DNA from: Lachnospiraceae bacterium
GTDB taxonomy: Bacteria > Bacillota > Clostridia > Lachnospirales > Lachnospiraceae
DNA length: 64,000 bases
Assembly: GCA_949383255.1 (NCBI GenBank)
Contig: CASJPF010000001.1
Span: forward strand, 1-64,000
Reading direction: 5' to 3'
The translations under genes were made by a program, and so were the position numbers. Positions 1 to 64,000 of this stretch are shown one piece after another (position 1 is the stretch's first letter; every line of letters begins with the position of its first letter). The notes under the pieces are model-generated. The model made no database searches. It saw nothing but the letters and a program-made list of their open reading frames with translations, and was not told the origin of the DNA.

Positions 1-34
1 GCGGTAAAAGTCGATAAAATCAAGTGTTTTAAAC

Positions 35-1516
35 CTAATCAGCAGACACTAGGTACTCCATTGTATTATCAGCGTCCATCTTTTCTCGCCAATCATTCAC
101 TAGAGGAGACCTGTCAAGCTCTCTTACGCTATCCCATAATTCATAATAATAGTAATATCCCTCTGTGCTCTTTTCACATTGCACTACAGCTTTATAATTC
201 AATTGTGATGTGCCTGACTCCCAAGTTCCACCGCCATATTCCTCTGGAACTTCAATCTGACCGCCATTCAACAATGCTTCCTTTCCAAATTCAGTAAGAT
301 ATGGTCCATCCTCCCGCATTTCCCAAGCCAAACCTTCTGGTCCCGCTGCCGCTCCTAAAAGACTCGCGCCATTCATCATGATACCTTCGTCAGAATAGAG
401 CCAGTCAATAAAATCTACAAGCCTCTCTGGGTCCTGCGTCTGTGATCCAACCGCAATAATACTGTCCTGATTGCCATATGGATAACATCCATAAGAATAA
501 ATTTGCATGTCTTTGACAGGCGCCACCATAAAACCTTTTCCCTGCTCCACATTCGTGATTGTGTTGTAAGCCGATTTTCCCAACCACGGCCACGGGGAAA
601 AAAATATTTCTCCCGCCCTGTATTTCTCGAAACACTGCTCATAATTTTGACTCACTGACTTTGGGTCAATCAACCCCAATTGGTTTGCCTCATAATAAAA
701 ATTTAACATGCGCACATACACAGAATCATTATCTATAATACTCTGATAATCCGATCCGTCTGCCTTTGCAAGCACCACACCATACTCGTCATATCCATAC
801 ATACAACAGGGTTGTTTGACTGCATTCATCATATTGTCATCCCAATCTCTAAAAAAGGAAAAACCATAGGTTTTCGCACCATTTTCTGCAATTGGACAAC
901 ACTCCTGCATCTGTTTTAATACTGGTAGCAAGTCCTCTATCGAGTTGATTTCGGGATATCCTAATTGCTTATACAAATCCCAGCGGATATATGGTCCATA
1001 CACAGGTTCAATCCCTTCGCTTGGCACATTAGGACCATTGACAGATACCTGCGATGGAATCGCATAGACACCTTCCTGTGCCACGGTATTGTTCAGATTT
1101 TCAATTGCAGTCTGATACCGCAAAATTCCTTTTCCCTTGAGATCTTCCTCCATATTGTACAGCAACCCCGCATTGACCAAATCTTGCAACTGGCCATTCA
1201 CTCCTTTACAAATTATCAAATCCCCCAAGTTTCCTGCTGCCACTCTCACATCAAAAAGTGTCTCTCCGCCGCGCGTGATATTTGGTGAAATAATATTTAG
1301 CTCCATATTAAATTTCTTCCTCACAACTTCCCCAAACCATCCTGACTGAATACCCTGATAGTTCGCAGAAAAGTCAAACACATCCACGACAATAAACTTT
1401 TCATAGGGGCAGTTGTTTTCATCGAGATTCGACAGATAATCCGCATTCCCTCTTATGTTAGAACAAGCTGTTACCATAAAACTGCATATTAGAAACAGAC
1501 AGAAAAATCTCTTCAT
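35..1516 (-). CDS. Extracellular solute-binding lipoprotein of a carbohydrate ABC transporter
   Basis: Predicted cell-surface lipoprotein of 493 residues that captures a sugar or oligosaccharide for an ABC importer. The N-terminus is a lipoprotein signal: basic MKR, a hydrophobic stretch, and lipobox VTAC with Cys18 as the lipidated residue. The rest has the two-lobe look and length of LplA/YtcQ-type family 1 binding proteins. It is transcribed divergently from the YesN-type regulator at 1609, with 92 bp between them, so it is probably a target of that regulator. No permease lies beside it; it may share the permeases at 5105-6932 with the second binding protein at 3317, or permeases outside the left edge. 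The substrate cannot be read from sequence. Confidence 0.85.
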   Translation of the reverse strand: MKRFFCLFLICSFMVTACSNIRGNADYLSNLDENNCPYEKFIVVDVFDFSANYQGIQSGWFGEVVRKKFNMELNIISPNITRGGETLFDVRVAAGNLGDLIICKGVNGQLQDLVNAGLLYNMEEDLKGKGILRYQTAIENLNNTVAQEGVYAIPSQVSVNGPNVPSEGIEPVYGPYIRWDLYKQLGYPEINSIEDLLPVLKQMQECCPIAENGAKTYGFSFFRDWDDNMMNAVKQPCCMYGYDEYGVVLAKADGSDYQSIIDNDSVYVRMLNFYYEANQLGLIDPKSVSQNYEQCFEKYRAGEIFFSPWPWLGKSAYNTITNVEQGKGFMVAPVKDMQIYSYGCYPYGNQDSIIAVGSQTQDPERLVDFIDWLYSDEGIMMNGASLLGAAAGPEGLAWEMREDGPYLTEFGKEALLNGGQIEVPEEYGGGTWESGTSQLNYKAVVQCEKSTEGYYYYYELWDSVRELDRSPLVNDWREKMDADNTMEYLVSAD

Positions 1517-1554
1517 TTACCCACCTCTCTCTTTCTTTTTTTAGGCATTTATAC

Positions 1555-1560
1555 TATAAT
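1555..1560 (+). promoter_or_regulatory. Candidate -10 box for the YesN-type regulator
   Basis: TATAAT lies about 50 bp before the regulator ATG at 1609, inside the 92-bp divergent intergenic region. No convincing -35 box sits 17 bp upstream (TTTCTT), which would fit an activator-dependent promoter. The regulator has its own ribosome-binding site, AGGAG, 7 bp before the ATG. Confidence 0.35.
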
Positions 1561-1608
1561 GTAACTACATCTAATAACCAAATTTAATTAATACTTAGGA
1601 GAAATTTT

Positions 1609-3186
1609 ATGAAAACAATCACGGAAACATTACTGATCGCCGACGATGAAAAAAATATACGCGATGGTCTGAAATGCATACTTGACTGGAAATCACTCGG
1701 TTTTACTCTATGTGGAGAAGCCGCAAATGGTGAGGAGGCACTTTCTTGTATCCTAAAAAACAATCCTAGTCTAGTCCTTCTGGATATTCGTATGCCAAAA
1801 CTTACTGGAATTGACATTATCCGTATTGCGCGCGAACAAGGATACAACGGCAGATTCATTATATTGAGTGGATACTCAGACTTCTCCTATGCGCAGGCAG
1901 CAATTCGCTATGGCGTAGAATGCTATCTGACTAAACCGATTGACGAGGATGAATTGCTTGATGCTATCCACACAATCAAGGAAAGTTTAATGCAGGAACA
2001 CCGAGCTTCTGACAATATTGCACTCTACCGCGAAAAAGCCAAAGATGTAATTCTTCATGAACTGATTACAGGCATTTGGACAAAGGATAACACTGCTGAA
2101 CTCTCCTCGGCAGATTTTCAAAGTATGCAGCTTGAAGCAGACATCTATCAGGTAGTAATCTACGAAAAATTTGGCTCCATATCCGACGACAAAAACTATC
2201 TCTTTACTGATCTTCTAAATATCACAAACAGCGGTAATCACTCCTTTGAGTCCTTTCAGGAGGATAACAAAAATGTAATTCTACTAAAAGGTTCCTTCGC
2301 GCTTAGACGGTTTGAAGATTTTTTAAGCCATTATGAGAAAATGGAGCTTCAGGAGGGAAGTCCCTTGGATTCCTTTTTTCTCACATATGGACATCCTGTC
2401 AAAAGTCTTGATGAAATCTATCTATCCTACGAGGAAGCCTTCACCCTAATCAAACGACGCTTTTTCTGTATTCAGGGACAACATACGCTTGGCTACAGCG
2501 AACTTCCGACGATGAGCTCCAACAGTCTTATTATCAGTGATGACAAACTAAATATGTACTGTAATGCACTGACAAACTATTTGCAGGCAAACAATCGCAA
2601 GCAGGTTGCTTCTACCCTTTTTGCTATGGAACAATATTTGTACAACGTGGACAGCTCTATCAAGTCCATCCGGCTCTTTCTTACCGACGTACTCTTACAG
2701 TTAAAAGAGAATATCAACAAAATTTACAATAATTCGCGTGTCTCGTTTCCCTCAAACTCTGCCATTATTGACTATATTGAACACAGTCACTATCTATATG
2801 AGATTATCCTGTACATCTCTGAGCAAGTAAAATCTATTATGGACACCAATGACAACTCGTCGAGAGACTCCATACTTGACGATATTCTCTACTACATAGA
2901 CAATAATTACCAAAACAATATCAAACTTGAGACGATTGCACCGCTCTTTGGCTATAACAGTGCCTATCTGGGTAAACTTTTCACAAAAGTCATCGGAGAA
3001 AACTTTAACTCTTATATTGATCACAGACGTATTGAACACTCCAAAAAACTTCTCGAACAGCAAAATATCAAAGTCTACGAGGTATCGGAACGGGTTGGTT
3101 ACAAAAATGTAGACTACTTCCACAAAAAATTTAAAAAATATGTTGGCATTAGCCCAGCAGAATATAGAAAACAGCTAAAATTTTGA
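1609..3186 (+). CDS. YesN-type response regulator (receiver + AraC DNA-binding domain)
   Basis: Response regulator of 525 residues. The N-terminal receiver has the acidic pair Asp12/Asp13, phospho-acceptor Asp59 in LLDIRMPK, and the conserved lysine in YLTKPID. A variable middle region follows, and the last ~100 residues form two AraC-type helix-turn-helix motifs, ending in the family signature VGYKNVDYFHKKFKKYVGIS. This is the architecture of YesN/LytT-like partners of YesM kinases, here presumably the kinase at 7123-8931. It should be phosphorylated in response to an extracellular sugar signal and activate the flanking transporter genes. The TGA stop shares its last two bases with the edge of a structured repeat (3185-3270). 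Confidence 0.9.
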   Translation: MKTITETLLIADDEKNIRDGLKCILDWKSLGFTLCGEAANGEEALSCILKNNPSLVLLDIRMPKLTGIDIIRIAREQGYNGRFIILSGYSDFSYAQAAIRYGVECYLTKPIDEDELLDAIHTIKESLMQEHRASDNIALYREKAKDVILHELITGIWTKDNTAELSSADFQSMQLEADIYQVVIYEKFGSISDDKNYLFTDLLNITNSGNHSFESFQEDNKNVILLKGSFALRRFEDFLSHYEKMELQEGSPLDSFFLTYGHPVKSLDEIYLSYEEAFTLIKRRFFCIQGQHTLGYSELPTMSSNSLIISDDKLNMYCNALTNYLQANNRKQVASTLFAMEQYLYNVDSSIKSIRLFLTDVLLQLKENINKIYNNSRVSFPSNSAIIDYIEHSHYLYEIILYISEQVKSIMDTNDNSSRDSILDDILYYIDNNYQNNIKLETIAPLFGYNSAYLGKLFTKVIGENFNSYIDHRRIEHSKKLLEQQNIKVYEVSERVGYKNVDYFHKKFKKYVGISPAEYRKQLKF

Positions 3187-3270
3187 TGGGCAGAGTACGT
3201 TACTTCCTCTACTCGCCGCACTTGGCACCCATCAGCTTTGCTGACAATATTCCTTTCGGTGCCCATGTGC
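3185..3270 (-). repeat. Structured repeat, family 2, copy 1
   Basis: An 86-bp stretch between two convergent genes, best read on the minus strand: outer 4-bp stem GCAC/GTGC (3270-3267 with 3221-3218), 6-bp stem GGCACC/GGTGCC (3263-3258 with 3229-3224), an asymmetric bulge GAAAGGAATATTG, and a tip hairpin TCAGC-AAA-GCTGA. The stem is followed by GGCGAGTAG and a further hairpin (GAGTA/TACTC). The same plan, with different but self-complementary stem sequences, recurs at 49077-49160. The bulge core and the GGCGAGTAG segment are the conserved parts. No target-site duplication is seen. Function unknown; it could be a structured RNA, a terminator-like 3' element or a mobile repeat. Confidence 0.6.
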
Positions 3271-3273
3271 ATA

Positions 3274-3306
3274 AAAAGCAGCAGACTCGAAATGCCTACT
3301 GCTTTT
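3274..3306. terminator. Bidirectional terminator between convergent genes
   Basis: An inverted repeat AAAAGCAG (3274-3281) and CTGCTTTT (3299-3306), with A/T tracts on the outside in both directions. It lies between the regulator ending at 3186 and the binding protein ending at 3317, which converge, so it can stop transcription from both sides. Confidence 0.6.
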
Positions 3307-3316
3307 CTAAACGATA

Positions 3317-5044
3317 TCAGTTATTAGCTGTCGTCAATGCAACCTTCTCTGCAATAATCTCTGTAAGCATCTGCTCTGCCTCAGCCATTCCTGTATTCTC
3401 AAGTTCTTTTATCATGCTGTCATAATTATTATCAAAATCAGCCTCAGAACCTGTGACACACTTAATCAGTGCAGACCATGATACTTCATCTAATTGATTT
3501 GCAATCTCATCAAACTCCATCGGCTTTGCAAGTGCCCAAAGAGGTGGATAAGGAGGAATCTCAAACTCACTTGCTTGCGGGAATATATCTACCAGAAGCT
3601 CTACACCCCACTTCTCACATGCAGCCTTCTCCTCCTCATTGTACTCTGCAATCACAGAAGTTTTGCTTGTCGTTGTGTATGTGCTACCTGTCGGATCGAG
3701 GATTCCATCACCATAAGAGGGAAATGGATAATTATGGAAACCAACACCTGTATTCTTAGAATAATCTTTATCATTTTGAGACATCTCAATCTCCTCGTCA
3801 GTACGATAGCGATGCCCGCTCTCGTCCACAAAGTAATTCACATCTTCGATCCCCCACTTATTCAATACCTGACCTTCATCAGAGCAAAGAAAATCAATAA
3901 ACTTAATTGCCTTGACAGGATCTGCACAGGTAGAGGAAATGCCAACACCTGTTCCCGTTGTAAGACCCTGGTACATCAGATTCGGACACTTTGTATCCTT
4001 ATCCATTGTCAAAGGCAGTCCTGCATATGTAGCGCCAAGTTTGCCATCTGCCTTCAGAACCTTTTCACCATCTTGATAGTTCCAATCTTTGTCAAATAGA
4101 CACACAACACGCCCTGATGCAATCTTTGCGATATAGTCATCGTTTGTCTGTGTCGCAAATTCGGGATCTAAAATTCCCTCATTGTACATGCGGCACATCC
4201 AGCGGAAGTATTCTTTCTCTTTATTGGAACGAAATTTATAAATTGCCTGATTATTCTCATCAATCAACCATTGCCCATTATCCGGCGCTCCATCTGCAAT
4301 TGCACCTGCTGGATTGCCCAATGTAATCATCCAATGCCAGTCTGATGTAGACAATGTAATTCCAATTCTGTCAAGACCATCTTCGGTCTTAGGGCTAGAT
4401 GCAATATAATCCTTGATCATTATCTCCAATTCCTCAAGGGTATCCGGCACCTTATAATCCTTCGCCTTTAATGCATCCCACTGAATCTGCGCGGAACCAC
4501 AATCTTTGAACTTCTCACCGCCTACCACATACGCAGATAACTGATAAATTGCTGGATCATCTGCAGACTCTCTAAGTTTGTCAAATTCTTCACCATAAAG
4601 CTTCTTAATATTCGGACCATACTCATCAATCAAGTCAGACATATCCATCATCGCACCTGCCTCGATTAAATTGTTTGCAGAACCCTTTGCAAAGATGATA
4701 TCTGGATATTTCTGCTCTGCGATCATCAGAGCAACAGCCTCACTCTCATCATTGCCGCCAATCGGATAAGTCGTCTTTAACTTCACCCCTGTTTTTTCTG
4801 TGATTGCCAGCGCTACAGGGTCTGTCCACGGGTCATCCTGTGTACCATCTGCACTAAAGAATGTTAATTCAATTACTTCTTGATTCTCATTTGCTGTGCC
4901 TCCGCTTCCCGTCTCACTGTTTGATGACTGCTGTGTGTTGCTGCTTGTGAGCGAATTGTTATCACCCTTGCCACCACAGCCGCTAAGGCTGCTTGCCACT
5001 ATCACTGCAGATAACAGTAATGCGCAAATCTGTCTTTTTTTCAT
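3317..5044 (-). CDS. Extracellular solute-binding lipoprotein (LplA-like)
   Basis: Surface lipoprotein of 575 residues, the substrate-binding subunit of the ABC importer whose permeases lie directly upstream (5105-6932). The start at 5044 (MKKRQIC...) is preferred over the upstream in-frame start at 5098 because it has a GGGAG ribosome-binding site and gives a clean lipoprotein signal, with lipobox LSGC and Cys23. A low-complexity Ser/Asn/Gly linker follows the lipid anchor, then a full-length family 1 binding domain. It is the last gene of a permease-permease-binding-protein operon and is followed by a bidirectional terminator. Size and companions match LplA/YtcQ systems that import complex oligosaccharides; the substrate is unknown. 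Confidence 0.88.
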   Translation of the reverse strand: MKKRQICALLLSAVIVASSLSGCGGKGDNNSLTSSNTQQSSNSETGSGGTANENQEVIELTFFSADGTQDDPWTDPVALAITEKTGVKLKTTYPIGGNDESEAVALMIAEQKYPDIIFAKGSANNLIEAGAMMDMSDLIDEYGPNIKKLYGEEFDKLRESADDPAIYQLSAYVVGGEKFKDCGSAQIQWDALKAKDYKVPDTLEELEIMIKDYIASSPKTEDGLDRIGITLSTSDWHWMITLGNPAGAIADGAPDNGQWLIDENNQAIYKFRSNKEKEYFRWMCRMYNEGILDPEFATQTNDDYIAKIASGRVVCLFDKDWNYQDGEKVLKADGKLGATYAGLPLTMDKDTKCPNLMYQGLTTGTGVGISSTCADPVKAIKFIDFLCSDEGQVLNKWGIEDVNYFVDESGHRYRTDEEIEMSQNDKDYSKNTGVGFHNYPFPSYGDGILDPTGSTYTTTSKTSVIAEYNEEEKAACEKWGVELLVDIFPQASEFEIPPYPPLWALAKPMEFDEIANQLDEVSWSALIKCVTGSEADFDNNYDSMIKELENTGMAEAEQMLTEIIAEKVALTTANN

Positions 5045-5104
5045 ATACTTTCTTCTCCCTTCTTTTTCTATCTTGCATACACTATATGTGCTGTACAAGC
5101 AAAA

Positions 5105-5983
5105 TCAATCCTTCACTGCACCAACTGTCATACCACCCACAAAATACTTCTGTAAGAATGGATATACAATAATAATTGGCACAGTTGCTACAATCGTGAT
5201 AGCCATGCGCACAGAAAGCGGTGATACGGCATTCTTCATCTGTTCCGCCGCATGTGGGTCAATCTTGATTGTCGCTGTCTCCATAATTTCATACAATACA
5301 TATTGCAGTGTCGGCAGCTCCTTTGCATAGAGGTAAGTGTCCATAAAAGAATTCCACTGTCCCACTGCCACAAACAGTGCCACTGTCGCCAAAACTGGCT
5401 TACACAGAGGCAAAATAATTCTTGCCCAGATAATAAAATCATTGGCTCCATCCACGCGTGCCGCCTCCTGTAACGCAATTGGAAGCCCCTCTATAAAGGA
5501 ACGCACAAGAATAACATTGTAAACCCAGATTAAACCGGGAAGAATATACACTAAGAAATTGTTGCCCAGCCCCAATGTTCTCATCAACAGCAAATACTCT
5601 GGAATCAAACCGCCGCTGACATACATTGTGACAACGAACAATAGCGTAAATACCTTATTAAAATAAAAATCCTTTCTGCTCAGCACATATGCAAGCATTG
5701 CTGTGCATATAACACCCGTCGCAGCACCGACTACTGTCTTTACAATGGAAAGTATCAATGGTGAAATCAAGTTATTTTCCTCAAATATGTACACATAATT
5801 ACTGAGTGTAAACTGTCTTGGAATCACAAAGTTGATATTGCGCATTGTATCAATTGGATCATTAAAAGATATCGCAAGCACATTCAAAAACGGATACAAT
5901 GTAATAATAATCAAAACAATAAAGACTACCAACAACACCCAGTCCAATATGTTTTCACGGCTCTTAATTTTTGTGCGGTTCAC
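5105..5983 (-). CDS. Carbohydrate ABC transporter permease (LplC/YtcP-like)
   Basis: Integral membrane protein of 292 residues, one of the two permease subunits of the importer. It has about six hydrophobic segments and the cytoplasmic EAA motif (EAARVDGANDFIIWARIILPL), which contacts the ATPase subunit. It begins with GTG at 5983, chosen because a perfect AGGAGG lies 8 bp upstream. It follows the first permease with a 13-bp gap and precedes the binding protein, so the three are one operon. As usual for this class, no ATPase gene is in the operon; a shared MsmX-type ATPase encoded elsewhere would energise it. Confidence 0.92.
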   Translation of the reverse strand: MNRTKIKSRENILDWVLLVVFIVLIIITLYPFLNVLAISFNDPIDTMRNINFVIPRQFTLSNYVYIFEENNLISPLILSIVKTVVGAATGVICTAMLAYVLSRKDFYFNKVFTLLFVVTMYVSGGLIPEYLLLMRTLGLGNNFLVYILPGLIWVYNVILVRSFIEGLPIALQEAARVDGANDFIIWARIILPLCKPVLATVALFVAVGQWNSFMDTYLYAKELPTLQYVLYEIMETATIKIDPHAAEQMKNAVSPLSVRMAITIVATVPIIIVYPFLQKYFVGGMTVGAVKD

Positions 5984-5996
5984 GGTCTACACCTCC

Positions 5997-6932
5997 TTAT
6001 ATCAGTTTGCTCTCGCCCAAAAGACCAGCAATCTTATTTGCAATCAATAAAAGTGCGATTCCCACTAAGGACTGGAACATACCAATCGCAGTACCAACAC
6101 CGTAATTGCTGTTTCCGATACCTCTCAAGTACGAGAACCAAGAAAGAACCATCGCATGATCTTGTACAATACCATTACTCAAAAGCATCTGGCGTTCCAT
6201 ACCTACGTTCAAAGTACTTCCAATACTCATAATTAGCAGCACCACAATCGTCGGCTTGATACCCGGCAGTGTAATATGCCAGATTCTTTTTAATCTGCCC
6301 GCTCCGTCAACTTTTGCTGCCTCATACAGTCCGGCGTCAATTCCCGCCATAGCTGACAGATACACAATCGCATCCCAGCCCATCTCCTTCCAGACATTAA
6401 TAAAACAGACAACAACCCAGAACACTGGTGAATTGGTACTCATCAACTTCATTCTGGTATTGAACAATGTATCCAACATACCACCATCATTAAGCACCAT
6501 CTTTGCGATACTTGCAATAACCACCCACGACACGAAATGGGGTAGATAAGAGATAGTCTGTGTCACTTTCTTGAACTTTACAAATCGTATTTCATTGAGC
6601 ATCAACGCAAAGATAATTGCGCATACAGTACCTAGCAAAATGCCTAGAATACTCGTTCCAATTGTATTAATCATCGTCTGTTTAAACAATCTGTCTGTAA
6701 ATGCTTTGCTGAAATTGCCAAATCCAACAAAATCACGCTCCCAAACTGGCACAGCAAATGTCTTTGGTCTGACATCCTGAAATGCCATTGTCCATCCCCA
6801 TAGCGGTACGTACTTAAAAATGATCAGCCATATTACAAAAGGCACAGACATTAACAACAAATATCTTTGTTTGAACATAAGCTGCCAACTAAACTTTTGT
6901 TTTATAGCCTTTGGTTTGCCATTCGCTTTCAT
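5997..6932 (-). CDS. Carbohydrate ABC transporter permease (LplB/YteP-like)
   Basis: First gene of the transporter operon, 311 residues. After a basic cytoplasmic N-terminus it has about six transmembrane segments and the EAA loop EAAKVDGAGRLKRIWHITLPGI. It pairs with the permease at 5105 to form the membrane channel. N-terminal WQLMFKQRYLLLMSVPFVIWLIIFKY-type sequence is typical of the LplB subgroup. A GGGGG ribosome-binding site precedes the ATG at 6932. The 190-bp upstream region holds a TATAAT on the minus strand near 6967 and the very strong terminator of the upstream kinase gene, so the operon most likely has its own promoter. Confidence 0.92.
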   Translation of the reverse strand: MKANGKPKAIKQKFSWQLMFKQRYLLLMSVPFVIWLIIFKYVPLWGWTMAFQDVRPKTFAVPVWERDFVGFGNFSKAFTDRLFKQTMINTIGTSILGILLGTVCAIIFALMLNEIRFVKFKKVTQTISYLPHFVSWVVIASIAKMVLNDGGMLDTLFNTRMKLMSTNSPVFWVVVCFINVWKEMGWDAIVYLSAMAGIDAGLYEAAKVDGAGRLKRIWHITLPGIKPTIVVLLIMSIGSTLNVGMERQMLLSNGIVQDHAMVLSWFSYLRGIGNSNYGVGTAIGMFQSLVGIALLLIANKIAGLLGESKLI

Positions 6933-7058
6933 TAAATTACCCCCTTTAAAATTTTATATATTTATTATACGAAAGTTAAAATGATAAAAATACGTAAAAA
7001 ATTAATTATATTTTACAGCAACTTTTTTATGCATCTTTTATTTTTTACTGTAAAAATA

Positions 7059-7121
7059 AATAAATATAGAAAAAGTGCTGTAAAAAACAAAAATTTTTAC
7101 AGCACTTTTTCTATATTTATT
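7059..7121 (-). terminator. Exceptionally long perfect hairpin terminator after the sensor kinase
   Basis: Two perfectly complementary 28-bp arms (7059-7086 and 7094-7121) enclose a 7-nt loop. The hairpin starts 1 nt after the kinase stop codon and is followed on the minus strand by a T-rich run. It separates the kinase from the permease operon. The arms are AT-rich with a GTGCTGTAAAAA core; a shorter related sequence (TTTTACAGCAACTTTTT) lies nearby at 7010-7027. Confidence 0.8.
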
Positions 7122-7122
7122 A

Positions 7123-8931
7123 TCAAAGATTGTGGACTACCTTTTTGGGCAAATGAATTGTGACTGTTGTCCCATTGCCACTTTCTGAATCAATTGTCAT
7201 TCCATATGCAGTTCCATAGCACAGTTTTATGCGCTGATTAATATTATATAAACCAATACTCTCTTTTTTCTCCGGATTACGCGTCACAATGTCCTCCCGC
7301 AACTGTTCCAATGTTTCTAGCCTTATGCCACAGCCATTGTCAGACACAGAAATACACAGCTCCGTGTTGTCTGCCGCCCATGCCACCCGAATTGTAATCA
7401 TACCACCCCTTTCCCGCTCCTCCAACCCATGTAGAATCGCATTCTCAACAATCGGCTGTAGCAAGAGTGGCAATGCAATACACTTGCTCACATCAATTTT
7501 GTCTGCAATCAGAAACGCATAGTCAAATTTTTCTTCAAATCGCAGCTTCTGTATCTTCATATAAATTTCAACATGATTCAGCTCATTTTGAAGAGAGGTA
7601 AATGTTGTACCACTATTTTCCAACACATACCGCATCGATTTTCCCAGAAGTTTAATAGCCGTCGCCGCCTCCCTATCTCCAACAGTATATGCCTTCATTC
7701 TTATCGTCTCCAGCGTATTGTACAGAAAGTGCGGATTAATCTGACTTGCAAGCATCTTAAACTCCATTTTCTGCTGTTCGTTCACAAGTTTCTGTTCGTT
7801 CAGCATAGTCTGATACATCAGCGCATCCTTTTCCTTAATGCGCTGGACCATAATCTCTAAATCTTCAAAAGCCTCTGAGAGTTCATCATCACCGCGCACC
7901 ATCTCCTTAAAATCATAGTCCTCATTGCTCGCCTGATGCATTACATGCCGCAGCGTAGATACACGCTTTGTAAAATAAGTGGTAAAAAAATGTATCAGAA
8001 TGCCCGGAACCAAAATGGCAAGAAGAATGATAATCAGGCAAGTCTCTATAATGCTACTAATATTATCATAAGATTTATCATTGATTGTACAGATATAAAT
8101 TTTTGAATCCGACTGATACAAACGAAGTGTTGATATCCCAACAAAACAAGTTTTATTCTTTATTTTTCTACTGCCGACATATTGAAAATATATTTTATCG
8201 TAGTCAATTTCAACCGGTTGTGCTTTTCCATAATCGTCCCTGTCAGAAGCATAGAATACAACCCCCTCGTCAACCGATGCACAGTTTCTGTACTCCACAC
8301 TATTAATGCGTGTTTTCAAATAATTATCACTGATGCGGATTACCAATACCGCATGATAGTCTGATTTGACAAGTGGTATCCGTCTTATTAGGCACAGCCC
8401 CCAATACTCATTGTTATATTTGTCAACACTTTTCATCTCTTTCCAAAATACGCTGGTCTGAGAGACAGCACGCTGATACCAATCTGCCTTCTCTGTCTGT
8501 GTATCTACTCTGTGATACTGCTTGTACTCCCGAATATCCGGGTTGTCACAATATATATCGATTTGTGCAATTTCCGTATAATGGTACATATAATTATCAA
8601 CTACTTCAGAAGATTGATTCACTGCATAGGCGAGTTCCTCCTCTGAAGCATAACTCCCCTTCAAGATAGAAGCCACTCTTGCATTAAAAGATAACTCTTC
8701 CGAAATATTATACGCTTGCGTTGTAATTTCAAAAAGGATCGTCCGCACCCGCAAGTTATCCGATTCCAAAAGATCTCTATGGTAGTTTGTCAACAATTTA
8801 TATGTATTACTCACAAGAAATATTCCAATCAAAACCACCGGAAAAAAAACAGCGAGAATATAAATGGTATACAACTGCTTGCGTATACCAGATTTTCGCA
8901 AAAATCCAAACACCTCAAGTTTTCTTTTCAT
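7123..8931 (-). CDS. YesM-type sensor histidine kinase
   Basis: Membrane sensor kinase of 602 residues. An N-terminal transmembrane helix (about 18-38) and a second one near 290-312 enclose an extracellular sensor region. A HAMP-like linker is followed by the YesM/LytS-type kinase core: INPHFLYNTLE with the phospho-accepting His, the N box NAILHGLEER, the G1 box DNGCGI and the G2 box ESIGLYNINQRI. It is the likely partner of the YesN-type regulator at 1609-3186, separated from it by the transport operon. It probably senses a sugar, or a binding-protein/sugar complex, outside the cell. A very strong hairpin directly after the stop ends its transcript. Confidence 0.92.
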   Translation of the reverse strand: MKRKLEVFGFLRKSGIRKQLYTIYILAVFFPVVLIGIFLVSNTYKLLTNYHRDLLESDNLRVRTILFEITTQAYNISEELSFNARVASILKGSYASEEELAYAVNQSSEVVDNYMYHYTEIAQIDIYCDNPDIREYKQYHRVDTQTEKADWYQRAVSQTSVFWKEMKSVDKYNNEYWGLCLIRRIPLVKSDYHAVLVIRISDNYLKTRINSVEYRNCASVDEGVVFYASDRDDYGKAQPVEIDYDKIYFQYVGSRKIKNKTCFVGISTLRLYQSDSKIYICTINDKSYDNISSIIETCLIIILLAILVPGILIHFFTTYFTKRVSTLRHVMHQASNEDYDFKEMVRGDDELSEAFEDLEIMVQRIKEKDALMYQTMLNEQKLVNEQQKMEFKMLASQINPHFLYNTLETIRMKAYTVGDREAATAIKLLGKSMRYVLENSGTTFTSLQNELNHVEIYMKIQKLRFEEKFDYAFLIADKIDVSKCIALPLLLQPIVENAILHGLEERERGGMITIRVAWAADNTELCISVSDNGCGIRLETLEQLREDIVTRNPEKKESIGLYNINQRIKLCYGTAYGMTIDSESGNGTTVTIHLPKKVVHNL

Positions 8932-8958
8932 TCCTGTACATACCTGAATATTGGATTA

Positions 8959-9309
8959 CTAAAGCAATCCTGCAATCCTGTCACACTTTTGCATGACAGT
9001 ATCATAAATCTCTTGTGCGCCTTCCAACTTGTCGGAGCGCAGTATTTCCACCAACATATCCAACATTTCATAAATTCTATCAAGACCAAGATTAGCCGCC
9101 ATTCCTTTTAGTCCATGCGCATATGTAAAAGCGTTTTGTGTCTCTTTCGCCCTAATCGCTTCCCCTAGCTTCACAAAATCTGGATCCTCAAAAAATTCTG
9201 CCAGAAATCGTTTATAAGCCTCCTCATTTCCCTTCATAATCAAAAGTGCTCTCTTTACATTGACCCCTCTTTCCTCAAGCATTTCCCATAAGGACTTTTC
9301 CCGCAACAT
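8959..9309 (-). CDS. Stand-alone HPt phosphotransfer protein
   Basis: A 116-residue, all-helical protein that is essentially one HPt domain. The motif AHGLKGMAANLGL carries the predicted phospho-His, His65. Such proteins shuttle phosphate between hybrid kinases and response regulators. It starts 31 bp after scpB and ends 27 bp before the YesM kinase, so read-through to the kinase is possible; however YesM/YesN normally need no HPt. The hybrid kinase at the right end of the window already has its own HPt. Its real partner cannot be told from here. Confidence 0.85.
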   Translation of the reverse strand: MLREKSLWEMLEERGVNVKRALLIMKGNEEAYKRFLAEFFEDPDFVKLGEAIRAKETQNAFTYAHGLKGMAANLGLDRIYEMLDMLVEILRSDKLEGAQEIYDTVMQKCDRIAGLL

Positions 9310-9340
9310 TTCTCTCCACCCCTATCTCCTTTTTTCATGC

Positions 9341-9922
9341 TTATACTTCCACTTTCAGTTTCGATTCTGATGAGGCTTCCTCCTCTGCCTGTTTTCTAAA
9401 ATCTTCCACTTGCTCTGGCTTTATCACAGGAAGATCCCCTATTGACTTCACGTTAAACGTTCTTAGAAATTCCTCAGTTGTTCCAAAAAGCAAGGGCCGC
9501 CCCGGCGCATCAAGCCGCCCAAGCTCTTGTATCAAGTTTAGTTCCAACAGTTTATTGAGTGCATGTTCACTACTGACCCCTCGTATTTTTTCTATCTCAA
9601 GCCTTGTCACTGGCTGTTTATATGCAATAATCGAAAGCGTCTCCAACAGTGTGTCCGACAAGGTATATTTCCGCGGCGCTTTTGCCATCTTAATTAGATA
9701 CTCATACAGTCCAGTCTTGGTACAAAGTTGCACTGCATCTTCAAGCTCCACAATATGAATCCCTCGGTCTTCTTTTTTATAGTTCTCGTTCATCCTCATA
9801 ATCAGCTCACGAATTTGCTCTGTAGGTACTTCCAGAACATGGTTTAATTTGGAAAGTTCCACGGATTCTCCCATCGCAAACAGCACGGCTTCGATTACTG
9901 CCATCATCTTTTTCTCACTCAC
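9341..9922 (-). CDS. scpB: Segregation and condensation protein B
   Basis: ScpB, 193 residues, the winged-helix kleisin-associated subunit of the SMC-ScpAB complex that organises and segregates the chromosome. Family features are clear: the N-terminal IEAVLFAMGESVELSKL segment, the first winged helix, and the second with SIIAYKQPVTRLEIEKIRGVSSEHALNKLLELNLIQELGR. It lies 13 bp after scpA, the usual order, so the two are co-translated from one transcript. Confidence 0.97.
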   Translation of the reverse strand: MSEKKMMAVIEAVLFAMGESVELSKLNHVLEVPTEQIRELIMRMNENYKKEDRGIHIVELEDAVQLCTKTGLYEYLIKMAKAPRKYTLSDTLLETLSIIAYKQPVTRLEIEKIRGVSSEHALNKLLELNLIQELGRLDAPGRPLLFGTTEEFLRTFNVKSIGDLPVIKPEQVEDFRKQAEEEASSESKLKVEV

Positions 9923-9935
9923 AGAAACCGCCTCC

Positions 9936-10685
9936 TTATGCCACTAAACTTGATGTAATAACAATGTCTGCAAAGGTATCTTCCTGCTCTATTGAAATTG
10001 TCCCCTGCTTCATCATTTCAAGGATTGCCATAAAAGTAACAATCACTTCCATTCTACTTCCTTGTCTTTCCAACAAATTCCGAAAACTAAATCGCCTGTG
10101 ATTTTTCACATACGTTTCTATAAAAATCTGTTTCTCCTCCAAGTTAATCTCATCTTTTTCAATCCTGCCAAACTGACTTCTAACTGGGTCAATTTTGTCC
10201 TCCTGCCGCCGCATAACTGCCTTAAAAATTTCATGTAACTTTACAAGATCGACTCCTCCTGCAAGTTCTTCATAATTAATTGGGTACTGGTACATGGAAA
10301 CCTCTTTTGGCAACAGTGGTTTTCTATACCAAGTCTTAGCGGCATCCACTTGCCTGTCCTGTAATTCTTGCGCCATATACTTGTACATTTTATACTCTAG
10401 TAACTTTTGCACAAGTTCTGCTCTTGGATCTTCCTCCTCTCCCTCCTCGTTGACTTCTTTTGGGAGGAGCATTCTACACTTAATATCAAGCAAAGTCGCC
10501 GCCATCACAAGAAACTCACTCATAATATTCATATCTTCTGTCTGCATGTTTCTGATATATGCAAGGTATTGTTCTGTTATAACCACAATCGGTATATCAT
10601 AGATATTGAGCTTATTTTTTTCAATCAAATAAAGCAACAAGTCCAACGGTCCCTCAAATACCTCCAGCCTGACAGACAATCCCAT
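9936..10685 (-). CDS. scpA: Segregation and condensation protein A (kleisin)
   Basis: ScpA, 249 residues, the kleisin that bridges the SMC ATPase heads and binds ScpB. The N-terminus YEFEGPLDLLL-like motif (FEGPLDLLLYLIEKNKLNIYDIPI) and the C-terminal winged helix are typical. Its ribosome-binding site (GGGGG, 7 nt before the ATG) lies in the 3' arm of the hairpin at 10695-10750. That hairpin could therefore act both as terminator for the upstream gene and as a brake on scpA translation. Confidence 0.96.
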   Translation of the reverse strand: MGLSVRLEVFEGPLDLLLYLIEKNKLNIYDIPIVVITEQYLAYIRNMQTEDMNIMSEFLVMAATLLDIKCRMLLPKEVNEEGEEEDPRAELVQKLLEYKMYKYMAQELQDRQVDAAKTWYRKPLLPKEVSMYQYPINYEELAGGVDLVKLHEIFKAVMRRQEDKIDPVRSQFGRIEKDEINLEEKQIFIETYVKNHRRFSFRNLLERQGSRMEVIVTFMAILEMMKQGTISIEQEDTFADIVITSSLVA

Positions 10686-10694
10686 ATAAAAACC

Positions 10695-10750
10695 CCCGAC
10701 TCTCGTAAAATTAAAGACATATATATCTTTTTATTTTACATAGAATCGGG
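10695..10750 (-). terminator. Hairpin between the phosphoesterase gene and scpA
   Basis: A three-part inverted repeat: CCCGA/TCGGG outermost (10695-10699 and 10746-10750), then GTAAAA/TTTTAC and AAAGA/TCTTT. On the minus strand it is followed by GGG and TTTTT, the shape of an intrinsic terminator. The T-run ends at the scpA ATG, and the G-run that closes the stem is the only visible scpA ribosome-binding site. Confidence 0.6.
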
Positions 10751-10770
10751 AGAAAAAGCAATGCAAACTG

Positions 10771-11637
10771 TTATTCGATCGGTTTTAAAATCACTTCATA
10801 CAATTCCGCTGGATTAAAAAACCGAAATGGCAGTGTGTGCGATCCCAAACCTCTTCCTAAAAGCATCCAAGATTTCCCGTGACGAAATATACCACCATCA
10901 TACTTTGGAAACAATCGATAGGAAGGTGCAATAACACCACCCAGCAACGGCAGACGCATAATACCACCATGCACATGACCAGAGAGCACCAAGTCCGCCC
11001 CCCATTGTGCATACTCTTCAAAATAATCTGGATTGTGTGCTATCAATATATTGCACCTGCTAGAATTTTGTGGGGGCAATGTTTTTTGAAGATAGTTCTC
11101 TTGCATCTTCTTTACTCGAAAGTGCACAAAGTAATCTAAGTCAAGGTTCAGTCCAGTTATCCGAATATTGTACTTTGGTATATCAATTGCCTTATTATCC
11201 AATATCACTACATTTTTGCAAGATATTGCCTCTATCAACTGTTTATACTTCTCGCCAAACTCTTCTGGGTCCTCTTTTATTCTGGACTCATGATTTCCAA
11301 GTCCATAGTATATTGGATACTTTTGGCTAAGCGCCCTCACCAACTCAATTCCCGGTGTCATATCCTCACGCACCTTTGCAGTGATTAAATCTCCAGCCAG
11401 CACAATAAAATCTGGTTTTATCTTCTGAATGGACGCAACCACCCTGTCATTTTTATGCCCATAGACTTTATTGTGCAAATCAGATATTAACACAAATCTG
11501 CACTCTTGTGACAGATTTGGCAATTTTAGTTCCTCCTTCACTGTCACAAATCGATTGCCATCTATCATTCCAACTACAAGAAACGCCACTGCCAACAGCA
11601 GGACTATCAGAATGACCGCCCAAAATACACTCTGCAT
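10771..11637 (-). CDS. Membrane-anchored metallophosphoesterase (YkuE-like)
   Basis: A 288-residue calcineurin-like phosphoesterase anchored by an N-terminal helix (about residues 5-27). The dinuclear metal-site motifs appear in order: SDLHNK (DxH), LAGDL (GD), GLGNHESR (GNHE), an AHNPDYF segment and SGHVHGG (GHxH). The active site probably faces outward. Related proteins such as Bacillus YkuE or LpxH-like hydrolases act on phosphodiesters, but the substrate here is unknown. It is 24 bp downstream of the carboxypeptidase gene, so a cell-envelope role is plausible. Confidence 0.9.
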   Translation of the reverse strand: MQSVFWAVILIVLLLAVAFLVVGMIDGNRFVTVKEELKLPNLSQECRFVLISDLHNKVYGHKNDRVVASIQKIKPDFIVLAGDLITAKVREDMTPGIELVRALSQKYPIYYGLGNHESRIKEDPEEFGEKYKQLIEAISCKNVVILDNKAIDIPKYNIRITGLNLDLDYFVHFRVKKMQENYLQKTLPPQNSSRCNILIAHNPDYFEEYAQWGADLVLSGHVHGGIMRLPLLGGVIAPSYRLFPKYDGGIFRHGKSWMLLGRGLGSHTLPFRFFNPAELYEVILKPIE

Positions 11638-11661
11638 TCTATTTTTTCTCCTGTTCCATCT

Positions 11662-12861
11662 CTATATCAAATATTTCAGTAGTATCTTTTTCAAATAATC
11701 AATAAAGTATGCCTTCTGTACTGATTCCGCTGCAATAATCGGCATTCTGCCAAGTTCCTTGCCACCAAGACTATAACTGATATATCCGACTTCTGCACCT
11801 TTCTCGACAGGCGCGGTGACAAGTTCAAGATAATGATACTTCTTATCAATTTGATTAAAATCTGCACCTGTGACATCAAGATACCGGAAAGTTCCTTTGG
11901 GCTGCACCGCAAGTTGGTCTGCCTTTCCTCCCGTAACTGGGATATCTCCCAACATCTCCTTATTTTCATCCACATACAACCGGGTCAATGCAAATCCATA
12001 TTCCAGTAAACTCTGCGCCTCCGAAAACCGCACTTTAAAATCTGGTGCCCCCATAATAACCGCGATCAAGTCAATTCCATCTTTCTGTGCTGTAGCGCTA
12101 AAACAATACTTTGCCGCATTGGTAGAACCTGTCTTTAATCCTGTTGTCCACTGATACTGTTTTAGCAATTTGTTAGTGCTTGACAATGTAAAAGGTTTAC
12201 TGCCCTGTCTGGTCACATGGACAATATCCTCCATCCATATTTTTGTATACTTATAAATTTGCGGATATTTTGTAATAAGTTCTCTGGACATAATTGCAAC
12301 ATCCCTCGCTGTGGTATGGTGCCCGCTGTCAGAACTCAATCCACAGCAATCAAGAAAATGCGTGTTTGTCATACCAAGCTGAGTTGCCTTTTCATTCATC
12401 ATGCTGACAAATTCTGTCTCACTTCCCGCAACATACTCCGCCATTGCCACAGATGCATCATTGCCGCTCGCCACTGTAATACACTTAATTAAGGTATCGA
12501 CTGTCTGTATTTCTCCTTCGTCAAGAAATACCTGTGAACCGCCCATAGATTTTGCATAAGCACTTGTAGTCACTTCATCTTCTAGCTTAATCCTTCCTTT
12601 TTCTAGGGCTTCAAAAGTTAAAAGCAACGTCATAATCTTTGTAATACTTGCTGGACTTCGCACCTCATCTGGATTTTTTTCAAACAGTACAGTCCCTGTA
12701 GATGCTTCCATCAAAATTGCTGATGGCGAAGTTAAGCTGACAGCCGTTGTATTTACAGCGCTGCTTTGTGTTTCCTCCGCATAAACAATACTCTGACTCA
12801 ACAGGACCAAAAGCATTGTTGTAGCCATCATTCTATATATCTTTTCTCGAATCCATTTCAT
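11662..12861 (-). CDS. D-alanyl-D-alanine carboxypeptidase (DacF/PBP5-type)
   Basis: Penicillin-binding protein of 399 residues that trims the terminal D-Ala from peptidoglycan stem peptides. The signal peptide ends around residue 28. The three active-site motifs of the SxxK family are present: SITK in SPASITKIM, SGN in ASGNDAS, and KTG in GLKTGSTN. A C-terminal beta domain (PBP5_C) follows, with a terminal amphipathic/hydrophobic helix suited to membrane anchoring. The phosphoesterase gene follows closely in the same direction. Confidence 0.95.
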   Translation of the reverse strand: MKWIREKIYRMMATTMLLVLLSQSIVYAEETQSSAVNTTAVSLTSPSAILMEASTGTVLFEKNPDEVRSPASITKIMTLLLTFEALEKGRIKLEDEVTTSAYAKSMGGSQVFLDEGEIQTVDTLIKCITVASGNDASVAMAEYVAGSETEFVSMMNEKATQLGMTNTHFLDCCGLSSDSGHHTTARDVAIMSRELITKYPQIYKYTKIWMEDIVHVTRQGSKPFTLSSTNKLLKQYQWTTGLKTGSTNAAKYCFSATAQKDGIDLIAVIMGAPDFKVRFSEAQSLLEYGFALTRLYVDENKEMLGDIPVTGGKADQLAVQPKGTFRYLDVTGADFNQIDKKYHYLELVTAPVEKGAEVGYISYSLGGKELGRMPIIAAESVQKAYFIDYLKKILLKYLI

Positions 12862-12934
12862 AAAGCAGTCCTTATACCTTACTTATATGAAATCTATGCA
12901 AATATGATAGTTTATATGACTTATTCACAAAGAA

Positions 12935-12957
12935 AGAATACCGCAATGCGATATTCT
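12935..12957 (-). terminator. Intrinsic terminator after the CmpB-family membrane gene
   Basis: On the minus strand AGAATATCGC-ATT-GCGGTATTCT forms a 10-bp stem with one G-T pair and a 3-nt loop, followed by TTCTTTG. It lies 69 bp after the stop of the membrane gene at 13026 and before the carboxypeptidase gene. The rest of this 164-bp gap shows nothing I can identify. Confidence 0.65.
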
Positions 12958-13025
12958 CTCTATCTTAATCAAGTGAGGAAGATTCCCTCTTCTCCTTAGA
13001 TTCCTATGTGTATCATATACGAACA

Positions 13026-13652
13026 TTACCTTCCAATCATTTTATGATAGAAGTCAATAATCTCCTCTTTTTTCTCGTATAGCCCTTCTCTCGTCTCTTC
13101 TTTAATCTTGACTGACATAGCAAAATGATAACCGAAATCAATCACTGCCATTGCCAGAACCAACGCAATCGTTTTTAGTACCCAAGCCCTTGGATATCTG
13201 TCTACAAAACTAATAACTTTTTCAAATAAAAACGAAATAATAATAACGGCATACAATCCCCACGCTAGCGTACTTTCCAAACAGATTACACCTTTATAAT
13301 TACAAAACTTATTATTATAATCCCACCAAACCTCACCAAACAGCTTCATCATAAGCTTTGCCACCAGATATTCAAACAAAGTGGCAAGAAACGCACCTAC
13401 TATGTACAACGCAATAATATTATGTGCGAACGGATGCAAAAAAATATATCCAAGCGTCGCTCCAAAACCATAGATAGGACAAAATGGTCCTGTCATAAAT
13501 CCTCTGTTGGTTAATTTTCTATTACAAAGCGACATATACGCCGACTCTACCATCCATCCAATAATGCTAAATAGGAAAAAGCATGCAATAAAATGATATA
13601 AATCATACCCTGCAAACTGAAACTTGCTCATCCACAAAGATATTTTTTCCAT
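13026..13652 (-). CDS. Putative ABC_trans_CmpB family membrane protein
   Basis: A 208-residue multi-pass membrane protein with about five hydrophobic segments. The N-terminal half matches the family named 'putative ABC-transporter type IV' (CmpB-like): FSIIGWMVESAYMS, NRGFMTGPFCPIYGFGA, and LFEYLVAKLMMKLFG...WWDY. No ATPase motif or transport activity can be inferred from the name; the family's function is not established. It lies just downstream of rpsU, beyond that gene's terminator. Confidence 0.8.
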   Translation of the reverse strand: MEKISLWMSKFQFAGYDLYHFIACFFLFSIIGWMVESAYMSLCNRKLTNRGFMTGPFCPIYGFGATLGYIFLHPFAHNIIALYIVGAFLATLFEYLVAKLMMKLFGEVWWDYNNKFCNYKGVICLESTLAWGLYAVIIISFLFEKVISFVDRYPRAWVLKTIALVLAMAVIDFGYHFAMSVKIKEETREGLYEKKEEIIDFYHKMIGR

Positions 13653-13678
13653 CTTTCAATCCCCCCATTCACGCAAAA

Positions 13679-13702
13679 GTCCTTGGCCTAACAGCCAAGG
13701 AC
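13679..13702 (-). terminator. rpsU terminator
   Basis: A perfect 9-bp stem GTCCTTGGC/GCCAAGGAC with a 6-nt loop, followed by TTTT on the minus strand. It begins 20 nt after the rpsU stop codon. Confidence 0.85.
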
Positions 13703-13722
13703 CCCGATTCAATTAATTAAAA

Positions 13723-13899
13723 TTAATTATATTTACGCTTTCTAGCTGCTTCAGACTTCTTCTTGCGTTTTACGCTCGGCTTTTCATAATGCTCTCTTTT
13801 ACGGATTTCCTGCTGAATCCCGGCTTTAGCGCAACTTCTCTTAAATCTGCGTAAAGCGCTATCCAAAGTCTCGTTTTCTTTAACGATTACATTTGACAT
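13723..13899 (-). CDS. rpsU: 30S ribosomal protein S21
   Basis: A 58-residue basic ribosomal protein, beginning [19 protein letters not shown] and ending in the lysine/arginine-rich tail [15 protein letters not shown]. It joins the small ribosomal subunit near the 3' end of 16S rRNA. It has its own promoter (13976-14003) and terminator (13679-13702), so it is a monocistronic unit between alaS and the CmpB-family gene. The ATG at 13899 is preceded by AGGTG and a stronger GGAGGGAGG further upstream. Confidence 0.97.
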
Positions 13900-13975
13900 G
13901 CTATCACACCTAACCTCCCTCCAGCCTCTATTATTGTGTGCTAGACTGTTCGGGTATATTTAATTGCACATCTCG

Positions 13976-14003
13976 ATTATATCACAAATCGCACATACGT
14001 CAA
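13976..14003 (-). promoter_or_regulatory. rpsU promoter
   Basis: On the minus strand TTGACG (14003-13998), a 16-bp spacer and a perfect TATAAT (13981-13976). This is a strong SigA-type promoter, about 75 bp before the rpsU ATG. Confidence 0.75.
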
Positions 14004-14060
14004 TAGTTTTTTCAATTATTATTAAATTAATGGTATTTGTGTGTTACTAAATTACTTGTG

Positions 14061-16718
14061 TTATTTAAGCTGCCCCTCAAGCACAAGTTTTGTCTCCGCA
14101 ATTGCTTTGTCAATGCCAGCAGGATTTTTGCCGCCTGCTTGCGCCATATTTGGGCGCCCGCCTCCGCCTCCGCCTACAATCTCTGCAATTCCCTTAATAA
14201 GATTTCCGGCATGAGCACCTTTTGACATCGCTTCATCTGTCGCCATCGCTACAAGATTGACTTTTCCTTCCACGCCAGACGCCAGCACAACAACCCCTTC
14301 GCCAAGCTTTGCCTTCAGTTGATCGCCAAGCTCTCTCAAACCGTTCATATCCACACCATCAACGCGCGCTGCCAATAACTTTACGCCCTTTACATCTGTC
14401 ACTTGATTCATGACATCTCCCAGCGCTTCCTTCGCTGCCTTGCTCTTGAGTGCCTCATTCTCACTCTGCAAGGATTTGAGTTCTGCCATCATATGTTCAA
14501 TCTTTTCTATTAAATTTGCAGGTGTTGTCTTTGCGACTTTTGCTGCTGCTGCAAGCTCATGCTCCAGATTTTGATAATACGCAAACACATTGTCGCCAGT
14601 CAGCGCCTCAATACGGCGTACCCCCGCCGCAATACCACTCTCGGACACAATCTTAAAAGTCGTGATATTTCCTGTATTTTTTACATGCGTACCACCGCAA
14701 AATTCCTTGGAGAAATCCCCCATAGATACGACACGCACTGTCTCGCCGTACTTCTCGTCAAACAGTGCCATCGCACCTGTTTTCTTCGCCTCATCCATTG
14801 TCATCACCTGTGTCTCCACAGCAATGTTCTCGGCAATTTTCTCATTGACCATTCGCTCAACTGCCGCCAACTCATCCGCAGTCAATGCCTCAAAATGGCT
14901 AAAGTCAAAACGCGTGCGCTCTCCGTCTTGGTAAGAACCCTTCTGCTGTACATGTGTCCCAAGCACCTCACGAAGTGCCTTCTGTAATAAATGTGTCGCG
15001 GAATGATTTTTGCAAATCTTTGTGCGGAGTGCTGTGTCAACATGTAGTGTAACCTCATCTCCCACTTTCATCATACCGCGTGTCATTTTGCCAATATGCC
15101 CAACTTTTCCACCAAGCAACTTTACAGTGTCTTCCACTACAAATTCACCAGATGTAGTGGTAATCGTTCCTTTATCCCCTTGCTGTCCACCCATCGTCGC
15201 ATAAAAAGGCGTTTCATCTACAATGATTGTGCCCATCTCCCCGTCAGAAAGTGCCTCCACAAGCTCGCTCTCTGTTGTGAGCACAGAAACTTTTGAGGTG
15301 GCCTCAAGCGTATCATACCCTACAAACACAGTTGTGATAGCTGGATCAATCGAGTCGTAAACCGTCGCATCTGCCCCCATGTAATTTGTCTCTTTCCGTG
15401 TAGTTCTCGCCTTGGTGCGCTGTGCCTCCATCGCACTGTGAAACCCTTTCTCGTCTATGGAAAAGCCTTTCTCCTCCAAAATCTCGCAGGTAAGATCCAC
15501 TGGAAATCCATAAGTATCATACAGTTTAAATGCATTGTCACCAGAAAGAACTGTCTCGCCGGCCACCTGCATCTTTTCTTCCATATCAGAAAGAATTGCA
15601 AGTCCTTGGTCAATTGTCCTGCTAAACTTTTCTTCCTCCTGCGTCAATACCTTAAAAATAAAGTCCTTTTTCTCATCAAGTTCTGGATAGCCGTCTTTGC
15701 ACTCTTCAATCACAGTCTTTGCAAAATCCGCCATAAAAGTACCCTCAATCCCAAGCATTCTTCCGTGACGCGCTGCACGGCGAATAATGCGCCGTAACAC
15801 ATATCCGCGTCCTTCATTGGTTGGCATAATGCCATCGGATACCATAAACGTCGCAGAACGAATATGATCGGTGATTAGTCGAATGGATACATCTTTCTTC
15901 TCATCTTCCTGATAGGTTATCCCAGCCACAGTACACACTTTGTCTCGTATCGCCTTCATTGTATTGATGTCAAAGACAGAATCCACATCTTGAACCACAA
16001 CTGCAAGACGTTCCAATCCCATACCTGTATCAATATTTTTTTGCGCAAGTTCCTCATAATGTCCCTTGCCATCGCCGTCAAACTGCGTAAAGACATTGTT
16101 CCAAACTTCTATAAAGCGGTCACAATCACAGCCAACCTTGCAGTCTGGTTTACCGCAACCATATTTCATACCTCTATCATAATAAATTTCAGAGCAAGGA
16201 CCGCAAGGACCAGCACCATGTTCCCAGAAATTATCACACTCTCCAGTTTCTGGATCTCGGTAAAAACGTGTAATCTTTTCCGCAGGCACACCAATTTCAT
16301 TGACCCATATATTGTAAGCTTCTTCATCTTCACAATAAATCGAGGGATAAAGTCTCTCTGGATCTAGCCCCACCACTTTTGTCAAAAATTCCCAGCTCCA
16401 AGTAAGTGCTTCTTTTTTAAAGTAATCTCCAAATGAAAAATTGCCTAGCATCTCAAAAAAAGTAAGATGTCTTGCTGTCTTTCCCACATTCTCAATATCG
16501 CCTGTCCGAACGCACTTTTGGCAAGTTGTCACGCGACGTCTTGGCGGTATCTCCTGTCCTGTAAAATATGGTTTTAAAGGCGCCATTCCTGAATTGATAA
16601 TCAACAGACTATTATCGTTGTGCGGCACCAGCGAAAAGCTTTTCATTGCCAAATGTTCTTTGCTCTCGAAAAATTCAAGAAACATTCTCCGAAGCTCGTT
16701 TACTCCATAGTTTTTCAC
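14061..16718 (-). CDS. alaS: Alanyl-tRNA synthetase
   Basis: AlaRS charges tRNA-Ala. It has the class II catalytic core (N-terminus NYGVNELRRMFLEFFESK), the editing domain with zinc-binding NHSATHLLQ and CGGTH, and the C-terminal DHHA1 domain with the glycine-rich GGGGGGRPNMAQAGG. The start is uncertain. The GTG at 16718 matches the usual family N-terminus (M-K-x-Y-G-V-N-E-L) and has GGTG 6 nt upstream; a TTG at 16730 and a GTG at 16727 are also in frame. It lies 124 bp downstream of glyQS, and the gap is filled by an elaborate set of inverted repeats, the nearest covering the start region. Translation or transcription control there is likely. Confidence 0.95.
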   Translation of the reverse strand: MKNYGVNELRRMFLEFFESKEHLAMKSFSLVPHNDNSLLIINSGMAPLKPYFTGQEIPPRRRVTTCQKCVRTGDIENVGKTARHLTFFEMLGNFSFGDYFKKEALTWSWEFLTKVVGLDPERLYPSIYCEDEEAYNIWVNEIGVPAEKITRFYRDPETGECDNFWEHGAGPCGPCSEIYYDRGMKYGCGKPDCKVGCDCDRFIEVWNNVFTQFDGDGKGHYEELAQKNIDTGMGLERLAVVVQDVDSVFDINTMKAIRDKVCTVAGITYQEDEKKDVSIRLITDHIRSATFMVSDGIMPTNEGRGYVLRRIIRRAARHGRMLGIEGTFMADFAKTVIEECKDGYPELDEKKDFIFKVLTQEEEKFSRTIDQGLAILSDMEEKMQVAGETVLSGDNAFKLYDTYGFPVDLTCEILEEKGFSIDEKGFHSAMEAQRTKARTTRKETNYMGADATVYDSIDPAITTVFVGYDTLEATSKVSVLTTESELVEALSDGEMGTIIVDETPFYATMGGQQGDKGTITTTSGEFVVEDTVKLLGGKVGHIGKMTRGMMKVGDEVTLHVDTALRTKICKNHSATHLLQKALREVLGTHVQQKGSYQDGERTRFDFSHFEALTADELAAVERMVNEKIAENIAVETQVMTMDEAKKTGAMALFDEKYGETVRVVSMGDFSKEFCGGTHVKNTGNITTFKIVSESGIAAGVRRIEALTGDNVFAYYQNLEHELAAAAKVAKTTPANLIEKIEHMMAELKSLQSENEALKSKAAKEALGDVMNQVTDVKGVKLLAARVDGVDMNGLRELGDQLKAKLGEGVVVLASGVEGKVNLVAMATDEAMSKGAHAGNLIKGIAEIVGGGGGGRPNMAQAGGKNPAGIDKAIAETKLVLEGQLK

Positions 16719-16730
16719 AATTTGCACCAA

Positions 16731-16832
16731 GCCTCAAATGAAAATGCAAGCATTTTCGCTTGAGGCGCAAACACAAAGGGTGAAAGATATGTGTTTGCAT
16801 TTTATCCCTTTCTTTTTTTTTCTTTCACCCTT
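16731..16832 (-). promoter_or_regulatory. alaS leader with three mutually interacting inverted repeats
   Basis: Three elements are visible. (A) A 17-bp stem with a 2-nt loop, 15/17 matched, at 16731-16747 and 16750-16766; it contains the GAGG just before the alaS start codons. (B) A perfect 9-bp stem GCAAACACA/TGTGTTTGC at 16767-16775 and 16790-16798. (C) The 14-nt loop of B contains 12 nt (16776-16787) that are perfectly complementary to 16821-16832 further upstream in the transcript, which would make a pseudoknot or an alternative to B. It is not a T-box: the AGGGTGGNACCGCG signature is absent. E. coli AlaRS is known to repress its own gene through a palindrome, so autoregulation is one possibility. 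Confidence 0.6.
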
Positions 16833-16853
16833 ATTCCTCCAAAATCTACAACA

Positions 16854-18245
16854 TTAAAAATCAAACTTGTCCGCAAAATATGCATCCAGCTCGTTAATTG
16901 GAATGCGCACTTGCTCCATAGAATCACGGAAACGCACAGTCACCGCATTGTCCTGCTCTGACTCAAAGTCATAAGTCACACAGAACGGTGTGCCAATCTC
17001 GTCTTGACGACGGTATCTCTTACCGATATTTCCTCTATCATCAAATTCACAATTATATTTTTTAGAAAGCTGTGTAAAAATCTTCTCTGCGCCTTCGTTC
17101 AGTTTCTTGCTAAGCGGAAATACACCAATCTTAACTGGCGCAATTGCAGGGTGAAAATGAAGCACTGTCCGCATATCGCCCTCACCAATTTCCTCCTCAT
17201 CATATGCTGCACAGAGAAAAGCAAGCACCACGCGATCTGCACCAAGCGACGGTTCAATAACATATGGTATGTATTTTTCCTTCTTCTCATCATCAAAGTA
17301 GGACATATCCTGCCCAGAAGTATTTTGATGCTGTGTCAAATCATAGTCTGTTCTATCCGCAATGCCCCAAAGTTCACCCCAGCCAATAGAAGGGAACAAA
17401 TATTCAATATCTGTTGTTCCTTTTGAGTAAAAACACAATTCCTCTGGCGCATGGTCTCGCAGACGCATCTCTTCTTCCTTGATGCCAAGACTTACAAGCC
17501 AATCGCGACAGAACCCTCTCCAATACTGAAACCACTCAAGATCAGTACCCGGTTCGCAGAAAAATTCAAGCTCCATCTGTTCAAACTCTCGTGTGCGGAA
17601 TGTAAAATTACTCGGACTAATCTCATTGCGAAACGATTTACCAATCTGACCAATACCAAAAGGAATTTTCTTTCGAGAAGTTCTCTGTACATTCTTAAAA
17701 TTTACAAAGATCCCCTGTGCGGTTTCCGGTCTTAAATAAACAGTATTTTTAGCGTCTTCTGTCACGCCTTGAAAGGTCTTAAACATCAAATTAAACTGTC
17801 TAATATCTGTAAAATTGTGCTTGCCGCAAGTCGGACAAGGAATCTGTTTCTCCTCAATAAAATTCTTCATTTCCTCCTGCGAAAAAGCATCAATTGGCTT
17901 CTCTAAAGGAATACCATTCTCACTTGCATAGTCTTCAATCAGTTTGTCTGCACGAAAACGCTCATGACATTCTTTGCAGTCCATCAGAGGGTCAGAAAAA
18001 CCACCAAGATGGCCAGATGCCACCCATGTCTGCGGATTCATTAAAATTGCGCAATCCACACCTACATTGTATGGATTTTCCATAATAAATTTCTGCCACC
18101 ATGCCCGTTTTACATTGTTTTTTAACTCAACGCCAAGATTTCCATAATCCCATGTGTTGGCAAGTCCACCATAAATCTCTGAACCAGGATATACAAATCC
18201 TCTGCTTTTTGATAAAGCTACAATTTTGTCCAATGTCTTTTCCAT
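16854..18245 (-). CDS. glyQS: Glycyl-tRNA synthetase (alpha2 type)
   Basis: Single-chain class II GlyRS of 463 residues, the homodimeric type found in archaea, eukaryotes and many Gram-positives rather than the alpha2beta2 type. Visible are a Cys-rich insertion (CKEC...CPTC), motif 2 region [25 protein letters not shown], and the C-terminal anticodon-binding domain. A GGAG ribosome-binding site precedes the ATG. It is followed by alaS after the structured leader, so the two synthetase genes may share a transcript with control in between. Confidence 0.97.
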
Positions 18246-18293
18246 CTCGCTTGTCTCCTAACCTCATTCTATTTTGTCTTACTTGCTTGTCCT

Positions 18294-18959
18294 TTATCGA
18301 AACACAATTACTTTATAGCCATCTGAGATTGTTACATCTGCACTTTTCTTTCCAGTGACTGTAACACCGTCTCCCACATATAAAATATCATCAAAACATT
18401 CCACACGTACAGTCTGTGTGATTTCTTCTGCCTCGGCTGACGGTTCCATAATCACAATATGATTATCACCCATTCCCAAAAGATCCTGTTTTGAGATTGT
18501 TGTGTTCTCTGCCTGCGCTCCTTTTAGGGTCATATTCAAATCAAAGCCTGCCTTGTTTGCCGCCTGCACTGTCCCAGCAAAAAAGCTTTCGTCATTAAAA
18601 CCTGCATAAGTTTGATAATCGCCAAACTCCATCTCCACATTTACGTTATCGCCTTTTGCCTTACAGCTCTTTAATTTTACTTGCGCCGCAGCATTTTCTG
18701 TCTGATACTCCGCAATGGAAGACTCAATCATAGTCTTTAATCCATCCACCTCATAATAGTTCTGTTCTGTAAATGCTTCAACAATTTTGCTCAAGATGGT
18801 TCCATCTTTTTTTATAGAAATTGTTGATGTCGTTGATGTCTCTAATCCAGATTCTGTCATTTCTTCCTCGGGTATTACTTCCCCACAGGCAACACAACAC
18901 AATACACAACAGCAAAACATTGCAACGATAGTATTTCCTACCCTCAAAAACCTTTTCAT
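18294..18959 (-). CDS. Hypothetical lipoprotein
   Basis: Unrecognised 221-residue surface lipoprotein. The ATG at 18959 has GGAG 6 nt upstream and yields MKRFLRVGNTIVAMFCCCVLCCVACGE, a lipoprotein signal whose lipobox CVAC ends at the modified cysteine; longer in-frame starts overlap recO and are less likely. The mature part has a Thr/Ser-rich linker, then an alpha+beta region resembling small lipoproteins of unknown function in Lachnospiraceae. It lies between recO and glyQS in the same direction. Function unknown. Confidence 0.75.
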   Translation of the reverse strand: MKRFLRVGNTIVAMFCCCVLCCVACGEVIPEEEMTESGLETSTTSTISIKKDGTILSKIVEAFTEQNYYEVDGLKTMIESSIAEYQTENAAAQVKLKSCKAKGDNVNVEMEFGDYQTYAGFNDESFFAGTVQAANKAGFDLNMTLKGAQAENTTISKQDLLGMGDNHIVIMEPSAEAEEITQTVRVECFDDILYVGDGVTVTGKKSADVTISDGYKVIVFR

Positions 18960-18996
18960 TCTTATCTCCATATCACTCACAAAAGATTTATATTTT

Positions 18997-19683
18997 TCAC
19001 TGCGTTTTATTATAAACAAATTCATCTATATTTTCAAGTATTTCAAGACTTTTAAAATTTTTGTCCATAATATTTTGACAAACTTTCCTGCTATAAGCTC
19101 CCAATTCCTGCAATACTTCTGCCGTTACTTGAAACGAAAAAAGCCTCTCAACAGGTGTTTTCATTATGTAATCAATCGTGTATGCTGTGGACTCCAAAAG
19201 AGTGTCGTTTGTCGCTCGGCCTGGAAACTCGCCATTGAGCACAACAGCCTTTAACTCAAATATAAATCGCACCAGTTTATTATCAAAATTCTGTGCGGTT
19301 AGCGCGCGCAATGATTGGTATAAAAGCTTGAGCATTGCTGTCTCATCACTGTTTTCCCTTGTATAATAATCTGCAATCTCTAAAAAGTACATTCCATAAT
19401 ATGCACCTTTAAAATCATGTCTTAGCTCCTCAAAATAATTTGTAATCTCCGCCTCCGACAATGTGTAAGCATTTCTGGTTGCATAGAACTGAAACTGTCC
19501 GAAGGAAAAGGGATTGGTAGGAGCCATCAGCCTGTTGCCTGGTCTTCTGGCTCCCCGGGCAAAGGCTGATATTTTTCCTCTCTCTTTTGTCAGTATTACT
19601 ATTCTTTTATCATATTCCCCAATCGGTTCTGCCTTGATAACAATTCCTGTCAGTATTACGAAATCCTGCATCGCTGTACTCAT
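18997..19683 (-). CDS. recO: DNA repair protein RecO
   Basis: RecO, 228 residues, which with RecR loads RecA on SSB-coated DNA during RecFOR repair. The N-terminal OB fold is recognisable (GIVIKAEPIGEYDKRIVILTKERGKISAFARGARRPGNRLMAPTNPF), followed by the helical domain. The start at 19683 is chosen for the GGAG at 7 nt; upstream in-frame starts would run deep into the preceding small gene. The usual zinc-finger cysteines of longer RecO proteins are not evident. Order era - small gene - recO is conserved in Firmicutes. Confidence 0.93.
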   Translation of the reverse strand: MSTAMQDFVILTGIVIKAEPIGEYDKRIVILTKERGKISAFARGARRPGNRLMAPTNPFSFGQFQFYATRNAYTLSEAEITNYFEELRHDFKGAYYGMYFLEIADYYTRENSDETAMLKLLYQSLRALTAQNFDNKLVRFIFELKAVVLNGEFPGRATNDTLLESTAYTIDYIMKTPVERLFSFQVTAEVLQELGAYSRKVCQNIMDKNFKSLEILENIDEFVYNKTQ

Positions 19684-19795
19684 GTGTCTCTCCTGCCTTA
19701 CTTTTGGCTTCTTCCATCTCAGGATGCCCCTTGTAAGCCAGATAGTCATATACCTGTCCTGTCTGCATAAACCGGCTCCATCCATCCTCGTGCAT
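19610..19795 (-). CDS. Small YqzL-like protein between era and recO
   Basis: A 61-residue open frame in the era-recO gap, beginning MHEDGWSRFMQTGQVYDYLAYKG. The pattern W..F..TG.....YL.YK and the position match Bacillus YqzL, a roughly 47-residue protein of unknown function encoded between era and recO. The frame continues 74 nt into recO in another frame, which is unusual; the conserved part ends before the overlap. GGAAGG lies 12 nt before the ATG, a weak spacing. The protein assignment is likely, the exact 3' end less so. Confidence 0.55.
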   Translation of the reverse strand: MHEDGWSRFMQTGQVYDYLAYKGHPEMEEAKSKAGETHEYSDAGFRNTDRNCYQGRTDWGI

Positions 19796-19870
19796 TGATT
19801 GATCGTTCCTTCCCTTTCCGTATTGTGTATACCACATTAATAGGGTGTGCTTATGGAACGATTTTATTCA

Positions 19871-20782
19871 TTATCCCGATTCATTTTCTCTGGGATCATA
19901 TCCAAAGTTCTTAATAAGGAAATCACTGTCACGCCAATCTTTTTTCACCTTCACCCAAAGCTGAAGATTGACATGCTGCTCCAACAAATCCTCAATTTCA
20001 GGGCGTGCCAAAGAGCCAATCTTTTTGAGCATCTGTCCGCCCTTTCCAATAATAATTCCCTTGTGCGAGTCCCGCTCGCAAATAATTGTCGCATTAATAT
20101 CAACCAGTTTTTTGCCATATTTTATGGACTCAATTGTCACTGCCACACCATGCGGAATCTCCTCGTCAATACTGCGCAGCACCTTCTCCCGAATAAGCTC
20201 CGCCACAATCTGTCGTGTCGGCTGGTCTGTAATGGTATCCTCATCATAAAATGCAGGACCTTCTGGCAAATATTTCATAATCTGCGCAATTAAAACATCT
20301 GTGTTATCTTTCTTTAATGCCGACACTGGCACAATTTCCACAAAGTCAAGCTGTTTTCTGTAAATATCAATATACGCAAGAAGCTGTTCCTTTTTCACGG
20401 TATCAATCTTGTTAATCACTAAAATAATAGGGATTTTTACTTTTTTTAATTCCTCGATAATATGCTGCTCTCCTGCCCCAATATAATCTGTTGGCTCCAC
20501 CAGCCACAAAATCACATCTACTTCCCGCAGACTGTGCTCTGCCACATTTACCATGTAATCCCCCAACTTATTTTTTGCCTTGTGAATCCCTGGCGTATCC
20601 ACAAAGACAATTTGTCCTTCCTCAGAGGTGTACACAGTCTGTATGCGATTTCTAGTGGTCTGTGGTTTCTTCGACGTTATCGCAATTTTTTGTCCAATTA
20701 AACAGTTCATCAACGTCGATTTTCCCACATTCGGTCTGCCAATCAGCGCGGCAAAGCCTGACTTATGCGTTTCCTTCATCAT
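19871..20782 (-). CDS. era: GTPase Era
   Basis: Essential ribosome-assembly GTPase of 303 residues that binds the 3' end of 16S rRNA. The G motifs are clear: G1 GRPNVGKST, G3 DTPGIHK, G4 NKID, G5 SALK. The C-terminal KH domain has GKGGQMLKKIGSLARPEIEDLL. The first ATG at 20782 has AGGA 6 nt upstream. The remnant of a mobile element (20806-20847) lies just upstream, inherited from the 3' end of the protease gene. Confidence 0.97.
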   Translation of the reverse strand: MMKETHKSGFAALIGRPNVGKSTLMNCLIGQKIAITSKKPQTTRNRIQTVYTSEEGQIVFVDTPGIHKAKNKLGDYMVNVAEHSLREVDVILWLVEPTDYIGAGEQHIIEELKKVKIPIILVINKIDTVKKEQLLAYIDIYRKQLDFVEIVPVSALKKDNTDVLIAQIMKYLPEGPAFYDEDTITDQPTRQIVAELIREKVLRSIDEEIPHGVAVTIESIKYGKKLVDINATIICERDSHKGIIIGKGGQMLKKIGSLARPEIEDLLEQHVNLQLWVKVKKDWRDSDFLIKNFGYDPRENESG

Positions 20783-20805
20783 ACCATTTCCTATTCTAAA
20801 TAATT

Positions 20806-20847
20806 ATGGATTTTTGCAGTAACAGGTCAGCTTGTCTGAACTGTTAC
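20806..20847 (-). repeat. Remnant (one end) of the GTAACAGTTCAG mobile element
   Basis: These 42 bp are identical to one end of the full element at 46357-46492 (its bases 46451-46492): the terminal repeat, the first hairpin GTAACAG/CTGTTAC and the first arm of the central stem. The rest of the element is missing and no target-site duplication is visible. The M16C protease gene reads into the terminal repeat and stops there. Confidence 0.8.
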
Positions 20848-23766
20848 TAAGTTTTGCACTTTCATAAACAATTCTTTATCTTCCTCAATTGCCTGACCAT
20901 TTCCCACCACGCAGACAGCTTCTTCTGCCATAATCGCATCGAGATAGCCCGCAAGCCTTCTAATATCTTCTTGACTACAAGAAAGTACCTCATCTCGTTC
21001 GTGTTGCACTTCTGCAAAATCAAGATTTGTCAAATACGCACCACAAGAACGGCTTCCCTTCGCAGCCGGCGTCATTGGCACATCCATATCACTGACAGCA
21101 CCGATAATATACTTTGTCATTGTGCGCTCATCCGCAGTAAATTCTCTTAAATAATCGCTTGTTTTCTCAAAAATGTCAACTGTTTTTTTCAAATTTGGGT
21201 CTCTGTATGACACAAGATAACTATCTCCTGTCTTTCCAAAATTACACATACAGCCATATGCACCGCCTTTGACACGCACATTAACCCAGAGATAATCATA
21301 ACACAGCATTACTTTTAATACACGCAGCGCACCTGTATATGCATAGTCTGTATTTCGCATATAATTTCCAGCCCTGCACACATACTGAATCTGCGCTGAC
21401 GTGGAAAATGCCTCGTTTTTCTTTACAGTAGAGATTGCAAAAAGTTCTTTTTTAACTGGCACAGTAAAAAGTTTTGCCCTCATTGGCGGTACAAGCTCCT
21501 TGATGCGCTCAAATCCCTCTTCTGTGGCTGTAATGTCAACCAACAGATTTTCTGGTCGGAAGATACACTTTGTTAGCTCCTCTAACTTTGCAATCAATTC
21601 TTTCTTATTGGCGTCAAAATCCTCTGTCAACTGCTCAAGCATCCGATAGCAAGGCAGACCATTCACAAGCTCTGACACAGCCGCTGTCTCACTAAAATAC
21701 GACATTGCCCGCACCGCGGCAAACGTATGTCCAGCAGAGAGTAAATTCGCCTGCATAACCGACTTTAACTCCTCAAGAATCTCAAGAATCCTACCCTCGT
21801 CTGTAAATTTTGAAGCTGTCATAATCTCTGTCATCAGTGCAAATGCCACTGGTAACTCATCATACATGGCCTTTGTCTTTATCTCAAAGGTAAGCTTGTA
21901 CTCGTCAAGCTTCTTTGCATTCACATAAGTGTTCACACTGCTCACAATATTCCCTGTATGAATATTAATTTCATTGCAAAGTTCACCATAACTGTATTGT
22001 TCTGTGTCAATGTATCCCAATACATTTTTTAAGATTCCAATATAGGAAAACAATTCTGCTGGAATATTGGCAGCATCAAAGATAAACTTAATATAGCCAA
22101 TTCCATTTGTCTGAATCTCATGAAACAAAACCTTTGTGTCTCCAATGCTGCGAAGCTCATTTACAAAATCTTCCGCTCCCTTTTTCATGTCCTCGCGCTT
22201 TAACATTGGTATCAAAGCAAGTTTCTCCGGCGCATCCTCCTCTTCTTGATATGCGCGCAGCGCCTTTGTATCTGCAACAATCTGTGCAATTTCTTCCGCA
22301 GACAGCTTCGCCTTATATGCGGCAAGTTTCTCTGTCAGTTCTTTTTCTTCCTTTGCGGTAAGCCCTTCTTTGGGTGCCACCACCAAAATAGATTTGTGCT
22401 GGTTGTTTATAAGATACTTCTCCACTAAATTTTCAAAATAATTTGTATCAATCTTCTCTCTTAAATCCTTAAAAACGCCAATTGCCTCAATCATATCAAA
22501 TGGCATATGGTCATCATACAGCCAAGAATCAAACATCTGTAGTCCATACATCAACCCTTTTGGATAGGAACCAAAATCCGCCTCTCTGTATCGAAACTCG
22601 TAATAGTTTAATCCTGCAAGCAACGATTTCTTATCAATGCCCTCCTTCGCAATGCGGGCAAGCTCACTCTCAATTGTCTGGACAAACGCCTCCTTCTGGG
22701 AAGCATTTGCATTTTTTGCCACAATAGAAAAATATGGCTGATATATTTCATTATTATACACAGAATAGACCTCTGTGCCAATATTTTTATGGATTAACGC
22801 AAGTTTTAAAGGAGCCGCGGAGGCAGAACACAGTGCATACTCCAAAATTTGCATTGCATAATATAACTCTTTGTCAAGGCTTGTCCCCACAACCGTATTG
22901 TATGAGAGATACGTATTATCTTCCAAAGACTCTCCGTCCATAATTGGATATTCCTTGTATACCTCAACTGGCTTTTCAAAAGCCTCCTGCTGTCTTAATA
23001 CAGAATCAATCTCAAGCTTGTCAAAGCGACTTAGATAATTCTCATCAATCCATTCTAATTTTTCTGCCATATCCATATTTCCATATAGATAAAGATAACT
23101 GTTTGACGGATGGTAATATCTTCTATGAAATTCTAGGAATTGTTCGTACTTAAGTTCTGGAATTATTTTAGGGTCTCCACCAGATTCCACTCCATATGGC
23201 GTATCTGGAAATAGGGAACTAAATACTTCCCTGTCATGCACTTCATCTGGCGACGAAAAAGCCCCTTTCATCTCATTGTAAACTACACCATTCAAGGTAA
23301 GTGGACTGTTCGCATCTTCCATCTCATAATGCCAGCCTTCCTGTTGAAATATCTTTTTCTCCTGATAAATATTGGGATAAAATACTGCGTCGAGATAAAC
23401 ATGCATTAAATTCTGAAAATCTTTGTCATTACAGCTTGCAACTGGATAGACCGTCTTGTCACTGTATGTCATAGCGTTTAAAAAGGTGTTAAGAGACCCT
23501 TTTACAAGCTCCACAAAAGGGTCCTTGACCGGAAAATCCCTAGACCCGCAAAGGACAGTGTGCTCCACAATATGTGGTACGCCTGTGGAATCTGTGGGTG
23601 GCGTGCGAAATCCAATATAAAAAACTTTATTCTCATCCTCGTTTTGCAGCAGCGCAATCCTTGCGCCTGTCTTTTTATGCCGCAAAAGCCAACTCATAGC
23701 GCCAATATCATCAATCTGCCTGTTCTCAATTACTTCGTAAGCTGTCAAGTCCTCAATTTTTTTCAT
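20827..23766 (-). CDS. M16C zinc peptidase (presequence protease/insulinase-like)
   Basis: A 979-residue cytoplasmic peptidase of the insulinase superfamily with two tandem M16 halves, the full length for the M16C/PreP class. The inverted zinc motif HxxEH is at residues 65-69 (HIVEH). The M16C-associated domain follows in the middle. These enzymes enclose and degrade small unstructured peptides. Its last codons (V-T-V-Q-T-S-stop) are read from the end of a mobile-element remnant, so the native C-terminus has been altered by a few residues. Confidence 0.92.
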   Translation of the reverse strand: MKKIEDLTAYEVIENRQIDDIGAMSWLLRHKKTGARIALLQNEDENKVFYIGFRTPPTDSTGVPHIVEHTVLCGSRDFPVKDPFVELVKGSLNTFLNAMTYSDKTVYPVASCNDKDFQNLMHVYLDAVFYPNIYQEKKIFQQEGWHYEMEDANSPLTLNGVVYNEMKGAFSSPDEVHDREVFSSLFPDTPYGVESGGDPKIIPELKYEQFLEFHRRYYHPSNSYLYLYGNMDMAEKLEWIDENYLSRFDKLEIDSVLRQQEAFEKPVEVYKEYPIMDGESLEDNTYLSYNTVVGTSLDKELYYAMQILEYALCSASAAPLKLALIHKNIGTEVYSVYNNEIYQPYFSIVAKNANASQKEAFVQTIESELARIAKEGIDKKSLLAGLNYYEFRYREADFGSYPKGLMYGLQMFDSWLYDDHMPFDMIEAIGVFKDLREKIDTNYFENLVEKYLINNQHKSILVVAPKEGLTAKEEKELTEKLAAYKAKLSAEEIAQIVADTKALRAYQEEEDAPEKLALIPMLKREDMKKGAEDFVNELRSIGDTKVLFHEIQTNGIGYIKFIFDAANIPAELFSYIGILKNVLGYIDTEQYSYGELCNEINIHTGNIVSSVNTYVNAKKLDEYKLTFEIKTKAMYDELPVAFALMTEIMTASKFTDEGRILEILEELKSVMQANLLSAGHTFAAVRAMSYFSETAAVSELVNGLPCYRMLEQLTEDFDANKKELIAKLEELTKCIFRPENLLVDITATEEGFERIKELVPPMRAKLFTVPVKKELFAISTVKKNEAFSTSAQIQYVCRAGNYMRNTDYAYTGALRVLKVMLCYDYLWVNVRVKGGAYGCMCNFGKTGDSYLVSYRDPNLKKTVDIFEKTSDYLREFTADERTMTKYIIGAVSDMDVPMTPAAKGSRSCGAYLTNLDFAEVQHERDEVLSCSQEDIRRLAGYLDAIMAEEAVCVVGNGQAIEEDKELFMKVQNLVTVQTS

Positions 23767-23794
23767 TCTTAAATAGTCCTTTCTATCTATATTC

Positions 23795-24220
23795 CTATAT
23801 GCTTAAGGCTAACAAGGCAAGTTTTGAGATAGAAAAATCCTCAATCATCACCTCACCCTGCACTGTCTTTTCGCGGTACTCCTTGCAAAACTGTCCAATG
23901 GAACATGTTTTGTGCACCCATTTTTCTTTTATTTTGCCGCCAAATCCCTTTTTGGTGGTTTTATAGCAAACACGCACCGTCAATTTTAATTGTTCAAAAA
24001 TACGATAGGAAAATGCACTTTCCGTTATCTCCAAAATATGGTCTGCCATCTTTCGATTCAAGTCAGTCTCTCTTGCAATATGTGCGTTAATCACTGCTTT
24101 TAGTTTAAATGGCACATCTTCCTTGTCCATCATCTCTGCGTACGTCAGTTCTCTGCCAAAATAAACACAATTGGTATCCTGAATCACATATTTAAAATCA
24201 TGATTGTTTTGTATCTCCAT
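23795..24220 (-). CDS. Hypothetical protein downstream of the sigma-like gene
   Basis: Unrecognised 141-residue protein, alpha+beta, no signal peptide or membrane segment. The ATG at 24220 is preferred: it follows the sigma-like gene by 10 nt, has GGGAC just upstream, and the upstream extension would overlap that gene. It has one recognisable trait, a basic segment KTTKKGFGGKIKEKWVHKTC near the middle. Its tight spacing suggests it is translated with the sigma-like gene. Confidence 0.65.
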   Translation of the reverse strand: MEIQNNHDFKYVIQDTNCVYFGRELTYAEMMDKEDVPFKLKAVINAHIARETDLNRKMADHILEITESAFSYRIFEQLKLTVRVCYKTTKKGFGGKIKEKWVHKTCSIGQFCKEYREKTVQGEVMIEDFSISKLALLALSI

Positions 24221-24230
24221 GCCAGTCCCT

Positions 24231-24968
24231 CTATTGTGCAATATAGTCAATTCGATTGGCGGAAAACTCCATTGCCTCCCGCACTTCATCCTCCGAGATG
24301 CCAAGTTCTTGCGCAACTTCTCCCACTGTGACTTTCCGAAGAAAACTGTCATACAGCTCTCTTGCCTTGTCATTCACATCATTCACCTTATTTAGCACAT
24401 TCTCATCAAATTGATAATTGTCTGAGCCCTCGCGAATAAGCTCCTCCATCGCATCCATAATCATTTTGCCAACAAAGCCCTCTATCTCGTCAATGCCCTC
24501 CACACAGTCTAGCATAGATACAGCCGCGGTGACAGCGACATTTCCCTCGCCAATTAAGTCCTCCACAAATATACCCTGCCCCGCATAGAGTTTAGAAATT
24601 TCCACCACCTGCGGCAAAAAGATTTCTATTAATTTCGCTTGCGCATTTTTATCGCCGGCAAACGCAGACATCATTACAGCGCGCTTTTCGCCGTCTGACA
24701 CAGTTGGAAGCGCTCTTAACTCTTCCAGATACATTTCCAGAAAATTAGCATCTTCCCCCGAAAGATTCTCCTCCAAATCTCCTAACTCGTCAATACCAAT
24801 ATGATGACTGCGAAAATAATTTTGTACCAATGTCATCTGTTCCTTGTCCAGCTTCCACTGGTCAAAAGCCTCTTTAAGCTGCTCGCTTGTCAACATATTT
24901 CCCTGAAGTCGCGCTGTGTCTCTTAGCTCCTCAAGAACTTGCGCAAAATTTATATGATTAAACTCCAT
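24231..24968 (-). CDS. Sigma-70-like protein lacking region 4
   Basis: A 245-residue protein with a helical N-terminus, then a segment like sigma-70 regions 1.2-2.2 (FLEMYLEELRALP, then QAKLIEIFLPQVVEISKLYAGQGIFVEDLIGEGNVAV) and a segment like region 3 (VTVGEVAQELGISEDEVREAMEF). The aromatic residues of region 2.3-2.4 that melt and read the -10 box are not conserved, and region 4 is absent. It can hardly act as an ordinary sigma factor; binding core polymerase without promoter recognition is an inference. The start at 24968 has GGAGGGG 11 nt upstream. It is co-transcribed with the small gene at 23795. Confidence 0.75.
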   Translation of the reverse strand: MEFNHINFAQVLEELRDTARLQGNMLTSEQLKEAFDQWKLDKEQMTLVQNYFRSHHIGIDELGDLEENLSGEDANFLEMYLEELRALPTVSDGEKRAVMMSAFAGDKNAQAKLIEIFLPQVVEISKLYAGQGIFVEDLIGEGNVAVTAAVSMLDCVEGIDEIEGFVGKMIMDAMEELIREGSDNYQFDENVLNKVNDVNDKARELYDSFLRKVTVGEVAQELGISEDEVREAMEFSANRIDYIAQ

Positions 24969-25002
24969 GCTATATAATTCCCCTCCTTTAAATAACATCT
25001 CA

Positions 25003-25154
25003 AAATTTATGTAACAGTTCAGACAAGCTGACCTGTTACTGCAAAAATCCATTGAAAATCGTCTTTGGCGATGGGATTTTTGCTCTCAAGCTTTATATTT
25101 TTGTACGGTCAGCGCAGTAAATGCGCAGACCTGTCTGAACGATTACAAATTTAT
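25003..25154 (+). mobile_element. MITE-like element, copy 1, with 8-bp target-site duplication
   Basis: The element itself is 25011-25146 (136 bp), flanked by AAATTTAT at 25003-25010 and again at 25147-25154. Ends are GTAACAGTTCAGACA and, read inward from the right, GTAATCGTTCAGACA. Inside: hairpin GTAACAG/CTGTTAC; a long stem GCAAAAATCC/GGATTTTTGC (25041-25050 and 25074-25083) with a bulge ATTGAAA on its left side and a tip hairpin ATCG/CGAT; then a hairpin around GCGCAGTAAATGCGC within 25107-25131. No coding capacity. The stop codon of the rhomboid-like gene begins right after the duplication, at 25155-25157. Confidence 0.85.
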
Positions 25155-26042
25155 TCACTTGACATGTGTATGTGTAAAAAGGTGGTCCTGACAATATTCA
25201 TAATTTCCATTGCACTTGGAGCAAAAACGAAATTCTGCTTCTGGATTGTCCTCACTGTTCTTGCCACAAATCGCACACTTGTGCTTTGCTACGCTCGCTG
25301 GCTTTGCCCGTTTCACTTCCCGATTGTAATCATGTCGTCTCTTAACTTGCCGCGGCGAGATACGCATACCAATTCCGCTTCGTGTCATTAAGAAAAACAG
25401 AACAAAATTTAAAAGAGATGCGCCAATAATAATCTTGCCCACAAGATCACTCTGCAAAAATTGTATTCCCAAAAGGACTGCATAGGCAATTCCCATCCAC
25501 TTTACCTTGATAGGAATAATAAACATTAACAGCACCTGCACATCTGGAAATGTCGCCGCAAAACCCAAGAAAATAGACATATTGACAAAATAAGTGCTAA
25601 AGCTGCGTGCCACAAGCAGAAAATAAGTTTCTGTTCCATACAAAATAGTTCTCATTTCATAGTAGCGGCGGAACCCAGGAATATAACTGATTCCCATAAT
25701 TAAAAAGCTTCCAATAATAGTGAAGAGCATTCCCATCAAAAGATATACATTATAATAAAATGTTCCCCATGTCCGCTCAAGATTTGTCCCCACAGAATAA
25801 TAGAACATTAACATTACAATCGTCAAGAGATCCAGACTTGACGGCGGTATAAGAATCCATGTGACAAGCCGCCAGATTTGACCATGCAGTATTAGATATG
25901 GATTTAAGGTTAGAAAATCCACAATTGCTGGATTGATATATCGCATTGCGTATCCCAACACATACCCTAATATCAAGTATAGTGATAGATTCGGTATTGC
26001 GTATTTTCCAAACTTCCGCTCCATTTTATTCAGAAAATTCAT
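25155..26042 (-). CDS. Rhomboid-like membrane protein with C-terminal zinc ribbon
   Basis: A 295-residue membrane protein with about six hydrophobic segments. The first part resembles rhomboid proteases (GQIWRLVTWILIPP, VGTNLERTWGTFYYNVYLLMG), but the catalytic GxSG serine motif is not evident, so it is probably inactive as a protease. The tail carries a probable zinc ribbon: CAIC, then CSKC, then C-x-x-H (CQDH). The ATG at 26042 is chosen for AGGAG 7 nt upstream, over the ORF's earlier start. Function unknown; a membrane chaperone or adaptor role is only a guess from inactive rhomboids in general. Confidence 0.8.
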   Translation of the reverse strand: MNFLNKMERKFGKYAIPNLSLYLILGYVLGYAMRYINPAIVDFLTLNPYLILHGQIWRLVTWILIPPSSLDLLTIVMLMFYYSVGTNLERTWGTFYYNVYLLMGMLFTIIGSFLIMGISYIPGFRRYYEMRTILYGTETYFLLVARSFSTYFVNMSIFLGFAATFPDVQVLLMFIIPIKVKWMGIAYAVLLGIQFLQSDLVGKIIIGASLLNFVLFFLMTRSGIGMRISPRQVKRRHDYNREVKRAKPASVAKHKCAICGKNSEDNPEAEFRFCSKCNGNYEYCQDHLFTHTHVK

Positions 26043-26464
26043 TTTTACACTCCTGCCTTTCACCTTTAAAATTCACTTGTCTTCTCAGTATATCATTCAC
26101 AACAAAAAATGTAAACCAATCTAAATTTAACCAATGGAAAAATAATACTTTTTTTAGATTTACAGTATTATTTTCGCCAGTTTCTTCATACATATATAAC
26201 AATTTGTTGTTTGTCCCCAAAAAATTTCGTTAAATTTTTCCAAAAAAGTATAAAGTTTTCACGAACTTTTAATCAAGTGGTTTATTGCGTTTTGCGTGCC
26301 ACTGTCGTATAATAGCAGAAGTATGTTAAAAAAGTCGAGTACAGAATTGCAGGTGTGCCAACTTGTAAATATGTCAGCTTATTGACATGCACGCTGCAGC
26401 AAAAATGCCACTGGCATTCTTGAATTTCATTGCATATAGTTCCTATATATCATTTTAGAAAGGC
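26043..26464 (+). other. Intergenic region between divergent genes: inverted repeat and leader
   Basis: This 422-bp gap separates the rhomboid-like gene (minus) from the activase gene (plus). It holds an AT-rich 11-bp inverted repeat (26139-26149 and 26164-26174), a good promoter at 26285-26313, and then a leader of about 145 nt. The leader has two small hairpins: ATGTCA/TGACAT (26371-26376 and 26383-26388) and AATGCC/GGCATT (26404-26409 and 26413-26418). No known riboswitch core was recognised and no small gene was found. Confidence 0.5.
26285..26313 (+). promoter_or_regulatory. Promoter of the activase gene
   Basis: TTGCGT (26285-26290), a 17-bp spacer and a perfect TATAAT (26308-26313). 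Transcription from here would begin near 26320, leaving a long leader of about 145 nt. Confidence 0.7.
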
Positions 26465-26476
26465 ATGGTTATTTAC

Positions 26477-29400
26477 ATGAATAAAAAAAATAAGGAGTTT
26501 TATACACTAGGAATTGATATTGGCTCAACTACGGTAAAAGTCGCCATCTTAGATGCAGAACACAATCTGCTCTTCTCTGACTACAAACGCCATTATGCCA
26601 ATATTCGGGAGACGCTCTCCTCGCTTTTGCAAGATGCTTACGCAAAACTTGGAAACTTAACGCTTCATCCAATGATAACTGGTTCTGGTGGATTAACTCT
26701 TGCCAATCATTTAGGCGTGCCCTTTGTGCAGGAAGTGATTGCTGTGTCTACCTCGCTGCAAGAACTTGCCCCTAAGACAGATGTCGCTATCGAGCTTGGC
26801 GGTGAAGACGCCAAAATTATCTATTTTGAAGGCGGTAATGTGGAACAGCGCATGAACGGCATCTGCGCCGGTGGCACAGGCTCTTTTATTGACCAGATGG
26901 CTTCACTGATTCAGACAGATGCATCGGGTCTAAACGAGTATGCCAAAAATTATAAATCACTTTATACCATTGCAGCGCGCTGCGGGGTATTTGCCAAGAC
27001 AGATATTCAACCTTTGATTAATGAAGGCGCAACCAAAGAAGACTTGTCAGCCTCCATTTTTCAGGCAGTGGTCAATCAGACCATCAGCGGACTTGCCTGC
27101 GGAAAACCAATCCGCGGTCATGTGGCGTTTTTGGGCGGACCGCTGCATTTTCTTTCCGAGCTGAAAGCAGCATTTATCCGCACTTTAAAGCTAGACGAGG
27201 AGCATATTATTGACACTGCAAACGCACATCTTTTTGCCGCAATTGGCTCGGCACTCAACGCCAAAAAAGAAACCTATTTTTCTATGTCTGAAATGGTAAA
27301 AAAACTTTCTTCTGACATTAAAATGGAATTTGAAGTTGCCCGTATGGAACCTCTGTTCTCCAACGAGGCAGAATACAAAACCTTTCAGGCAAGACATCGT
27401 TCCTATCATGTGAAAAATGCAAACTTAAGTAACTATCATGGAAAATGCTTTTTAGGCATTGATGCAGGGTCTACCACTACCAAGATTGCAGTGGTTGCAG
27501 AAGACGGAACACTATTATATTCATTTTATAGCAATAACAACGGAAGTCCATTAAATACTGCTATTGCTTCTATACAAGAAATATATCGCCTGTTGCCTGA
27601 TGATGCATCCATTGTTCACTCTTGCTCTACAGGATATGGAGAAGCATTATTCAAAGCTGCCTTTATGTTAGACGAGGGCGAAGTCGAAACGGTGGCACAC
27701 TATTATGCCGCTGCCTTTTTCAATCCTGCTGTAGATTGCATTATTGACATTGGCGGTCAGGATATGAAGTGTATCAAAATCAAAAACCAGACAGTAGACT
27801 CCGTGCAACTCAACGAAGCATGTTCTTCTGGCTGTGGTTCCTTTATTGAGACCTTTGCAAAATCCTTGAATTATAGTGTGCAAGATTTTGCAAAAGCAGC
27901 GCTTTTTGCAAAACATCCAATTGACCTTGGCACACGCTGTACTGTATTTATGAATTCTAAGGTAAAACAGGCACAAAAAGAAGGCGCAGAGGTTTCTGAT
28001 ATTTCTGCTGGTCTTGCCTACTCTGTTATAAAAAATGCCTTGTTTAAAGTAATTAAAGTCTCTGATGCAAGCGAACTTGGTAAAAATATTGTTGTGCAAG
28101 GCGGAACATTCTACAATGATGCAGTGCTGCGCAGTTTTGAAAAGATAGCAAACTGTGAAGTGATTCGCCCTGACATTGCAGGCATTATGGGCGCATTTGG
28201 CGCCGCGCTAATCGCAAGGGAGCGCTATCAATCCGCTGTAGAAAAATCAACCACCATGTTGAGCATTGACCAGATTAATGAACTTGCTTTTACTACTTCG
28301 CTTGTAAAATGCAAAGGCTGTACGAACTCCTGCCGTCTGACTGTCAACAAATTCTCCGATGGCAGAAGTTACATATCCGGCAACCGCTGCGAACGCGGTC
28401 TAGGGAAAACAAAAACAGACAATAACATTCCAAACTTATTTGCGTATAAACTAGAAAGATTGTTCTCCTACACACCACTCTCGGAAAGCGAGGCAGCGCG
28501 TGGGCGCGTAGGAATACCAAGAGTATTGAATATGTATGAGAACTACCCTTTTTGGTTTACGTTCTTTACAAAACTTAAATATCAAGTGGTGCTCTCACCG
28601 CTGTCAAATAGAAAAATTTATGAGATGGGCATTGAATCTATACCAAGCGAGTCCGAATGCTATCCTGCAAAACTTGCACATGGTCATGTGGAATGGCTTA
28701 TCAAACAAAACGTAGACTTTATCTTTTATCCTGCACTGTTTTATGAGCGAAATGAGTTTGACGAGGCAAACAATCACTACAACTGCCCAATTGTAACCTC
28801 TTATTCTGAAAATATTAAGAACAATGTGGAAGCGATTGAACGCGGCGAAGTCGTGTTTAAAAATCCATTTATGTCTTTTCGCGAGCCTGCCCTGATTTTA
28901 CAATCACTAGAAAAAGAATTTCCAGATATTTCTATTGATGAGTTAAGAGAGGCTGTCAATGCGGCATGGCAGGAACTTGACAACGCGCGAAAAGATATGT
29001 CCCGAAAAGGGGAGGAGGTTCTTACATATCTTGAGAAAAACCATACACGCGGCATTGTACTTGCAGGTCGGCCCTATCATATTGACCCAGAAATTAACCA
29101 CGGTATTCCTGAGCTAATCAATTCTTATGGAATTGCAGTGCTCACAGAAGACGCAATATCGCACTTAGCAAAACCAGAGCGCCCGCTAATTGTGTCTGAC
29201 CAATGGATGTATCACTCAAGACTTTATGCCGCAGCAAGCTATGTCAAAACGCGAGACGACTTAGACTTAATTCAGCTAAACTCTTTTGGCTGTGGACTTG
29301 ATGCTGTCACCACAGACCAAGTAAACGATATTTTAACCGGTTCAGGCAAAATTTATACTTGTCTAAAAATTGACGAGGTAAATAATCTTGGTGCGGCGCG

Positions 29401-30856
29401 TATTCGTATTCGCTCTCTGCTTTCAGCCATTCGTGTGCGCGAGGAACGTCATCAAGAACGAACAATTCAGCCTAGCAGCATAAAAAGAGTTCTTTTTACA
29501 AAAGAAATGCGCAAAAATTATACCATACTCTGCCCGCAAATGTCTCCGATTCACTTTGATTTGCTTGAGCCAACTTTCCGAAGATGTGGTTATAATCTAG
29601 TTGTGCTCAACAATGACAACAGAGGTAGCATTGATATGGGATTAAAATATGTCAATAACGACGCTTGTTATCCATCTTTATTGGTCGTTGGACAGATTAT
29701 GGAGGCAGTGCTTTCCGGCAAATATGATACCGATCATCTTGCTGTTGTAATGTCACAGACAGGTGGCGGCTGTCGCGCAACAAATTATATTGGATTTATC
29801 CGCCGCGCACTTGAAAAGGCGGGCTACCAACATATTCCGGTTATCTCTATCAGTCTTTCAAAATTAGAGAGCAACCCGGGCTTTCAATTAACGCCAATGC
29901 TATTGCTGCGCGCAATCTATGCTGTGAATTTTGGTGATATTTTTATGCGATGTGTCTACAGAATGCGCCCTTATGAGGCTGTCTCTGGTTCTGTTGATGC
30001 AGTGCACCAGAAATGGATTCAAAAGTGTTGCGACTTCCTTAGTCGTAAATACCTGTCATTTTACACCTACAAAAAAATGTGTCGTGAAATGATTGCGGAG
30101 TTTGACGCAATTCCTACTTTAAATATTAAGAAACCACGTGTGGGAATTGTTGGTGAGATTTTGGTTAAATTTTCTCCTGCTGCAAACAACCAACTTGTAG
30201 AATTACTAGAACACGAAGGCGCTGAGGCAGTTGTGCCCGACTTGATGGATTTTATGTTCTACTGCTTTTATAATCAGCTTTACAAGGCAGAAAACCTTGG
30301 CACCAGCAAAAAAGCTGCAAAGCTTTGCAAACTTGGAATTAAAGCAATCCAAACACTTAGAAAACCAATGAGCGACGCATTTGCTGCAAGCAAACACTTT
30401 ATCCCGCCTGCTGACATCTATGAGACAGCAAAAAATGCACAAGAGATTGTCTCCCTTGGCAACCAGACAGGCGAAGGCTGGTTCCTCACAGGGGAAATGC
30501 TTGAATTGCTCCATACAGATACTCCGAATATTGTATGTACACAACCTTTTGGCTGTCTGCCAAACCACGTTGTTGGCAAAGGTGTGATTAAGGAATTGCG
30601 GAAACGTCACCCAGAGGCTAATATTGTCGCTATTGACTATGACCCAGGGGCTTCAGAAGTCAATCAGCTCAACCGCATTAAACTAATGCTTTCCACCGCC
30701 CAAAAGAACTTAGACAAGGCCGCGGAGACAAAGCCACAGCAAGAAGACCTATCGGAATCTACATTGCAGCAAGCTTCTATCAATACGAAAAAACATTTTC
30801 ATAAAAGACGTTCCAAAGGAAGAAGAAAAGACAATACAAAAAATAAATCCGCGTAA
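26477..30856 (+). CDS. Giant acyl-CoA dehydratase activase-like protein (double BcrAD/BadFG ATPase)
   Basis: A 1459-residue protein of a family common in Clostridia. Two ATPase domains of the BcrAD/BadFG type occur in tandem, the first opening with [15 protein letters not shown], the second with [16 protein letters not shown]. Each has a cysteine loop near the predicted [4Fe-4S] site: [10 protein letters not shown] in the first and [11 protein letters not shown] in the second. A Cys-rich linker ([12 protein letters not shown]...NRCERG) leads to a DUF2229 region and a 2-hydroxyacyl-CoA dehydratase-subunit-like C-terminal half. The tail is low-complexity and basic. Known activators use ATP to push an electron into a dehydratase; the actual target of these large fusions is not established. 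The second ATG (26477) fits the family better than 26465. Confidence 0.88.
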
Positions 30857-30860
30857 AAAA

Positions 30861-30883
30861 CAGGGCCAAAAGCCCTGTTTTTT
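30861..30883. terminator. Bidirectional terminator
   Basis: Stem CAGGGC/GCCCTG with loop CAAAA (30861-30877), flanked by an A-run on the left and six T on the right. It lies between the activase (plus) and alpha-galactosidase (minus) genes, which converge, and can serve both. Confidence 0.9.
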
Positions 30884-30890
30884 CACCTTC

Positions 30891-33074
30891 TTACAACGCC
30901 TCCATATAAATCTGATACGCCTGATACTCTCCCATCTCAACTGGCATTGGCAATCCTGCTGCCATTAGTGCAGAGCCATAATAGCATGTCCCTGTCTCTG
31001 CATTCTTGTAAACAGCATCTGGATTTAGCCCTTTTAGTCGAACATAATTCACTGTCATATTTCCGTGAATCTCCTGCATTACCACGCTAAGCAACACTTG
31101 TTTTTTATCCTCTGACACAGTTTCCCATGCCACATACGCATCTGCAAATGGATTCGACAAACGATAATAGTCCCCTTTACAAATTAGCGCCTCATATTTT
31201 TTATAGCGTATAATCTGCCCTTTAATCTCTTCTTTTTCTTCACTGGAAAGTGTCTTAGGATTTAATTCATATCCAAACGTGCCCGCCATTGCAACCACGC
31301 CTCGCGTATTTAGACTGACACTCCTTCCTGTCTGGTGATTTGGAACCGCGGACACATGCGAGCCAACCACGGAAATTGGATAAAAGAACGATGTCCCATA
31401 TTGAATACGCAGACGGTCCACCGCGTCTGTATTATCACTGCACCAGATTTGTGGTGTATAGTACAACATTCCTGCATCAAACCTGCCGCCGCCTCCACTA
31501 CAACCCTCTATCAACATATCTGGATAACGCTGCATTAATCGTTCCAAAAAATCATACACGCCAAGCACATAATCATACGTCACTTTTCCCTGTGCATTTT
31601 CCATAGAATATATATCCGTGAGACTTCGGTTCATATCCCACTTTACATACTCGATATTCCCTTGGTCAAGCACGCTGCAAATCTGGTTAAAAATATAGTC
31701 CCGCACATCTTTTCTGGAAAAATCAAGCACTAATTGATTTCGTGCGCGAACTGGTTTTCTCCCCGGAATTTGAATTGCCCAGTCAGGGTGATTGCGATAA
31801 ATATCGCTGTCCTCCGATACCATTTCCGGCTCTATCCAAATGCCAAACTTTATTCCAATGGCATTGATGCGCCGAATCAGTTCTCCCAATGTACAGCCAA
31901 GTTTCTCCTCATTGACCTGCCAATCGCCAAGACCGCTGTTATCGTCATTGCGCTTGCCAAACCAACCGTCATCCATCACCACCATATCAATCCCAAGTTC
32001 CGCTGCTTCTTCCGCCAAGTGATAGATTGTCTCACCGTCAAAATCAAAATAGGCTGCCTCCCAGCTATTAATTAACACTGGTCTTGACTGACAACTGTAT
32101 TTTCCTCTGCAAAGATGTCTCCTTATACACTGGTGATACCGTCTTGACAATGTGCCAAACCCTTCGTCTGAATAACACAAAATTGTCTCTGGTATCAATA
32201 ATGTTTCCCCTTTTTCAAGCGGATAGTGAAACAGATCACTATTTAACCCCATCAAGGCTCTTGTCTGTCCATACTGATCTCGCTCCACCTCACACTTAAA
32301 ATTTCCACTGTAGACAAAAACCATACCATAGCAACTGCCCATCTCCTCCGTCGCGTCTTTGTCTGCGATAATCACTGCAGGATTGTACTGATGACTGGAA
32401 GTTCCCCTGCGGCTCCCAATCACCTGACACCCATACGCAATCCTTGTCCGCTGAAAATTACGTTCCATCGCATGACGCCCGCAAAAACTAATAAAATCAT
32501 AATCCCCATTTATGAAATCCAAGCATGTTGAAGCTGCCTTCTCCACATAAATTTGATCGGAACCCAAATTTATAATCTTTGCGCTTCTTGTGATAATGTT
32601 CACTTCCTCTAGCACACCATACAAAAGTCGCACTTGCACTTTGCTAACCGAATCCTCTAAGACAATTTCGAGCGTCTCCGCCTCATTGTCAGCCGCATAC
32701 ACAGCAGGAAGTCCTTTTAACGCATATTTTCCCCTTTTTATCTCATGGTTAACATAGCGCAAATCACAGTGTTCTGAGCCATCCGCATTGCGTATCACAA
32801 GAGCGTTATTGCGATAATCGCCAGTTCCTGCCTGCGGGTACTCCTGTGGCAAGGCATCCATAGAGTATGTCCTGTCATTTCCGGCATCCGCCGGGTTTCC
32901 TGAAAAGCCTCTGTCATAGTAGGTCAGCAGATAATCCATATTTCCAGAAATCCGCTTCCCATAGTACAGATGTAGCAGAAAACCCAACCGGTCCACTTTC
33001 ATCTGATAAGTCGTGTGTCTTGTATTTAATGTAAAAACTTGATTATCCTTTTGAAATTGAATTGCCATATACAT
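30891..33074 (-). CDS. Alpha-galactosidase, GH36
   Basis: A 727-residue cytoplasmic glycosidase that releases terminal alpha-galactose from melibiose, raffinose-family sugars and similar oligosaccharides. The N-terminal beta-sandwich is followed by the barrel: MDDGWFGKRND, then YVKWDMNR with the predicted nucleophile Asp480, and the SGGGGRFD...SDNTDA segment with the acid/base aspartate. Length and motifs fit the bacterial tetrameric GH36 subgroup. No signal peptide, so it acts on imported sugar. It is the last gene of the operon with the ABC transporter at 33087-36094. A TAGGAG site lies 4-5 nt before the ATG at 33074. Confidence 0.95.
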   Translation of the reverse strand: MYMAIQFQKDNQVFTLNTRHTTYQMKVDRLGFLLHLYYGKRISGNMDYLLTYYDRGFSGNPADAGNDRTYSMDALPQEYPQAGTGDYRNNALVIRNADGSEHCDLRYVNHEIKRGKYALKGLPAVYAADNEAETLEIVLEDSVSKVQVRLLYGVLEEVNIITRSAKIINLGSDQIYVEKAASTCLDFINGDYDFISFCGRHAMERNFQRTRIAYGCQVIGSRRGTSSHQYNPAVIIADKDATEEMGSCYGMVFVYSGNFKCEVERDQYGQTRALMGLNSDLFHYPLEKGETLLIPETILCYSDEGFGTLSRRYHQCIRRHLCRGKYSCQSRPVLINSWEAAYFDFDGETIYHLAEEAAELGIDMVVMDDGWFGKRNDDNSGLGDWQVNEEKLGCTLGELIRRINAIGIKFGIWIEPEMVSEDSDIYRNHPDWAIQIPGRKPVRARNQLVLDFSRKDVRDYIFNQICSVLDQGNIEYVKWDMNRSLTDIYSMENAQGKVTYDYVLGVYDFLERLMQRYPDMLIEGCSGGGGRFDAGMLYYTPQIWCSDNTDAVDRLRIQYGTSFFYPISVVGSHVSAVPNHQTGRSVSLNTRGVVAMAGTFGYELNPKTLSSEEKEEIKGQIIRYKKYEALICKGDYYRLSNPFADAYVAWETVSEDKKQVLLSVVMQEIHGNMTVNYVRLKGLNPDAVYKNAETGTCYYGSALMAAGLPMPVEMGEYQAYQIYMEAL

Positions 33075-33086
33075 TTTTCTCCTAAA

Positions 33087-33932
33087 TTACTTTACTGCGC
33101 CGTTTACAACACCATTCAAAATTTGTTTCTGGCAAATAATATAGAAAATCAGTATTGGAACTAGTGACAACAAATAAGAAGCAAATGCCAGATTATAGTT
33201 TGTACCAAACTGCGTCTGGAAATTTAACTGTGCTAACGGCAATGTATTCTGATCAGAACCCGCCATAATAACCAGCGGCGTCATAACGTCATTCCATACT
33301 GCCAGTGCTGTTAATACCGCAACCGTCGCATGCATTGGGCGCATAATCGGGAAAATAATTTTCCAGTATGTTCTCCATGTCGATGCTCCGTCAACTTTTG
33401 CAGCCTCCTCCAATGCCATTGGTATATTCACTAGATAACCTGAGTATAACATAATATTCATTGGCATGTAAAATACAACATACAAAATAATAACACCAAA
33501 CCAGTTTGCCAATCCTAATTCCGCTGTCTGCTTTGCCAGTGGCATCATTAAAATCGCAAACGGAACGAACATACCACTTACAATAAAGAGATACACAAAA
33601 CTATAAAACTTGCTATGACTTTTATTTCTGCCAAGTGCATACCCCATTAAGGAGTGAATTATAATGGACAGTGCCACAGTCAAAAGTGTAATCAAAAGGC
33701 TGTTTTTCAGAGAGTTCCAGAAATCTGTCACACGCATTGCCTCTTTAAAATTGTCAAGACTCCATGTTTTTGGAAGAGACAGAATCCCACTGACACTATT
33801 CGTCATCTCCGCAGGCTGCTTAAACGCAATAATAATTGTCATGTACAGCGGGAATGCAATTGCAGAAAGTCCTAGAATCAGCACAACCATCGCTGTCCAG
33901 TTTGTTTTCTTATTCATCATACCTTCCTTCAT
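33087..33932 (-). CDS. Sugar ABC transporter permease (MsmG/RafG-like)
   Basis: A 281-residue permease with six hydrophobic segments and the EAA loop EEAAKVDGASTWRTYWKIIFPIM. The ATG at 33932 overlaps the stop of the preceding permease by one base (TAATG) and has AGGAGGAG 8 nt upstream, indicating coupled translation. With the permease at 33932-34798 it forms the channel of the alpha-galactoside importer. No ATPase gene is present in the operon. Confidence 0.94.
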   Translation of the reverse strand: MKEGMMNKKTNWTAMVVLILGLSAIAFPLYMTIIIAFKQPAEMTNSVSGILSLPKTWSLDNFKEAMRVTDFWNSLKNSLLITLLTVALSIIIHSLMGYALGRNKSHSKFYSFVYLFIVSGMFVPFAILMMPLAKQTAELGLANWFGVIILYVVFYMPMNIMLYSGYLVNIPMALEEAAKVDGASTWRTYWKIIFPIMRPMHATVAVLTALAVWNDVMTPLVIMAGSDQNTLPLAQLNFQTQFGTNYNLAFASYLLSLVPILIFYIICQKQILNGVVNGAVK

Positions 33933-34798
33933 TATAACTGCTCCTCCTTTTTACCAGTAAATTTCATTTGTGCCACAGAAACCGTCACAATTACGATAAA
34001 GAAAATAACTGCGTTGGCACTCTGGAAGCCAAACTGTCCGCCTGACATACCATTGTTGTAAATCAAGTAAGAAATAGACTCTGTACTCTGCGCAGGACCA
34101 CCCTTGGTTAATGCCATAATCTGATCAAATACCATTAAGAAATTCTTTACACTCAACACCATATTAATCGAGAAGAACGGAATAATCAGTGGAAATGTTA
34201 AGTAACGGAATTGCTTCCATCCAGTCGCACCATCTAATCCACCCGCCTCATATACATCTTCTGGCACAGTTTGCAGACCTGAGATATAAATAATTGTATT
34301 CATTGCAACTGCCTGCCATGAACAGACAACCATAATACCAAGCCACGCTGAACTAGGATTTGACAAAATGCTCTTGCTTAAAGAGTCAGAACCAATCATA
34401 GCGCCCACTGCAGGAAGAATATAGGTAAAAAAGTAGTTAAAGATATAACCTACAACCAGCGCGCCAAGAATATTTGGCAGGAAGTATGCACCTCTAAAAA
34501 AGCTTTTTGCTCGTATTTTGCTGTTCAGTGCAAGTGCGAGAATAAGACTAATCACATTGACCACAATGGTTGTCACAACAGCGAGCTTAAATGTAAACAA
34601 ATATGATTTGCCAACACGCGCATCTGTAAACAAATCTATGTAGTTGCGGAACCCTATCCAATCGTAAGAACCAAATCCCTTAAAATTTGTAAAGCTATAA
34701 ATCACGCCGCGAATCAGCGGAATCGTGTTAAAGCAGACAAACAATGCCAATATTGGAATTGTAATTAATAAAAATGTTGTTTTTCTCTCATTCTTCAT
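33932..34798 (-). CDS. Sugar ABC transporter permease (MsmF/RafF-like)
   Basis: A 288-residue membrane protein, partner of the MsmG-like permease. It begins with a basic stretch and the segment TFLLITIPILALFVCFNTIPLIRGVIYS, then five further membrane helices and the EAA loop EAGGLDGATGWKQFRYLTFPLI. It sits between the binding protein and second permease with short gaps and so belongs to the same transcript. Confidence 0.94.
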   Translation of the reverse strand: MKNERKTTFLLITIPILALFVCFNTIPLIRGVIYSFTNFKGFGSYDWIGFRNYIDLFTDARVGKSYLFTFKLAVVTTIVVNVISLILALALNSKIRAKSFFRGAYFLPNILGALVVGYIFNYFFTYILPAVGAMIGSDSLSKSILSNPSSAWLGIMVVCSWQAVAMNTIIYISGLQTVPEDVYEAGGLDGATGWKQFRYLTFPLIIPFFSINMVLSVKNFLMVFDQIMALTKGGPAQSTESISYLIYNNGMSGGQFGFQSANAVIFFIVIVTVSVAQMKFTGKKEEQL

Positions 34799-34816
34799 AT
34801 CTCCACACCCCTTCTC

Positions 34817-36094
34817 TTAATTTCCTTGCGATTTCTCGTAGTCTTGTACCATGCGGATAATATCTCTGTTGTAACGCAACCAATCCGTGTCAAATTTCTT
34901 TAAAAATGCATCTATGTCCTTCTGGATTAAGAATGTCTGAATCTGTGCGTCAACAGCCATCTCAGATGGGTAATAATGATCCTGATAGTCTGTCATTCTG
35001 CCCTCTGCAATATGCTGATTCATACCATCCAACATGGGAGACAGTGTGAAATTGCCCTCCTTGCATGGAATTGCTATCTGCGCATCAATATATTGTTGCA
35101 GATTCTCCTCCGCAAGCAGAAAATCCAAAACTTTATAGGCCGCCTCTTTATTTTTGCAGTCCGCAGTCACACAAAACTGCAAGTCAATACCAGAGTTTAA
35201 TGTATTCTTTGCCGCGTCATCATTTGCTGGCATCACAAACGAATCAATATTTAACTCTGGATTTACTGACAAAATCTGAGGAATTGCATAGCTTCCAATA
35301 GGATACATAGCCGCTTCTCCCCGCGCAAAGGCTGTGCAGGCATCATTGTAGCTATATGCAAATGGGTCCTCTAAACCGTACTGCAACAAGCTTAGGTACT
35401 TCTCTGACACCTCACGATATTCCTTTGCAAAATTTGTCTCTCCTCTGTTCACTTGCTTTGTCACATCAGCAGGTGCGAGGCTAACCGCCATAGCATTCCA
35501 CGGTGCAAGACAAGTCCAAGTATCCTTAAATCCAAAATAGAACGGCTGGATTCCCTCTGACTGAATTTGTGTGCACAATGTCTGTAACTCTGTCCAATTC
35601 TGCGGAATTTCCCATCCATGCTGCTCAAACATATCCCTGTTGTACAGCACACCTGCCGCATTTGCCACATAGGGAACTGCATAGGTTCCCTCTGTCGGGA
35701 CCAACTCCAATGCCTCATCAATATCGCGGTATGCCTGCTTGATATTTTGAAGCCCCGGATAATCTGAAACATCTGCCAAAATCTCAGCATCTACAAAATA
35801 GGAATAATTGATGTCTCCTCCAATGCCTATTATATCTGGATAATCCTCACGAATAAACCTTGTTCTTAAAATGGTCATTGCGTCATTGGGGGAACTAATC
35901 TTTAGCTGAATATCATCATGCTCCGCATTGAATTTTTCTTCCACCATCGCAAAATAACTTGCAGCTTCTGGTTTGTACTGGACAATTTCTATTTTTGTCT
36001 TTCCATTATCGCCCGAAGCTGCACATCCCTGAATGCTTGCCGCTGCGATACAGCATAATGCGATTCCAAAGTGCCTTACTGCTTTTCCTTTCAT
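34817..36094 (-). CDS. Sugar-binding lipoprotein (MsmE/RafE-like)
   Basis: First gene of the alpha-galactoside operon: 425 residues, a family 1 substrate-binding protein. The signal MKGKAVRHFGIALCCIAAASIQGCAASGD has a lipobox ending in IQGC, the lipid-modified cysteine being followed by a flexible ASGDNGK linker. Full binding-protein length. It feeds the two permeases encoded downstream. An alpha-galactosidase in the operon implies raffinose/stachyose/melibiose-type sugars, an inference from context. Its promoter region is the 416 bp shared with the divergent AraC regulator. Confidence 0.93.
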   Translation of the reverse strand: MKGKAVRHFGIALCCIAAASIQGCAASGDNGKTKIEIVQYKPEAASYFAMVEEKFNAEHDDIQLKISSPNDAMTILRTRFIREDYPDIIGIGGDINYSYFVDAEILADVSDYPGLQNIKQAYRDIDEALELVPTEGTYAVPYVANAAGVLYNRDMFEQHGWEIPQNWTELQTLCTQIQSEGIQPFYFGFKDTWTCLAPWNAMAVSLAPADVTKQVNRGETNFAKEYREVSEKYLSLLQYGLEDPFAYSYNDACTAFARGEAAMYPIGSYAIPQILSVNPELNIDSFVMPANDDAAKNTLNSGIDLQFCVTADCKNKEAAYKVLDFLLAEENLQQYIDAQIAIPCKEGNFTLSPMLDGMNQHIAEGRMTDYQDHYYPSEMAVDAQIQTFLIQKDIDAFLKKFDTDWLRYNRDIIRMVQDYEKSQGN

Positions 36095-36510
36095 TCTGTT
36101 TTTCCTCCTTTTTGTTGATATATATACTTTAACATACCATTATGCTATCGTAAATGGCATGATTTTACCAATTTTATGCCTTAATGCCACTTTTATAGAA
36201 TTATCTTGAAGTTAAGTAGCATTTGGGTATATACTGTTCTTAGACCATATTTTTATTTTTGTGTAGAATGTACATTATAGATTGCTTGTAAAGGACATTC
36301 TATACAACAATTTTTATTGAGATGCACCTTTCACCTTCTATAAATTGTAATAAATCACTTGGATTGCTCTATAAATGCAGTGATACTTTATAAATTTACC
36401 GAAACAATAATTACAGCAATATCAATATAGACTCTTGGAATTTTTCGTTGTACTCGATAATATAAGTACAAGAAAAATCCTAAAAGACTATTTTATAAGG
36501 AGCATAAAAC
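36095..36510. promoter_or_regulatory. Divergent control region of the alpha-galactoside operon and its AraC regulator
   Basis: The region is AT-rich and has no gene. Two features stand out. A promoter for the regulator: TTGGAA (36435-36440), 17-bp spacer, TAATAT (36458-36463), on the plus strand. And a cluster of GGCAT/ATGCC half-sites at 36156-36160 and 36176-36180 in inverted order, with a third ATGCC at 36184-36188; this lies 60-95 bp before the binding-protein gene, a sensible place for an AraC-type operator. No clear catabolite-repression (cre) site was seen. Confidence 0.5.
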
Positions 36511-37362
36511 ATGAGTGAAGTAATATTTTCTGTTTTTCCGAGTGAGAACTTTATTGATTTAGGTTTGTATCAATTTGGCTGGGAAAAGTGTGACCCGTCA
36601 CACTCCTTTGGTCCTGCTGCGCGAAACCATTATCTTTTTCATTATTGCATCTCTGGCACTGGCATTTTATATAGTAACAATGCAAAGGGAGAATCCATTC
36701 AATACGCAGTCAAAAGTGGACAAGGATTTATGTGCTTTCCAAACCAAATTAATATGTATATTGCTGACCATGAGATTCCGTGGGAGTATGTGTGGATTGA
36801 ATTTGACGGGCTGCGTGCAAAAGAGACTATTGAACTTGCTGGACTGAGTGTAGACCAACCAGTCTATAAGGCACGCTACAAAGATTTGGCAGATTTAATG
36901 AAATCAGAGATGCTTTATATTGTCAATCACAAAGAAGAATCTCCATTTCACCTAATTGGACATCTTTATTTATTTATAGACAGTCTTGTGCGTTCCTGCA
37001 ACCTGACCCAACTGAACAAAGGAAACAGCCTTCGTGACTTTTATATTCGTGAAGCCATCTCATTTATTGAGCAAAATTTTCAGAACGCCATTTCTGTAGA
37101 GGAAATTGCGGCTTCTTGTGGTTTAAACCGAAGTTATTTTGGGAAAATCTTTCATGAAAATATGGGAAAATCCCCACAGGAATTTTTAATTTCTTATCGC
37201 ATGAAAAAAGCTGCTGAACTTCTAAAGCTCACCAGCTTATCTATATCCGATATCGGCAATGCAGTCGGCTATCCAAATCAACTGCATTTTTCACGCGCAT
37301 TCAAACATGTGTACGGTAGTTCACCAAGACAATGGCGCTTTGAACAGAATGCGCTATCTTAA
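36511..37362 (+). CDS. AraC-family regulator (MsmR/RafR-like)
   Basis: A 283-residue AraC/XylS-type activator, divergent from the alpha-galactoside operon it most likely controls. The N-terminal cupin-type domain (residues 1-150, with [12 protein letters not shown]) should bind the inducing sugar; the C-terminal two helix-turn-helix motifs are clear ([24 protein letters not shown] and [31 protein letters not shown]). An AAGGAG site lies 6-7 nt before the ATG. Its 3' end overlaps the convergent purine gene by 4 bp. Confidence 0.93.
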
Positions 37363-38534
37363 TGATGAAACAGCCGAATCCCTGTAAAGCACATTGCCAT
37401 ATGATATTTATTGCAAGTTTCAATTACATTGTCATCTCGAATTGAACCGCCGGGCTGCGCAATATAACAAACGCCACTTCTATGTGCTCGTTCCACATTG
37501 TCTCCAAATGGAAAGAACGCATCAGAACCAAGTGCCACCTCTGTCATTTGATTTAACCAAGCACGTTTCTCCTCTCTTGTAAACACTTCTGGTTTTTCTG
37601 TAAAAAACTTTTCCCAGACGCCATCTGCAAGCACGTCCATATAATCTTCACTCATATATACATCAATGGTGTTGTCTCTGTCGGCACGACCGATTTTCTC
37701 TTGAAATGGCAGATTCAATACTTTTGGATTCTGGCGCAAAAACCAATTGTCTGCCTTGTTTCCCGCAAGCCTCGTGCAATGAATACGCGACTGCTGCCCT
37801 GCGCCAATGCCAATTGCCTGCCCGCCTTTTACATAGCACACAGAGTTTGACTGTGTATACTTTAGGGTAATCATAGCAATTGCAAGGTCTCGTTTTGCCT
37901 GTTCTGGAATTTCTTTGTTCTCTGTCACAACATTTGCAAACAGCGAATCGTCAATTACAAGCTCATTTCTGCCCTGCTCAAAAGTAATACCATAGACCTC
38001 TTTTGTCTCTATTGGATTTGGCATATAATTTGGATCCATTTGAATCACTGCATAATTTCCTTTTTTCTTTGCTTTTAAGATTTCAAGTGCCTCCGGCTCA
38101 TATCCTGGCGCAATAATACCGTCTGATACTTCCCGCTTAATCAATTTTGCTGTATCGACATCACACACATCGGACAATGCAATAAAATCGCCAAACGAAG
38201 ACATTCTGTCAGCGCCTCTTGCCCTTGCGTATGCGCTTGCAAGCGGAGACAATTCTCCCATATCCTCTACCCAATAAATTTTTCGCTCCACTTCATTTAA
38301 CAAAAGTCCCACAGCCGCTCCAGCGGGCGACACATGTTTAAAGGAAGTCGCAGCAGGAAGTCCAGTCGCCTTTTTTAACTCTTTGACAAGCTGCCATCCA
38401 TTCAATGCATCTAAGAAGTTAATATACCCTGGTTTTCCATTTAATACTTCAATTGGCAGTTCACCATCTTTATTGTATATTTTAGAGGGTTTCTGGTTAG
38501 GATTACAGCCGTATTTCAATTCAAATTCTTTCAT
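37359..38534 (-). CDS. Stand-alone AICAR transformylase (PurH C-terminal-domain type)
   Basis: A 391-residue enzyme that formylates AICAR, the penultimate step of IMP synthesis. In most bacteria this activity is the C-terminal part of bifunctional PurH; here it stands alone, recognisable from [13 protein letters not shown], the [13 protein letters not shown] segment, and [15 protein letters not shown]...[29 protein letters not shown]. The ATG at 38534 has GGAG 8 nt upstream; the earlier TTG at 38540 is less likely. The next gene upstream (38546) supplies the missing IMP cyclohydrolase activity, 11 bp away, so both are one functional unit. Confidence 0.9.
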
Positions 38535-38545
38535 ATTCAATTCTC

Positions 38546-39259
38546 CTACTTGTTTTTATTGTAAATCTTTGACTTATATCTTCCTGTTTCAATATCAATA
38601 AACCGGATAAACAGTGATACTTTATTCTCCACATTTAAGCTATCCCATACAAGATCGCCAAACGCATCTATATCATTTGGAATCCCCACAAGCTTTGGTT
38701 CTCCCTCAAAGCTTGGAAGCGGGTTTCCATCTCCCATATAAGTATGGATAAAGTGTCCCTCGCCTGCTATTGGATTATTGTATGCAAAGGTAAAACGATT
38801 GCAGGCATCTGGATTTCCATTATTACTTTTTAAAATGGACATTGCATAGTTAAAACTGTGATTCTCAATATGAAGAATACCAGAAATCCTTGGTGTGTAA
38901 TTTGGTGCATCTGGCTCAAATTCCCTTGTTCTAAGCGCCTGCTCAAATGTCTGTTGTTTATCCATCAATTCATAGATGGTATCTGTCTGGTCTCCGTTTG
39001 TCACAATGGTTTTATTGCCAAGCACACGAACTGGCGCATAGATAATTAAACTGGGATCGCTTAACTTAGAAGGGTCAAATGCCTGTGTGCGAATCCCCTC
39101 TCCTTCTTCTACAAAAACACGGTTTCTACTGTTCTCACTCCTGCCCATAATAAAGTAAGCAATTGCAGCTTTTTTTCCATCTGCTGTCCTACCAATGACA
39201 ATTCCCCTTCCAGGATAGGCATTCTCCCTAAGCTCCTGTTCCAATGATAACATCTTCAT
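38546..39259 (-). CDS. purO: IMP cyclohydrolase, PurO type
   Basis: A 237-residue cyclohydrolase that closes FAICAR to IMP, the last step of the purine pathway. It is not PurH-like; it matches the PurO family first described in archaea ([35 protein letters not shown] near the start, then [14 protein letters not shown]). The ATG at 39259 has a perfect AGGAGG 8 nt upstream. With the stand-alone transformylase at 37359 it replaces bifunctional PurH. It starts 12 bp after the GH13 amylase gene. Confidence 0.88.
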
Positions 39260-39271
39260 TTTTAAAACCTC

Positions 39272-41047
39272 CTAAATATTCTTCCTGCTTCCAAGATACC
39301 GAATGCAAACGCCATTGCAATGTAAAATATCTCCCTCCAGATTTCTTGAGAACATAATCTTATTATCTTTATCTCTTACAATCTCAATATCTTCATCACT
39401 GCTATTTACAATTACCTCAAGGGTCTCTCCCCAGCCCATCTTTTGAAGCTGAATCACGCGTGGATTTTTATAATCTGCCGGAAAATGAAAATTTCGCTCC
39501 CGCATCAATGGCTCTTCTTTTCTAAGCTTAATAAGCTGCTTTGTAATCGAGATTTGCTCATTATATTTTCCCTGCTCAATATCTTCCCAAGGCATACATC
39601 TGCGGCAGTCTGGGTCAAAACCGCCCTCCATACCAATCTCTGTGCCATAATAGATACAAACGCTACCTGGCATTGTAAACAACAATGCAAAGAGACAATT
39701 ATAAACGTCTAGTCCACTTGTCACATTCCGAAGACGTATTGTGTCATGCGAGTCAAGCATATTAAACAGCACATCATTGGTCTGTTGCATATAATTTGTA
39801 TAACAGCGGTTAATCATAAATTCAAAGTCCTCGCCAGTAAGGCTCTTGTCCAAGAAAAAGTCTTTCATACTACCTGCAAGCGGATAGTTCATAACAGAGT
39901 CAAACTCATCTCCTCGGAGCCACGGTATCGCGTCATGCCATACCTCGCCTAAAATATAAATGTCTGGTTTAATCGCTTTCACAGCCTGTCGAAGCTGTTT
40001 GCAAAATACATGCGACACTTCGTTTGCCACATCCATGCGAATACCATCCACATCATATTTTTTTACCCATTCACAGGCTACTCCAATGAAATACTCACGC
40101 ACCACTGGATTGTTCGTATTGAGTTTTGGCATCTCGTCAAAAAAAGCAAAAGTATACAACTGCCCTCTCTTTGCTGCATCCCACTGATTTGACAACGGCC
40201 ATTCGTTAATCATAAACCAATCAAAATACTTAGAATCGCGCCCATTTTCTAACACGTCTTGCCACGGTTTAAAGAAATATCCGCTGTGATTGAAAACAGC
40301 ATCCAACATCACGCGGATTCCACGCGCATGTGCCTGTTCCACAAAATTTTTCATGGTCTCATCATTGCCAAAACAAGGGTCAATTTTCTCGTAATCCGTT
40401 GTGTCATATTTATGGTTGGAAGGAGATTCATTAATCGGCGTTGTATAGATTCCAGTAATCCCCAAATCCTTTAAATAATCCAGCTTGTCCGTCATACCTT
40501 TTAAATCGCCGCCGTAAAAATCATGATGCCCAACACCGCCCTCATATTTCCAAGGTTTTGTATTTTCAGGATTTAGGGAAGAATCACCATTACAGAACCG
40601 CTCTGGAAAAATCTGATACCACACAGTTTCGTTTACCCACGCTGGAACCCGATTGACATCAACGGGGTTCATCCAAGGCATAGTAAAGCACTGTCGGCTC
40701 CGCCCCTTAATCTGCATCTGTTCTTCACTGACAAAACCATCTTCAAAATAATACCAACGCTCTGTCTCTGTCACCAACTCAAAATAATATTTTAAGCGCT
40801 TGAATGTTGGCTTGATTGTCGTTGTCCACCAAAGTTGATATTTTAGGCGTTTTTTAAATGGAACATTTGCTTTTTGCCCTGTCCATTCCTCACCGCCGCC
40901 AAGAATACCATTTGCAAACGGGTCTCCATAGACAATATTTACTTCTTTTACATCATATCCTGTTTTAAGATTAATAATAAGCTGCTCCTCATCAAGCATA
41001 TAGCAATAATTATCAACGGTTCTGTGGTATACTGACGCAAATTCCAT
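39272..41047 (-). CDS. GH13 alpha-amylase family enzyme (neopullulanase/cyclomaltodextrinase-like)
   Basis: A 591-residue cytoplasmic glucan hydrolase with an N-terminal starch-binding-like beta domain (1-125) and the (beta/alpha)8 barrel. Conserved regions: I, DAVFNHSG; II, GIRMDVANE with nucleophile Asp339; III, ILGEVWHD with acid/base Glu368; IV, MLDSHDT. It likely cuts imported maltodextrins or cyclodextrins. No signal peptide. It is upstream of the purine genes with a 12-bp gap, an odd pairing that may be chance operon structure. Confidence 0.9.
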   Translation of the reverse strand: MEFASVYHRTVDNYCYMLDEEQLIINLKTGYDVKEVNIVYGDPFANGILGGGEEWTGQKANVPFKKRLKYQLWWTTTIKPTFKRLKYYFELVTETERWYYFEDGFVSEEQMQIKGRSRQCFTMPWMNPVDVNRVPAWVNETVWYQIFPERFCNGDSSLNPENTKPWKYEGGVGHHDFYGGDLKGMTDKLDYLKDLGITGIYTTPINESPSNHKYDTTDYEKIDPCFGNDETMKNFVEQAHARGIRVMLDAVFNHSGYFFKPWQDVLENGRDSKYFDWFMINEWPLSNQWDAAKRGQLYTFAFFDEMPKLNTNNPVVREYFIGVACEWVKKYDVDGIRMDVANEVSHVFCKQLRQAVKAIKPDIYILGEVWHDAIPWLRGDEFDSVMNYPLAGSMKDFFLDKSLTGEDFEFMINRCYTNYMQQTNDVLFNMLDSHDTIRLRNVTSGLDVYNCLFALLFTMPGSVCIYYGTEIGMEGGFDPDCRRCMPWEDIEQGKYNEQISITKQLIKLRKEEPLMRERNFHFPADYKNPRVIQLQKMGWGETLEVIVNSSDEDIEIVRDKDNKIMFSRNLEGDILHCNGVCIRYLGSRKNI

Positions 41048-41085
41048 AATGATACCTTTTCCTTTCCCATAATCTTTTTTCTAAC

Positions 41086-42120
41086 TTATTCACTTACACA
41101 CACTCTGCCTGCCAACACATTTTCGTAATCCTCAAGATTTTTTTCCAAAAGTTTTGGCGTGTCAAGTCCATATGGACACTTGGAAGCACACTGTCCACAG
41201 TGGAGGCACTCCTTAATTTTTGCCATCTCTGCCTGCCAATCTTCCCCCAGCCAATTTGTTGATGGAGAACGGCGCAAAAGCTGCGAAATACGTGCACAAT
41301 TATTGATTTTAATACCTTTGGGACAAGGCATACAATAACCACACCCACGACAAAACTCTCCTGCCAACTCTTTTCGGTCATTTTCATAAATCTTTTTCAG
41401 CTCGTCGTTCATCTGTGGCATTTCCTGCTGACAAGCCAAAAATTCCGCAAGCTCAGATTCACGCTGCACTCCCCACAATGGCAACACAGAAGGATGCTGG
41501 CAAGCAAACCAGTAGCAGAGTTTTGCGTTTGTCAACAATCCGCCTGCCAGTCCCTTCATGCCGAGAAAACCCATTCCCGCTTTCTCACACTTCTCTACAA
41601 GCGCAATCTCCTTCTCTGAAGAAATATATGCAAAAGGAAATTGTAATGTTTCGTACAGACCACTCTCAATTGCCTCCTCCGCAACATTTAACAAATGTGC
41701 AGTGATTCCAATATGTCGAATTTTTCCTTCTTTTTTCGCTTTTACAACAGCGTCATAAACGCCATCTCCATCACCCGGCCGAAAACACCGCGGTGCACAG
41801 TGCAATTGATAAATATCAATATAATCTGTTTTTAAAAGCCCTAGCGAAGTCTCCAAATCCTCAAAAACTTTCTCGCCTGTCTGTGCAGTTGTCTTTGTCG
41901 CAATATAATATTTACTTCTGTCAATCCCCTCTAAAGCAATCCCTAACTTCTTCTCACTATCACTGTATGCCCTTGCCGTATCAAAGAAGTTCACACCGCC
42001 ATCAAGCGCCATATGTATAAGTTTTACTGCATGTTCCGTGTCAATTCGCTGAATTGGCAGTGCACCAAAACCATTTTTATTTGCCACAATCCCTGTATTT
42101 CCAAGTTTTACTGTTACCAT
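41086..42120 (-). CDS. Aldo/keto reductase with two [4Fe-4S] ferredoxin motifs
   Basis: A 344-residue protein. The N-terminal two thirds is an aldo/keto reductase barrel (GALPIQRI, FFDTARAYSDSEKKLG, YIDIYQLHC). The C-terminus adds two cysteine clusters, CRGCGYCMPCPKGIKIN and CLHCGQCASKCPYGL, typical for 4Fe-4S binding. Such fusion proteins are common in strict anaerobes and probably couple ferredoxin to substrate reduction. The substrate is unknown. It starts at ATG 42120 after GGAGGAG. The divergent TetR gene is not divergent but upstream in the same direction. Confidence 0.9.
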   Translation of the reverse strand: MVTVKLGNTGIVANKNGFGALPIQRIDTEHAVKLIHMALDGGVNFFDTARAYSDSEKKLGIALEGIDRSKYYIATKTTAQTGEKVFEDLETSLGLLKTDYIDIYQLHCAPRCFRPGDGDGVYDAVVKAKKEGKIRHIGITAHLLNVAEEAIESGLYETLQFPFAYISSEKEIALVEKCEKAGMGFLGMKGLAGGLLTNAKLCYWFACQHPSVLPLWGVQRESELAEFLACQQEMPQMNDELKKIYENDRKELAGEFCRGCGYCMPCPKGIKINNCARISQLLRRSPSTNWLGEDWQAEMAKIKECLHCGQCASKCPYGLDTPKLLEKNLEDYENVLAGRVCVSE

Positions 42121-42183
42121 AACTCCTCCTTTGCCATTTCTAACTGTTTATACTTTCTAACTTATATCTTTTATGTCCTATTT

Positions 42184-42765
42184 TTATTTCATATAAGAAA
42201 CCAATGCCTCCACGCCATACAACAATGTATTGAGTCCCTCTTGATATTTATAATTGACATTCGCTGCAAGCATACTGCCAATCCCTGTCATAAGAATCCA
42301 AATATTTTGCGCCACCCCGCTGCTATTTATCTCTGCGCGCACGTCACCAGATAATTTTCCCTGCTCTATCAAATAAGTCAAATAATGAACAATCTCATTT
42401 TTTAAACCTTTGTCTGTAACTGTATAAAGTATTGTATAATATTGAAAATAGGCATTTTTTTCATAAATATAAGTAAACATTGCCTGAACCAGCGCTGTCA
42501 TATTCTCATAAAAGGAAACCTGGGGCGTTATAGCGGTCTTTGCCTTTGCCAAAATCTCCTCGTTACACCGCTGTGCGACCAGCAAATTAATCTCATCAAT
42601 ATCCCGAAATCGATTGTAAATCACTCTCCTATCACAGTTTAACTCCTTGCATAATCTTGTGACGGTCAGTGCATCCACACCTTCATGGCAACCAATATTG
42701 ACTGCAAGGTCTTCTATGCGCTTGCTTGTTTCATCTTCTATCCGTTTTCCCTTTGAGAATGCCAT
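42184..42765 (-). CDS. TetR/AcrR-family regulator
   Basis: A 193-residue regulator. The N-terminal helix-turn-helix is GVDALTVTRLCKELNCDRRVIYNRFRDIDE; a helical ligand-binding domain follows, with several aromatic residues. It lies 63 bp upstream of the aldo/keto reductase gene in the same direction and may control it and itself. A dyad that could be its operator is at 42790-42807. Confidence 0.88.
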   Translation of the reverse strand: MAFSKGKRIEDETSKRIEDLAVNIGCHEGVDALTVTRLCKELNCDRRVIYNRFRDIDEINLLVAQRCNEEILAKAKTAITPQVSFYENMTALVQAMFTYIYEKNAYFQYYTILYTVTDKGLKNEIVHYLTYLIEQGKLSGDVRAEINSSGVAQNIWILMTGIGSMLAANVNYKYQEGLNTLLYGVEALVSYMK

Positions 42766-42782
42766 TCTTTCACCTCATTTTC

Positions 42783-42812
42783 TCAGTTCCTGATTATTAT
42801 CTTATCAGTTCC
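42783..42812. promoter_or_regulatory. Candidate TetR operator
   Basis: Upstream of the TetR gene: CTGAT (42790-42794) and ATCAG (42803-42807) form a dyad, and TCAGTTCC occurs twice as a direct repeat (42783-42790 and 42805-42812). The placement suits autoregulation; the assignment is inference. Confidence 0.35.
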
Positions 42813-42843
42813 AACCAAAAATGGCAAGGAAATACAAAAAATA

Positions 42844-43006
42844 TAGTTATCGTTACTATTCACGCCCCAGAAGGTCGCTCATAGTAACCGATTCGGGGCG
42901 ATATTCAAAGTTTTGCTACGCAAAAATCGCCCCTCACTCCTGAATCATGTTCTTACGGAATGCGCAGTTCAGCGCATTCCTGACCCATGAACAGCAATTA
43001 GTTCTC
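42844..43006 (+). mobile_element. Decayed MITE-like element with imperfect target-site duplication
   Basis: Element 42852-42998 (147 bp). Flanks are TAGTTATC (42844-42851) and TAGTTCTC (42999-43006), 7/8 identical. The terminal repeats GTTACTATTCA and, inward from the right, ATTGCTGTTCA agree at 8 of 11 positions. Inside, the family architecture is kept: hairpin GTTACT/AGTAAC, stem GGGGCGAT/ATCGCCCC with the left-side bulge ATTCAAA and a tip hairpin TTTTGC/GCAAAA, then hairpin GGAATGCGC/GCGCATTCC. The LeuRS-derived gene reads into it and stops at 42969-42971. Confidence 0.65.
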
Positions 43007-43745
43007 CTAATACAGTTGATGTCCACAATATTATAGACAGACTTGGCGCATATGGCGCTATCAACGCAATAAACTTCTGGCAAAGCTTTGTCACTTCTGG
43101 GTTTTTTGCTTGTTCTTCTTTCTGTTCCATCTCAAATTTGTTCTCTGTACTTCCATGTGGAACAGCCGTCTCAATTGCATGGGCATGAATCTTAGCTACA
43201 ATCTCCCCAATCTTCAATTCTTTTTGGTATAGATTCAAAAGCTCCATCAATGCTGATACAATTTTATGGCGATTTGACATTGTATTACCACGGTTGATAC
43301 ATTCTTTTATTTTTCGGTTTGTGTTCTCTACTGCCTCTTTAAGTCTACAAATACGCTCTGTAGAAAGCATTTCTTTGTTGTAGTTACCGCTTCTGTTCCA
43401 CAAATCAGCGACAAGTATCATTCTTCTGTATCTGCTAAGAAACTTGTAAATGCCTTCGAGTGCGCCCTCCTTCCAACTATCATAGTAAGGTGCATCTTTC
43501 TCCTTTGGCGTCTGTTCAAACAGCAAATACAGCCTTAGACAGTCTGTACCATAATCCATTATTAAATCTTCATCAAACACACGTTTTCCTGTCTCATCAA
43601 GCCACTTTAACAAAACAGCTCTGTTTTCTTTTTCTTCACACAAGTCTGCGCAGAGAAAACTGTCGGGGATATTACACCCCGACAGTTTCTTTGCATTGTA
43701 TTCAATTTCTCTATGATTCATCGGCGTCAAAATATCATTCACCAT
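42969..43745 (-). CDS. LeuRS-derived fragment protein (anticodon-binding-domain paralog)
   Basis: A 258-residue protein, 47 bp downstream of leuS. It is related to the end of the LeuRS catalytic domain and its anticodon-binding helices: its DYGTDCLRLYLLFEQTP...SWKEGALEGIYKFLSRYRRMI parallels Leu[18 protein letters not shown]...[18 protein letters not shown], and later MELLNLYQKELK and FIALIAPYAPSL parallel LeuS helices. It lacks HIGH, KMSKS, the editing domain and the C-terminal domain, so it cannot charge tRNA alone. The last nine residues come from a mobile element (42852-42998). It may bind tRNA-Leu or LeuRS, or be decaying. Confidence 0.7.
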   Translation of the reverse strand: MVNDILTPMNHREIEYNAKKLSGCNIPDSFLCADLCEEKENRAVLLKWLDETGKRVFDEDLIMDYGTDCLRLYLLFEQTPKEKDAPYYDSWKEGALEGIYKFLSRYRRMILVADLWNRSGNYNKEMLSTERICRLKEAVENTNRKIKECINRGNTMSNRHKIVSALMELLNLYQKELKIGEIVAKIHAHAIETAVPHGSTENKFEMEQKEEQAKNPEVTKLCQKFIALIAPYAPSLSIILWTSTVLGELIAVHGSGMR

Positions 43746-43792
43746 TTTTGCCCCCGTACATTGATATTTATTGAATAGAAATTAAAGTTATT

Positions 43793-46207
43793 TTATTTTG
43801 CTACAATATTCAATATTCTACCTTTTACATAGATTTCCTTCACAATGTTCTTTCCGGCTGTAAGTTCCGCAATCAAAGGAATCGCATGTGCTTTCTCCTT
43901 TACAGAGACCTCTTCCTCATCAAGTCCAACTTCTAAAGTTGCCTTTACTTTGCCGTTAATTTGCACTGCAATCTCCACAGTAGACTCTACAGTCTTTGCC
44001 TCGTCATACTCCGGCCACTTCTGCTGATAAGCTCTTCCATTGCCAAAATGCATTTCCCAGAGCTCCTCTGTCATATGTGGTGCCACTGGATTTAACAATA
44101 AAATCAGTGTGGCATACTCGCCTTTTGTGACACTGTTTGCCTTGTAAAATTCATTGACAAGCGCCATCATTGCCGCTATCGCGGTATTGAATTTCAATCC
44201 CTCAAAGTCATTGGAAACTTTCTTAATTGTCTGGTGAATTTTTGTCTCCATCTCTGGCCGATAATTCTCTTGGTCAATTATCATATCTTGAAGTTTCCAT
44301 ACACGGTCAAGGAAACGACGGCACCCCTTAACGCCCTCCATACTCCATGCTGCGCTCAAATCAAAAGCACCAATAAACATTTCATAGGTTCTAAGTGTGT
44401 CTGCACCAAATGCATTTACCACGTCATCAGGATTTACTACATTTCCCCTTGACTTGGACATCTTCTCCCCATTCTCACCAAGAATCATACCATGCGAAGT
44501 ACGCTTTTTATACGGCTCATCACAAGGCACTAAATTCTGATCATACAGGAATTTATGCCAAAATCTTGAGTAGAGCAAATGAAGTGTTGTGTGTTCCATT
44601 CCACCGTTGTACCAGTCAACTGGCATCCAGTATTCAAGCGCCTCTTTTGATGCAAATTCTTTGTTATTATCTGGATCAATATATCTTAAGAAATACCAAG
44701 AAGATCCCGCCCACTGTGGCATGGTATCCGTCTCGCGTTCCGCCTTGCCACCGCACTTTGGACAAGTGGTCTCCACCCAGTCGCGCATCGCAGCAAGCGG
44801 TGACTCACCTGTATCTGTTGGCATATAACTTTCTACCTCTGGCAATCTCAAAGGCAATTCGCTCTCGTCAAGTGGAACGTACCCACAGCAAGGACAATTC
44901 ACAATAGGAATCGGTTCACCCCAATAGCGCTGGCGGGAGAACACCCAATCGCGTAGCTTAAAATTAACTTTTTTATGGCCAATTCCTTTTTCTTCAAGCC
45001 AATTTGTAATTGCTTTCTTTGCATCCTTTACTTCCATTCCATTTAGAAAATCCGAATTGCAAAGCGTACCTGTCGCAACATCTGTAAACGCTTCATTTTG
45101 CACATCGCCGCCCGCAACTACTTCTATAATAGGAAGACCAAATTTTTTCGCAAAATCCCAGTCTCTTGTATCATGCGCTGGAACTGCCATAATCGCACCA
45201 GTACCATATGACATCAATACATAGTCAGAAACCCACACTGGAATTTCCTTGTTGTTGACTGGATTAATTGCCGAAATACCATGAATGCACACACCTGTCT
45301 TATCCTTTGCTAACTCTGTGCGTTCAAAATCGGACTTCCTAGAAGCCTGTTCGCGGTAAGCTGCTATTTCTGCATAATTTCCAATCTCAGCCTTGTACTT
45401 CTCAATCAATGGATGTTCTGGCGAGATTACCATATAGGTTGCGCCAAAAAGAGTGTCTGGTCTTGTTGTGTAAATTAAAAGTGTTTCATCCTTATCTTTA
45501 ATCTTAAACTCTACCTCAGCACCCTCAGAACGCCCTATCCAATTTTTCTGCGAAACTTTAACCTTTTCAATATAATCAACATGGTCAAGCCCCTCAATTA
45601 ATTTATCTGCATAATCCGTAATTTTCAGCATCCACTGTGATTGCATCTTGCGAATAACCTCAGAACCACAGCGCTCACACACACCGTTTACCACTTCCTC
45701 ATTGGCAAGCCCAACTTTGCAAGAAGTACAAAAGTTTATTGGCATCTCGCTCTTGTAGGCAAGCCCCTTCTTAAAAAGCTGCAAGAAAATCCACTGTGTC
45801 CACTTGTAATAGTTCTCGTCTGTTGTGTTTACTTCCTTGGACCAATCAAACGAATACCCAAGCGCCTTTAACTGATTCTTAAAATGCTCTACATTGTTCC
45901 TAGTCACAATCTTTGGGTGAATCTTGTTCTTAATTGCATAATTTTCTGTCGGCAAGCCAAACGCATCCCACCCCATAGGAAACAGAACGTTATAGCCCTG
46001 CATTCTGCGTTTTCTTGACACAATATCCATCGCAGTATATGGTCTTGGATGCCCTACATGAAGTCCCTGTCCTGACGGATACGGAAACTCTACCAACGCA
46101 TAATACTTTGGTTTTGTCTTGTCCACACCGACCTTAAAGGCCTCCTCCTTATCCCAGATATTCTGCCACTTTTTCTCAATGTCCTTTGGAGAATACTCTT
46201 TGTTCAT
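43793..46207 (-). CDS. leuS: Leucyl-tRNA synthetase
   Basis: Class I LeuRS of 804 residues. HIGH-type motif HVGHPRPYT near residue 53, the CP1 editing domain ([21 protein letters not shown], and the [15 protein letters not shown] region), zinc-type cysteines [20 protein letters not shown], the anticodon-binding helices and the C-terminal domain. It has its own promoter (46289-46317) and a weak hairpin near its ribosome-binding site. No T-box signature is present. A LeuRS-derived paralog follows it. Confidence 0.97.
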
Positions 46208-46288
46208 CTCTTTTACTCCTTTTTTAACATCTTCTATTGTAAAAGATGCTTATTTTCTAATATTTTCAATACAAAATACTCTTGTGTA

Positions 46289-46317
46289 ATTGTATCGCAA
46301 TCGTTTTTAGATTGCAA
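46289..46317 (-). promoter_or_regulatory. leuS promoter
   Basis: On the minus strand TTGCAA (46317-46312), a 17-bp spacer, TACAAT (46294-46289), then about 80 nt of leader that contains a CATCTT/AAGATG dyad just before the ribosome-binding site. Confidence 0.65.
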
Positions 46318-46348
46318 GTTTTTATCTAATAAGTTTAGAAAATTTGTA

Positions 46349-46500
46349 ATAGCCTTGTAACAGTTCAGATAGGTCTGCGCATTTACTGCGCTGACCGTGC
46401 GAAAACATAAAACTTGAAAGCAAAAATCCCATCGCCAAAGGCGATTTTTAATGGATTTTTGCAGTAACAGGTCAGCTTGTCTGAACTGTTACATAGCCTT
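46349..46500 (-). mobile_element. MITE-like element, copy 2, with 8-bp target-site duplication
   Basis: Element 46357-46492 (136 bp) in reverse orientation to copy 1, flanked by ATAGCCTT at 46349-46356 and 46493-46500. Its terminal repeats GTAACAGTTCAGAYA match exactly except one base. It differs from copy 1 at about ten positions by eye. The tip of the central stem is fully paired here (ATCGCC/GGCGAT) where copy 1 has a G-T pair. The stop codon of the DUF4375-like gene begins within the duplication at 46500. Confidence 0.88.
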
Positions 46501-47006
46501 TATAGGGATCGATTATTTAGCCCTGTAAAAAGTTGCTTTGCATTTTGAGGTTTAGAGAGATACGCAATATAAAAATTAATCATAAGTCCATCTGGATAAT
46601 CACATAATTCACCGTCAATTCTTTCAATAATATCTCCTCGTTCTCCCTCAAAAAACCATTCCCATTCAGGCACTGTTTTAGCAGGTATCAATGATATAAA
46701 TTCATCTAAAAGTGCCGCCGATTTGAATGCACCTAAGTTTTCATATGCTTTTTTTATTTCGGGCAAAGCAAGAAAAAACTCTTTTTCCGCAGACAAAGAA
46801 GGGAGCATGTCAATCTGACAGATGTCCTCCAATTTCGAGGCAAGATATAGTGTCTTTTGTACTTCATTCATTTCCTCTAAAGATTTCCAAGGCAGATATT
46901 CCCATAACAGTACAAAAAGAAGTTCTTTTTTTTCATTATCGCTAAGTGTAAGCAATTTTTCAATATCTTCTTTTAATATAATGGTATGATATATACTTTT
47001 TTCCAT
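46500..47006 (-). CDS. DUF4375/DMP19-like protein
   Basis: A 168-residue cytosolic helical protein. The run EVQKTLYLASKLED...LSAEKEFFLALPEIKKAYENLGAFKSAALLDEFISLIP and the later ELCDYPDGLMINFYIAYLSKPQ fit the DMP19/DUF4375 pattern (a core that carries a 'N-G-G-F' like motif is degenerate here), so I call it tentatively. The start codon is 1 nt after the upstream stop, with GAGG 6 nt before it, so it is translated with the kinase-like gene at 47008. Function unknown. Confidence 0.6.
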   Translation of the reverse strand: MEKSIYHTIILKEDIEKLLTLSDNEKKELLFVLLWEYLPWKSLEEMNEVQKTLYLASKLEDICQIDMLPSLSAEKEFFLALPEIKKAYENLGAFKSAALLDEFISLIPAKTVPEWEWFFEGERGDIIERIDGELCDYPDGLMINFYIAYLSKPQNAKQLFTGLNNRSL

Positions 47007-47007
47007 T

Positions 47008-47622
47008 TTATGCCTCTTTGTTTTTTTCTTTCATCTTTATTGCCTGAACAATCAGTTCCATGCACTGTGTTTTTGTAAAGATACCAGAATCCAATGAGAG
47101 TGTATAATTCTCAACTTTTCCCCACTCTTTTTGTGTAAAATATCTATAGTAAGTAGCCCTTGAACGGTCTTTTTGCATAAGCTCTTTTCGGACACGCTCT
47201 TCTTGGTCTGTCACGCCCTCATGACGCTGGACACGTTTCACACGATGCTCCATATCCGCGTGAATAAACACATGAAAAACATCATCGCGCTCCCTGAGAA
47301 TATAATCTGCGCCGCGCCCTACAATCACACAGTTTCCTTTCTCTGCAATACTTTTAATTACCTTGTCCTGTGCCTCTTTAATTTCCTCGTAAGGCACTTG
47401 TGCTTTTCTGTAGTATGGCACAAAGCCACTTTTCATATCAATATAATCTTGATCAGACATATTCTCACCATTTTCCAAAATGAGTTTCTCATCAATCCCC
47501 ATTTTGCTTGCCACAGATGCCACAATTTCTTTATCATAAAAATCATAGCCCAATCGCTCTGCCAACAATCTACCTACCGTATGTCCACCACTTCCTGTCT
47601 CTCGACTAATCGTAATAATCAA
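47008..47622 (-). CDS. Cytidylate kinase-like protein
   Basis: A 204-residue P-loop kinase of the cytidylate-kinase-like family (AAA_26-like), with Walker A region ISRETGSGGHTVGRLLAERLG and LVGRGADYILRE-type segment VIVGRGADYIL, and a lid-like arginine region AHMEHRVKRVQR. It starts at TTG 47622, supported by a perfect AGGAGG 7 nt upstream; no ATG is near. Real substrate unknown; true Cmk genes differ. It follows rtcB by 12 bp. Confidence 0.85.
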   Translation of the reverse strand: MIITISRETGSGGHTVGRLLAERLGYDFYDKEIVASVASKMGIDEKLILENGENMSDQDYIDMKSGFVPYYRKAQVPYEEIKEAQDKVIKSIAEKGNCVIVGRGADYILRERDDVFHVFIHADMEHRVKRVQRHEGVTDQEERVRKELMQKDRSRATYYRYFTQKEWGKVENYTLSLDSGIFTKTQCMELIVQAIKMKEKNKEA

Positions 47623-47634
47623 TTTAATACCTCC

Positions 47635-48771
47635 TTATCTCTCCGCACCTGCCTTAAAATTATAGACTGGCTTAATAACTTTCTCTATCTTTACAGTCTC
47701 CTCGATTACTGGCACCATATCTTCTATCTTACGATACGCAAACGGGGACTCATCCAAGGTATCCTTATTGATGCAAATGGAATAAATTCCCTCCATCGCC
47801 TTTTTAAACTCAGAGACAGTGTGATGCTCCTTCACTTCTGAGCGCCTATAAACACGCCCAGAACCATGCGGAGCCGACTGATTCCAGTCCACATTGCCAA
47901 GCCCTGTCCCTAAAATAATTCCATCACGCATATTCATTGGAATAATAACCTGCTCACCTTCTTGCGCGCTAATTGCCCCCTTTCTTAAAAGAGGCACATC
48001 TTTTGAAAAATCAATATAGTTGTGAATGCAAGTATAACTGTCTTGTACCTTCCATTTCATACCGCGCGTAATCTCATCAATCATCGCTTCTCTATTCAGA
48101 CGCGCAAACTCCTGCACAATTTCCAAATCATAGAGATAATCCTGCAATAACGCTCCTTCCAGACAAGTCAATTCATATGGAGCATGACCTTGCTTTTTCA
48201 TCTGAGATTCTTTTTGTCCTTCTTTTAAATAATACTCTGTCACTTCCATGCCAAGATGGCGACTACCAGAATGGACTACTAGGTAAAGTGTATCCTCTTC
48301 GTCTTTATCCACTTCAATAAAATGATTGCCACCGCCAAGGGTTCCAATACTGCGCTCCGCCTTTGCCTCCTCAATCGCCTTATAGCAATGTAGTCTGCGA
48401 AGTGCAATTTTATCACTCAGTTTATGACAGTTCTTTCTGACTGCACCACCAACAGGCACATTATCACGAATAATTGTATCCAATTTTTGACATTCCAGAC
48501 GTTTCGCTTTCAGTTTCGCAATTGTCATGCCACAACCAATATCCACCCCGACAAGATTTGGCATCAGCAAATCCCTCACTGTCATTGTCAATCCAATGGT
48601 TCCTACTTTTCCGGGATGCACATCTGGCATAACGCGAATCTTGCTTCCTGCGGCACAAGGGTGGTCGCAAATCATCTGTAACTGCTTGCGCGCATAATCA
48701 TCCATTGCATACTGTTCATTCTCCGTTGTATAAACAATCGCATTTGTATATTTTCCGTATATTGTAATCAT
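47635..48771 (-). CDS. rtcB: RtcB-family RNA ligase
   Basis: A 378-residue RtcB-type enzyme, which joins RNA 2',3'-cyclic phosphate or 3'-phosphate ends to 5'-OH ends using GTP and Mn2+. Metal and nucleotide motifs: MPDVHPGKVGTIG, GVDIGCGM, GTLGGGNHFIEV, VVHSGSRHLG, and SAPHGSGR with the histidine that carries GMP. It is shorter than E. coli RtcB (408), as in the RtcB2-like subgroup. The start at 48771 (MITIYGKY) has AAGGA 4 nt upstream. Mobile element copy 3 lies 41 bp upstream. Confidence 0.92.
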   Translation of the reverse strand: MITIYGKYTNAIVYTTENEQYAMDDYARKQLQMICDHPCAAGSKIRVMPDVHPGKVGTIGLTMTVRDLLMPNLVGVDIGCGMTIAKLKAKRLECQKLDTIIRDNVPVGGAVRKNCHKLSDKIALRRLHCYKAIEEAKAERSIGTLGGGNHFIEVDKDEEDTLYLVVHSGSRHLGMEVTEYYLKEGQKESQMKKQGHAPYELTCLEGALLQDYLYDLEIVQEFARLNREAMIDEITRGMKWKVQDSYTCIHNYIDFSKDVPLLRKGAISAQEGEQVIIPMNMRDGIILGTGLGNVDWNQSAPHGSGRVYRRSEVKEHHTVSEFKKAMEGIYSICINKDTLDESPFAYRKIEDMVPVIEETVKIEKVIKPVYNFKAGAER

Positions 48772-48804
48772 AAAATCCTTTTTCCTTTCCAAATGTTATA
48801 CGAA

Positions 48805-48956
48805 TATCTTTTGTAACAGTTCAGATACCTTCACTGTTACAGGCAAAAATTCATACAAAATCGCCTTTGGCGATGAATTTTTGCTTGCAGCCACCACGCT
48901 TTCCTACGGTATTTGCAGCACAGTGCAAATACCTGCCTGAACTGTTACTATCTTTT
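48805..48956 (+). mobile_element. MITE-like element, copy 3, with 8-bp target-site duplication
   Basis: Element 48813-48948 (136 bp), flanked by TATCTTTT at 48805-48812 and 48949-48956. Central stem GCAAAAATTC/GAATTTTTGC (48843-48852 and 48875-48884): relative to copies 1 and 2 the inner pair C-G is replaced by T-A on both arms. Left bulge ATACAAA, tip ATCGCC/GGCGAT. The third hairpin is GGTATTTGCA/TGCAAATACC, again different in sequence but paired. It lies upstream of rtcB, the one copy not at a gene end. Confidence 0.88.
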
Positions 48957-49010
48957 ATTTAAATTCTTTATTGCCTACCAATTTCCATTCTTTGGGTGCC
49001 TTGTGCAGAA

Positions 49011-49038
49011 AAAAAACACCTCCAAAAAGGTGTTTTTT
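49011..49038. terminator. Strong terminator
   Basis: A perfect 11-bp stem AAAAAACACCT/AGGTGTTTTTT with a 6-nt loop. It has the A/T runs of a bidirectional terminator and would stop transcripts coming from the calcium-repeat gene at 49286. Confidence 0.85.
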
Positions 49039-49076
49039 CCAAAAAAGCTAGAGATTTCGTACATATACAAATTAAT

Positions 49077-49160
49077 CGAGTAGGGAAGTCTTATCTTCCC
49101 TACTCGCCGCGCGACCTGCGCGCCACTTTAGTGGCATATTTCCTCTGCGCAGGTCTGCGC
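49077..49160 (-). repeat. Structured repeat, family 2, copy 2
   Basis: Read on the minus strand: outer GCGC/GCGC (49160-49157 with 49112-49109), stem ACCTGCGC/GCGCAGGT (49154-49147 with 49121-49114), bulge AGAGGAAATAT, tip hairpin GCCAC-TAAA-GTGGC (49135-49122), then GG and a perfect 12-bp hairpin CGAGTAGGGAAG/CTTCCCTACTCG (49106-49077). Compared with 3185-3270 every stem has a different sequence but stays paired; the bulge (AGGAA.AT) and GGCGAGTAG are kept. Function unknown. Confidence 0.6.
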
Positions 49161-49285
49161 ATAAATACAAAACTACTCTCTTAGAACTGCGAAAGTTTGC
49201 TTACAACAATTCTTATAATGCTCTGAGGAGAACTACACCCTGTCACACTTTCTCAGAGTTCGTGCTCTCTACCTATCGAAAAGAT

Positions 49286-49771
49286 TTACCAGCAACGTCC
49301 ATGATGTCCACTGCTGTGATGCCTGCTGCTATGACATCCATAATAATAATTGGGATCATAAGTAACAGTAGGTGTTGTGTAGGTCACAGTAGGAGCTGGC
49401 GCTGCATAGGTTACTGTAGGTGTGCTTGGAGCTACTGTGGTGCTTGCAGCACCATCCAGTGTACTTGCTGGAACTGGTTTTCCATGATCATGACAGTGAT
49501 CACAGATTCCATCCTTATCCGCATCTACAAAATAGTCACAGATTCCGTCTGTATTGACATCTGAATAGCAATGAAAATCGCAAATTCCATCGCCATCTTC
49601 ATCAACGAAGTAGTGATTTCCACAGATTCCATCACCGTCTGCATCCATAAAACATTCCCCTAATTTACAGCCTCCGATATGACAGGTCTCAACCTCTTCT
49701 GCGGCATTTACGGAAAACGCCGGAGCGAGCATTACTGCACAGGCAAGTCCCATAGCCAACAATTTTTTCAT
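49286..49771 (-). CDS. Secreted protein with DxDxDGICD calcium-binding-type repeats
   Basis: A 161-residue exported protein. Signal peptide 1-24 (MKKLLAMGLACAVMLAPAFSVNA), then about four acidic repeats (DADGDGICGN, DEDGDGICDF, DVNTDGICDY, DADKDGICDH), resembling thrombospondin type 3 or dockerin-like calcium loops with added cysteines, then a Thr/Pro/Val-rich repetitive linker and a His-rich tail (CHSSRHHSSGHHGRCW). The ATG at 49771 is preferred over the TTG at 49777, with AGGAGG 9 nt upstream. It probably binds metal at the surface. It is a single-gene unit with promoter and terminator. Confidence 0.75.
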   Translation of the reverse strand: MKKLLAMGLACAVMLAPAFSVNAAEEVETCHIGGCKLGECFMDADGDGICGNHYFVDEDGDGICDFHCYSDVNTDGICDYFVDADKDGICDHCHDHGKPVPASTLDGAASTTVAPSTPTVTYAAPAPTVTYTTPTVTYDPNYYYGCHSSRHHSSGHHGRCW

Positions 49772-49815
49772 ATCCAAATACCTCCTAAAATATAGAAAAT
49801 CCTCTGCTTTTCTTT

Positions 49816-49844
49816 ACCATAGCACACTTTAAAACCTTTTTCAA
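49816..49844 (-). promoter_or_regulatory. Promoter of the calcium-repeat gene
   Basis: On the minus strand TTGAAA (49844-49839), 17-bp spacer, TATGGT (49821-49816), about 45 bp before the ATG at 49771. Confidence 0.6.
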
Positions 49845-49865
49845 GCCCTATCTAAGCAACGATTT

Positions 49866-50033
49866 GAATTTTAGTAACAGTTCAGCCTTTGGCTTCCTGT
49901 TACAGACATCAAGCCATGCAAAACCACTTCGTGGTGGCTTGATGTATTTCTACCACTACACAGTTTTACGTGACTTATAAAGCCATAATTTGCAGTAAAT
50001 GCAAAGTCCTAGACTGAACTGTAACGAATTTTA
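49866..50033 (+). mobile_element. MITE-like element, copy 4, with 8-bp target-site duplication
   Basis: Element 49874-50025 (152 bp), flanked by GAATTTTA at 49866-49873 and 50026-50033. It keeps the GTAACAG/CTGTTAC first hairpin, but the central stem is a quite different sequence, ACATCAAGCC/GGCTTGATGT (49906-49915 and 49936-49945), with left bulge ATGCAAA and tip AACCAC/GTGGTT-type pairing; a TTTGCAGTAAATGCAAA hairpin comes last. The DUF3737 gene reads into it and ends at 50009-50011, so about 15 bp of the element are coding. Confidence 0.85.
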
Positions 50034-50848
50034 CCTTTTGCATTTGCATCATCCATAATAATCTCATCTACCGCCGGCACAACAATGGTCCCTGACAATG
50101 GATTTTTAATGCTAATCACAGGTGTTGTTATTTGTGCCTCCACCTCAGATTTCTCAAAGCAAAGGTCCGTCTCTATCATCTCGCAGTCAACCAACTTTAA
50201 ATTTTTGCAGTAACATAGCGGTTGCGTGCCAATAATTTTACAATTTTCAAAGGTGAGTCCATCCGCATACCATGCAAGATACTCCCCTTTCACAACACTG
50301 TTTCGCACAATAACATTTTCACCGTGCCAGAAAGCGTCTTTTGTATCAAAATTACAATTTTCAAACACAGCATTTTTTATGTATTGGAACGAATACTTTC
50401 CCTTAAATGTTACATTTTTAAATGTGATATTCTCTGAGCGCATCATAAAGTACTCGCTTTCTGCCACAGAATTTGTCATTTCAATATTTTTCACAAACCA
50501 GCCAAACTCTGGCGAAATAATATCACAATCGCGAATTACCACATCACTGCACTCACGAAACGCCTTAATACCATACATTTTTGTATCTGTAACTTCCACA
50601 TGGTCAGAATACCAAAGCGCAGCGCGACACAGTGGTGTCATCTCAGAATTATGAATGGTCAATCCATGCACATGCCAGAATGGATAGCGCAAGTTAAAGA
50701 AACATTTGTTTACCTGAACATCTGAGGACTCTTTTACCGCACTTTCTCCATCCGCTGGACCATCAAAAGAACATTCCTTTATCAGAATTCCTTTACTTCC
50801 ATACAAAGCGCGCTCCTCATCTAATGTTTGTTTTTCAACTACTTTCAT
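50009..50848 (-). CDS. DUF3737 family right-handed beta-helix protein
   Basis: A 279-residue protein with short repeats of the pectate-lyase-like beta-helix kind (e.g. VQVNKCFFNLRYPFWHVHGLTIHNSEMT, VVIRDCDIISPEFGWFVKNIEMTNS), each turn about 20 residues with aligned Asn/Cys positions. No signal peptide. DUF3737 proteins are common in Firmicutes and their function is unknown. The last five residues (R-Y-S-S-V) and the stop are read from the inserted mobile element (copy 4), so the native end is changed or lost. Confidence 0.85.
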   Translation of the reverse strand: MKVVEKQTLDEERALYGSKGILIKECSFDGPADGESAVKESSDVQVNKCFFNLRYPFWHVHGLTIHNSEMTPLCRAALWYSDHVEVTDTKMYGIKAFRECSDVVIRDCDIISPEFGWFVKNIEMTNSVAESEYFMMRSENITFKNVTFKGKYSFQYIKNAVFENCNFDTKDAFWHGENVIVRNSVVKGEYLAWYADGLTFENCKIIGTQPLCYCKNLKLVDCEMIETDLCFEKSEVEAQITTPVISIKNPLSGTIVVPAVDEIIMDDANAKGKIRYSSV

Positions 50849-50941
50849 CTACCGTCATCTCCGTTTTTCATATTTTTACATTAGTATATAATTTTTATTA
50901 AAAAAAGGCAAATAAAATGTTTCTTATCTAAAATATGTTGG

Positions 50942-53587
50942 TTATAATTCTTCAAATAGTTCTCTTAACACCTCAAAAGGATAATTTTCCTCATACTCTT
51001 TTGTTTCAGGAAGATAACGATGCATATACCAATTTTCTAGTTTTCTTGTAAACAAATCTACAGTGCGCACTCCATCATCTATCTCAATCTTATCCAGATG
51101 CTCCAAGTCAATACATTTTGTTATTAATTCTGGATAACTTTTCGCCACAATCAATTTATGATTAAAATAACTATAAACCTTTCTACTTTCGCCAAAACCA
51201 ACAGGAAACGGCAATAAATTTTCCACACTAAAATATCCCACAATGCTTGCAGATTCTCCTATTATGCGTTTTAGACGTTCTTCTCGATTGAGATAAACAC
51301 TTTTTCGTTCCCCTGTAATCTCAAGCAAAGTGTTTGCTGCATTCCAAATGTTATCTATAAATAGATAACACAGCCGTGGAAGGATAACCCCATCTTCCCA
51401 AAACCATAGAACAATAGAAAAATTAATTCCTAATAGCTGCCCACCTTCCATCAGCATACGATACACAGCATCCGCCTTTTGTCGCGGGGTCTTTCCTCTA
51501 ACTGAAATTTCTTTTAACAACTTTGGCTCTGGCGGCAAAAATCCATCTACAACTTTATGCATTAGACAAAGACGTTCTGTTTTGTCCTCGACCGCTCGCG
51601 TATTCTTCGACTCTCCATGCAACAGCTTCATTGCATACCAACCTTTTGGTGTCTTGTATTCTACTGTAAACTTTCTTCCTGTCAGCCTACCCCGAAAGCA
51701 GTGGAATGTGTTTTCACTATAATACACTTCCTCTAACTGTTTCTGTGGGTGCTCTGGCGCGATTTCCCAATCTGTATTTCGCATGATGCAATCCACAAGA
51801 AAATTCCAAGTAGGCTCATAAAATGGCAAATATTTGAATCGTCGCAGCACCTCTGTTCTACATTGTTCCTCTGCCTGTATCTTTGCAATGGGCAGCAGTA
51901 AGAAAAATGTTACATTTCCTTCTTCAGATTCTGGCAATGCCGCCAACTCCGCAAAAGAAAGTACCTGATAAAAAACAGGTGTTCCCTCTAAAAAATACTC
52001 TACATGATGCAAAGTAAACACGAGTCGAATCTCTTTTTCTTCCAAATATACAACCTTTTCCCGTCTTCCCACTTGCAAAACAAAATGCATACAATCCTTT
52101 GGCGACTTTGTTTCTTTTGAAAAGAATTTTCTTATAAAGTATTTTGAGACAGGATATACTTGTTTCATATATTGTGAAAGCGCAAAGTGATAATCTGATT
52201 CTGTCCACTTCTGTCCATTGTTTGTGTATGGATATACAGTTCCTAGAAAATAATACCAAAAACAACCATTTTGCAAGGACACTTGCTCTATTTTTGTTTC
52301 GCATTTGCAGGAACACTCATTTTTGCATTCTATTAAACGTGCAATTAGCATCTCTAATAATGGAAGGAAAATCGCCCCCGCATTTTTATATGCATCATAG
52401 ACCTCTTGGGTCAATTCTACAGAACACTGTCGCACTTTCCAGACCAACATCAGCCACTCCATTATCTCCAAATCCAGCGTTCTCTTTGTAAATACAGGTG
52501 GATCTGACAGTAATGCAAGTTTCCACTCTGTCAATTTGGCGACCTCAGATTGATTCATCTGGGGATACTTCTGACACATTTGCTCATATGCTTCCTGATA
52601 AGAGCACAGCGGATATTCACCCAATCTTCCATCAATTTCAAAATTTTCACGCATACAATGACAAACTTGTTCTGAAATCCCATAGTGCCCAACAAGATAG
52701 CGGTGCATTGCCACGCAAGCAGGCGCAAACGGTTCAATTACAGATTCGATTCGCAACTGCCACTTTGGTTCTTCCTCTGCTGTCACTTTTGGAATATAGT
52801 TATCCTCCGCATGAAAACACAGATTTCCCCACTTATCTAACTGATAATCTTTAAGTTCTCCCCGATGCGCACTCTGACACAACTTGCGAAACGAATAGAA
52901 AGAATAACTTAGGCTAACCCGCTGCGCAGTTGGTCTAACTTCTAACCAATCCGCACCGTTCTGTTCCAACAGCAAATCTCCCAAAGCAACCTTATTCCCA
53001 AGGTCATATCTTCCTATGTCATCAAAATGAACAATACCATAAACCAGTGACAATTCACTTAAAAATTCTGGTTCCAGTTCCGATAAAGTAAGCGCTTTAC
53101 AAGCAGAAATCTCTCGTACAAGCTTTTTCACAAACTCTTCCCTGTCATAAACTGTAAGAAATGCATCCGATAATATAAAATTCTGCCATACAAGCAATCT
53201 GTTAGATTCTTTTTGGTCTAAATTGGTCAATTGATTGTATTCTGTCAACAATTCTATAATTTGAACAATCACTTCTTCGCTGTTATATGTAATAGAGGAA
53301 CCTTTTTGATTTTGGCGAAACTGTTCCAAACGCAATAAAATAGAATTTGGCTTATAGTCTTCATCATGCTCTATATTGTCAAACGCAGCGACCTGAATCA
53401 ATTGTGTTGTCTTATTCTCCTGATCCTGCACCTGTTCCAATGCCGCATGATACGCCTGTTGGATTCTGGCAAATTCCTCTGGAAATTCTTCCACATGATA
53501 TTTACGACTTAAAGCAGCATACGCCCTGCGAATCTCTTTTTTATCCAATGTAGGCTCAATCTCAAGAATTTCCCAAATCGTATTCAT
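50942..53587 (-). CDS. Large J-domain-like protein, probable Hsp70 partner
   Basis: An 881-residue protein that opens with a J-like helix pair, MNTIWEILEIEPTLDKKEIRRAYAALSRKYHVEEFPEEFARIQQAYHAALEQ. At the position of the invariant HPD tripeptide it has HVE (residues 31-33); related 'HPED.PE.F' J-like proteins have HPE or similar, so activation of an Hsp70 may use a modified loop. The remaining ~800 residues are unrecognised, rich in helices and aromatic residues. It begins 10 nt after the HscC-like gene, with AGGAG 7 nt upstream of ATG 53587, so chaperone and J-like protein are one unit, like E. coli HscC with DjlB/DjlC. Confidence 0.8.
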   Translation of the reverse strand: MNTIWEILEIEPTLDKKEIRRAYAALSRKYHVEEFPEEFARIQQAYHAALEQVQDQENKTTQLIQVAAFDNIEHDEDYKPNSILLRLEQFRQNQKGSSITYNSEEVIVQIIELLTEYNQLTNLDQKESNRLLVWQNFILSDAFLTVYDREEFVKKLVREISACKALTLSELEPEFLSELSLVYGIVHFDDIGRYDLGNKVALGDLLLEQNGADWLEVRPTAQRVSLSYSFYSFRKLCQSAHRGELKDYQLDKWGNLCFHAEDNYIPKVTAEEEPKWQLRIESVIEPFAPACVAMHRYLVGHYGISEQVCHCMRENFEIDGRLGEYPLCSYQEAYEQMCQKYPQMNQSEVAKLTEWKLALLSDPPVFTKRTLDLEIMEWLMLVWKVRQCSVELTQEVYDAYKNAGAIFLPLLEMLIARLIECKNECSCKCETKIEQVSLQNGCFWYYFLGTVYPYTNNGQKWTESDYHFALSQYMKQVYPVSKYFIRKFFSKETKSPKDCMHFVLQVGRREKVVYLEEKEIRLVFTLHHVEYFLEGTPVFYQVLSFAELAALPESEEGNVTFFLLLPIAKIQAEEQCRTEVLRRFKYLPFYEPTWNFLVDCIMRNTDWEIAPEHPQKQLEEVYYSENTFHCFRGRLTGRKFTVEYKTPKGWYAMKLLHGESKNTRAVEDKTERLCLMHKVVDGFLPPEPKLLKEISVRGKTPRQKADAVYRMLMEGGQLLGINFSIVLWFWEDGVILPRLCYLFIDNIWNAANTLLEITGERKSVYLNREERLKRIIGESASIVGYFSVENLLPFPVGFGESRKVYSYFNHKLIVAKSYPELITKCIDLEHLDKIEIDDGVRTVDLFTRKLENWYMHRYLPETKEYEENYPFEVLRELFEEL

Positions 53588-53597
53588 TGTACTTCTC

Positions 53598-55289
53598 CTA
53601 ATTTTCTGGCTCAAATGCATCAAGATACATTGACGCCTGCACCAACCACTGTTTGGCTTCCTCTTTCACTTTTACATATAAATGATGTTTTCCCTCTTCC
53701 CTTGTTGTCTTCAAATGATACAGCATTCCCGCGGTCTGATTTCTTGCTGTCCCTGTCTGCTGCTGATACAACCATTCTAATTTGGCGTGAATAAGTGCAT
53801 ATTCCTCTGTCTCTTTATCTGGCATCTTCAGTTGTTCTAGTTGTATAAGACTTTCCTCTATCTCTTTCTCGCTCAGTGCATCATTGACAATCAACTTTTT
53901 AACGACCTGATGCATAGCATTTTCCGCCTCAACTTGCAACACACCATTAATATCGTAGGAAAAAGTTACACGGATTCCTTCCTGACCCGCTAGACGCCGC
54001 CGAACTCCAATTAGCAGCTCTCCAAGACACACATTCTCATCTGCATAGTACGCTTCCCCCTGATAGATACCAACGCGCATTAATTCCTGATAATCTCCAG
54101 TGGTATATAACTGAATTGTCTTTGAAAAAGGCAGTGGACAGTTGCGTTCTAAAACAGGGCAGATATGTGGTCTGTCATCTTCCTTATCCCACACAACATT
54201 CGTTCCAAGTGTAAATGGGCAGACATCGGTCATCATGCGGTCTTTAATATCCGCAGCACGCATTCGTATTCCTGCGTAAATACCAGCACCTCTTGCCACA
54301 ACTTTATCCGTCTTGTCCATTACTACTGGCGGTCTGTCAAACAGTTCTTCAATAAACCGCTGTACAAAATAAAGCTGTGAGGAACCACCCACCATAATTA
54401 CATCATCAATCTCATTTTCCTTGCATTTTGCGTCTCGCATCGCCTGCGCGCACAGATGTCGAATGCGCTCCAATATTGGCAATCCCAACTCCAACAGCTG
54501 TTCCTGTGTTATATAATCCTCAACTGTACTTGTCCCATAAGTATAAGAAACCATAAGTTTGTCTTGCTTGCCAAGTGCACATTTTGCCTCTGTCAGAGCA
54601 GTTCGCAGTCCAGCGGCGCCCTCTTCATCCAACAAAGAAAGTTCAGAGTGTTTTTCCATAAAATCTTTATAAAGAAGTTGGTCAACATCATCGCCGCCCA
54701 AATGATTATCACCACTTACTGCCTCAATTTCAATTACATTCTCAAAACATTCCACAACAGAAATATCAAGAGTTCCTCCCCCAAAATCCAATACTAAAAG
54801 TACAGCATCCTCTTGATTCCGTGCGGTCTGATAGGCAAGCGCTGCCGCCGACGGTTCATTTATCAGCCGTTCCACATGAATCCCTGCCATTTTCGCTGCA
54901 AGTTTGGTATCTGTTCTCTGTCTGTCATTAAAATATGCCGGAACTGTGATAATTGCTTCCTCCACTGGCTCATTAAGATACGCTTCCGCATCCTGTTTTA
55001 ATTTTTTCAGGACAAGTGCTGAAAGTTCTGTGGGCGTAAATATTTGGCTCCCCAACTGATATTTCTTTTTTGTCCCCATAAAACGCTTAAAAGAGGCTGC
55101 CGTCTCACTGCCATGCGTCAATCCTCGCTCTTTTGCGGACTGCCCTACAAAAATCTCATCTTGCATGACACTAACCACACTTGGTGTCAACACACTGCCC
55201 ATAGAATTGGGAATCAATTTTACGGTTCCCTCTTTCCAATAAGATACCAAACTGTTTGTTGTACCCAAATCAATTCCGATAATTGCCAT
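53598..55289 (-). CDS. hscC: HscC-type Hsp70 chaperone
   Basis: A 563-residue Hsp70 ATPase, shorter than DnaK and alike in length to E. coli HscC (556). Nucleotide-domain motifs: IGIDLGTTNSLVSYW, VPAYFNDRQRTDTKLAAKMAGI, LLVLDFGGGTLDISVV, MVGGSSQLYFVQ. The substrate domain is abbreviated and ends in an acidic tail. The position next to a J-like protein supports a specialised chaperone pair rather than general DnaK. No GrpE gene is nearby. It is preceded by the DUF4130 gene, 23 bp apart. Confidence 0.88.
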   Translation of the reverse strand: MAIIGIDLGTTNSLVSYWKEGTVKLIPNSMGSVLTPSVVSVMQDEIFVGQSAKERGLTHGSETAASFKRFMGTKKKYQLGSQIFTPTELSALVLKKLKQDAEAYLNEPVEEAIITVPAYFNDRQRTDTKLAAKMAGIHVERLINEPSAAALAYQTARNQEDAVLLVLDFGGGTLDISVVECFENVIEIEAVSGDNHLGGDDVDQLLYKDFMEKHSELSLLDEEGAAGLRTALTEAKCALGKQDKLMVSYTYGTSTVEDYITQEQLLELGLPILERIRHLCAQAMRDAKCKENEIDDVIMVGGSSQLYFVQRFIEELFDRPPVVMDKTDKVVARGAGIYAGIRMRAADIKDRMMTDVCPFTLGTNVVWDKEDDRPHICPVLERNCPLPFSKTIQLYTTGDYQELMRVGIYQGEAYYADENVCLGELLIGVRRRLAGQEGIRVTFSYDINGVLQVEAENAMHQVVKKLIVNDALSEKEIEESLIQLEQLKMPDKETEEYALIHAKLEWLYQQQTGTARNQTAGMLYHLKTTREEGKHHLYVKVKEEAKQWLVQASMYLDAFEPEN

Positions 55290-55312
55290 CTTTTCCCCTT
55301 TCTAATGAACTA

Positions 55313-56089
55313 TTATTGAAACTCCGTCATATTTGGTCGAAAGCGCATTGGCAACATGCTTCTCTGCAATGCAGGATTCACACGCGCCTCAATTGCAACG
55401 CTTTTACAAAAACGTCGAAATAGCTCCTGATATTCATTCTCAAGTTCAGAGTAAACCAACCGCTCCTCGTCTAAATCTACCCCCTGCATTAAATACCACT
55501 TCTGATAGCTTGCATGTAATCCAAAAGTCTGTGTATTCTCATCGTAAATCACAAAATTATCAGCGGGTAGTCTGTCAGCAAAATGTGGCATTAAATACGG
55601 AAGAACATGATGTTTTGCATTAATTTTTGCATACAACATACCATTTTGTAACTCTAAAAAACGCAAAAATTGTTTTAGATGACACAACTCATTGTCAGAT
55701 GCGCGTGCACACTGAAATGTGCGCTGTACACAATCCTCCTGTAATCGGTCTGTAATTTTATTATCCCGCAATTGTAAGCCAAGAACAATTGTATGGTATA
55801 CCGCATCCGCCCTATCTTCATAGCAGGATACCATCGCCATACTAATTCTATACCATGTTTCTTTTCCCAACTGCCTTTCAATCGTATTGCTTACTTTCTC
55901 CGCTTTTTTTGCATCGGTTTGTATCGATTCATAATGCGTAAACAGACGCTGCATCTCTGGCTCCTTTATCGCAAGATGAATACAATTATGACTTTCTATC
56001 CCCATTCTCTTTTTTAAAAGATACGCCTCATAAACACCTGTTAAAATTCCTTCTGTACTGCCTTCACAAATTAATACATACTCTTCCAT
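55313..56089 (-). CDS. TIGR03915/DUF4130 family protein (paired with radical SAM protein)
   Basis: A 258-residue protein of the family found directly beside a radical SAM partner, annotated as probable DNA-metabolism protein. Its N-terminus LICEGSTEGILTGVYEAYLLKKRM and C-terminal conserved segment FQCARASDNELCHLKQFLRFLELQNGMLYAKINAKHHVLPYLMPHFADRLPADNFVIYDE are diagnostic. The catalytic role is not known; some members are fused to uracil-DNA-glycosylase-like domains, which suggests repair. It follows the radical SAM gene by 42 bp and precedes the HscC pair. Confidence 0.85.
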   Translation of the reverse strand: MEEYVLICEGSTEGILTGVYEAYLLKKRMGIESHNCIHLAIKEPEMQRLFTHYESIQTDAKKAEKVSNTIERQLGKETWYRISMAMVSCYEDRADAVYHTIVLGLQLRDNKITDRLQEDCVQRTFQCARASDNELCHLKQFLRFLELQNGMLYAKINAKHHVLPYLMPHFADRLPADNFVIYDENTQTFGLHASYQKWYLMQGVDLDEERLVYSELENEYQELFRRFCKSVAIEARVNPALQRSMLPMRFRPNMTEFQ

Positions 56090-56131
56090 ATAAAATCCCT
56101 TCTAGGGCGTGTTTGAAAAATAATCAAATCA

Positions 56132-57547
56132 CTAATACAAATTGGAATACTGCTCTGCATTTTCGTGGGTATCATCAAACAGCGACAACTGTTTGTAGGT
56201 TATTCCGTCTTTGTCAAACGGTAACTTTTCCCGCTCTGCCAGCAAATTCCTTGTAATATAGTCCTCCTCAAGCTTCGTTTTATACATCATCTTCCCATTA
56301 CAAGTAATAAAATACAATGCACGTTTTAACACCACACCGATTTTTTTCAGATTGTCAAAGTTGAGCACACCACTTTTTCTCGCCTTACAGATGCGTTGTG
56401 CGCTCTTCACGCCAATACCAGGTACACGCAGAAGCGTCTTGTAATCCGCTCGGTTAATCTCCACTGGAAATTGATCCAAATGCTGCAATGCCCAGTCACA
56501 CTTTGGATCTAATAAGACATTAAAATTCTGATGCCTTTCATTTAAAAGCTCCTCTATACGAAACTGGTAAAATCGTAACAGCCAATCCGCCTGATACAAT
56601 CGATGTTCGCGCAGCAGTGGGGAAGCTGTATGAATCGAAGGCAATGCCTGATCTTCATTTATCCCAACATAAGCAGAATAAAATACCCGCTTTAAACCAA
56701 ACTTATCATATAACCCTTCTGCGACAGACATAATTTGATAATCACTTTCTGGCGTCGCTCCAATAATTATCTGTGTAGATTGTCCTGCTGGTACAAATGA
56801 CGGCGCATTGCGGTACAGCGCAAGCTCTTGTTTTCCCTGCGCAATGCCGTTTTGTATCTGGCGCATTGGCGTTAAAATTGCTTTCCTGTGTTTGTTAGGC
56901 GCAAGCTTTTCCAGCCCCTCCGCTGTGGGTAGCTCTAAGTTTACACTCATTCTATCAGTCAAGTAGCCAATCTGCTGAATTAACATTGGGTCCGTGCCCG
57001 GGATTCCCTTGACATGTACATAGCCATGAAAATGATACTCATTCCTAAGCTTGTAAAGGGTTTGATAAAGCAACTCCATTGTGTAGCTTGGATTATGGAT
57101 GACGCCAGAACTCAAAAACAGCCCTTCAATATAATTTCTTTTATAAAAATTTATTGTTAACTCGCAAATTTCATCGGGAGTAAACGTTGCGCGCGGCACA
57201 TCATTACTTTTGCGATTAATACAATACTTACAGTCATAAACGCACTCATTTGACATTAGTATTTTCAACAGAGAAATACATCTGCCATCCGCCGAAAAAC
57301 TGTGACAAATTCCTGCCGCCACACAGTTTCCCATATCACGCCCATTCCCTTTTCTGTCAATACCAGAACTTGTGCACGCCACATCATATTTTGCGGCATC
57401 TGACAAAATTGCAAGCTTTTCCATAATTGATTGGGTCTGTGTTGTATGCAGCTCTATATTTGTAAGTATTTGCCCTGATTCTGTGTTCTGCTCGCCCTCT
57501 GCAACTGCCGGTTTTAACGTTGGATGCAATTGTATTTTATCATTCAT
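56132..57547 (-). CDS. Putative DNA modification/repair radical SAM protein (TIGR03916)
   Basis: A 471-residue radical SAM enzyme. The cluster motif CVYDCKYC lies in SNECVYDCKYCINRKSND, with an additional conserved Cys-rich N-terminus. A helix-hairpin-helix (LLRVPGIGVKSAQRICKAR) near the C-terminus implies DNA binding. The ATG at 57547 has GGGGAT/AGAGAT just upstream; the longer in-frame start is less likely. It is paired with the DUF4130 protein downstream. It has a promoter at 57644-57672. Confidence 0.87.
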   Translation of the reverse strand: MNDKIQLHPTLKPAVAEGEQNTESGQILTNIELHTTQTQSIMEKLAILSDAAKYDVACTSSGIDRKGNGRDMGNCVAAGICHSFSADGRCISLLKILMSNECVYDCKYCINRKSNDVPRATFTPDEICELTINFYKRNYIEGLFLSSGVIHNPSYTMELLYQTLYKLRNEYHFHGYVHVKGIPGTDPMLIQQIGYLTDRMSVNLELPTAEGLEKLAPNKHRKAILTPMRQIQNGIAQGKQELALYRNAPSFVPAGQSTQIIIGATPESDYQIMSVAEGLYDKFGLKRVFYSAYVGINEDQALPSIHTASPLLREHRLYQADWLLRFYQFRIEELLNERHQNFNVLLDPKCDWALQHLDQFPVEINRADYKTLLRVPGIGVKSAQRICKARKSGVLNFDNLKKIGVVLKRALYFITCNGKMMYKTKLEEDYITRNLLAEREKLPFDKDGITYKQLSLFDDTHENAEQYSNLY

Positions 57548-57643
57548 ATCTCTATCCCCAGCCTTTAATTTTAAACCATTCTTTCTCTCAATATAAAAAA
57601 TGTGTACAAAAGCAAACAAATTTTCCAAATTTATGTTTGTTTT

Positions 57644-57672
57644 ATCTTATCATACATTTGTTCTAAATGCAA
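57644..57672 (-). promoter_or_regulatory. Promoter of the radical SAM/DUF4130 operon with candidate LexA-like site
   Basis: TTGCAT (57672-57667), a 17-bp spacer and TAAGAT (57649-57644), minus strand. Within the spacer is GAACAAATGTAT, one base off the Gram-positive LexA half-site rule GAAC-N4-GTTY. A LexA-regulated repair operon is plausible but unproven. Confidence 0.5.
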
Positions 57673-57839
57673 TCATTTTTTTGAGATTATTCTACCCATA
57701 AAAAGTACTCCAAGTACATCTCTACTTCTGAAAAAATTATAGAAACATCTACAGAAATATGATATTATATTAAGACGTATAAATGACAGAAAACATTTTT
57801 TACAGTTCCTTAACAGTTTTTCAGAAAGGTATTATATTT

Positions 57840-59108
57840 ATGAGTAAAATTTTACAGACAGATACAACTTCTACATTCATTGATAATATGTCCTTGCCAA
57901 TTCATAGATGGTTTCGATATACGGCTGGTTTTTCGGCTCAATGGATTGAAGAGACTGTAATGACATACTTATCAAAATCTATCCATAGTGATTATTTTAG
58001 AGTCCTTGATCCATTTGCAGGTTCAGGAACCACATTATTATCATGTGATAAGTTAGGTGTTCCTTCATATGGCTATGAATCTCATCCTTTAATATATGAA
58101 ATTGCTGCCGGAAAACTGCTTTGGAAATCAGATATAGACTCCTTTTTAAAAACAGCTAATGATATATTAGTGCAAGCAGAAAATGATCACTCACCAATTG
58201 AACAATATCCTGATATTGTCCTAAAATGCTATGACGAAAAAAATTTAAAAGAAATTGATCACTTAAAGAAGGCATTATATTCTAAATCTAATGCTTCTTT
58301 TTCGTACAAATTATCTTGGTTAGCTTTTGTTTCCATGCTGCGTGCATCTTCACATGTTGGAACAGCTATATGGCAGTATATATTACCGAACAAGAAAAAA
58401 AAGAAAGTACTATCTGCTTTTGAAGCATTTTCTAATCAAGTTAATTTAATGTGTGAAGATATGAAAATATTTCAAGAAAGCCAAGCCAAACAATGCGCTA
58501 CCTTAATCAAACAAGATGCAAGAAAAGCATCAACTATTAAAAAAAATAGTATTGATCTTATCATAACATCTCCACCATACGCAAACAATTATGATTATGC
58601 AGATGCAACAAGATTGGAATTATCTGTATTAGGAGAAATCAATTGTTGGGGAGACTTACAAAGTAAAATTAGACCAGGGCTTATTCGTTCCTGTTCCCAA
58701 ATGGTTTCAAAAGAAAAAAAAGATACCTTTCAGTATTTAAAAGACCCTTTACTAAAACCAATATACAATGAAATATTAGATGTATGTACAAAATTGGATT
58801 TGGAAAAAGAAAATCATGGTGGAAGAAAAAACTATCACACAATGATAGCACTTTACTTTTTAGACTTAGCAAAAGTATGGCAGGAGCTCCGGCAAGTTTG
58901 TAAAGAAGGAGCTACAGTTTGTTTTGTCATTGGTGATTCAGCACCATATGGAATATATGTTCCTGTAGATAAATGGTTAGGTCAATTAGCGATTGCTGCG
59001 GGTTTTAAAAATTATTATTTTGAAAAAATTAGGGATAGAAATGTCAAATGGAAAAATAGAAAACATAAGGTTCCTTTAAAAGAAGGTCGTTTATGGATAA
59101 GGGGGTAA
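57840..59108 (+). CDS. DNA methyltransferase of a restriction-modification pair
   Basis: A 422-residue SAM-dependent methyltransferase. The SAM-binding motif DPFAGSGTT (residues 57-65) comes first and the catalytic motif TSPPYANN (243-247) second, about 180 residues later: the opposite order of common TSPPY-first N4-cytosine enzymes (beta class), an alpha-like arrangement. TSPPY suggests N4-cytosine or N6-adenine as target. Starts at ATG 57840, with AAAGG 10 nt upstream. The gene pair is AT-rich and on the plus strand among minus-strand genes, suggesting transfer. The restriction gene follows 7 bp later. Confidence 0.85.
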   Translation: MSKILQTDTTSTFIDNMSLPIHRWFRYTAGFSAQWIEETVMTYLSKSIHSDYFRVLDPFAGSGTTLLSCDKLGVPSYGYESHPLIYEIAAGKLLWKSDIDSFLKTANDILVQAENDHSPIEQYPDIVLKCYDEKNLKEIDHLKKALYSKSNASFSYKLSWLAFVSMLRASSHVGTAIWQYILPNKKKKKVLSAFEAFSNQVNLMCEDMKIFQESQAKQCATLIKQDARKASTIKKNSIDLIITSPPYANNYDYADATRLELSVLGEINCWGDLQSKIRPGLIRSCSQMVSKEKKDTFQYLKDPLLKPIYNEILDVCTKLDLEKENHGGRKNYHTMIALYFLDLAKVWQELRQVCKEGATVCFVIGDSAPYGIYVPVDKWLGQLAIAAGFKNYYFEKIRDRNVKWKNRKHKVPLKEGRLWIRG

Positions 59109-59115
59109 AATTATA

Positions 59116-59985
59116 ATGGCAAAATCACCAGCACATCGCTTTGGTCAAATTATAGGAGATTTATTAGAATGTACTTTAATTAGGCATTGTCAACCTATCG
59201 CAAATGAATATGGTATGTATTTAGATTATAGGCATCCAAGACCTGCAAGAAACAATCAAAGCGAAGTAAAATGGATTGATATTAATGGAAATACGCATAA
59301 GTTAGATATTGTAATCGAATATCAAGGATCCGAAACAAAAATTGGAAACCCCAGAGCATTTATTGAAATGGCATGGCGAAGATATACAAAACATTCAAAA
59401 AATAAAGCACAGGAAATATCAGCGGCCATTAAACCTTTGGTAAGTCGATATAGTGAGTATGGTCCTTTCTATGGAGCTGTTTTGGCAGGAGAATTTACAG
59501 AAAATTCATTAAATCAAATGAAATCAGAAGGATTCAAATTATTATATTTTTCAATTAATGCTATTGAAGATGCATTTGCTTCACAAGGTATTGATGCACA
59601 TTGGGATGAAAATACTTCGGAAGAAGTGTTGCAAAGCCGTGTTGAACAGCTTGAAGCATTAACGAAAACTCAATTGCAACTAATTGGTGATTATTTAATA
59701 AATAACAATACCGAACAATGGAAAATCTTTTTGATGTGTATACGAAATGCGTTAGAAAGAACATTAGAGAGTATTTCTATTATATCTTTATTTGGAGATG
59801 CAAAAATATTTTACAATATTCAAGATGCTTGTGCTTATATTATTAATGGAGACAAAGAAATTGCCTTTACCAAAGATTCATTTTATAGATATGAAATTGT
59901 TGTAAAGTATTCTAATGGAGACAAAATTGATATGCAGTTCAAAGAACAGCAAGCGGCAATCGCTAGTCTAAATCGGTTAATATAA
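59116..59985 (+). CDS. Putative type II restriction endonuclease (PD-(D/E)xK-like)
   Basis: A 289-residue protein following the methyltransferase with a 7-bp gap and a GGGGG site 10 nt before its ATG. The N-terminal part has HKLDIVIEYQG (Asp64) and, 20 residues on, FIEMAWRRYTKHSKNKAQE (Glu84, with nearby Arg/Lys), which fits a PD-(D/E)xK-type active site with a modified last motif. The rest is helical. No closer family was recognised, so this is by context and core motif. The stop codon lies inside a 14-bp perfect hairpin (59975-60008). AT content is well above that of the neighbours. Confidence 0.7.
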   Translation: MAKSPAHRFGQIIGDLLECTLIRHCQPIANEYGMYLDYRHPRPARNNQSEVKWIDINGNTHKLDIVIEYQGSETKIGNPRAFIEMAWRRYTKHSKNKAQEISAAIKPLVSRYSEYGPFYGAVLAGEFTENSLNQMKSEGFKLLYFSINAIEDAFASQGIDAHWDENTSEEVLQSRVEQLEALTKTQLQLIGDYLINNNTEQWKIFLMCIRNALERTLESISIISLFGDAKIFYNIQDACAYIINGDKEIAFTKDSFYRYEIVVKYSNGDKIDMQFKEQQAAIASLNRLI

Positions 59986-60008
59986 AACCTATGTGTTTTA
60001 TATTAACC
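59975..60008 (+). terminator. Hairpin overlapping the end of the restriction gene
   Basis: Perfect 14-bp arms, GGTTAATATAAAAC (59975-59988) and GTTTTATATTAACC (59995-60008), with a 6-nt loop. The stop TAA of the restriction gene is in the left arm. No long T-run follows on the plus strand, so termination may be weak. It could also be an end of the transferred segment. Confidence 0.45.
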
Positions 60009-60064
60009 AAAAGAAGCTTTGAAATAAACTCAAAATTGTTCTGAATGCAATCGTTTTTTAAAAA

Positions 60065-60892
60065 TTATTCTGCCTTTTGTATCACCAGCAAATCCTTGTC
60101 ATTGTTAACCAAATACAGCGTATTTGTGCCCTTGTCCAAACAGATGCGATAAAAAACATCATCTCCATAAAAGGAAGGATATTTTGTCATCTCCGAAAGC
60201 ACAATCTGTCGCTGTGACAGTTGGTCCAAGTTTTTATATTCGCAAAACTCCCAGCAATCCTCCTCCAGAACATTCTGAGCCGTAAAATAATTCGCTCCTG
60301 CCAACAGATCACAGACAATTCCTCCAAGAAACTCAGATAGCGTATTTGTCAACACTTTCCATTCCTTAATAGAATCGGCTTCATGCAAATAATATACTGG
60401 TGGGTCTTCTTTCTCCAAATCAGTCTCACAAATACCAAAATTCACAACACCTGCGGCATAATCACTACCAATCTGTAAATAATTTAAAACATGTTCTTTC
60501 CACTGTTCCCTAGGAATCTTTGAAAATTGATAGTGCTCCTCATCTTCATACTCTTCTGGCGACTCCTCCCAATATTCCTTATCATCCTCAATCCACTGTT
60601 CAATATCTTCATAAGAGAAATAAGGAAAAAGGTTCCCGAATACCCATATATCTGCCGTTTCAAACAACGGGCGGTCACTTGCCAAACGCACAAATTCATC
60701 TAATATCTGTGGAAACTTTCGATGATACTCCTCCTCAAAAATTTCCATCCTTGATTTATCCATTGGCAGTTTCCCTCCATACTTGCGCTCATAATACCTT
60801 CGCTGTTCTTTCCATTCTTCCTCGCTTACAGGTTCTGTGTATCCAAGCATCTTTATTATATCCACTGCCGATATTTTATATTGAATTGCCAT
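60065..60892 (-). CDS. SUKH (SMI1/KNR4)-like protein
   Basis: A 275-residue cytosolic acidic protein. The C-terminal part has the SUKH pattern: YLQIGSDYAAGVVNFGICETDLEKEDPPVYYLHEADSIKEWKVLTNTLSEFLGG. SUKH proteins often are immunity proteins against secreted toxins, but no toxin gene lies nearby, so this is not claimed here. It ends near the RM pair, on the other strand, and is 3 bp from MmcQ/YjbR upstream. Confidence 0.6.
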   Translation of the reverse strand: MAIQYKISAVDIIKMLGYTEPVSEEEWKEQRRYYERKYGGKLPMDKSRMEIFEEEYHRKFPQILDEFVRLASDRPLFETADIWVFGNLFPYFSYEDIEQWIEDDKEYWEESPEEYEDEEHYQFSKIPREQWKEHVLNYLQIGSDYAAGVVNFGICETDLEKEDPPVYYLHEADSIKEWKVLTNTLSEFLGGIVCDLLAGANYFTAQNVLEEDCWEFCEYKNLDQLSQRQIVLSEMTKYPSFYGDDVFYRICLDKGTNTLYLVNNDKDLLVIQKAE

Positions 60893-60895
60893 CTC

Positions 60896-61237
60896 TTATT
60901 TCCCCTTTACCAAATCATAACTTTCTGCAATCATTCGTTTCACTTCCTCGTCGGGAATACTCCCATCAAGAATCACAGTATTCCAATGCTCTTTATTTTG
61001 ATGATAGCCTGGAAGTACCGCTGCATATGTATCCCGCCAAAAATCTCGCCACTCTGGACTAACCTTTATATTAATACGCATCTGCCCTTCATATTCATAG
61101 GTCCACAAAAATGCCTTTTTATTCTTTTTACAGCGCACTAATACCCAATTCGCATCATGGAATGGTGCATCTTGATACACCTCCTGAAATGTAAGTCCAT
61201 ATTTTAGCGCTTCTTCTCTCGTTGTCAAACCGCTCAA
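60896..61237 (-). CDS. MmcQ/YjbR family protein
   Basis: A 113-residue small protein of the MmcQ/YjbR family, with a fold likened to MoaD/CyaY-type DNA-binding proteins: NWVLVRCKKNKKAFLWTYEYEGQMRINIKVSPE and VLPGYHQNKEHWNTVILDGSIPDEEVKRMIAESYDLV are the conserved regions. Family function is unclear. It lies 7 bp after the response regulator and 3 bp before the SUKH-like gene. Confidence 0.85.
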   Translation of the reverse strand: MSGLTTREEALKYGLTFQEVYQDAPFHDANWVLVRCKKNKKAFLWTYEYEGQMRINIKVSPEWRDFWRDTYAAVLPGYHQNKEHWNTVILDGSIPDEEVKRMIAESYDLVKGK

Positions 61238-61244
61238 ACACCTC

Positions 61245-61613
61245 CTATTTTTTTAGCGCACGGTCTATTCGATTATGTAAATCTTCTCCTTTAAATGGCT
61301 TAATCACATAGTCATATATTCCTAATTTAGATGTCTCCACAACCGTGGCTTTATCCTGTTTTGAGGTGAGCATAATCACTGGGATTCCCCAACATCTCTC
61401 CATCTGGCGGATTTCTCTCAACGTTTCAATCCCATCTTTTTGCGCCATCTGAATATCTAAAAGAATCAAATCTGGTCTTTCTCTCCGCAAATATTGCAGT
61501 GCACGCGCACCGGAATTAACTGGAATCACCTCATATTCTTTTTTTAGCTCCTGCTCAATTGCCGCAAGACTAATGCTGTTATCATCCACCGCTAAAATTC
61601 GCATTTTTCCCAT
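61245..61613 (-). CDS. Single-domain response regulator
   Basis: A 122-residue CheY-like receiver with no output domain: acidic pair Asp10/Asp11, phospho-acceptor Asp53 in LLDIQMAQKDG, conserved Thr/Ser in MLTSKQD, and Lys in YVIKPFKGEDL. It lies 13 bp downstream of the hybrid kinase and may receive phosphate from its HPt domain. Confidence 0.93.
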   Translation of the reverse strand: MGKMRILAVDDNSISLAAIEQELKKEYEVIPVNSGARALQYLRRERPDLILLDIQMAQKDGIETLREIRQMERCWGIPVIMLTSKQDKATVVETSKLGIYDYVIKPFKGEDLHNRIDRALKK

Positions 61614-61626
61614 TTAGTTTCTCCTT

Positions 61627-64000
61627 TTACCACTTTATTTCCAACAATTCTCGAAGCATCTGCTCTGCTGCCTCATCTTCATATAACTTCAACTGATTTT
61701 GCACTTCTATCAATTTGGATTCAATCTCAGGATTTAACTGATATTGTAAAATCTCCTCTATTTTATGTGCACAATCCTTCGCGCGAAAATTGTCCAAACT
61801 ATTTAGGGCTTCATTTATCTCACACACAAAACTTTCAGGATCAATTGCTTGTTTTTTCTCTCCAGAATTTGTTGGTTTCTGAACACGTTCCAAAAATTGA
61901 ATAATATGTTCTATCTGTGCCTCATATGCTGTTAACAATTGTGCTGCATGTGTGTCAACATAATCTATATCCCCTCTATCAACAGCCTTTTCCTGCTCTC
62001 TAGCACATTCTGAGATTGCCATAGCCCCCACATTGGCAGAAGCACTCTTCAAGCCGTGAACCTCAATCCCATAATTTTTATAATCCTGTTTTTCCCAAAG
62101 TTCACGCAAAAGGATTAATTTTCGTTTTCCATCCAGACAGTACAAGTCCAAAAGTTCCAAATAGTCCTCACGATTATCCAAATATTGTCCTGCGATCTTT
62201 TCCATATCAATTCCAGTAATGTCTATTTGAAATTCTATGTCTTTGCTATCTTCTGTTTGTTCCACCTGTGTTAAAGTTTCATCTTTTACTCGCTTTTCCT
62301 CCGAAATCCATCGAAGTAACGTTGCGTGCAAAGACCGCCTATCCAACGGTTTCGTAATAAAATCCTGAAAACCATTTTTTAGAAAAATTTCCCTGACTCC
62401 CTCCATTGCATTCGCTGTCAATGCGATTATAATTGGAAATTTACCATAATCCCCACACTCACTTCGTATTTTCTGTACTGTCTCTATTCCATCCATTTCT
62501 GGCATCATATGATCCATAAAAATAATGTCATACCTTATCTTATGGACAAGTGCAATCGCGGCAGCTCCACTGTCTGCCTCGTCAATCTCTAAGCCATAGG
62601 TCCGCAGAAAATTAATAGCAACTCTTCTGTTAATTCGATTGTCATCTACCACCAACACCCTACAATCCTTCACTGTAAAGAAATTCAAGGCTTCTTCTGT
62701 CTGTGCTTGTGCCACTGGCACCTCCGACAGAGGTCTGTCATCCACAATCTTTTGTGGAATTTTTATTGTAAATGTAGTTCCCTCACCATACACACTTTCT
62801 ACTTGAATCGTTCCCTGCATCAGCTCTACTAGATGTTTGGTGATGGAAAGACCAAGCCCTGTTCCCTCAACAGCGCGATTTCTTCTTGAATCTACTTGCT
62901 TAAAATTATCGAAAATTTCTTTTAAGTTTTCTTCGCGGATACCGCATCCTGTATCCTCTATCCGAAAAGAAAGAATCTCCAAATCCTCTCTATCACCTCG
63001 ATTTGCAGTGACAGAGAATGCAACATAGCCTTTTTTTGTAAATTTCAATGCATTGTTTAGAATATTAATTAAAATCTGTTTAATTCTTCCCTCATCGCCC
63101 AGATACCGACAGGGAATCGACATATCATACTTCTTTTTTAGACAAAGACCTTTTTGTGATGCCACAACCTCCATCATGCTTAGAACCTCGTCAACAAGCG
63201 AAACTACATGATACTCTGTCAGCACCAACTCCATTTTTCCTGATTCCACTTTAGATAAATCAAGAATATCATTGATAAGTGCCAGCAAATTACGCGAAGC
63301 CGATTTAATATCACAGGCATACTCATATACTTTTTTTCCACGGCTTTCTTCCATTATAATATCACTCAGCCCTACAATGGCATTCATTGGCGTGCGAATC
63401 TCATGAGACATATTTGCAAGAAAAGCACTTTTTGCAATATTAGCCTGTTCTGCCTGCTCCCGCACATGCTTAATTTCTTCAATATAATTTCTTGTCTCTG
63501 TCACATCAAAAAGGAGAACAACATACCCCTTGTTCTTCCTAAATTCATCAAAAATTGGTTCTACATGTCCCTGAAAAAACCTGTCATTCAGACAAAATTC
63601 CCACCGTTCCTCCTGACCCAGCATATCTTGAGGAAATCCCTTTAATCTCTCGATTGGCTTCCCAATCATTTGACTGTCCAAATCCTTAAAAATTCTTGCC
63701 GCTGCTGGATTAAAATTCGTAATCTGTCGCTGTTCATCCAATGCAATCACACTGTCACTCATACTGTTAAGCAATATGCCAAACGCCAGACTGCTAAAAT
63801 CATATACCTTTCTAATCCAAATTAAAATTACTACGCTCGAAAGCACCACCCCCAAAACCACTGGCGTGGAATCATACGTGCGTGTTAATTTCGCAGAATA
63901 CGCATAAAGTGCCACAACTGGCAGAAAAGAAAGCACCAAAATTAGCCCACATCTTCTGTCAGCAGCATACTCTGGTCTCTTAACGCAAAAACGGACCAGC
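61627..64000 (-). CDS. Hybrid sensor histidine kinase (partial, cut by the window edge)
   Basis: A multi-domain kinase. In the window: end of an N-terminal membrane region, a PAS domain (around DSVIALDEQRQITNFNPAAARIF), the kinase dimerisation helix with FLANMSHEIRTPMNAIVG, the ATPase with DTGCGIREENL and GTGLGLSITKHLV, a receiver with MDHMMPEMDG, and a C-terminal HPt domain with VHGLKSASANVG. The reading frame is open all the way to base 64000, beyond the TTG at 63939, and the extra residues continue a membrane segment; so the true start lies outside the window. It is the first gene of the cluster with the response regulator at 61245. Confidence 0.93.
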   Translation of the reverse strand, partial: LVRFCVKRPEYAADRRCGLILVLSFLPVVALYAYSAKLTRTYDSTPVVLGVVLSSVVILIWIRKVYDFSSLAFGILLNSMSDSVIALDEQRQITNFNPAAARIFKDLDSQMIGKPIERLKGFPQDMLGQEERWEFCLNDRFFQGHVEPIFDEFRKNKGYVVLLFDVTETRNYIEEIKHVREQAEQANIAKSAFLANMSHEIRTPMNAIVGLSDIIMEESRGKKVYEYACDIKSASRNLLALINDILDLSKVESGKMELVLTEYHVVSLVDEVLSMMEVVASQKGLCLKKKYDMSIPCRYLGDEGRIKQILINILNNALKFTKKGYVAFSVTANRGDREDLEILSFRIEDTGCGIREENLKEIFDNFKQVDSRRNRAVEGTGLGLSITKHLVELMQGTIQVESVYGEGTTFTIKIPQKIVDDRPLSEVPVAQAQTEEALNFFTVKDCRVLVVDDNRINRRVAINFLRTYGLEIDEADSGAAAIALVHKIRYDIIFMDHMMPEMDGIETVQKIRSECGDYGKFPIIIALTANAMEGVREIFLKNGFQDFITKPLDRRSLHATLLRWISEEKRVKDETLTQVEQTEDSKDIEFQIDITGIDMEKIAGQYLDNREDYLELLDLYCLDGKRKLILLRELWEKQDYKNYGIEVHGLKSASANVGAMAISECAREQEKAVDRGDIDYVDTHAAQLLTAYEAQIEHIIQFLERVQKPTNSGEKKQAIDPESFVCEINEALNSLDNFRAKDCAHKIEEILQYQLNPEIESKLIEVQNQLKLYEDEAAEQMLRELLEIKW

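What the first reader, a model, noticed from the sequence alone, without database searches (positions are those of the whole stretch)
25003..50033. A family of MITE-like elements with perfect 8-bp target duplications and conserved folded interiors
Copies at 25011-25146, 46357-46492, 48813-48948 and 49874-50025 share GTAACAGTTCAG ends in inverted orientation. Each is flanked by a different, perfect 8-bp direct repeat: AAATTTAT, ATAGCCTT, TATCTTTT, GAATTTTA. Three are exactly 136 bp. A decayed copy (42852-42998, 7/8 duplication) and a 42-bp remnant (20806-20847) also occur. Ends starting GTAA and 8-bp duplications are what is known for the IS66 family, so IS66-type mobilisation is inferred. No transposase gene is in the window.
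Basis: partly seen in the sequence, partly recalled or inferred. Interest (0 to 1): 0.82.

Follow-up and report, generated by a model that had tools for sequence, protein, structure and literature searches.

The report
Folded IS66-type MITEs in Lachnospiraceae
Some gut bacteria of the Lachnospiraceae carry over a hundred copies of a tiny jumping DNA that has no genes of its own, shares its end sequences with IS66-type transposons and keeps the same folded shape even where its sequence has changed.

Summary
Four window copies have 12-bp terminal repeats and different, perfect 8-bp target duplications. A model of the interior finds 119 matches in this genome, sister families included, and the family occurs in many Lachnospiraceae. 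Of 150 end pairs examined, 128 have flanks matching at 6/8 or more, 90 perfectly; shifted controls give 0-6. Two identical copies carry different duplications. Three copies have related empty sites with a single similar target.

The IS66 inference is supported. In the genus, one IS66 relic has exactly these ends on both sides and another has the end beside it. Complete IS66 elements carry sister ends that match, 12/12 at the left end, further miniature elements with the same interior. No intact IS66 with GTAACAGTTCAG was found; this genome has no IS66 match.

The 42852 "decayed copy" belongs to a sister family.

The interior is unusual: hairpin, bulged hairpin, linker, hairpin, with many compensatory changes. 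The first hairpin pairs the left end with an internal inverted copy that mostly follows the end variant. I call it a new variant of a known kind; what the fold does is unproven.

The parts
25011..25146 (+). MITE copy, 136 bp, GTAACAG-type; H1 25011-25039, H2 25041-25083, H3 25107-25131; 8-bp duplication AAATTTAT at 25003-25010 and 25147-25154
   Evidence: model R1 106 bits, E 1.3e-27 (this copy is in the model's seed). Hairpin borders read from the sequence.
46357..46492 (-). MITE copy, 136 bp, both ends exact; duplication ATAGCCTT at 46349-46356 and 46493-46500
   Evidence: R1 110 bits on the - strand (in the seed as L001)
48813..48948 (+). MITE copy, 136 bp, both ends exact; duplication TATCTTTT at 48805-48812 and 48949-48956
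   Evidence: R1 82 bits
49874..50025 (+). MITE copy, 152 bp; right end GTTACAGTTCAG; duplication GAATTTTA at 49866-49873 and 50026-50033
   Evidence: R1 47 bits
42852..42998 (+). Copy of a sister MITE family with left end GTTACTATTCAC (the end of IS66 elements L089, L257, L258); flanks TAGTTATC / TAGTTCTC at 42844-42851 and 42999-43006; absent from the near-identical genome G042
   Evidence: R1 37.6 bits
20806..20847 (-). 42-bp remnant identical to the left end (H1 and start of H2) of the 25011 copy

Best explanation
These are non-autonomous miniature transposons. A transposase of a divergent IS66 subgroup, encoded elsewhere, recognises the 12-bp ends in trans, cuts the target with an 8-bp stagger and inserts the element, so the 8 bp are duplicated. 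Elements with this interior carry at least four left-end variants (GTAACAGTTCAG, GTTACTATTCAC, GTTACTGTTCAC, GTTACAGTTCAG); the first three equal the end of an IS66 element or relic in the same genus, for the fourth none was found. So one interior module appears to have been carried by several IS66 specificities. The module is kept as a folded single strand: H1 (left end paired with an internal inverted copy of itself), H2 (a long hairpin with a bulge of about 7 nt), a linker ending in ACGG, and H3. Shown: ends, duplications, copy number, related empty sites, end sharing with IS66, compensatory changes. Inferred: action of the IS66 transposase, and selection on the fold in RNA or single-stranded DNA.
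For: Ends and duplications. Identical 136-bp copies L012 and L013 with different duplications; identical 145-bp sister copies L391 and L392 with different duplications. Related empty sites for 3 copies. IS66 linkage: L093 and L107; L098 and L084 complete with perfect 8-bp duplications (Pfam); sister families. Fold: 26 pairs in 23 sequences, 91.6% of cells paired, 18 pairs with double changes; on four of five measures 0 of 500 shuffles as high; slid partners 28-44% paired. Interior folding z median -4.35 in 87 core elements against -0.16 in 140 genomic controls. Inner copy at 6/7 or better in 127 of 145 GTAACAG, 12 of 13 GTTACTA, 4 of 4 GTTACAG and 3 of 3 GTTACTG elements.
Against: No intact IS66 with exactly GTAACAGTTCAG was found; the own genome has no IS66 match; L093 has no target duplication (3/8). 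Of the IS66 with GTTACTATTCAC ends, L258 has unmatched flanks, L257 only a 7-bp repeat and L089 runs to its contig end. Differences against G042 show altered sites, not clean single targets. 22 of 150 end pairs match at 5/8 or less. 52 of 139 scored elements are outside the core set and fold less strongly (median z -2.5); a 140-bp subfamily (L035, L129) is barely found by the model (E 0.04 and 0.3). In one search the inner copy fits another end variant better in 13 of 169 elements, and relatedness means that the counts are not independent. The number of pair types is not exceptional (59 of 500 shuffles).
Confidence: 0.85

Rival explanations
1. The ends are moved by another 8-bp-duplicating family (for example IS256 or ISL3 type, recalled) and the IS66 neighbourhood is coincidental.
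For: No complete IS66 with the exact GTAACAGTTCAG end was recovered, and the own genome has no IS66 match. Other transposase families were not searched for.
Against: Exact ends on both sides of an internally deleted IS66 and 3' of a second IS66 fragment; left ends of sister MITE families equal the ends of complete IS66 elements 12/12.
Confidence: 0.08
2. The paired arms are kept not by selection but by a mutational process: template switching between hairpin arms copies changes from one arm to the other, so compensatory changes arise without function.
For: Whole arms differ between subfamilies while pairing is kept; the elements are palindromes.
Against: Such correction should also remove the asymmetric internal loop of H2, yet unconstrained folds of 7 of 12 representatives show 6-8 unpaired bases on one side against 0-3 on the other, and the loop sequence is aligned and conserved. 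The H1 inner arm mostly follows the left end across four end variants.
Confidence: 0.25
3. The internal inverted copy of the end is a second transposase-binding site, not a hairpin arm; H1 pairing is incidental and H2/H3 merely space the ends.
For: The inner copy (6/7 or better) sits at one end only (0 of 169 elements have it at both), like asymmetric binding sites in other transposons (recalled), and would have to follow the transposase's specificity.
Against: It does not explain the compensatory changes of H2 and H3.
Confidence: 0.35

Closest known systems
IS66 family insertion sequences
   Same: Terminal repeats beginning GTAAC/GTTAC and 8-bp target duplications; exact ends shared with IS66 relics and, for the left ends of sister families, with complete IS66.
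   Different: No transposase gene; only about 12 bp shared. Four other IS66 loci with paired ends begin GTAAG; the complete ones that match the sister families begin GTTAC.
CIR elements of Caulobacter/Brucella
   Same: Small intergenic repeat whose RNA is described as two stem-loop arms joined by a linker (PMC2229807, passages seen).
   Different: Other phylum (recalled); sequences not compared here; an end/inner-copy hairpin and an IS66 link are not in the passages seen.
BOX and RUP of Streptococcus pneumoniae
   Same: Non-autonomous repeats with terminal inverted repeats, folded interiors and an IS proposed from its ends (PMC3049150 and PMC2229807, passages seen).
   Different: Other IS assignments (ISSpn2; IS630-Spn1); in BOX and RUP the two ends are described as paired with each other, here the left end can also pair with an inner copy.
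ERIC / Correia (NEMIS) elements
   Same: 100-200 bp repeats with stable predicted folds (PMC2229807, passages seen).
   Different: That review describes a TA motif at the termini of most such families; here the ends are GTAAC/GTTAC with 8-bp duplications. Sequences not compared.

Membership tests
MITE (non-autonomous miniature transposon) | Short, no protein of its own | tested here: met
   Most of 150 end pairs are 133-142 bp apart, too short for a transposase gene.
MITE (non-autonomous miniature transposon) | Terminal inverted repeats | tested here: met
   12-bp repeats; 77 exact ends in the genome against 1 control.
MITE (non-autonomous miniature transposon) | Target site duplication | tested here: met
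   128 of 150 at 6/8 or better, 90 perfect; shifted controls 0-6 of 150; related empty sites for 3 copies.
MITE (non-autonomous miniature transposon) | Ends shared with an autonomous element | tested here: inconclusive
   For left ends of sister families met by complete IS66; for GTAACAGTTCAG only IS66 relics were found.
IS66 family | DDE_Tnp_IS66 transposase inside the element | tested here: not met
   The miniature elements are too short to hold one; present in L093 (fragment), L098, L084, L258.
IS66 family | 8-bp target duplication | tested here: met
   for the MITEs; IS66 L084, L098 and L241, L242, L263 8/8; L239 only 5/8, L257 7 bp, L258 none.
IS66 family | Ends beginning GTAA (recalled rule) | tested here: met
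   GTAAC in the main family; the sister families and their IS66 begin GTTAC.
IS66 family | Transposition by the IS66 transposase | not testable with these tools
   Needs an experiment.
Described RNA family (Rfam) | Match at the curated score | tested here: not met
   0 in the whole window; 0 at E<=1 for 46340-46510; two sub-threshold matches for L123.

The most novel reading that the evidence does not exclude
The interior is a functional folded module (RNA or single-stranded DNA) that has been re-tailed with the ends of several different IS66 transposons, and H1 is a working hairpin copy of the terminal repeat (a folded decoy or a single-strand substrate for the transposase) that must be rebuilt whenever the ends change. 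Miniature elements would then be structured molecules that switch carriers, not just deleted IS elements.
Probability: 0.3. Interest if true: 0.78.

Novelty: new variant of a known kind. Interest (0 to 1): 0.58.

Why it matters
It gives a large natural data set (dozens of genomes; 119 and 128 model matches in two of them) in which a non-coding transposon's fold can be read from compensatory changes and tied to a transposase family. It makes two questions testable: why bacterial MITEs are so strongly folded, and how non-autonomous elements exchange the transposases that carry them. It also accounts for many intergenic repeats in gut bacteria.

Tried and rejected
Rejected: (a) 'Decayed copy' for 42852: it belongs to a sister family with its own ends. 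(b) Known RNA family: nothing in Rfam at its thresholds. (c) Phage or plasmid cargo: 1 stretch in IMG/VR (exact-end pattern), 3 partial matches in 50,697 phage records, none in 72,556 plasmids (one query each, and a different one for each). (d) G042 differences as clean empty sites: the sites differ locally, so I used related empty sites instead. (e) Intrinsic terminator: by eye no T-run follows H3; no terminator scan was run.

Led nowhere: a protein search with the L093 fragment over 299 genomes, about one per genus of the family and cut at E 1e-15, found nothing; the same fragment in viral contigs found nothing; an IS66 fragment in Eisenbergiella porci (L270) has no clear right end; an 8.2-kb stretch between two facing ends in G010 gave no transposon by my end scan, and its far end belongs to a separate copy of about 137 bp. 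Literature: (held open-access library only; listings seen) listed no description of IS66 MITEs in Lachnospiraceae and no paper holding the 12-mer. Of PMC3189936 and PMC9769881 I saw passages only: table rows that mention IS66. PMC8024623: passages, not used. The review PMC10969869 has no hit for IS66 or Lachnospir in its main text (passages). This is no proof that none is in print.

Biases to keep in mind: 'core' elements were chosen by a script that looks for hairpins (99 of 140 parsed, 87 kept), so the core folding z-score is inflated by selection; the 52 non-core elements are given beside it. The H2 table (51 of 55 parsed) was fitted to pairing, its parser demanded a one-sided bulge of 4 nt or more, and it mis-registers some rows; I do not use it as evidence for the bulge. 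A1 holds 47 of 55 non-redundant core sequences (I left out eight of one subfamily with H2 arms like GGAATTGGG); A2 holds 23 chosen from A1, and its structure was drawn from one of them. The model R1 was built from A2, whose seed includes two elements (L164, L151) with the linker of the sister family. One search picks the orientation that favours the element's own end; 6 of 36 newly fetched rows were dropped there. In one search the strand list was off by one (an unrelated locus came first), so some rows print in reverse orientation; two rows held masked letters and were left out; the last row was not scored because the script stopped.
Full report
WHAT IS THERE. The four copies and their duplications are exactly as described: 25011-25146 (AAATTTAT), 46357-46492 (ATAGCCTT), 48813-48948 (TATCTTTT) and 49874-50025 (GAATTTTA), each with identical 8-bp flanks. 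A 136-bp query has 56 matches at E<=10 in the genome, many of them partial or of the ends alone. The exact 12-mer end occurs 77 times against 1 for the reversed control. A covariance model of the interior has 119 matches in this genome and 128 in its close relative G042 at E<=0.001, sister families included; these are lower bounds, because only 150 of over 1,100 candidates were scored. Of 14 genus genomes that I picked for this search, 12 have matches; G046 and G051 have none.

HOST AND DISTRIBUTION. The window's genus includes Lachnospiraceae bacterium COE1: two contig lengths of G010 (424,905 and 950,646) equal those of records KE159631 and KE159629. With exact ends on both sides, 7 of 24 genomes of the genus (own included) and 0 of 16 from other families of the order have elements. 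Most of the 80 titles shown name Lachnospiraceae or genera that I place there from memory (Mediterraneibacter, Fusicatenibacter, Blautia, Dorea, Roseburia, Eisenbergiella and others); others say Clostridiaceae, Clostridiales, Eubacterium or bacterium; two bins are labelled Armatimonadota and Omnitrophota, and their interiors look unrelated. The family is rare in the phage and plasmid collections searched.

MOBILITY. Of 150 end pairs in the loci then held, 90 have perfect 8-bp duplications, 28 match 7/8 and 10 match 6/8; 22 match 5/8 or less. Shifting the comparison by 1 to 12 bases leaves 0-6 at 6/8 or better. Of the 138 pairs 100-160 bp apart, 86 are perfect and 27 match 7/8. L012 and L013 are identical over 136 bp but carry GAAGTTTC and GAAACTTG. 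Each lies inside a copy of another genomic repeat, and element-free copies of those repeats hold one similar target (up to 7 of 8 bases alike); L016 also has an element-free relative (6 of 8). Against G042, the flanks of 12 of 13 tested copies are separated there as well, as if the element were present. Two copies, 42852 and 64578, are absent from G042 in an otherwise 98-99.97% identical stretch, but the sites are locally altered, so they show presence/absence and not the direction of change. The thirteenth, C61:6917, matched only a 79%-identical stretch without the element.

LINK TO IS66. The own genome has no DDE_Tnp_IS66 match; 18 of 38 genus genomes do. L093 (G050) is a 441-bp element with exact GTAACAGTTCAG on both sides and an IS66 C-terminal reading frame inside (Pfam 24.6 bits against a cut-off of 23.1); its flanks do not match. 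L107 (G015) has the exact end a few tens of bases after an IS66 C-terminal fragment. L091 has GTAACTATTCAG 3' of another fragment. Complete elements in the genus: L098 (G002), 2,323 bp, ends GTTACTTTTCAC, duplication TATCAATA; L084 (G003), 2,251 bp, ends GTTACTGTTCAC, duplication GCTGCTTT. With ends GTTACTATTCAC: L089 (G005, same genus; its right end is the end of the contig), L258 (flanks unmatched) and L257 (7-bp repeat), the last two from other carriers. As a positive control, four other IS66 loci with paired ends begin GTAAG; three have perfect 8-bp duplications and L239 5/8.

SISTER FAMILIES. The 42852 element belongs to a family of about 145 bp with left end GTTACTATTCAC, the end of L089, L257 and L258; its right end usually differs at one base. 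G005 holds both L089 and such copies (L387, L389, L394). Of 16 fetched copies, 8 have perfect duplications and 4 more 7/8; L391 and L392 are identical over 145 bp with different duplications. A third group in G015 (L427-L429) has left end GTTACTGTTCAC, the end of L084, and a fourth (L417, L418, L421 in G003) has GTTACAGTTCAG, for which no IS66 was found. Of 17 usable rows, 12 match at 7/8 or better. The model built only from GTAACAG elements finds 10 of 10 loci of the 145-bp family given to it, and the window copy, at E 8e-11 to 3e-3; of the complete IS66 loci given, only L257 shows a weak match beside the element (E 0.15). The linker CTCCTGAATCA(C/T)GTTCT(T/C)ACGG is shared by L164/L151 and the 145-bp family.

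THE FOLD. Architecture: H1 (left end with an inner inverted copy), H2 (long stem, bulge of about 7 nt, short upper stem), a linker ending in ACGG, H3, right end. In 47 aligned sequences H3 is 99.1% paired, with double changes at 7 of 9 pairs; the upper H2 stem is 87.7% paired. In 23 interiors, 26 pairs are 91.6% paired with double changes at 18; on four of five measures no shuffle of 500 reached the observed value, slid partners fall to 28-44% paired, and the number of pair types is not exceptional (59 of 500). Unconstrained folds of 7 of 12 representatives show the asymmetric loop in H2. Interior folding z-scores: median -4.35 (87 core), -2.51 (52 non-core), -0.16 (140 genomic controls). In some elements (L153, L182; [quoted passage not shown] The inner copy matches the element's own left end at 6/7 or better in 127 of 145, 12 of 13, 4 of 4 and 3 of 3 elements of four end variants, and in 2 of 4 with other ends; another variant fits better in 13 of 169; none has a copy at both ends. 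By my estimate chance would give about 6% at the better end, but the elements are related.

CONTEXT. Of 74 core elements with a simple ORF neighbour on both sides, 56 lie between tandem genes, 13 between divergent and 5 between convergent ones (background gaps 472, 106, 102); 4 lie inside a longer ORF. In tandem settings the H1-to-H3 direction opposes the genes in 41 of 56 (p 0.0007, if independent). 37 of 66 neighbouring gene 3' ends, but 17 of 82 5' ends, are within 30 nt. Genes were taken as longest ORFs, so these are rough. In the window, 10 neighbouring ORFs were scanned: they include leucyl-tRNA synthetase, an RtcB-like protein, a DUF3737 protein and a sigma-70 region 3 protein. The DUF3737 ORF ends inside the 49874 copy, and an ORF without Pfam match ends inside the 42852 copy.

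MECHANISM. Best reading: IS66-type transposases move these elements in trans with an 8-bp stagger. The fold is either selected (RNA or single-stranded DNA) or, less likely, kept by hairpin-arm correction; the inner copy may instead be a second binding site. The orientation bias and the closeness to gene 3' ends suggest that transcription matters, but no transcript was seen.

NOVELTY. Bacterial MITEs with stable folds are known (PMC10969869 and PMC2229807, passages seen). I found no described IS66-linked MITE family in Lachnospiraceae in the held library. The end-tracking H1 hairpin and the sharing of one interior by several IS66 end types are, to my knowledge, unusual.

Noticed in passing
window 49073-49165: A copy of another palindromic repeat (about 95 bp, begins AATCGAGTAGGGAAG); one search lists about 20 such places in this genome and as many in G042; one copy hosts MITE L012.
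   Followed up: partly
L378, L379, L380: A further repeat of this genome (TATACTGAGCGTCAGATAAATCTGCC...) that hosts MITE L013.
   Followed up: no
window 49286-49777 (-): ORF of 163 aa over an array of 36-42-bp repeats (49501-49657); no Pfam match.
   Followed up: no
L010 1501-1780: One MITE apparently nested in another, with outer duplication CTACTTTT; the inner right end is damaged.
   Followed up: no
L093 475-502: The 8 bp outside one end are the exact reverse complement of the 8 bp just inside the 12-bp repeat, making a longer palindrome; chance or a trace of a hairpin event.
   Followed up: no
L143, L148, L127: Elements with the same 12-bp ends but unrelated-looking interiors in metagenome bins labelled Omnitrophota and Armatimonadota; L143 also holds a 300-bp one with a perfect duplication.
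   Followed up: no
L388, L397, L434, L257: Flanks that match as 7-bp repeats offset by one base: some insertions may have 7-bp duplications or a shifted end.
   Followed up: no
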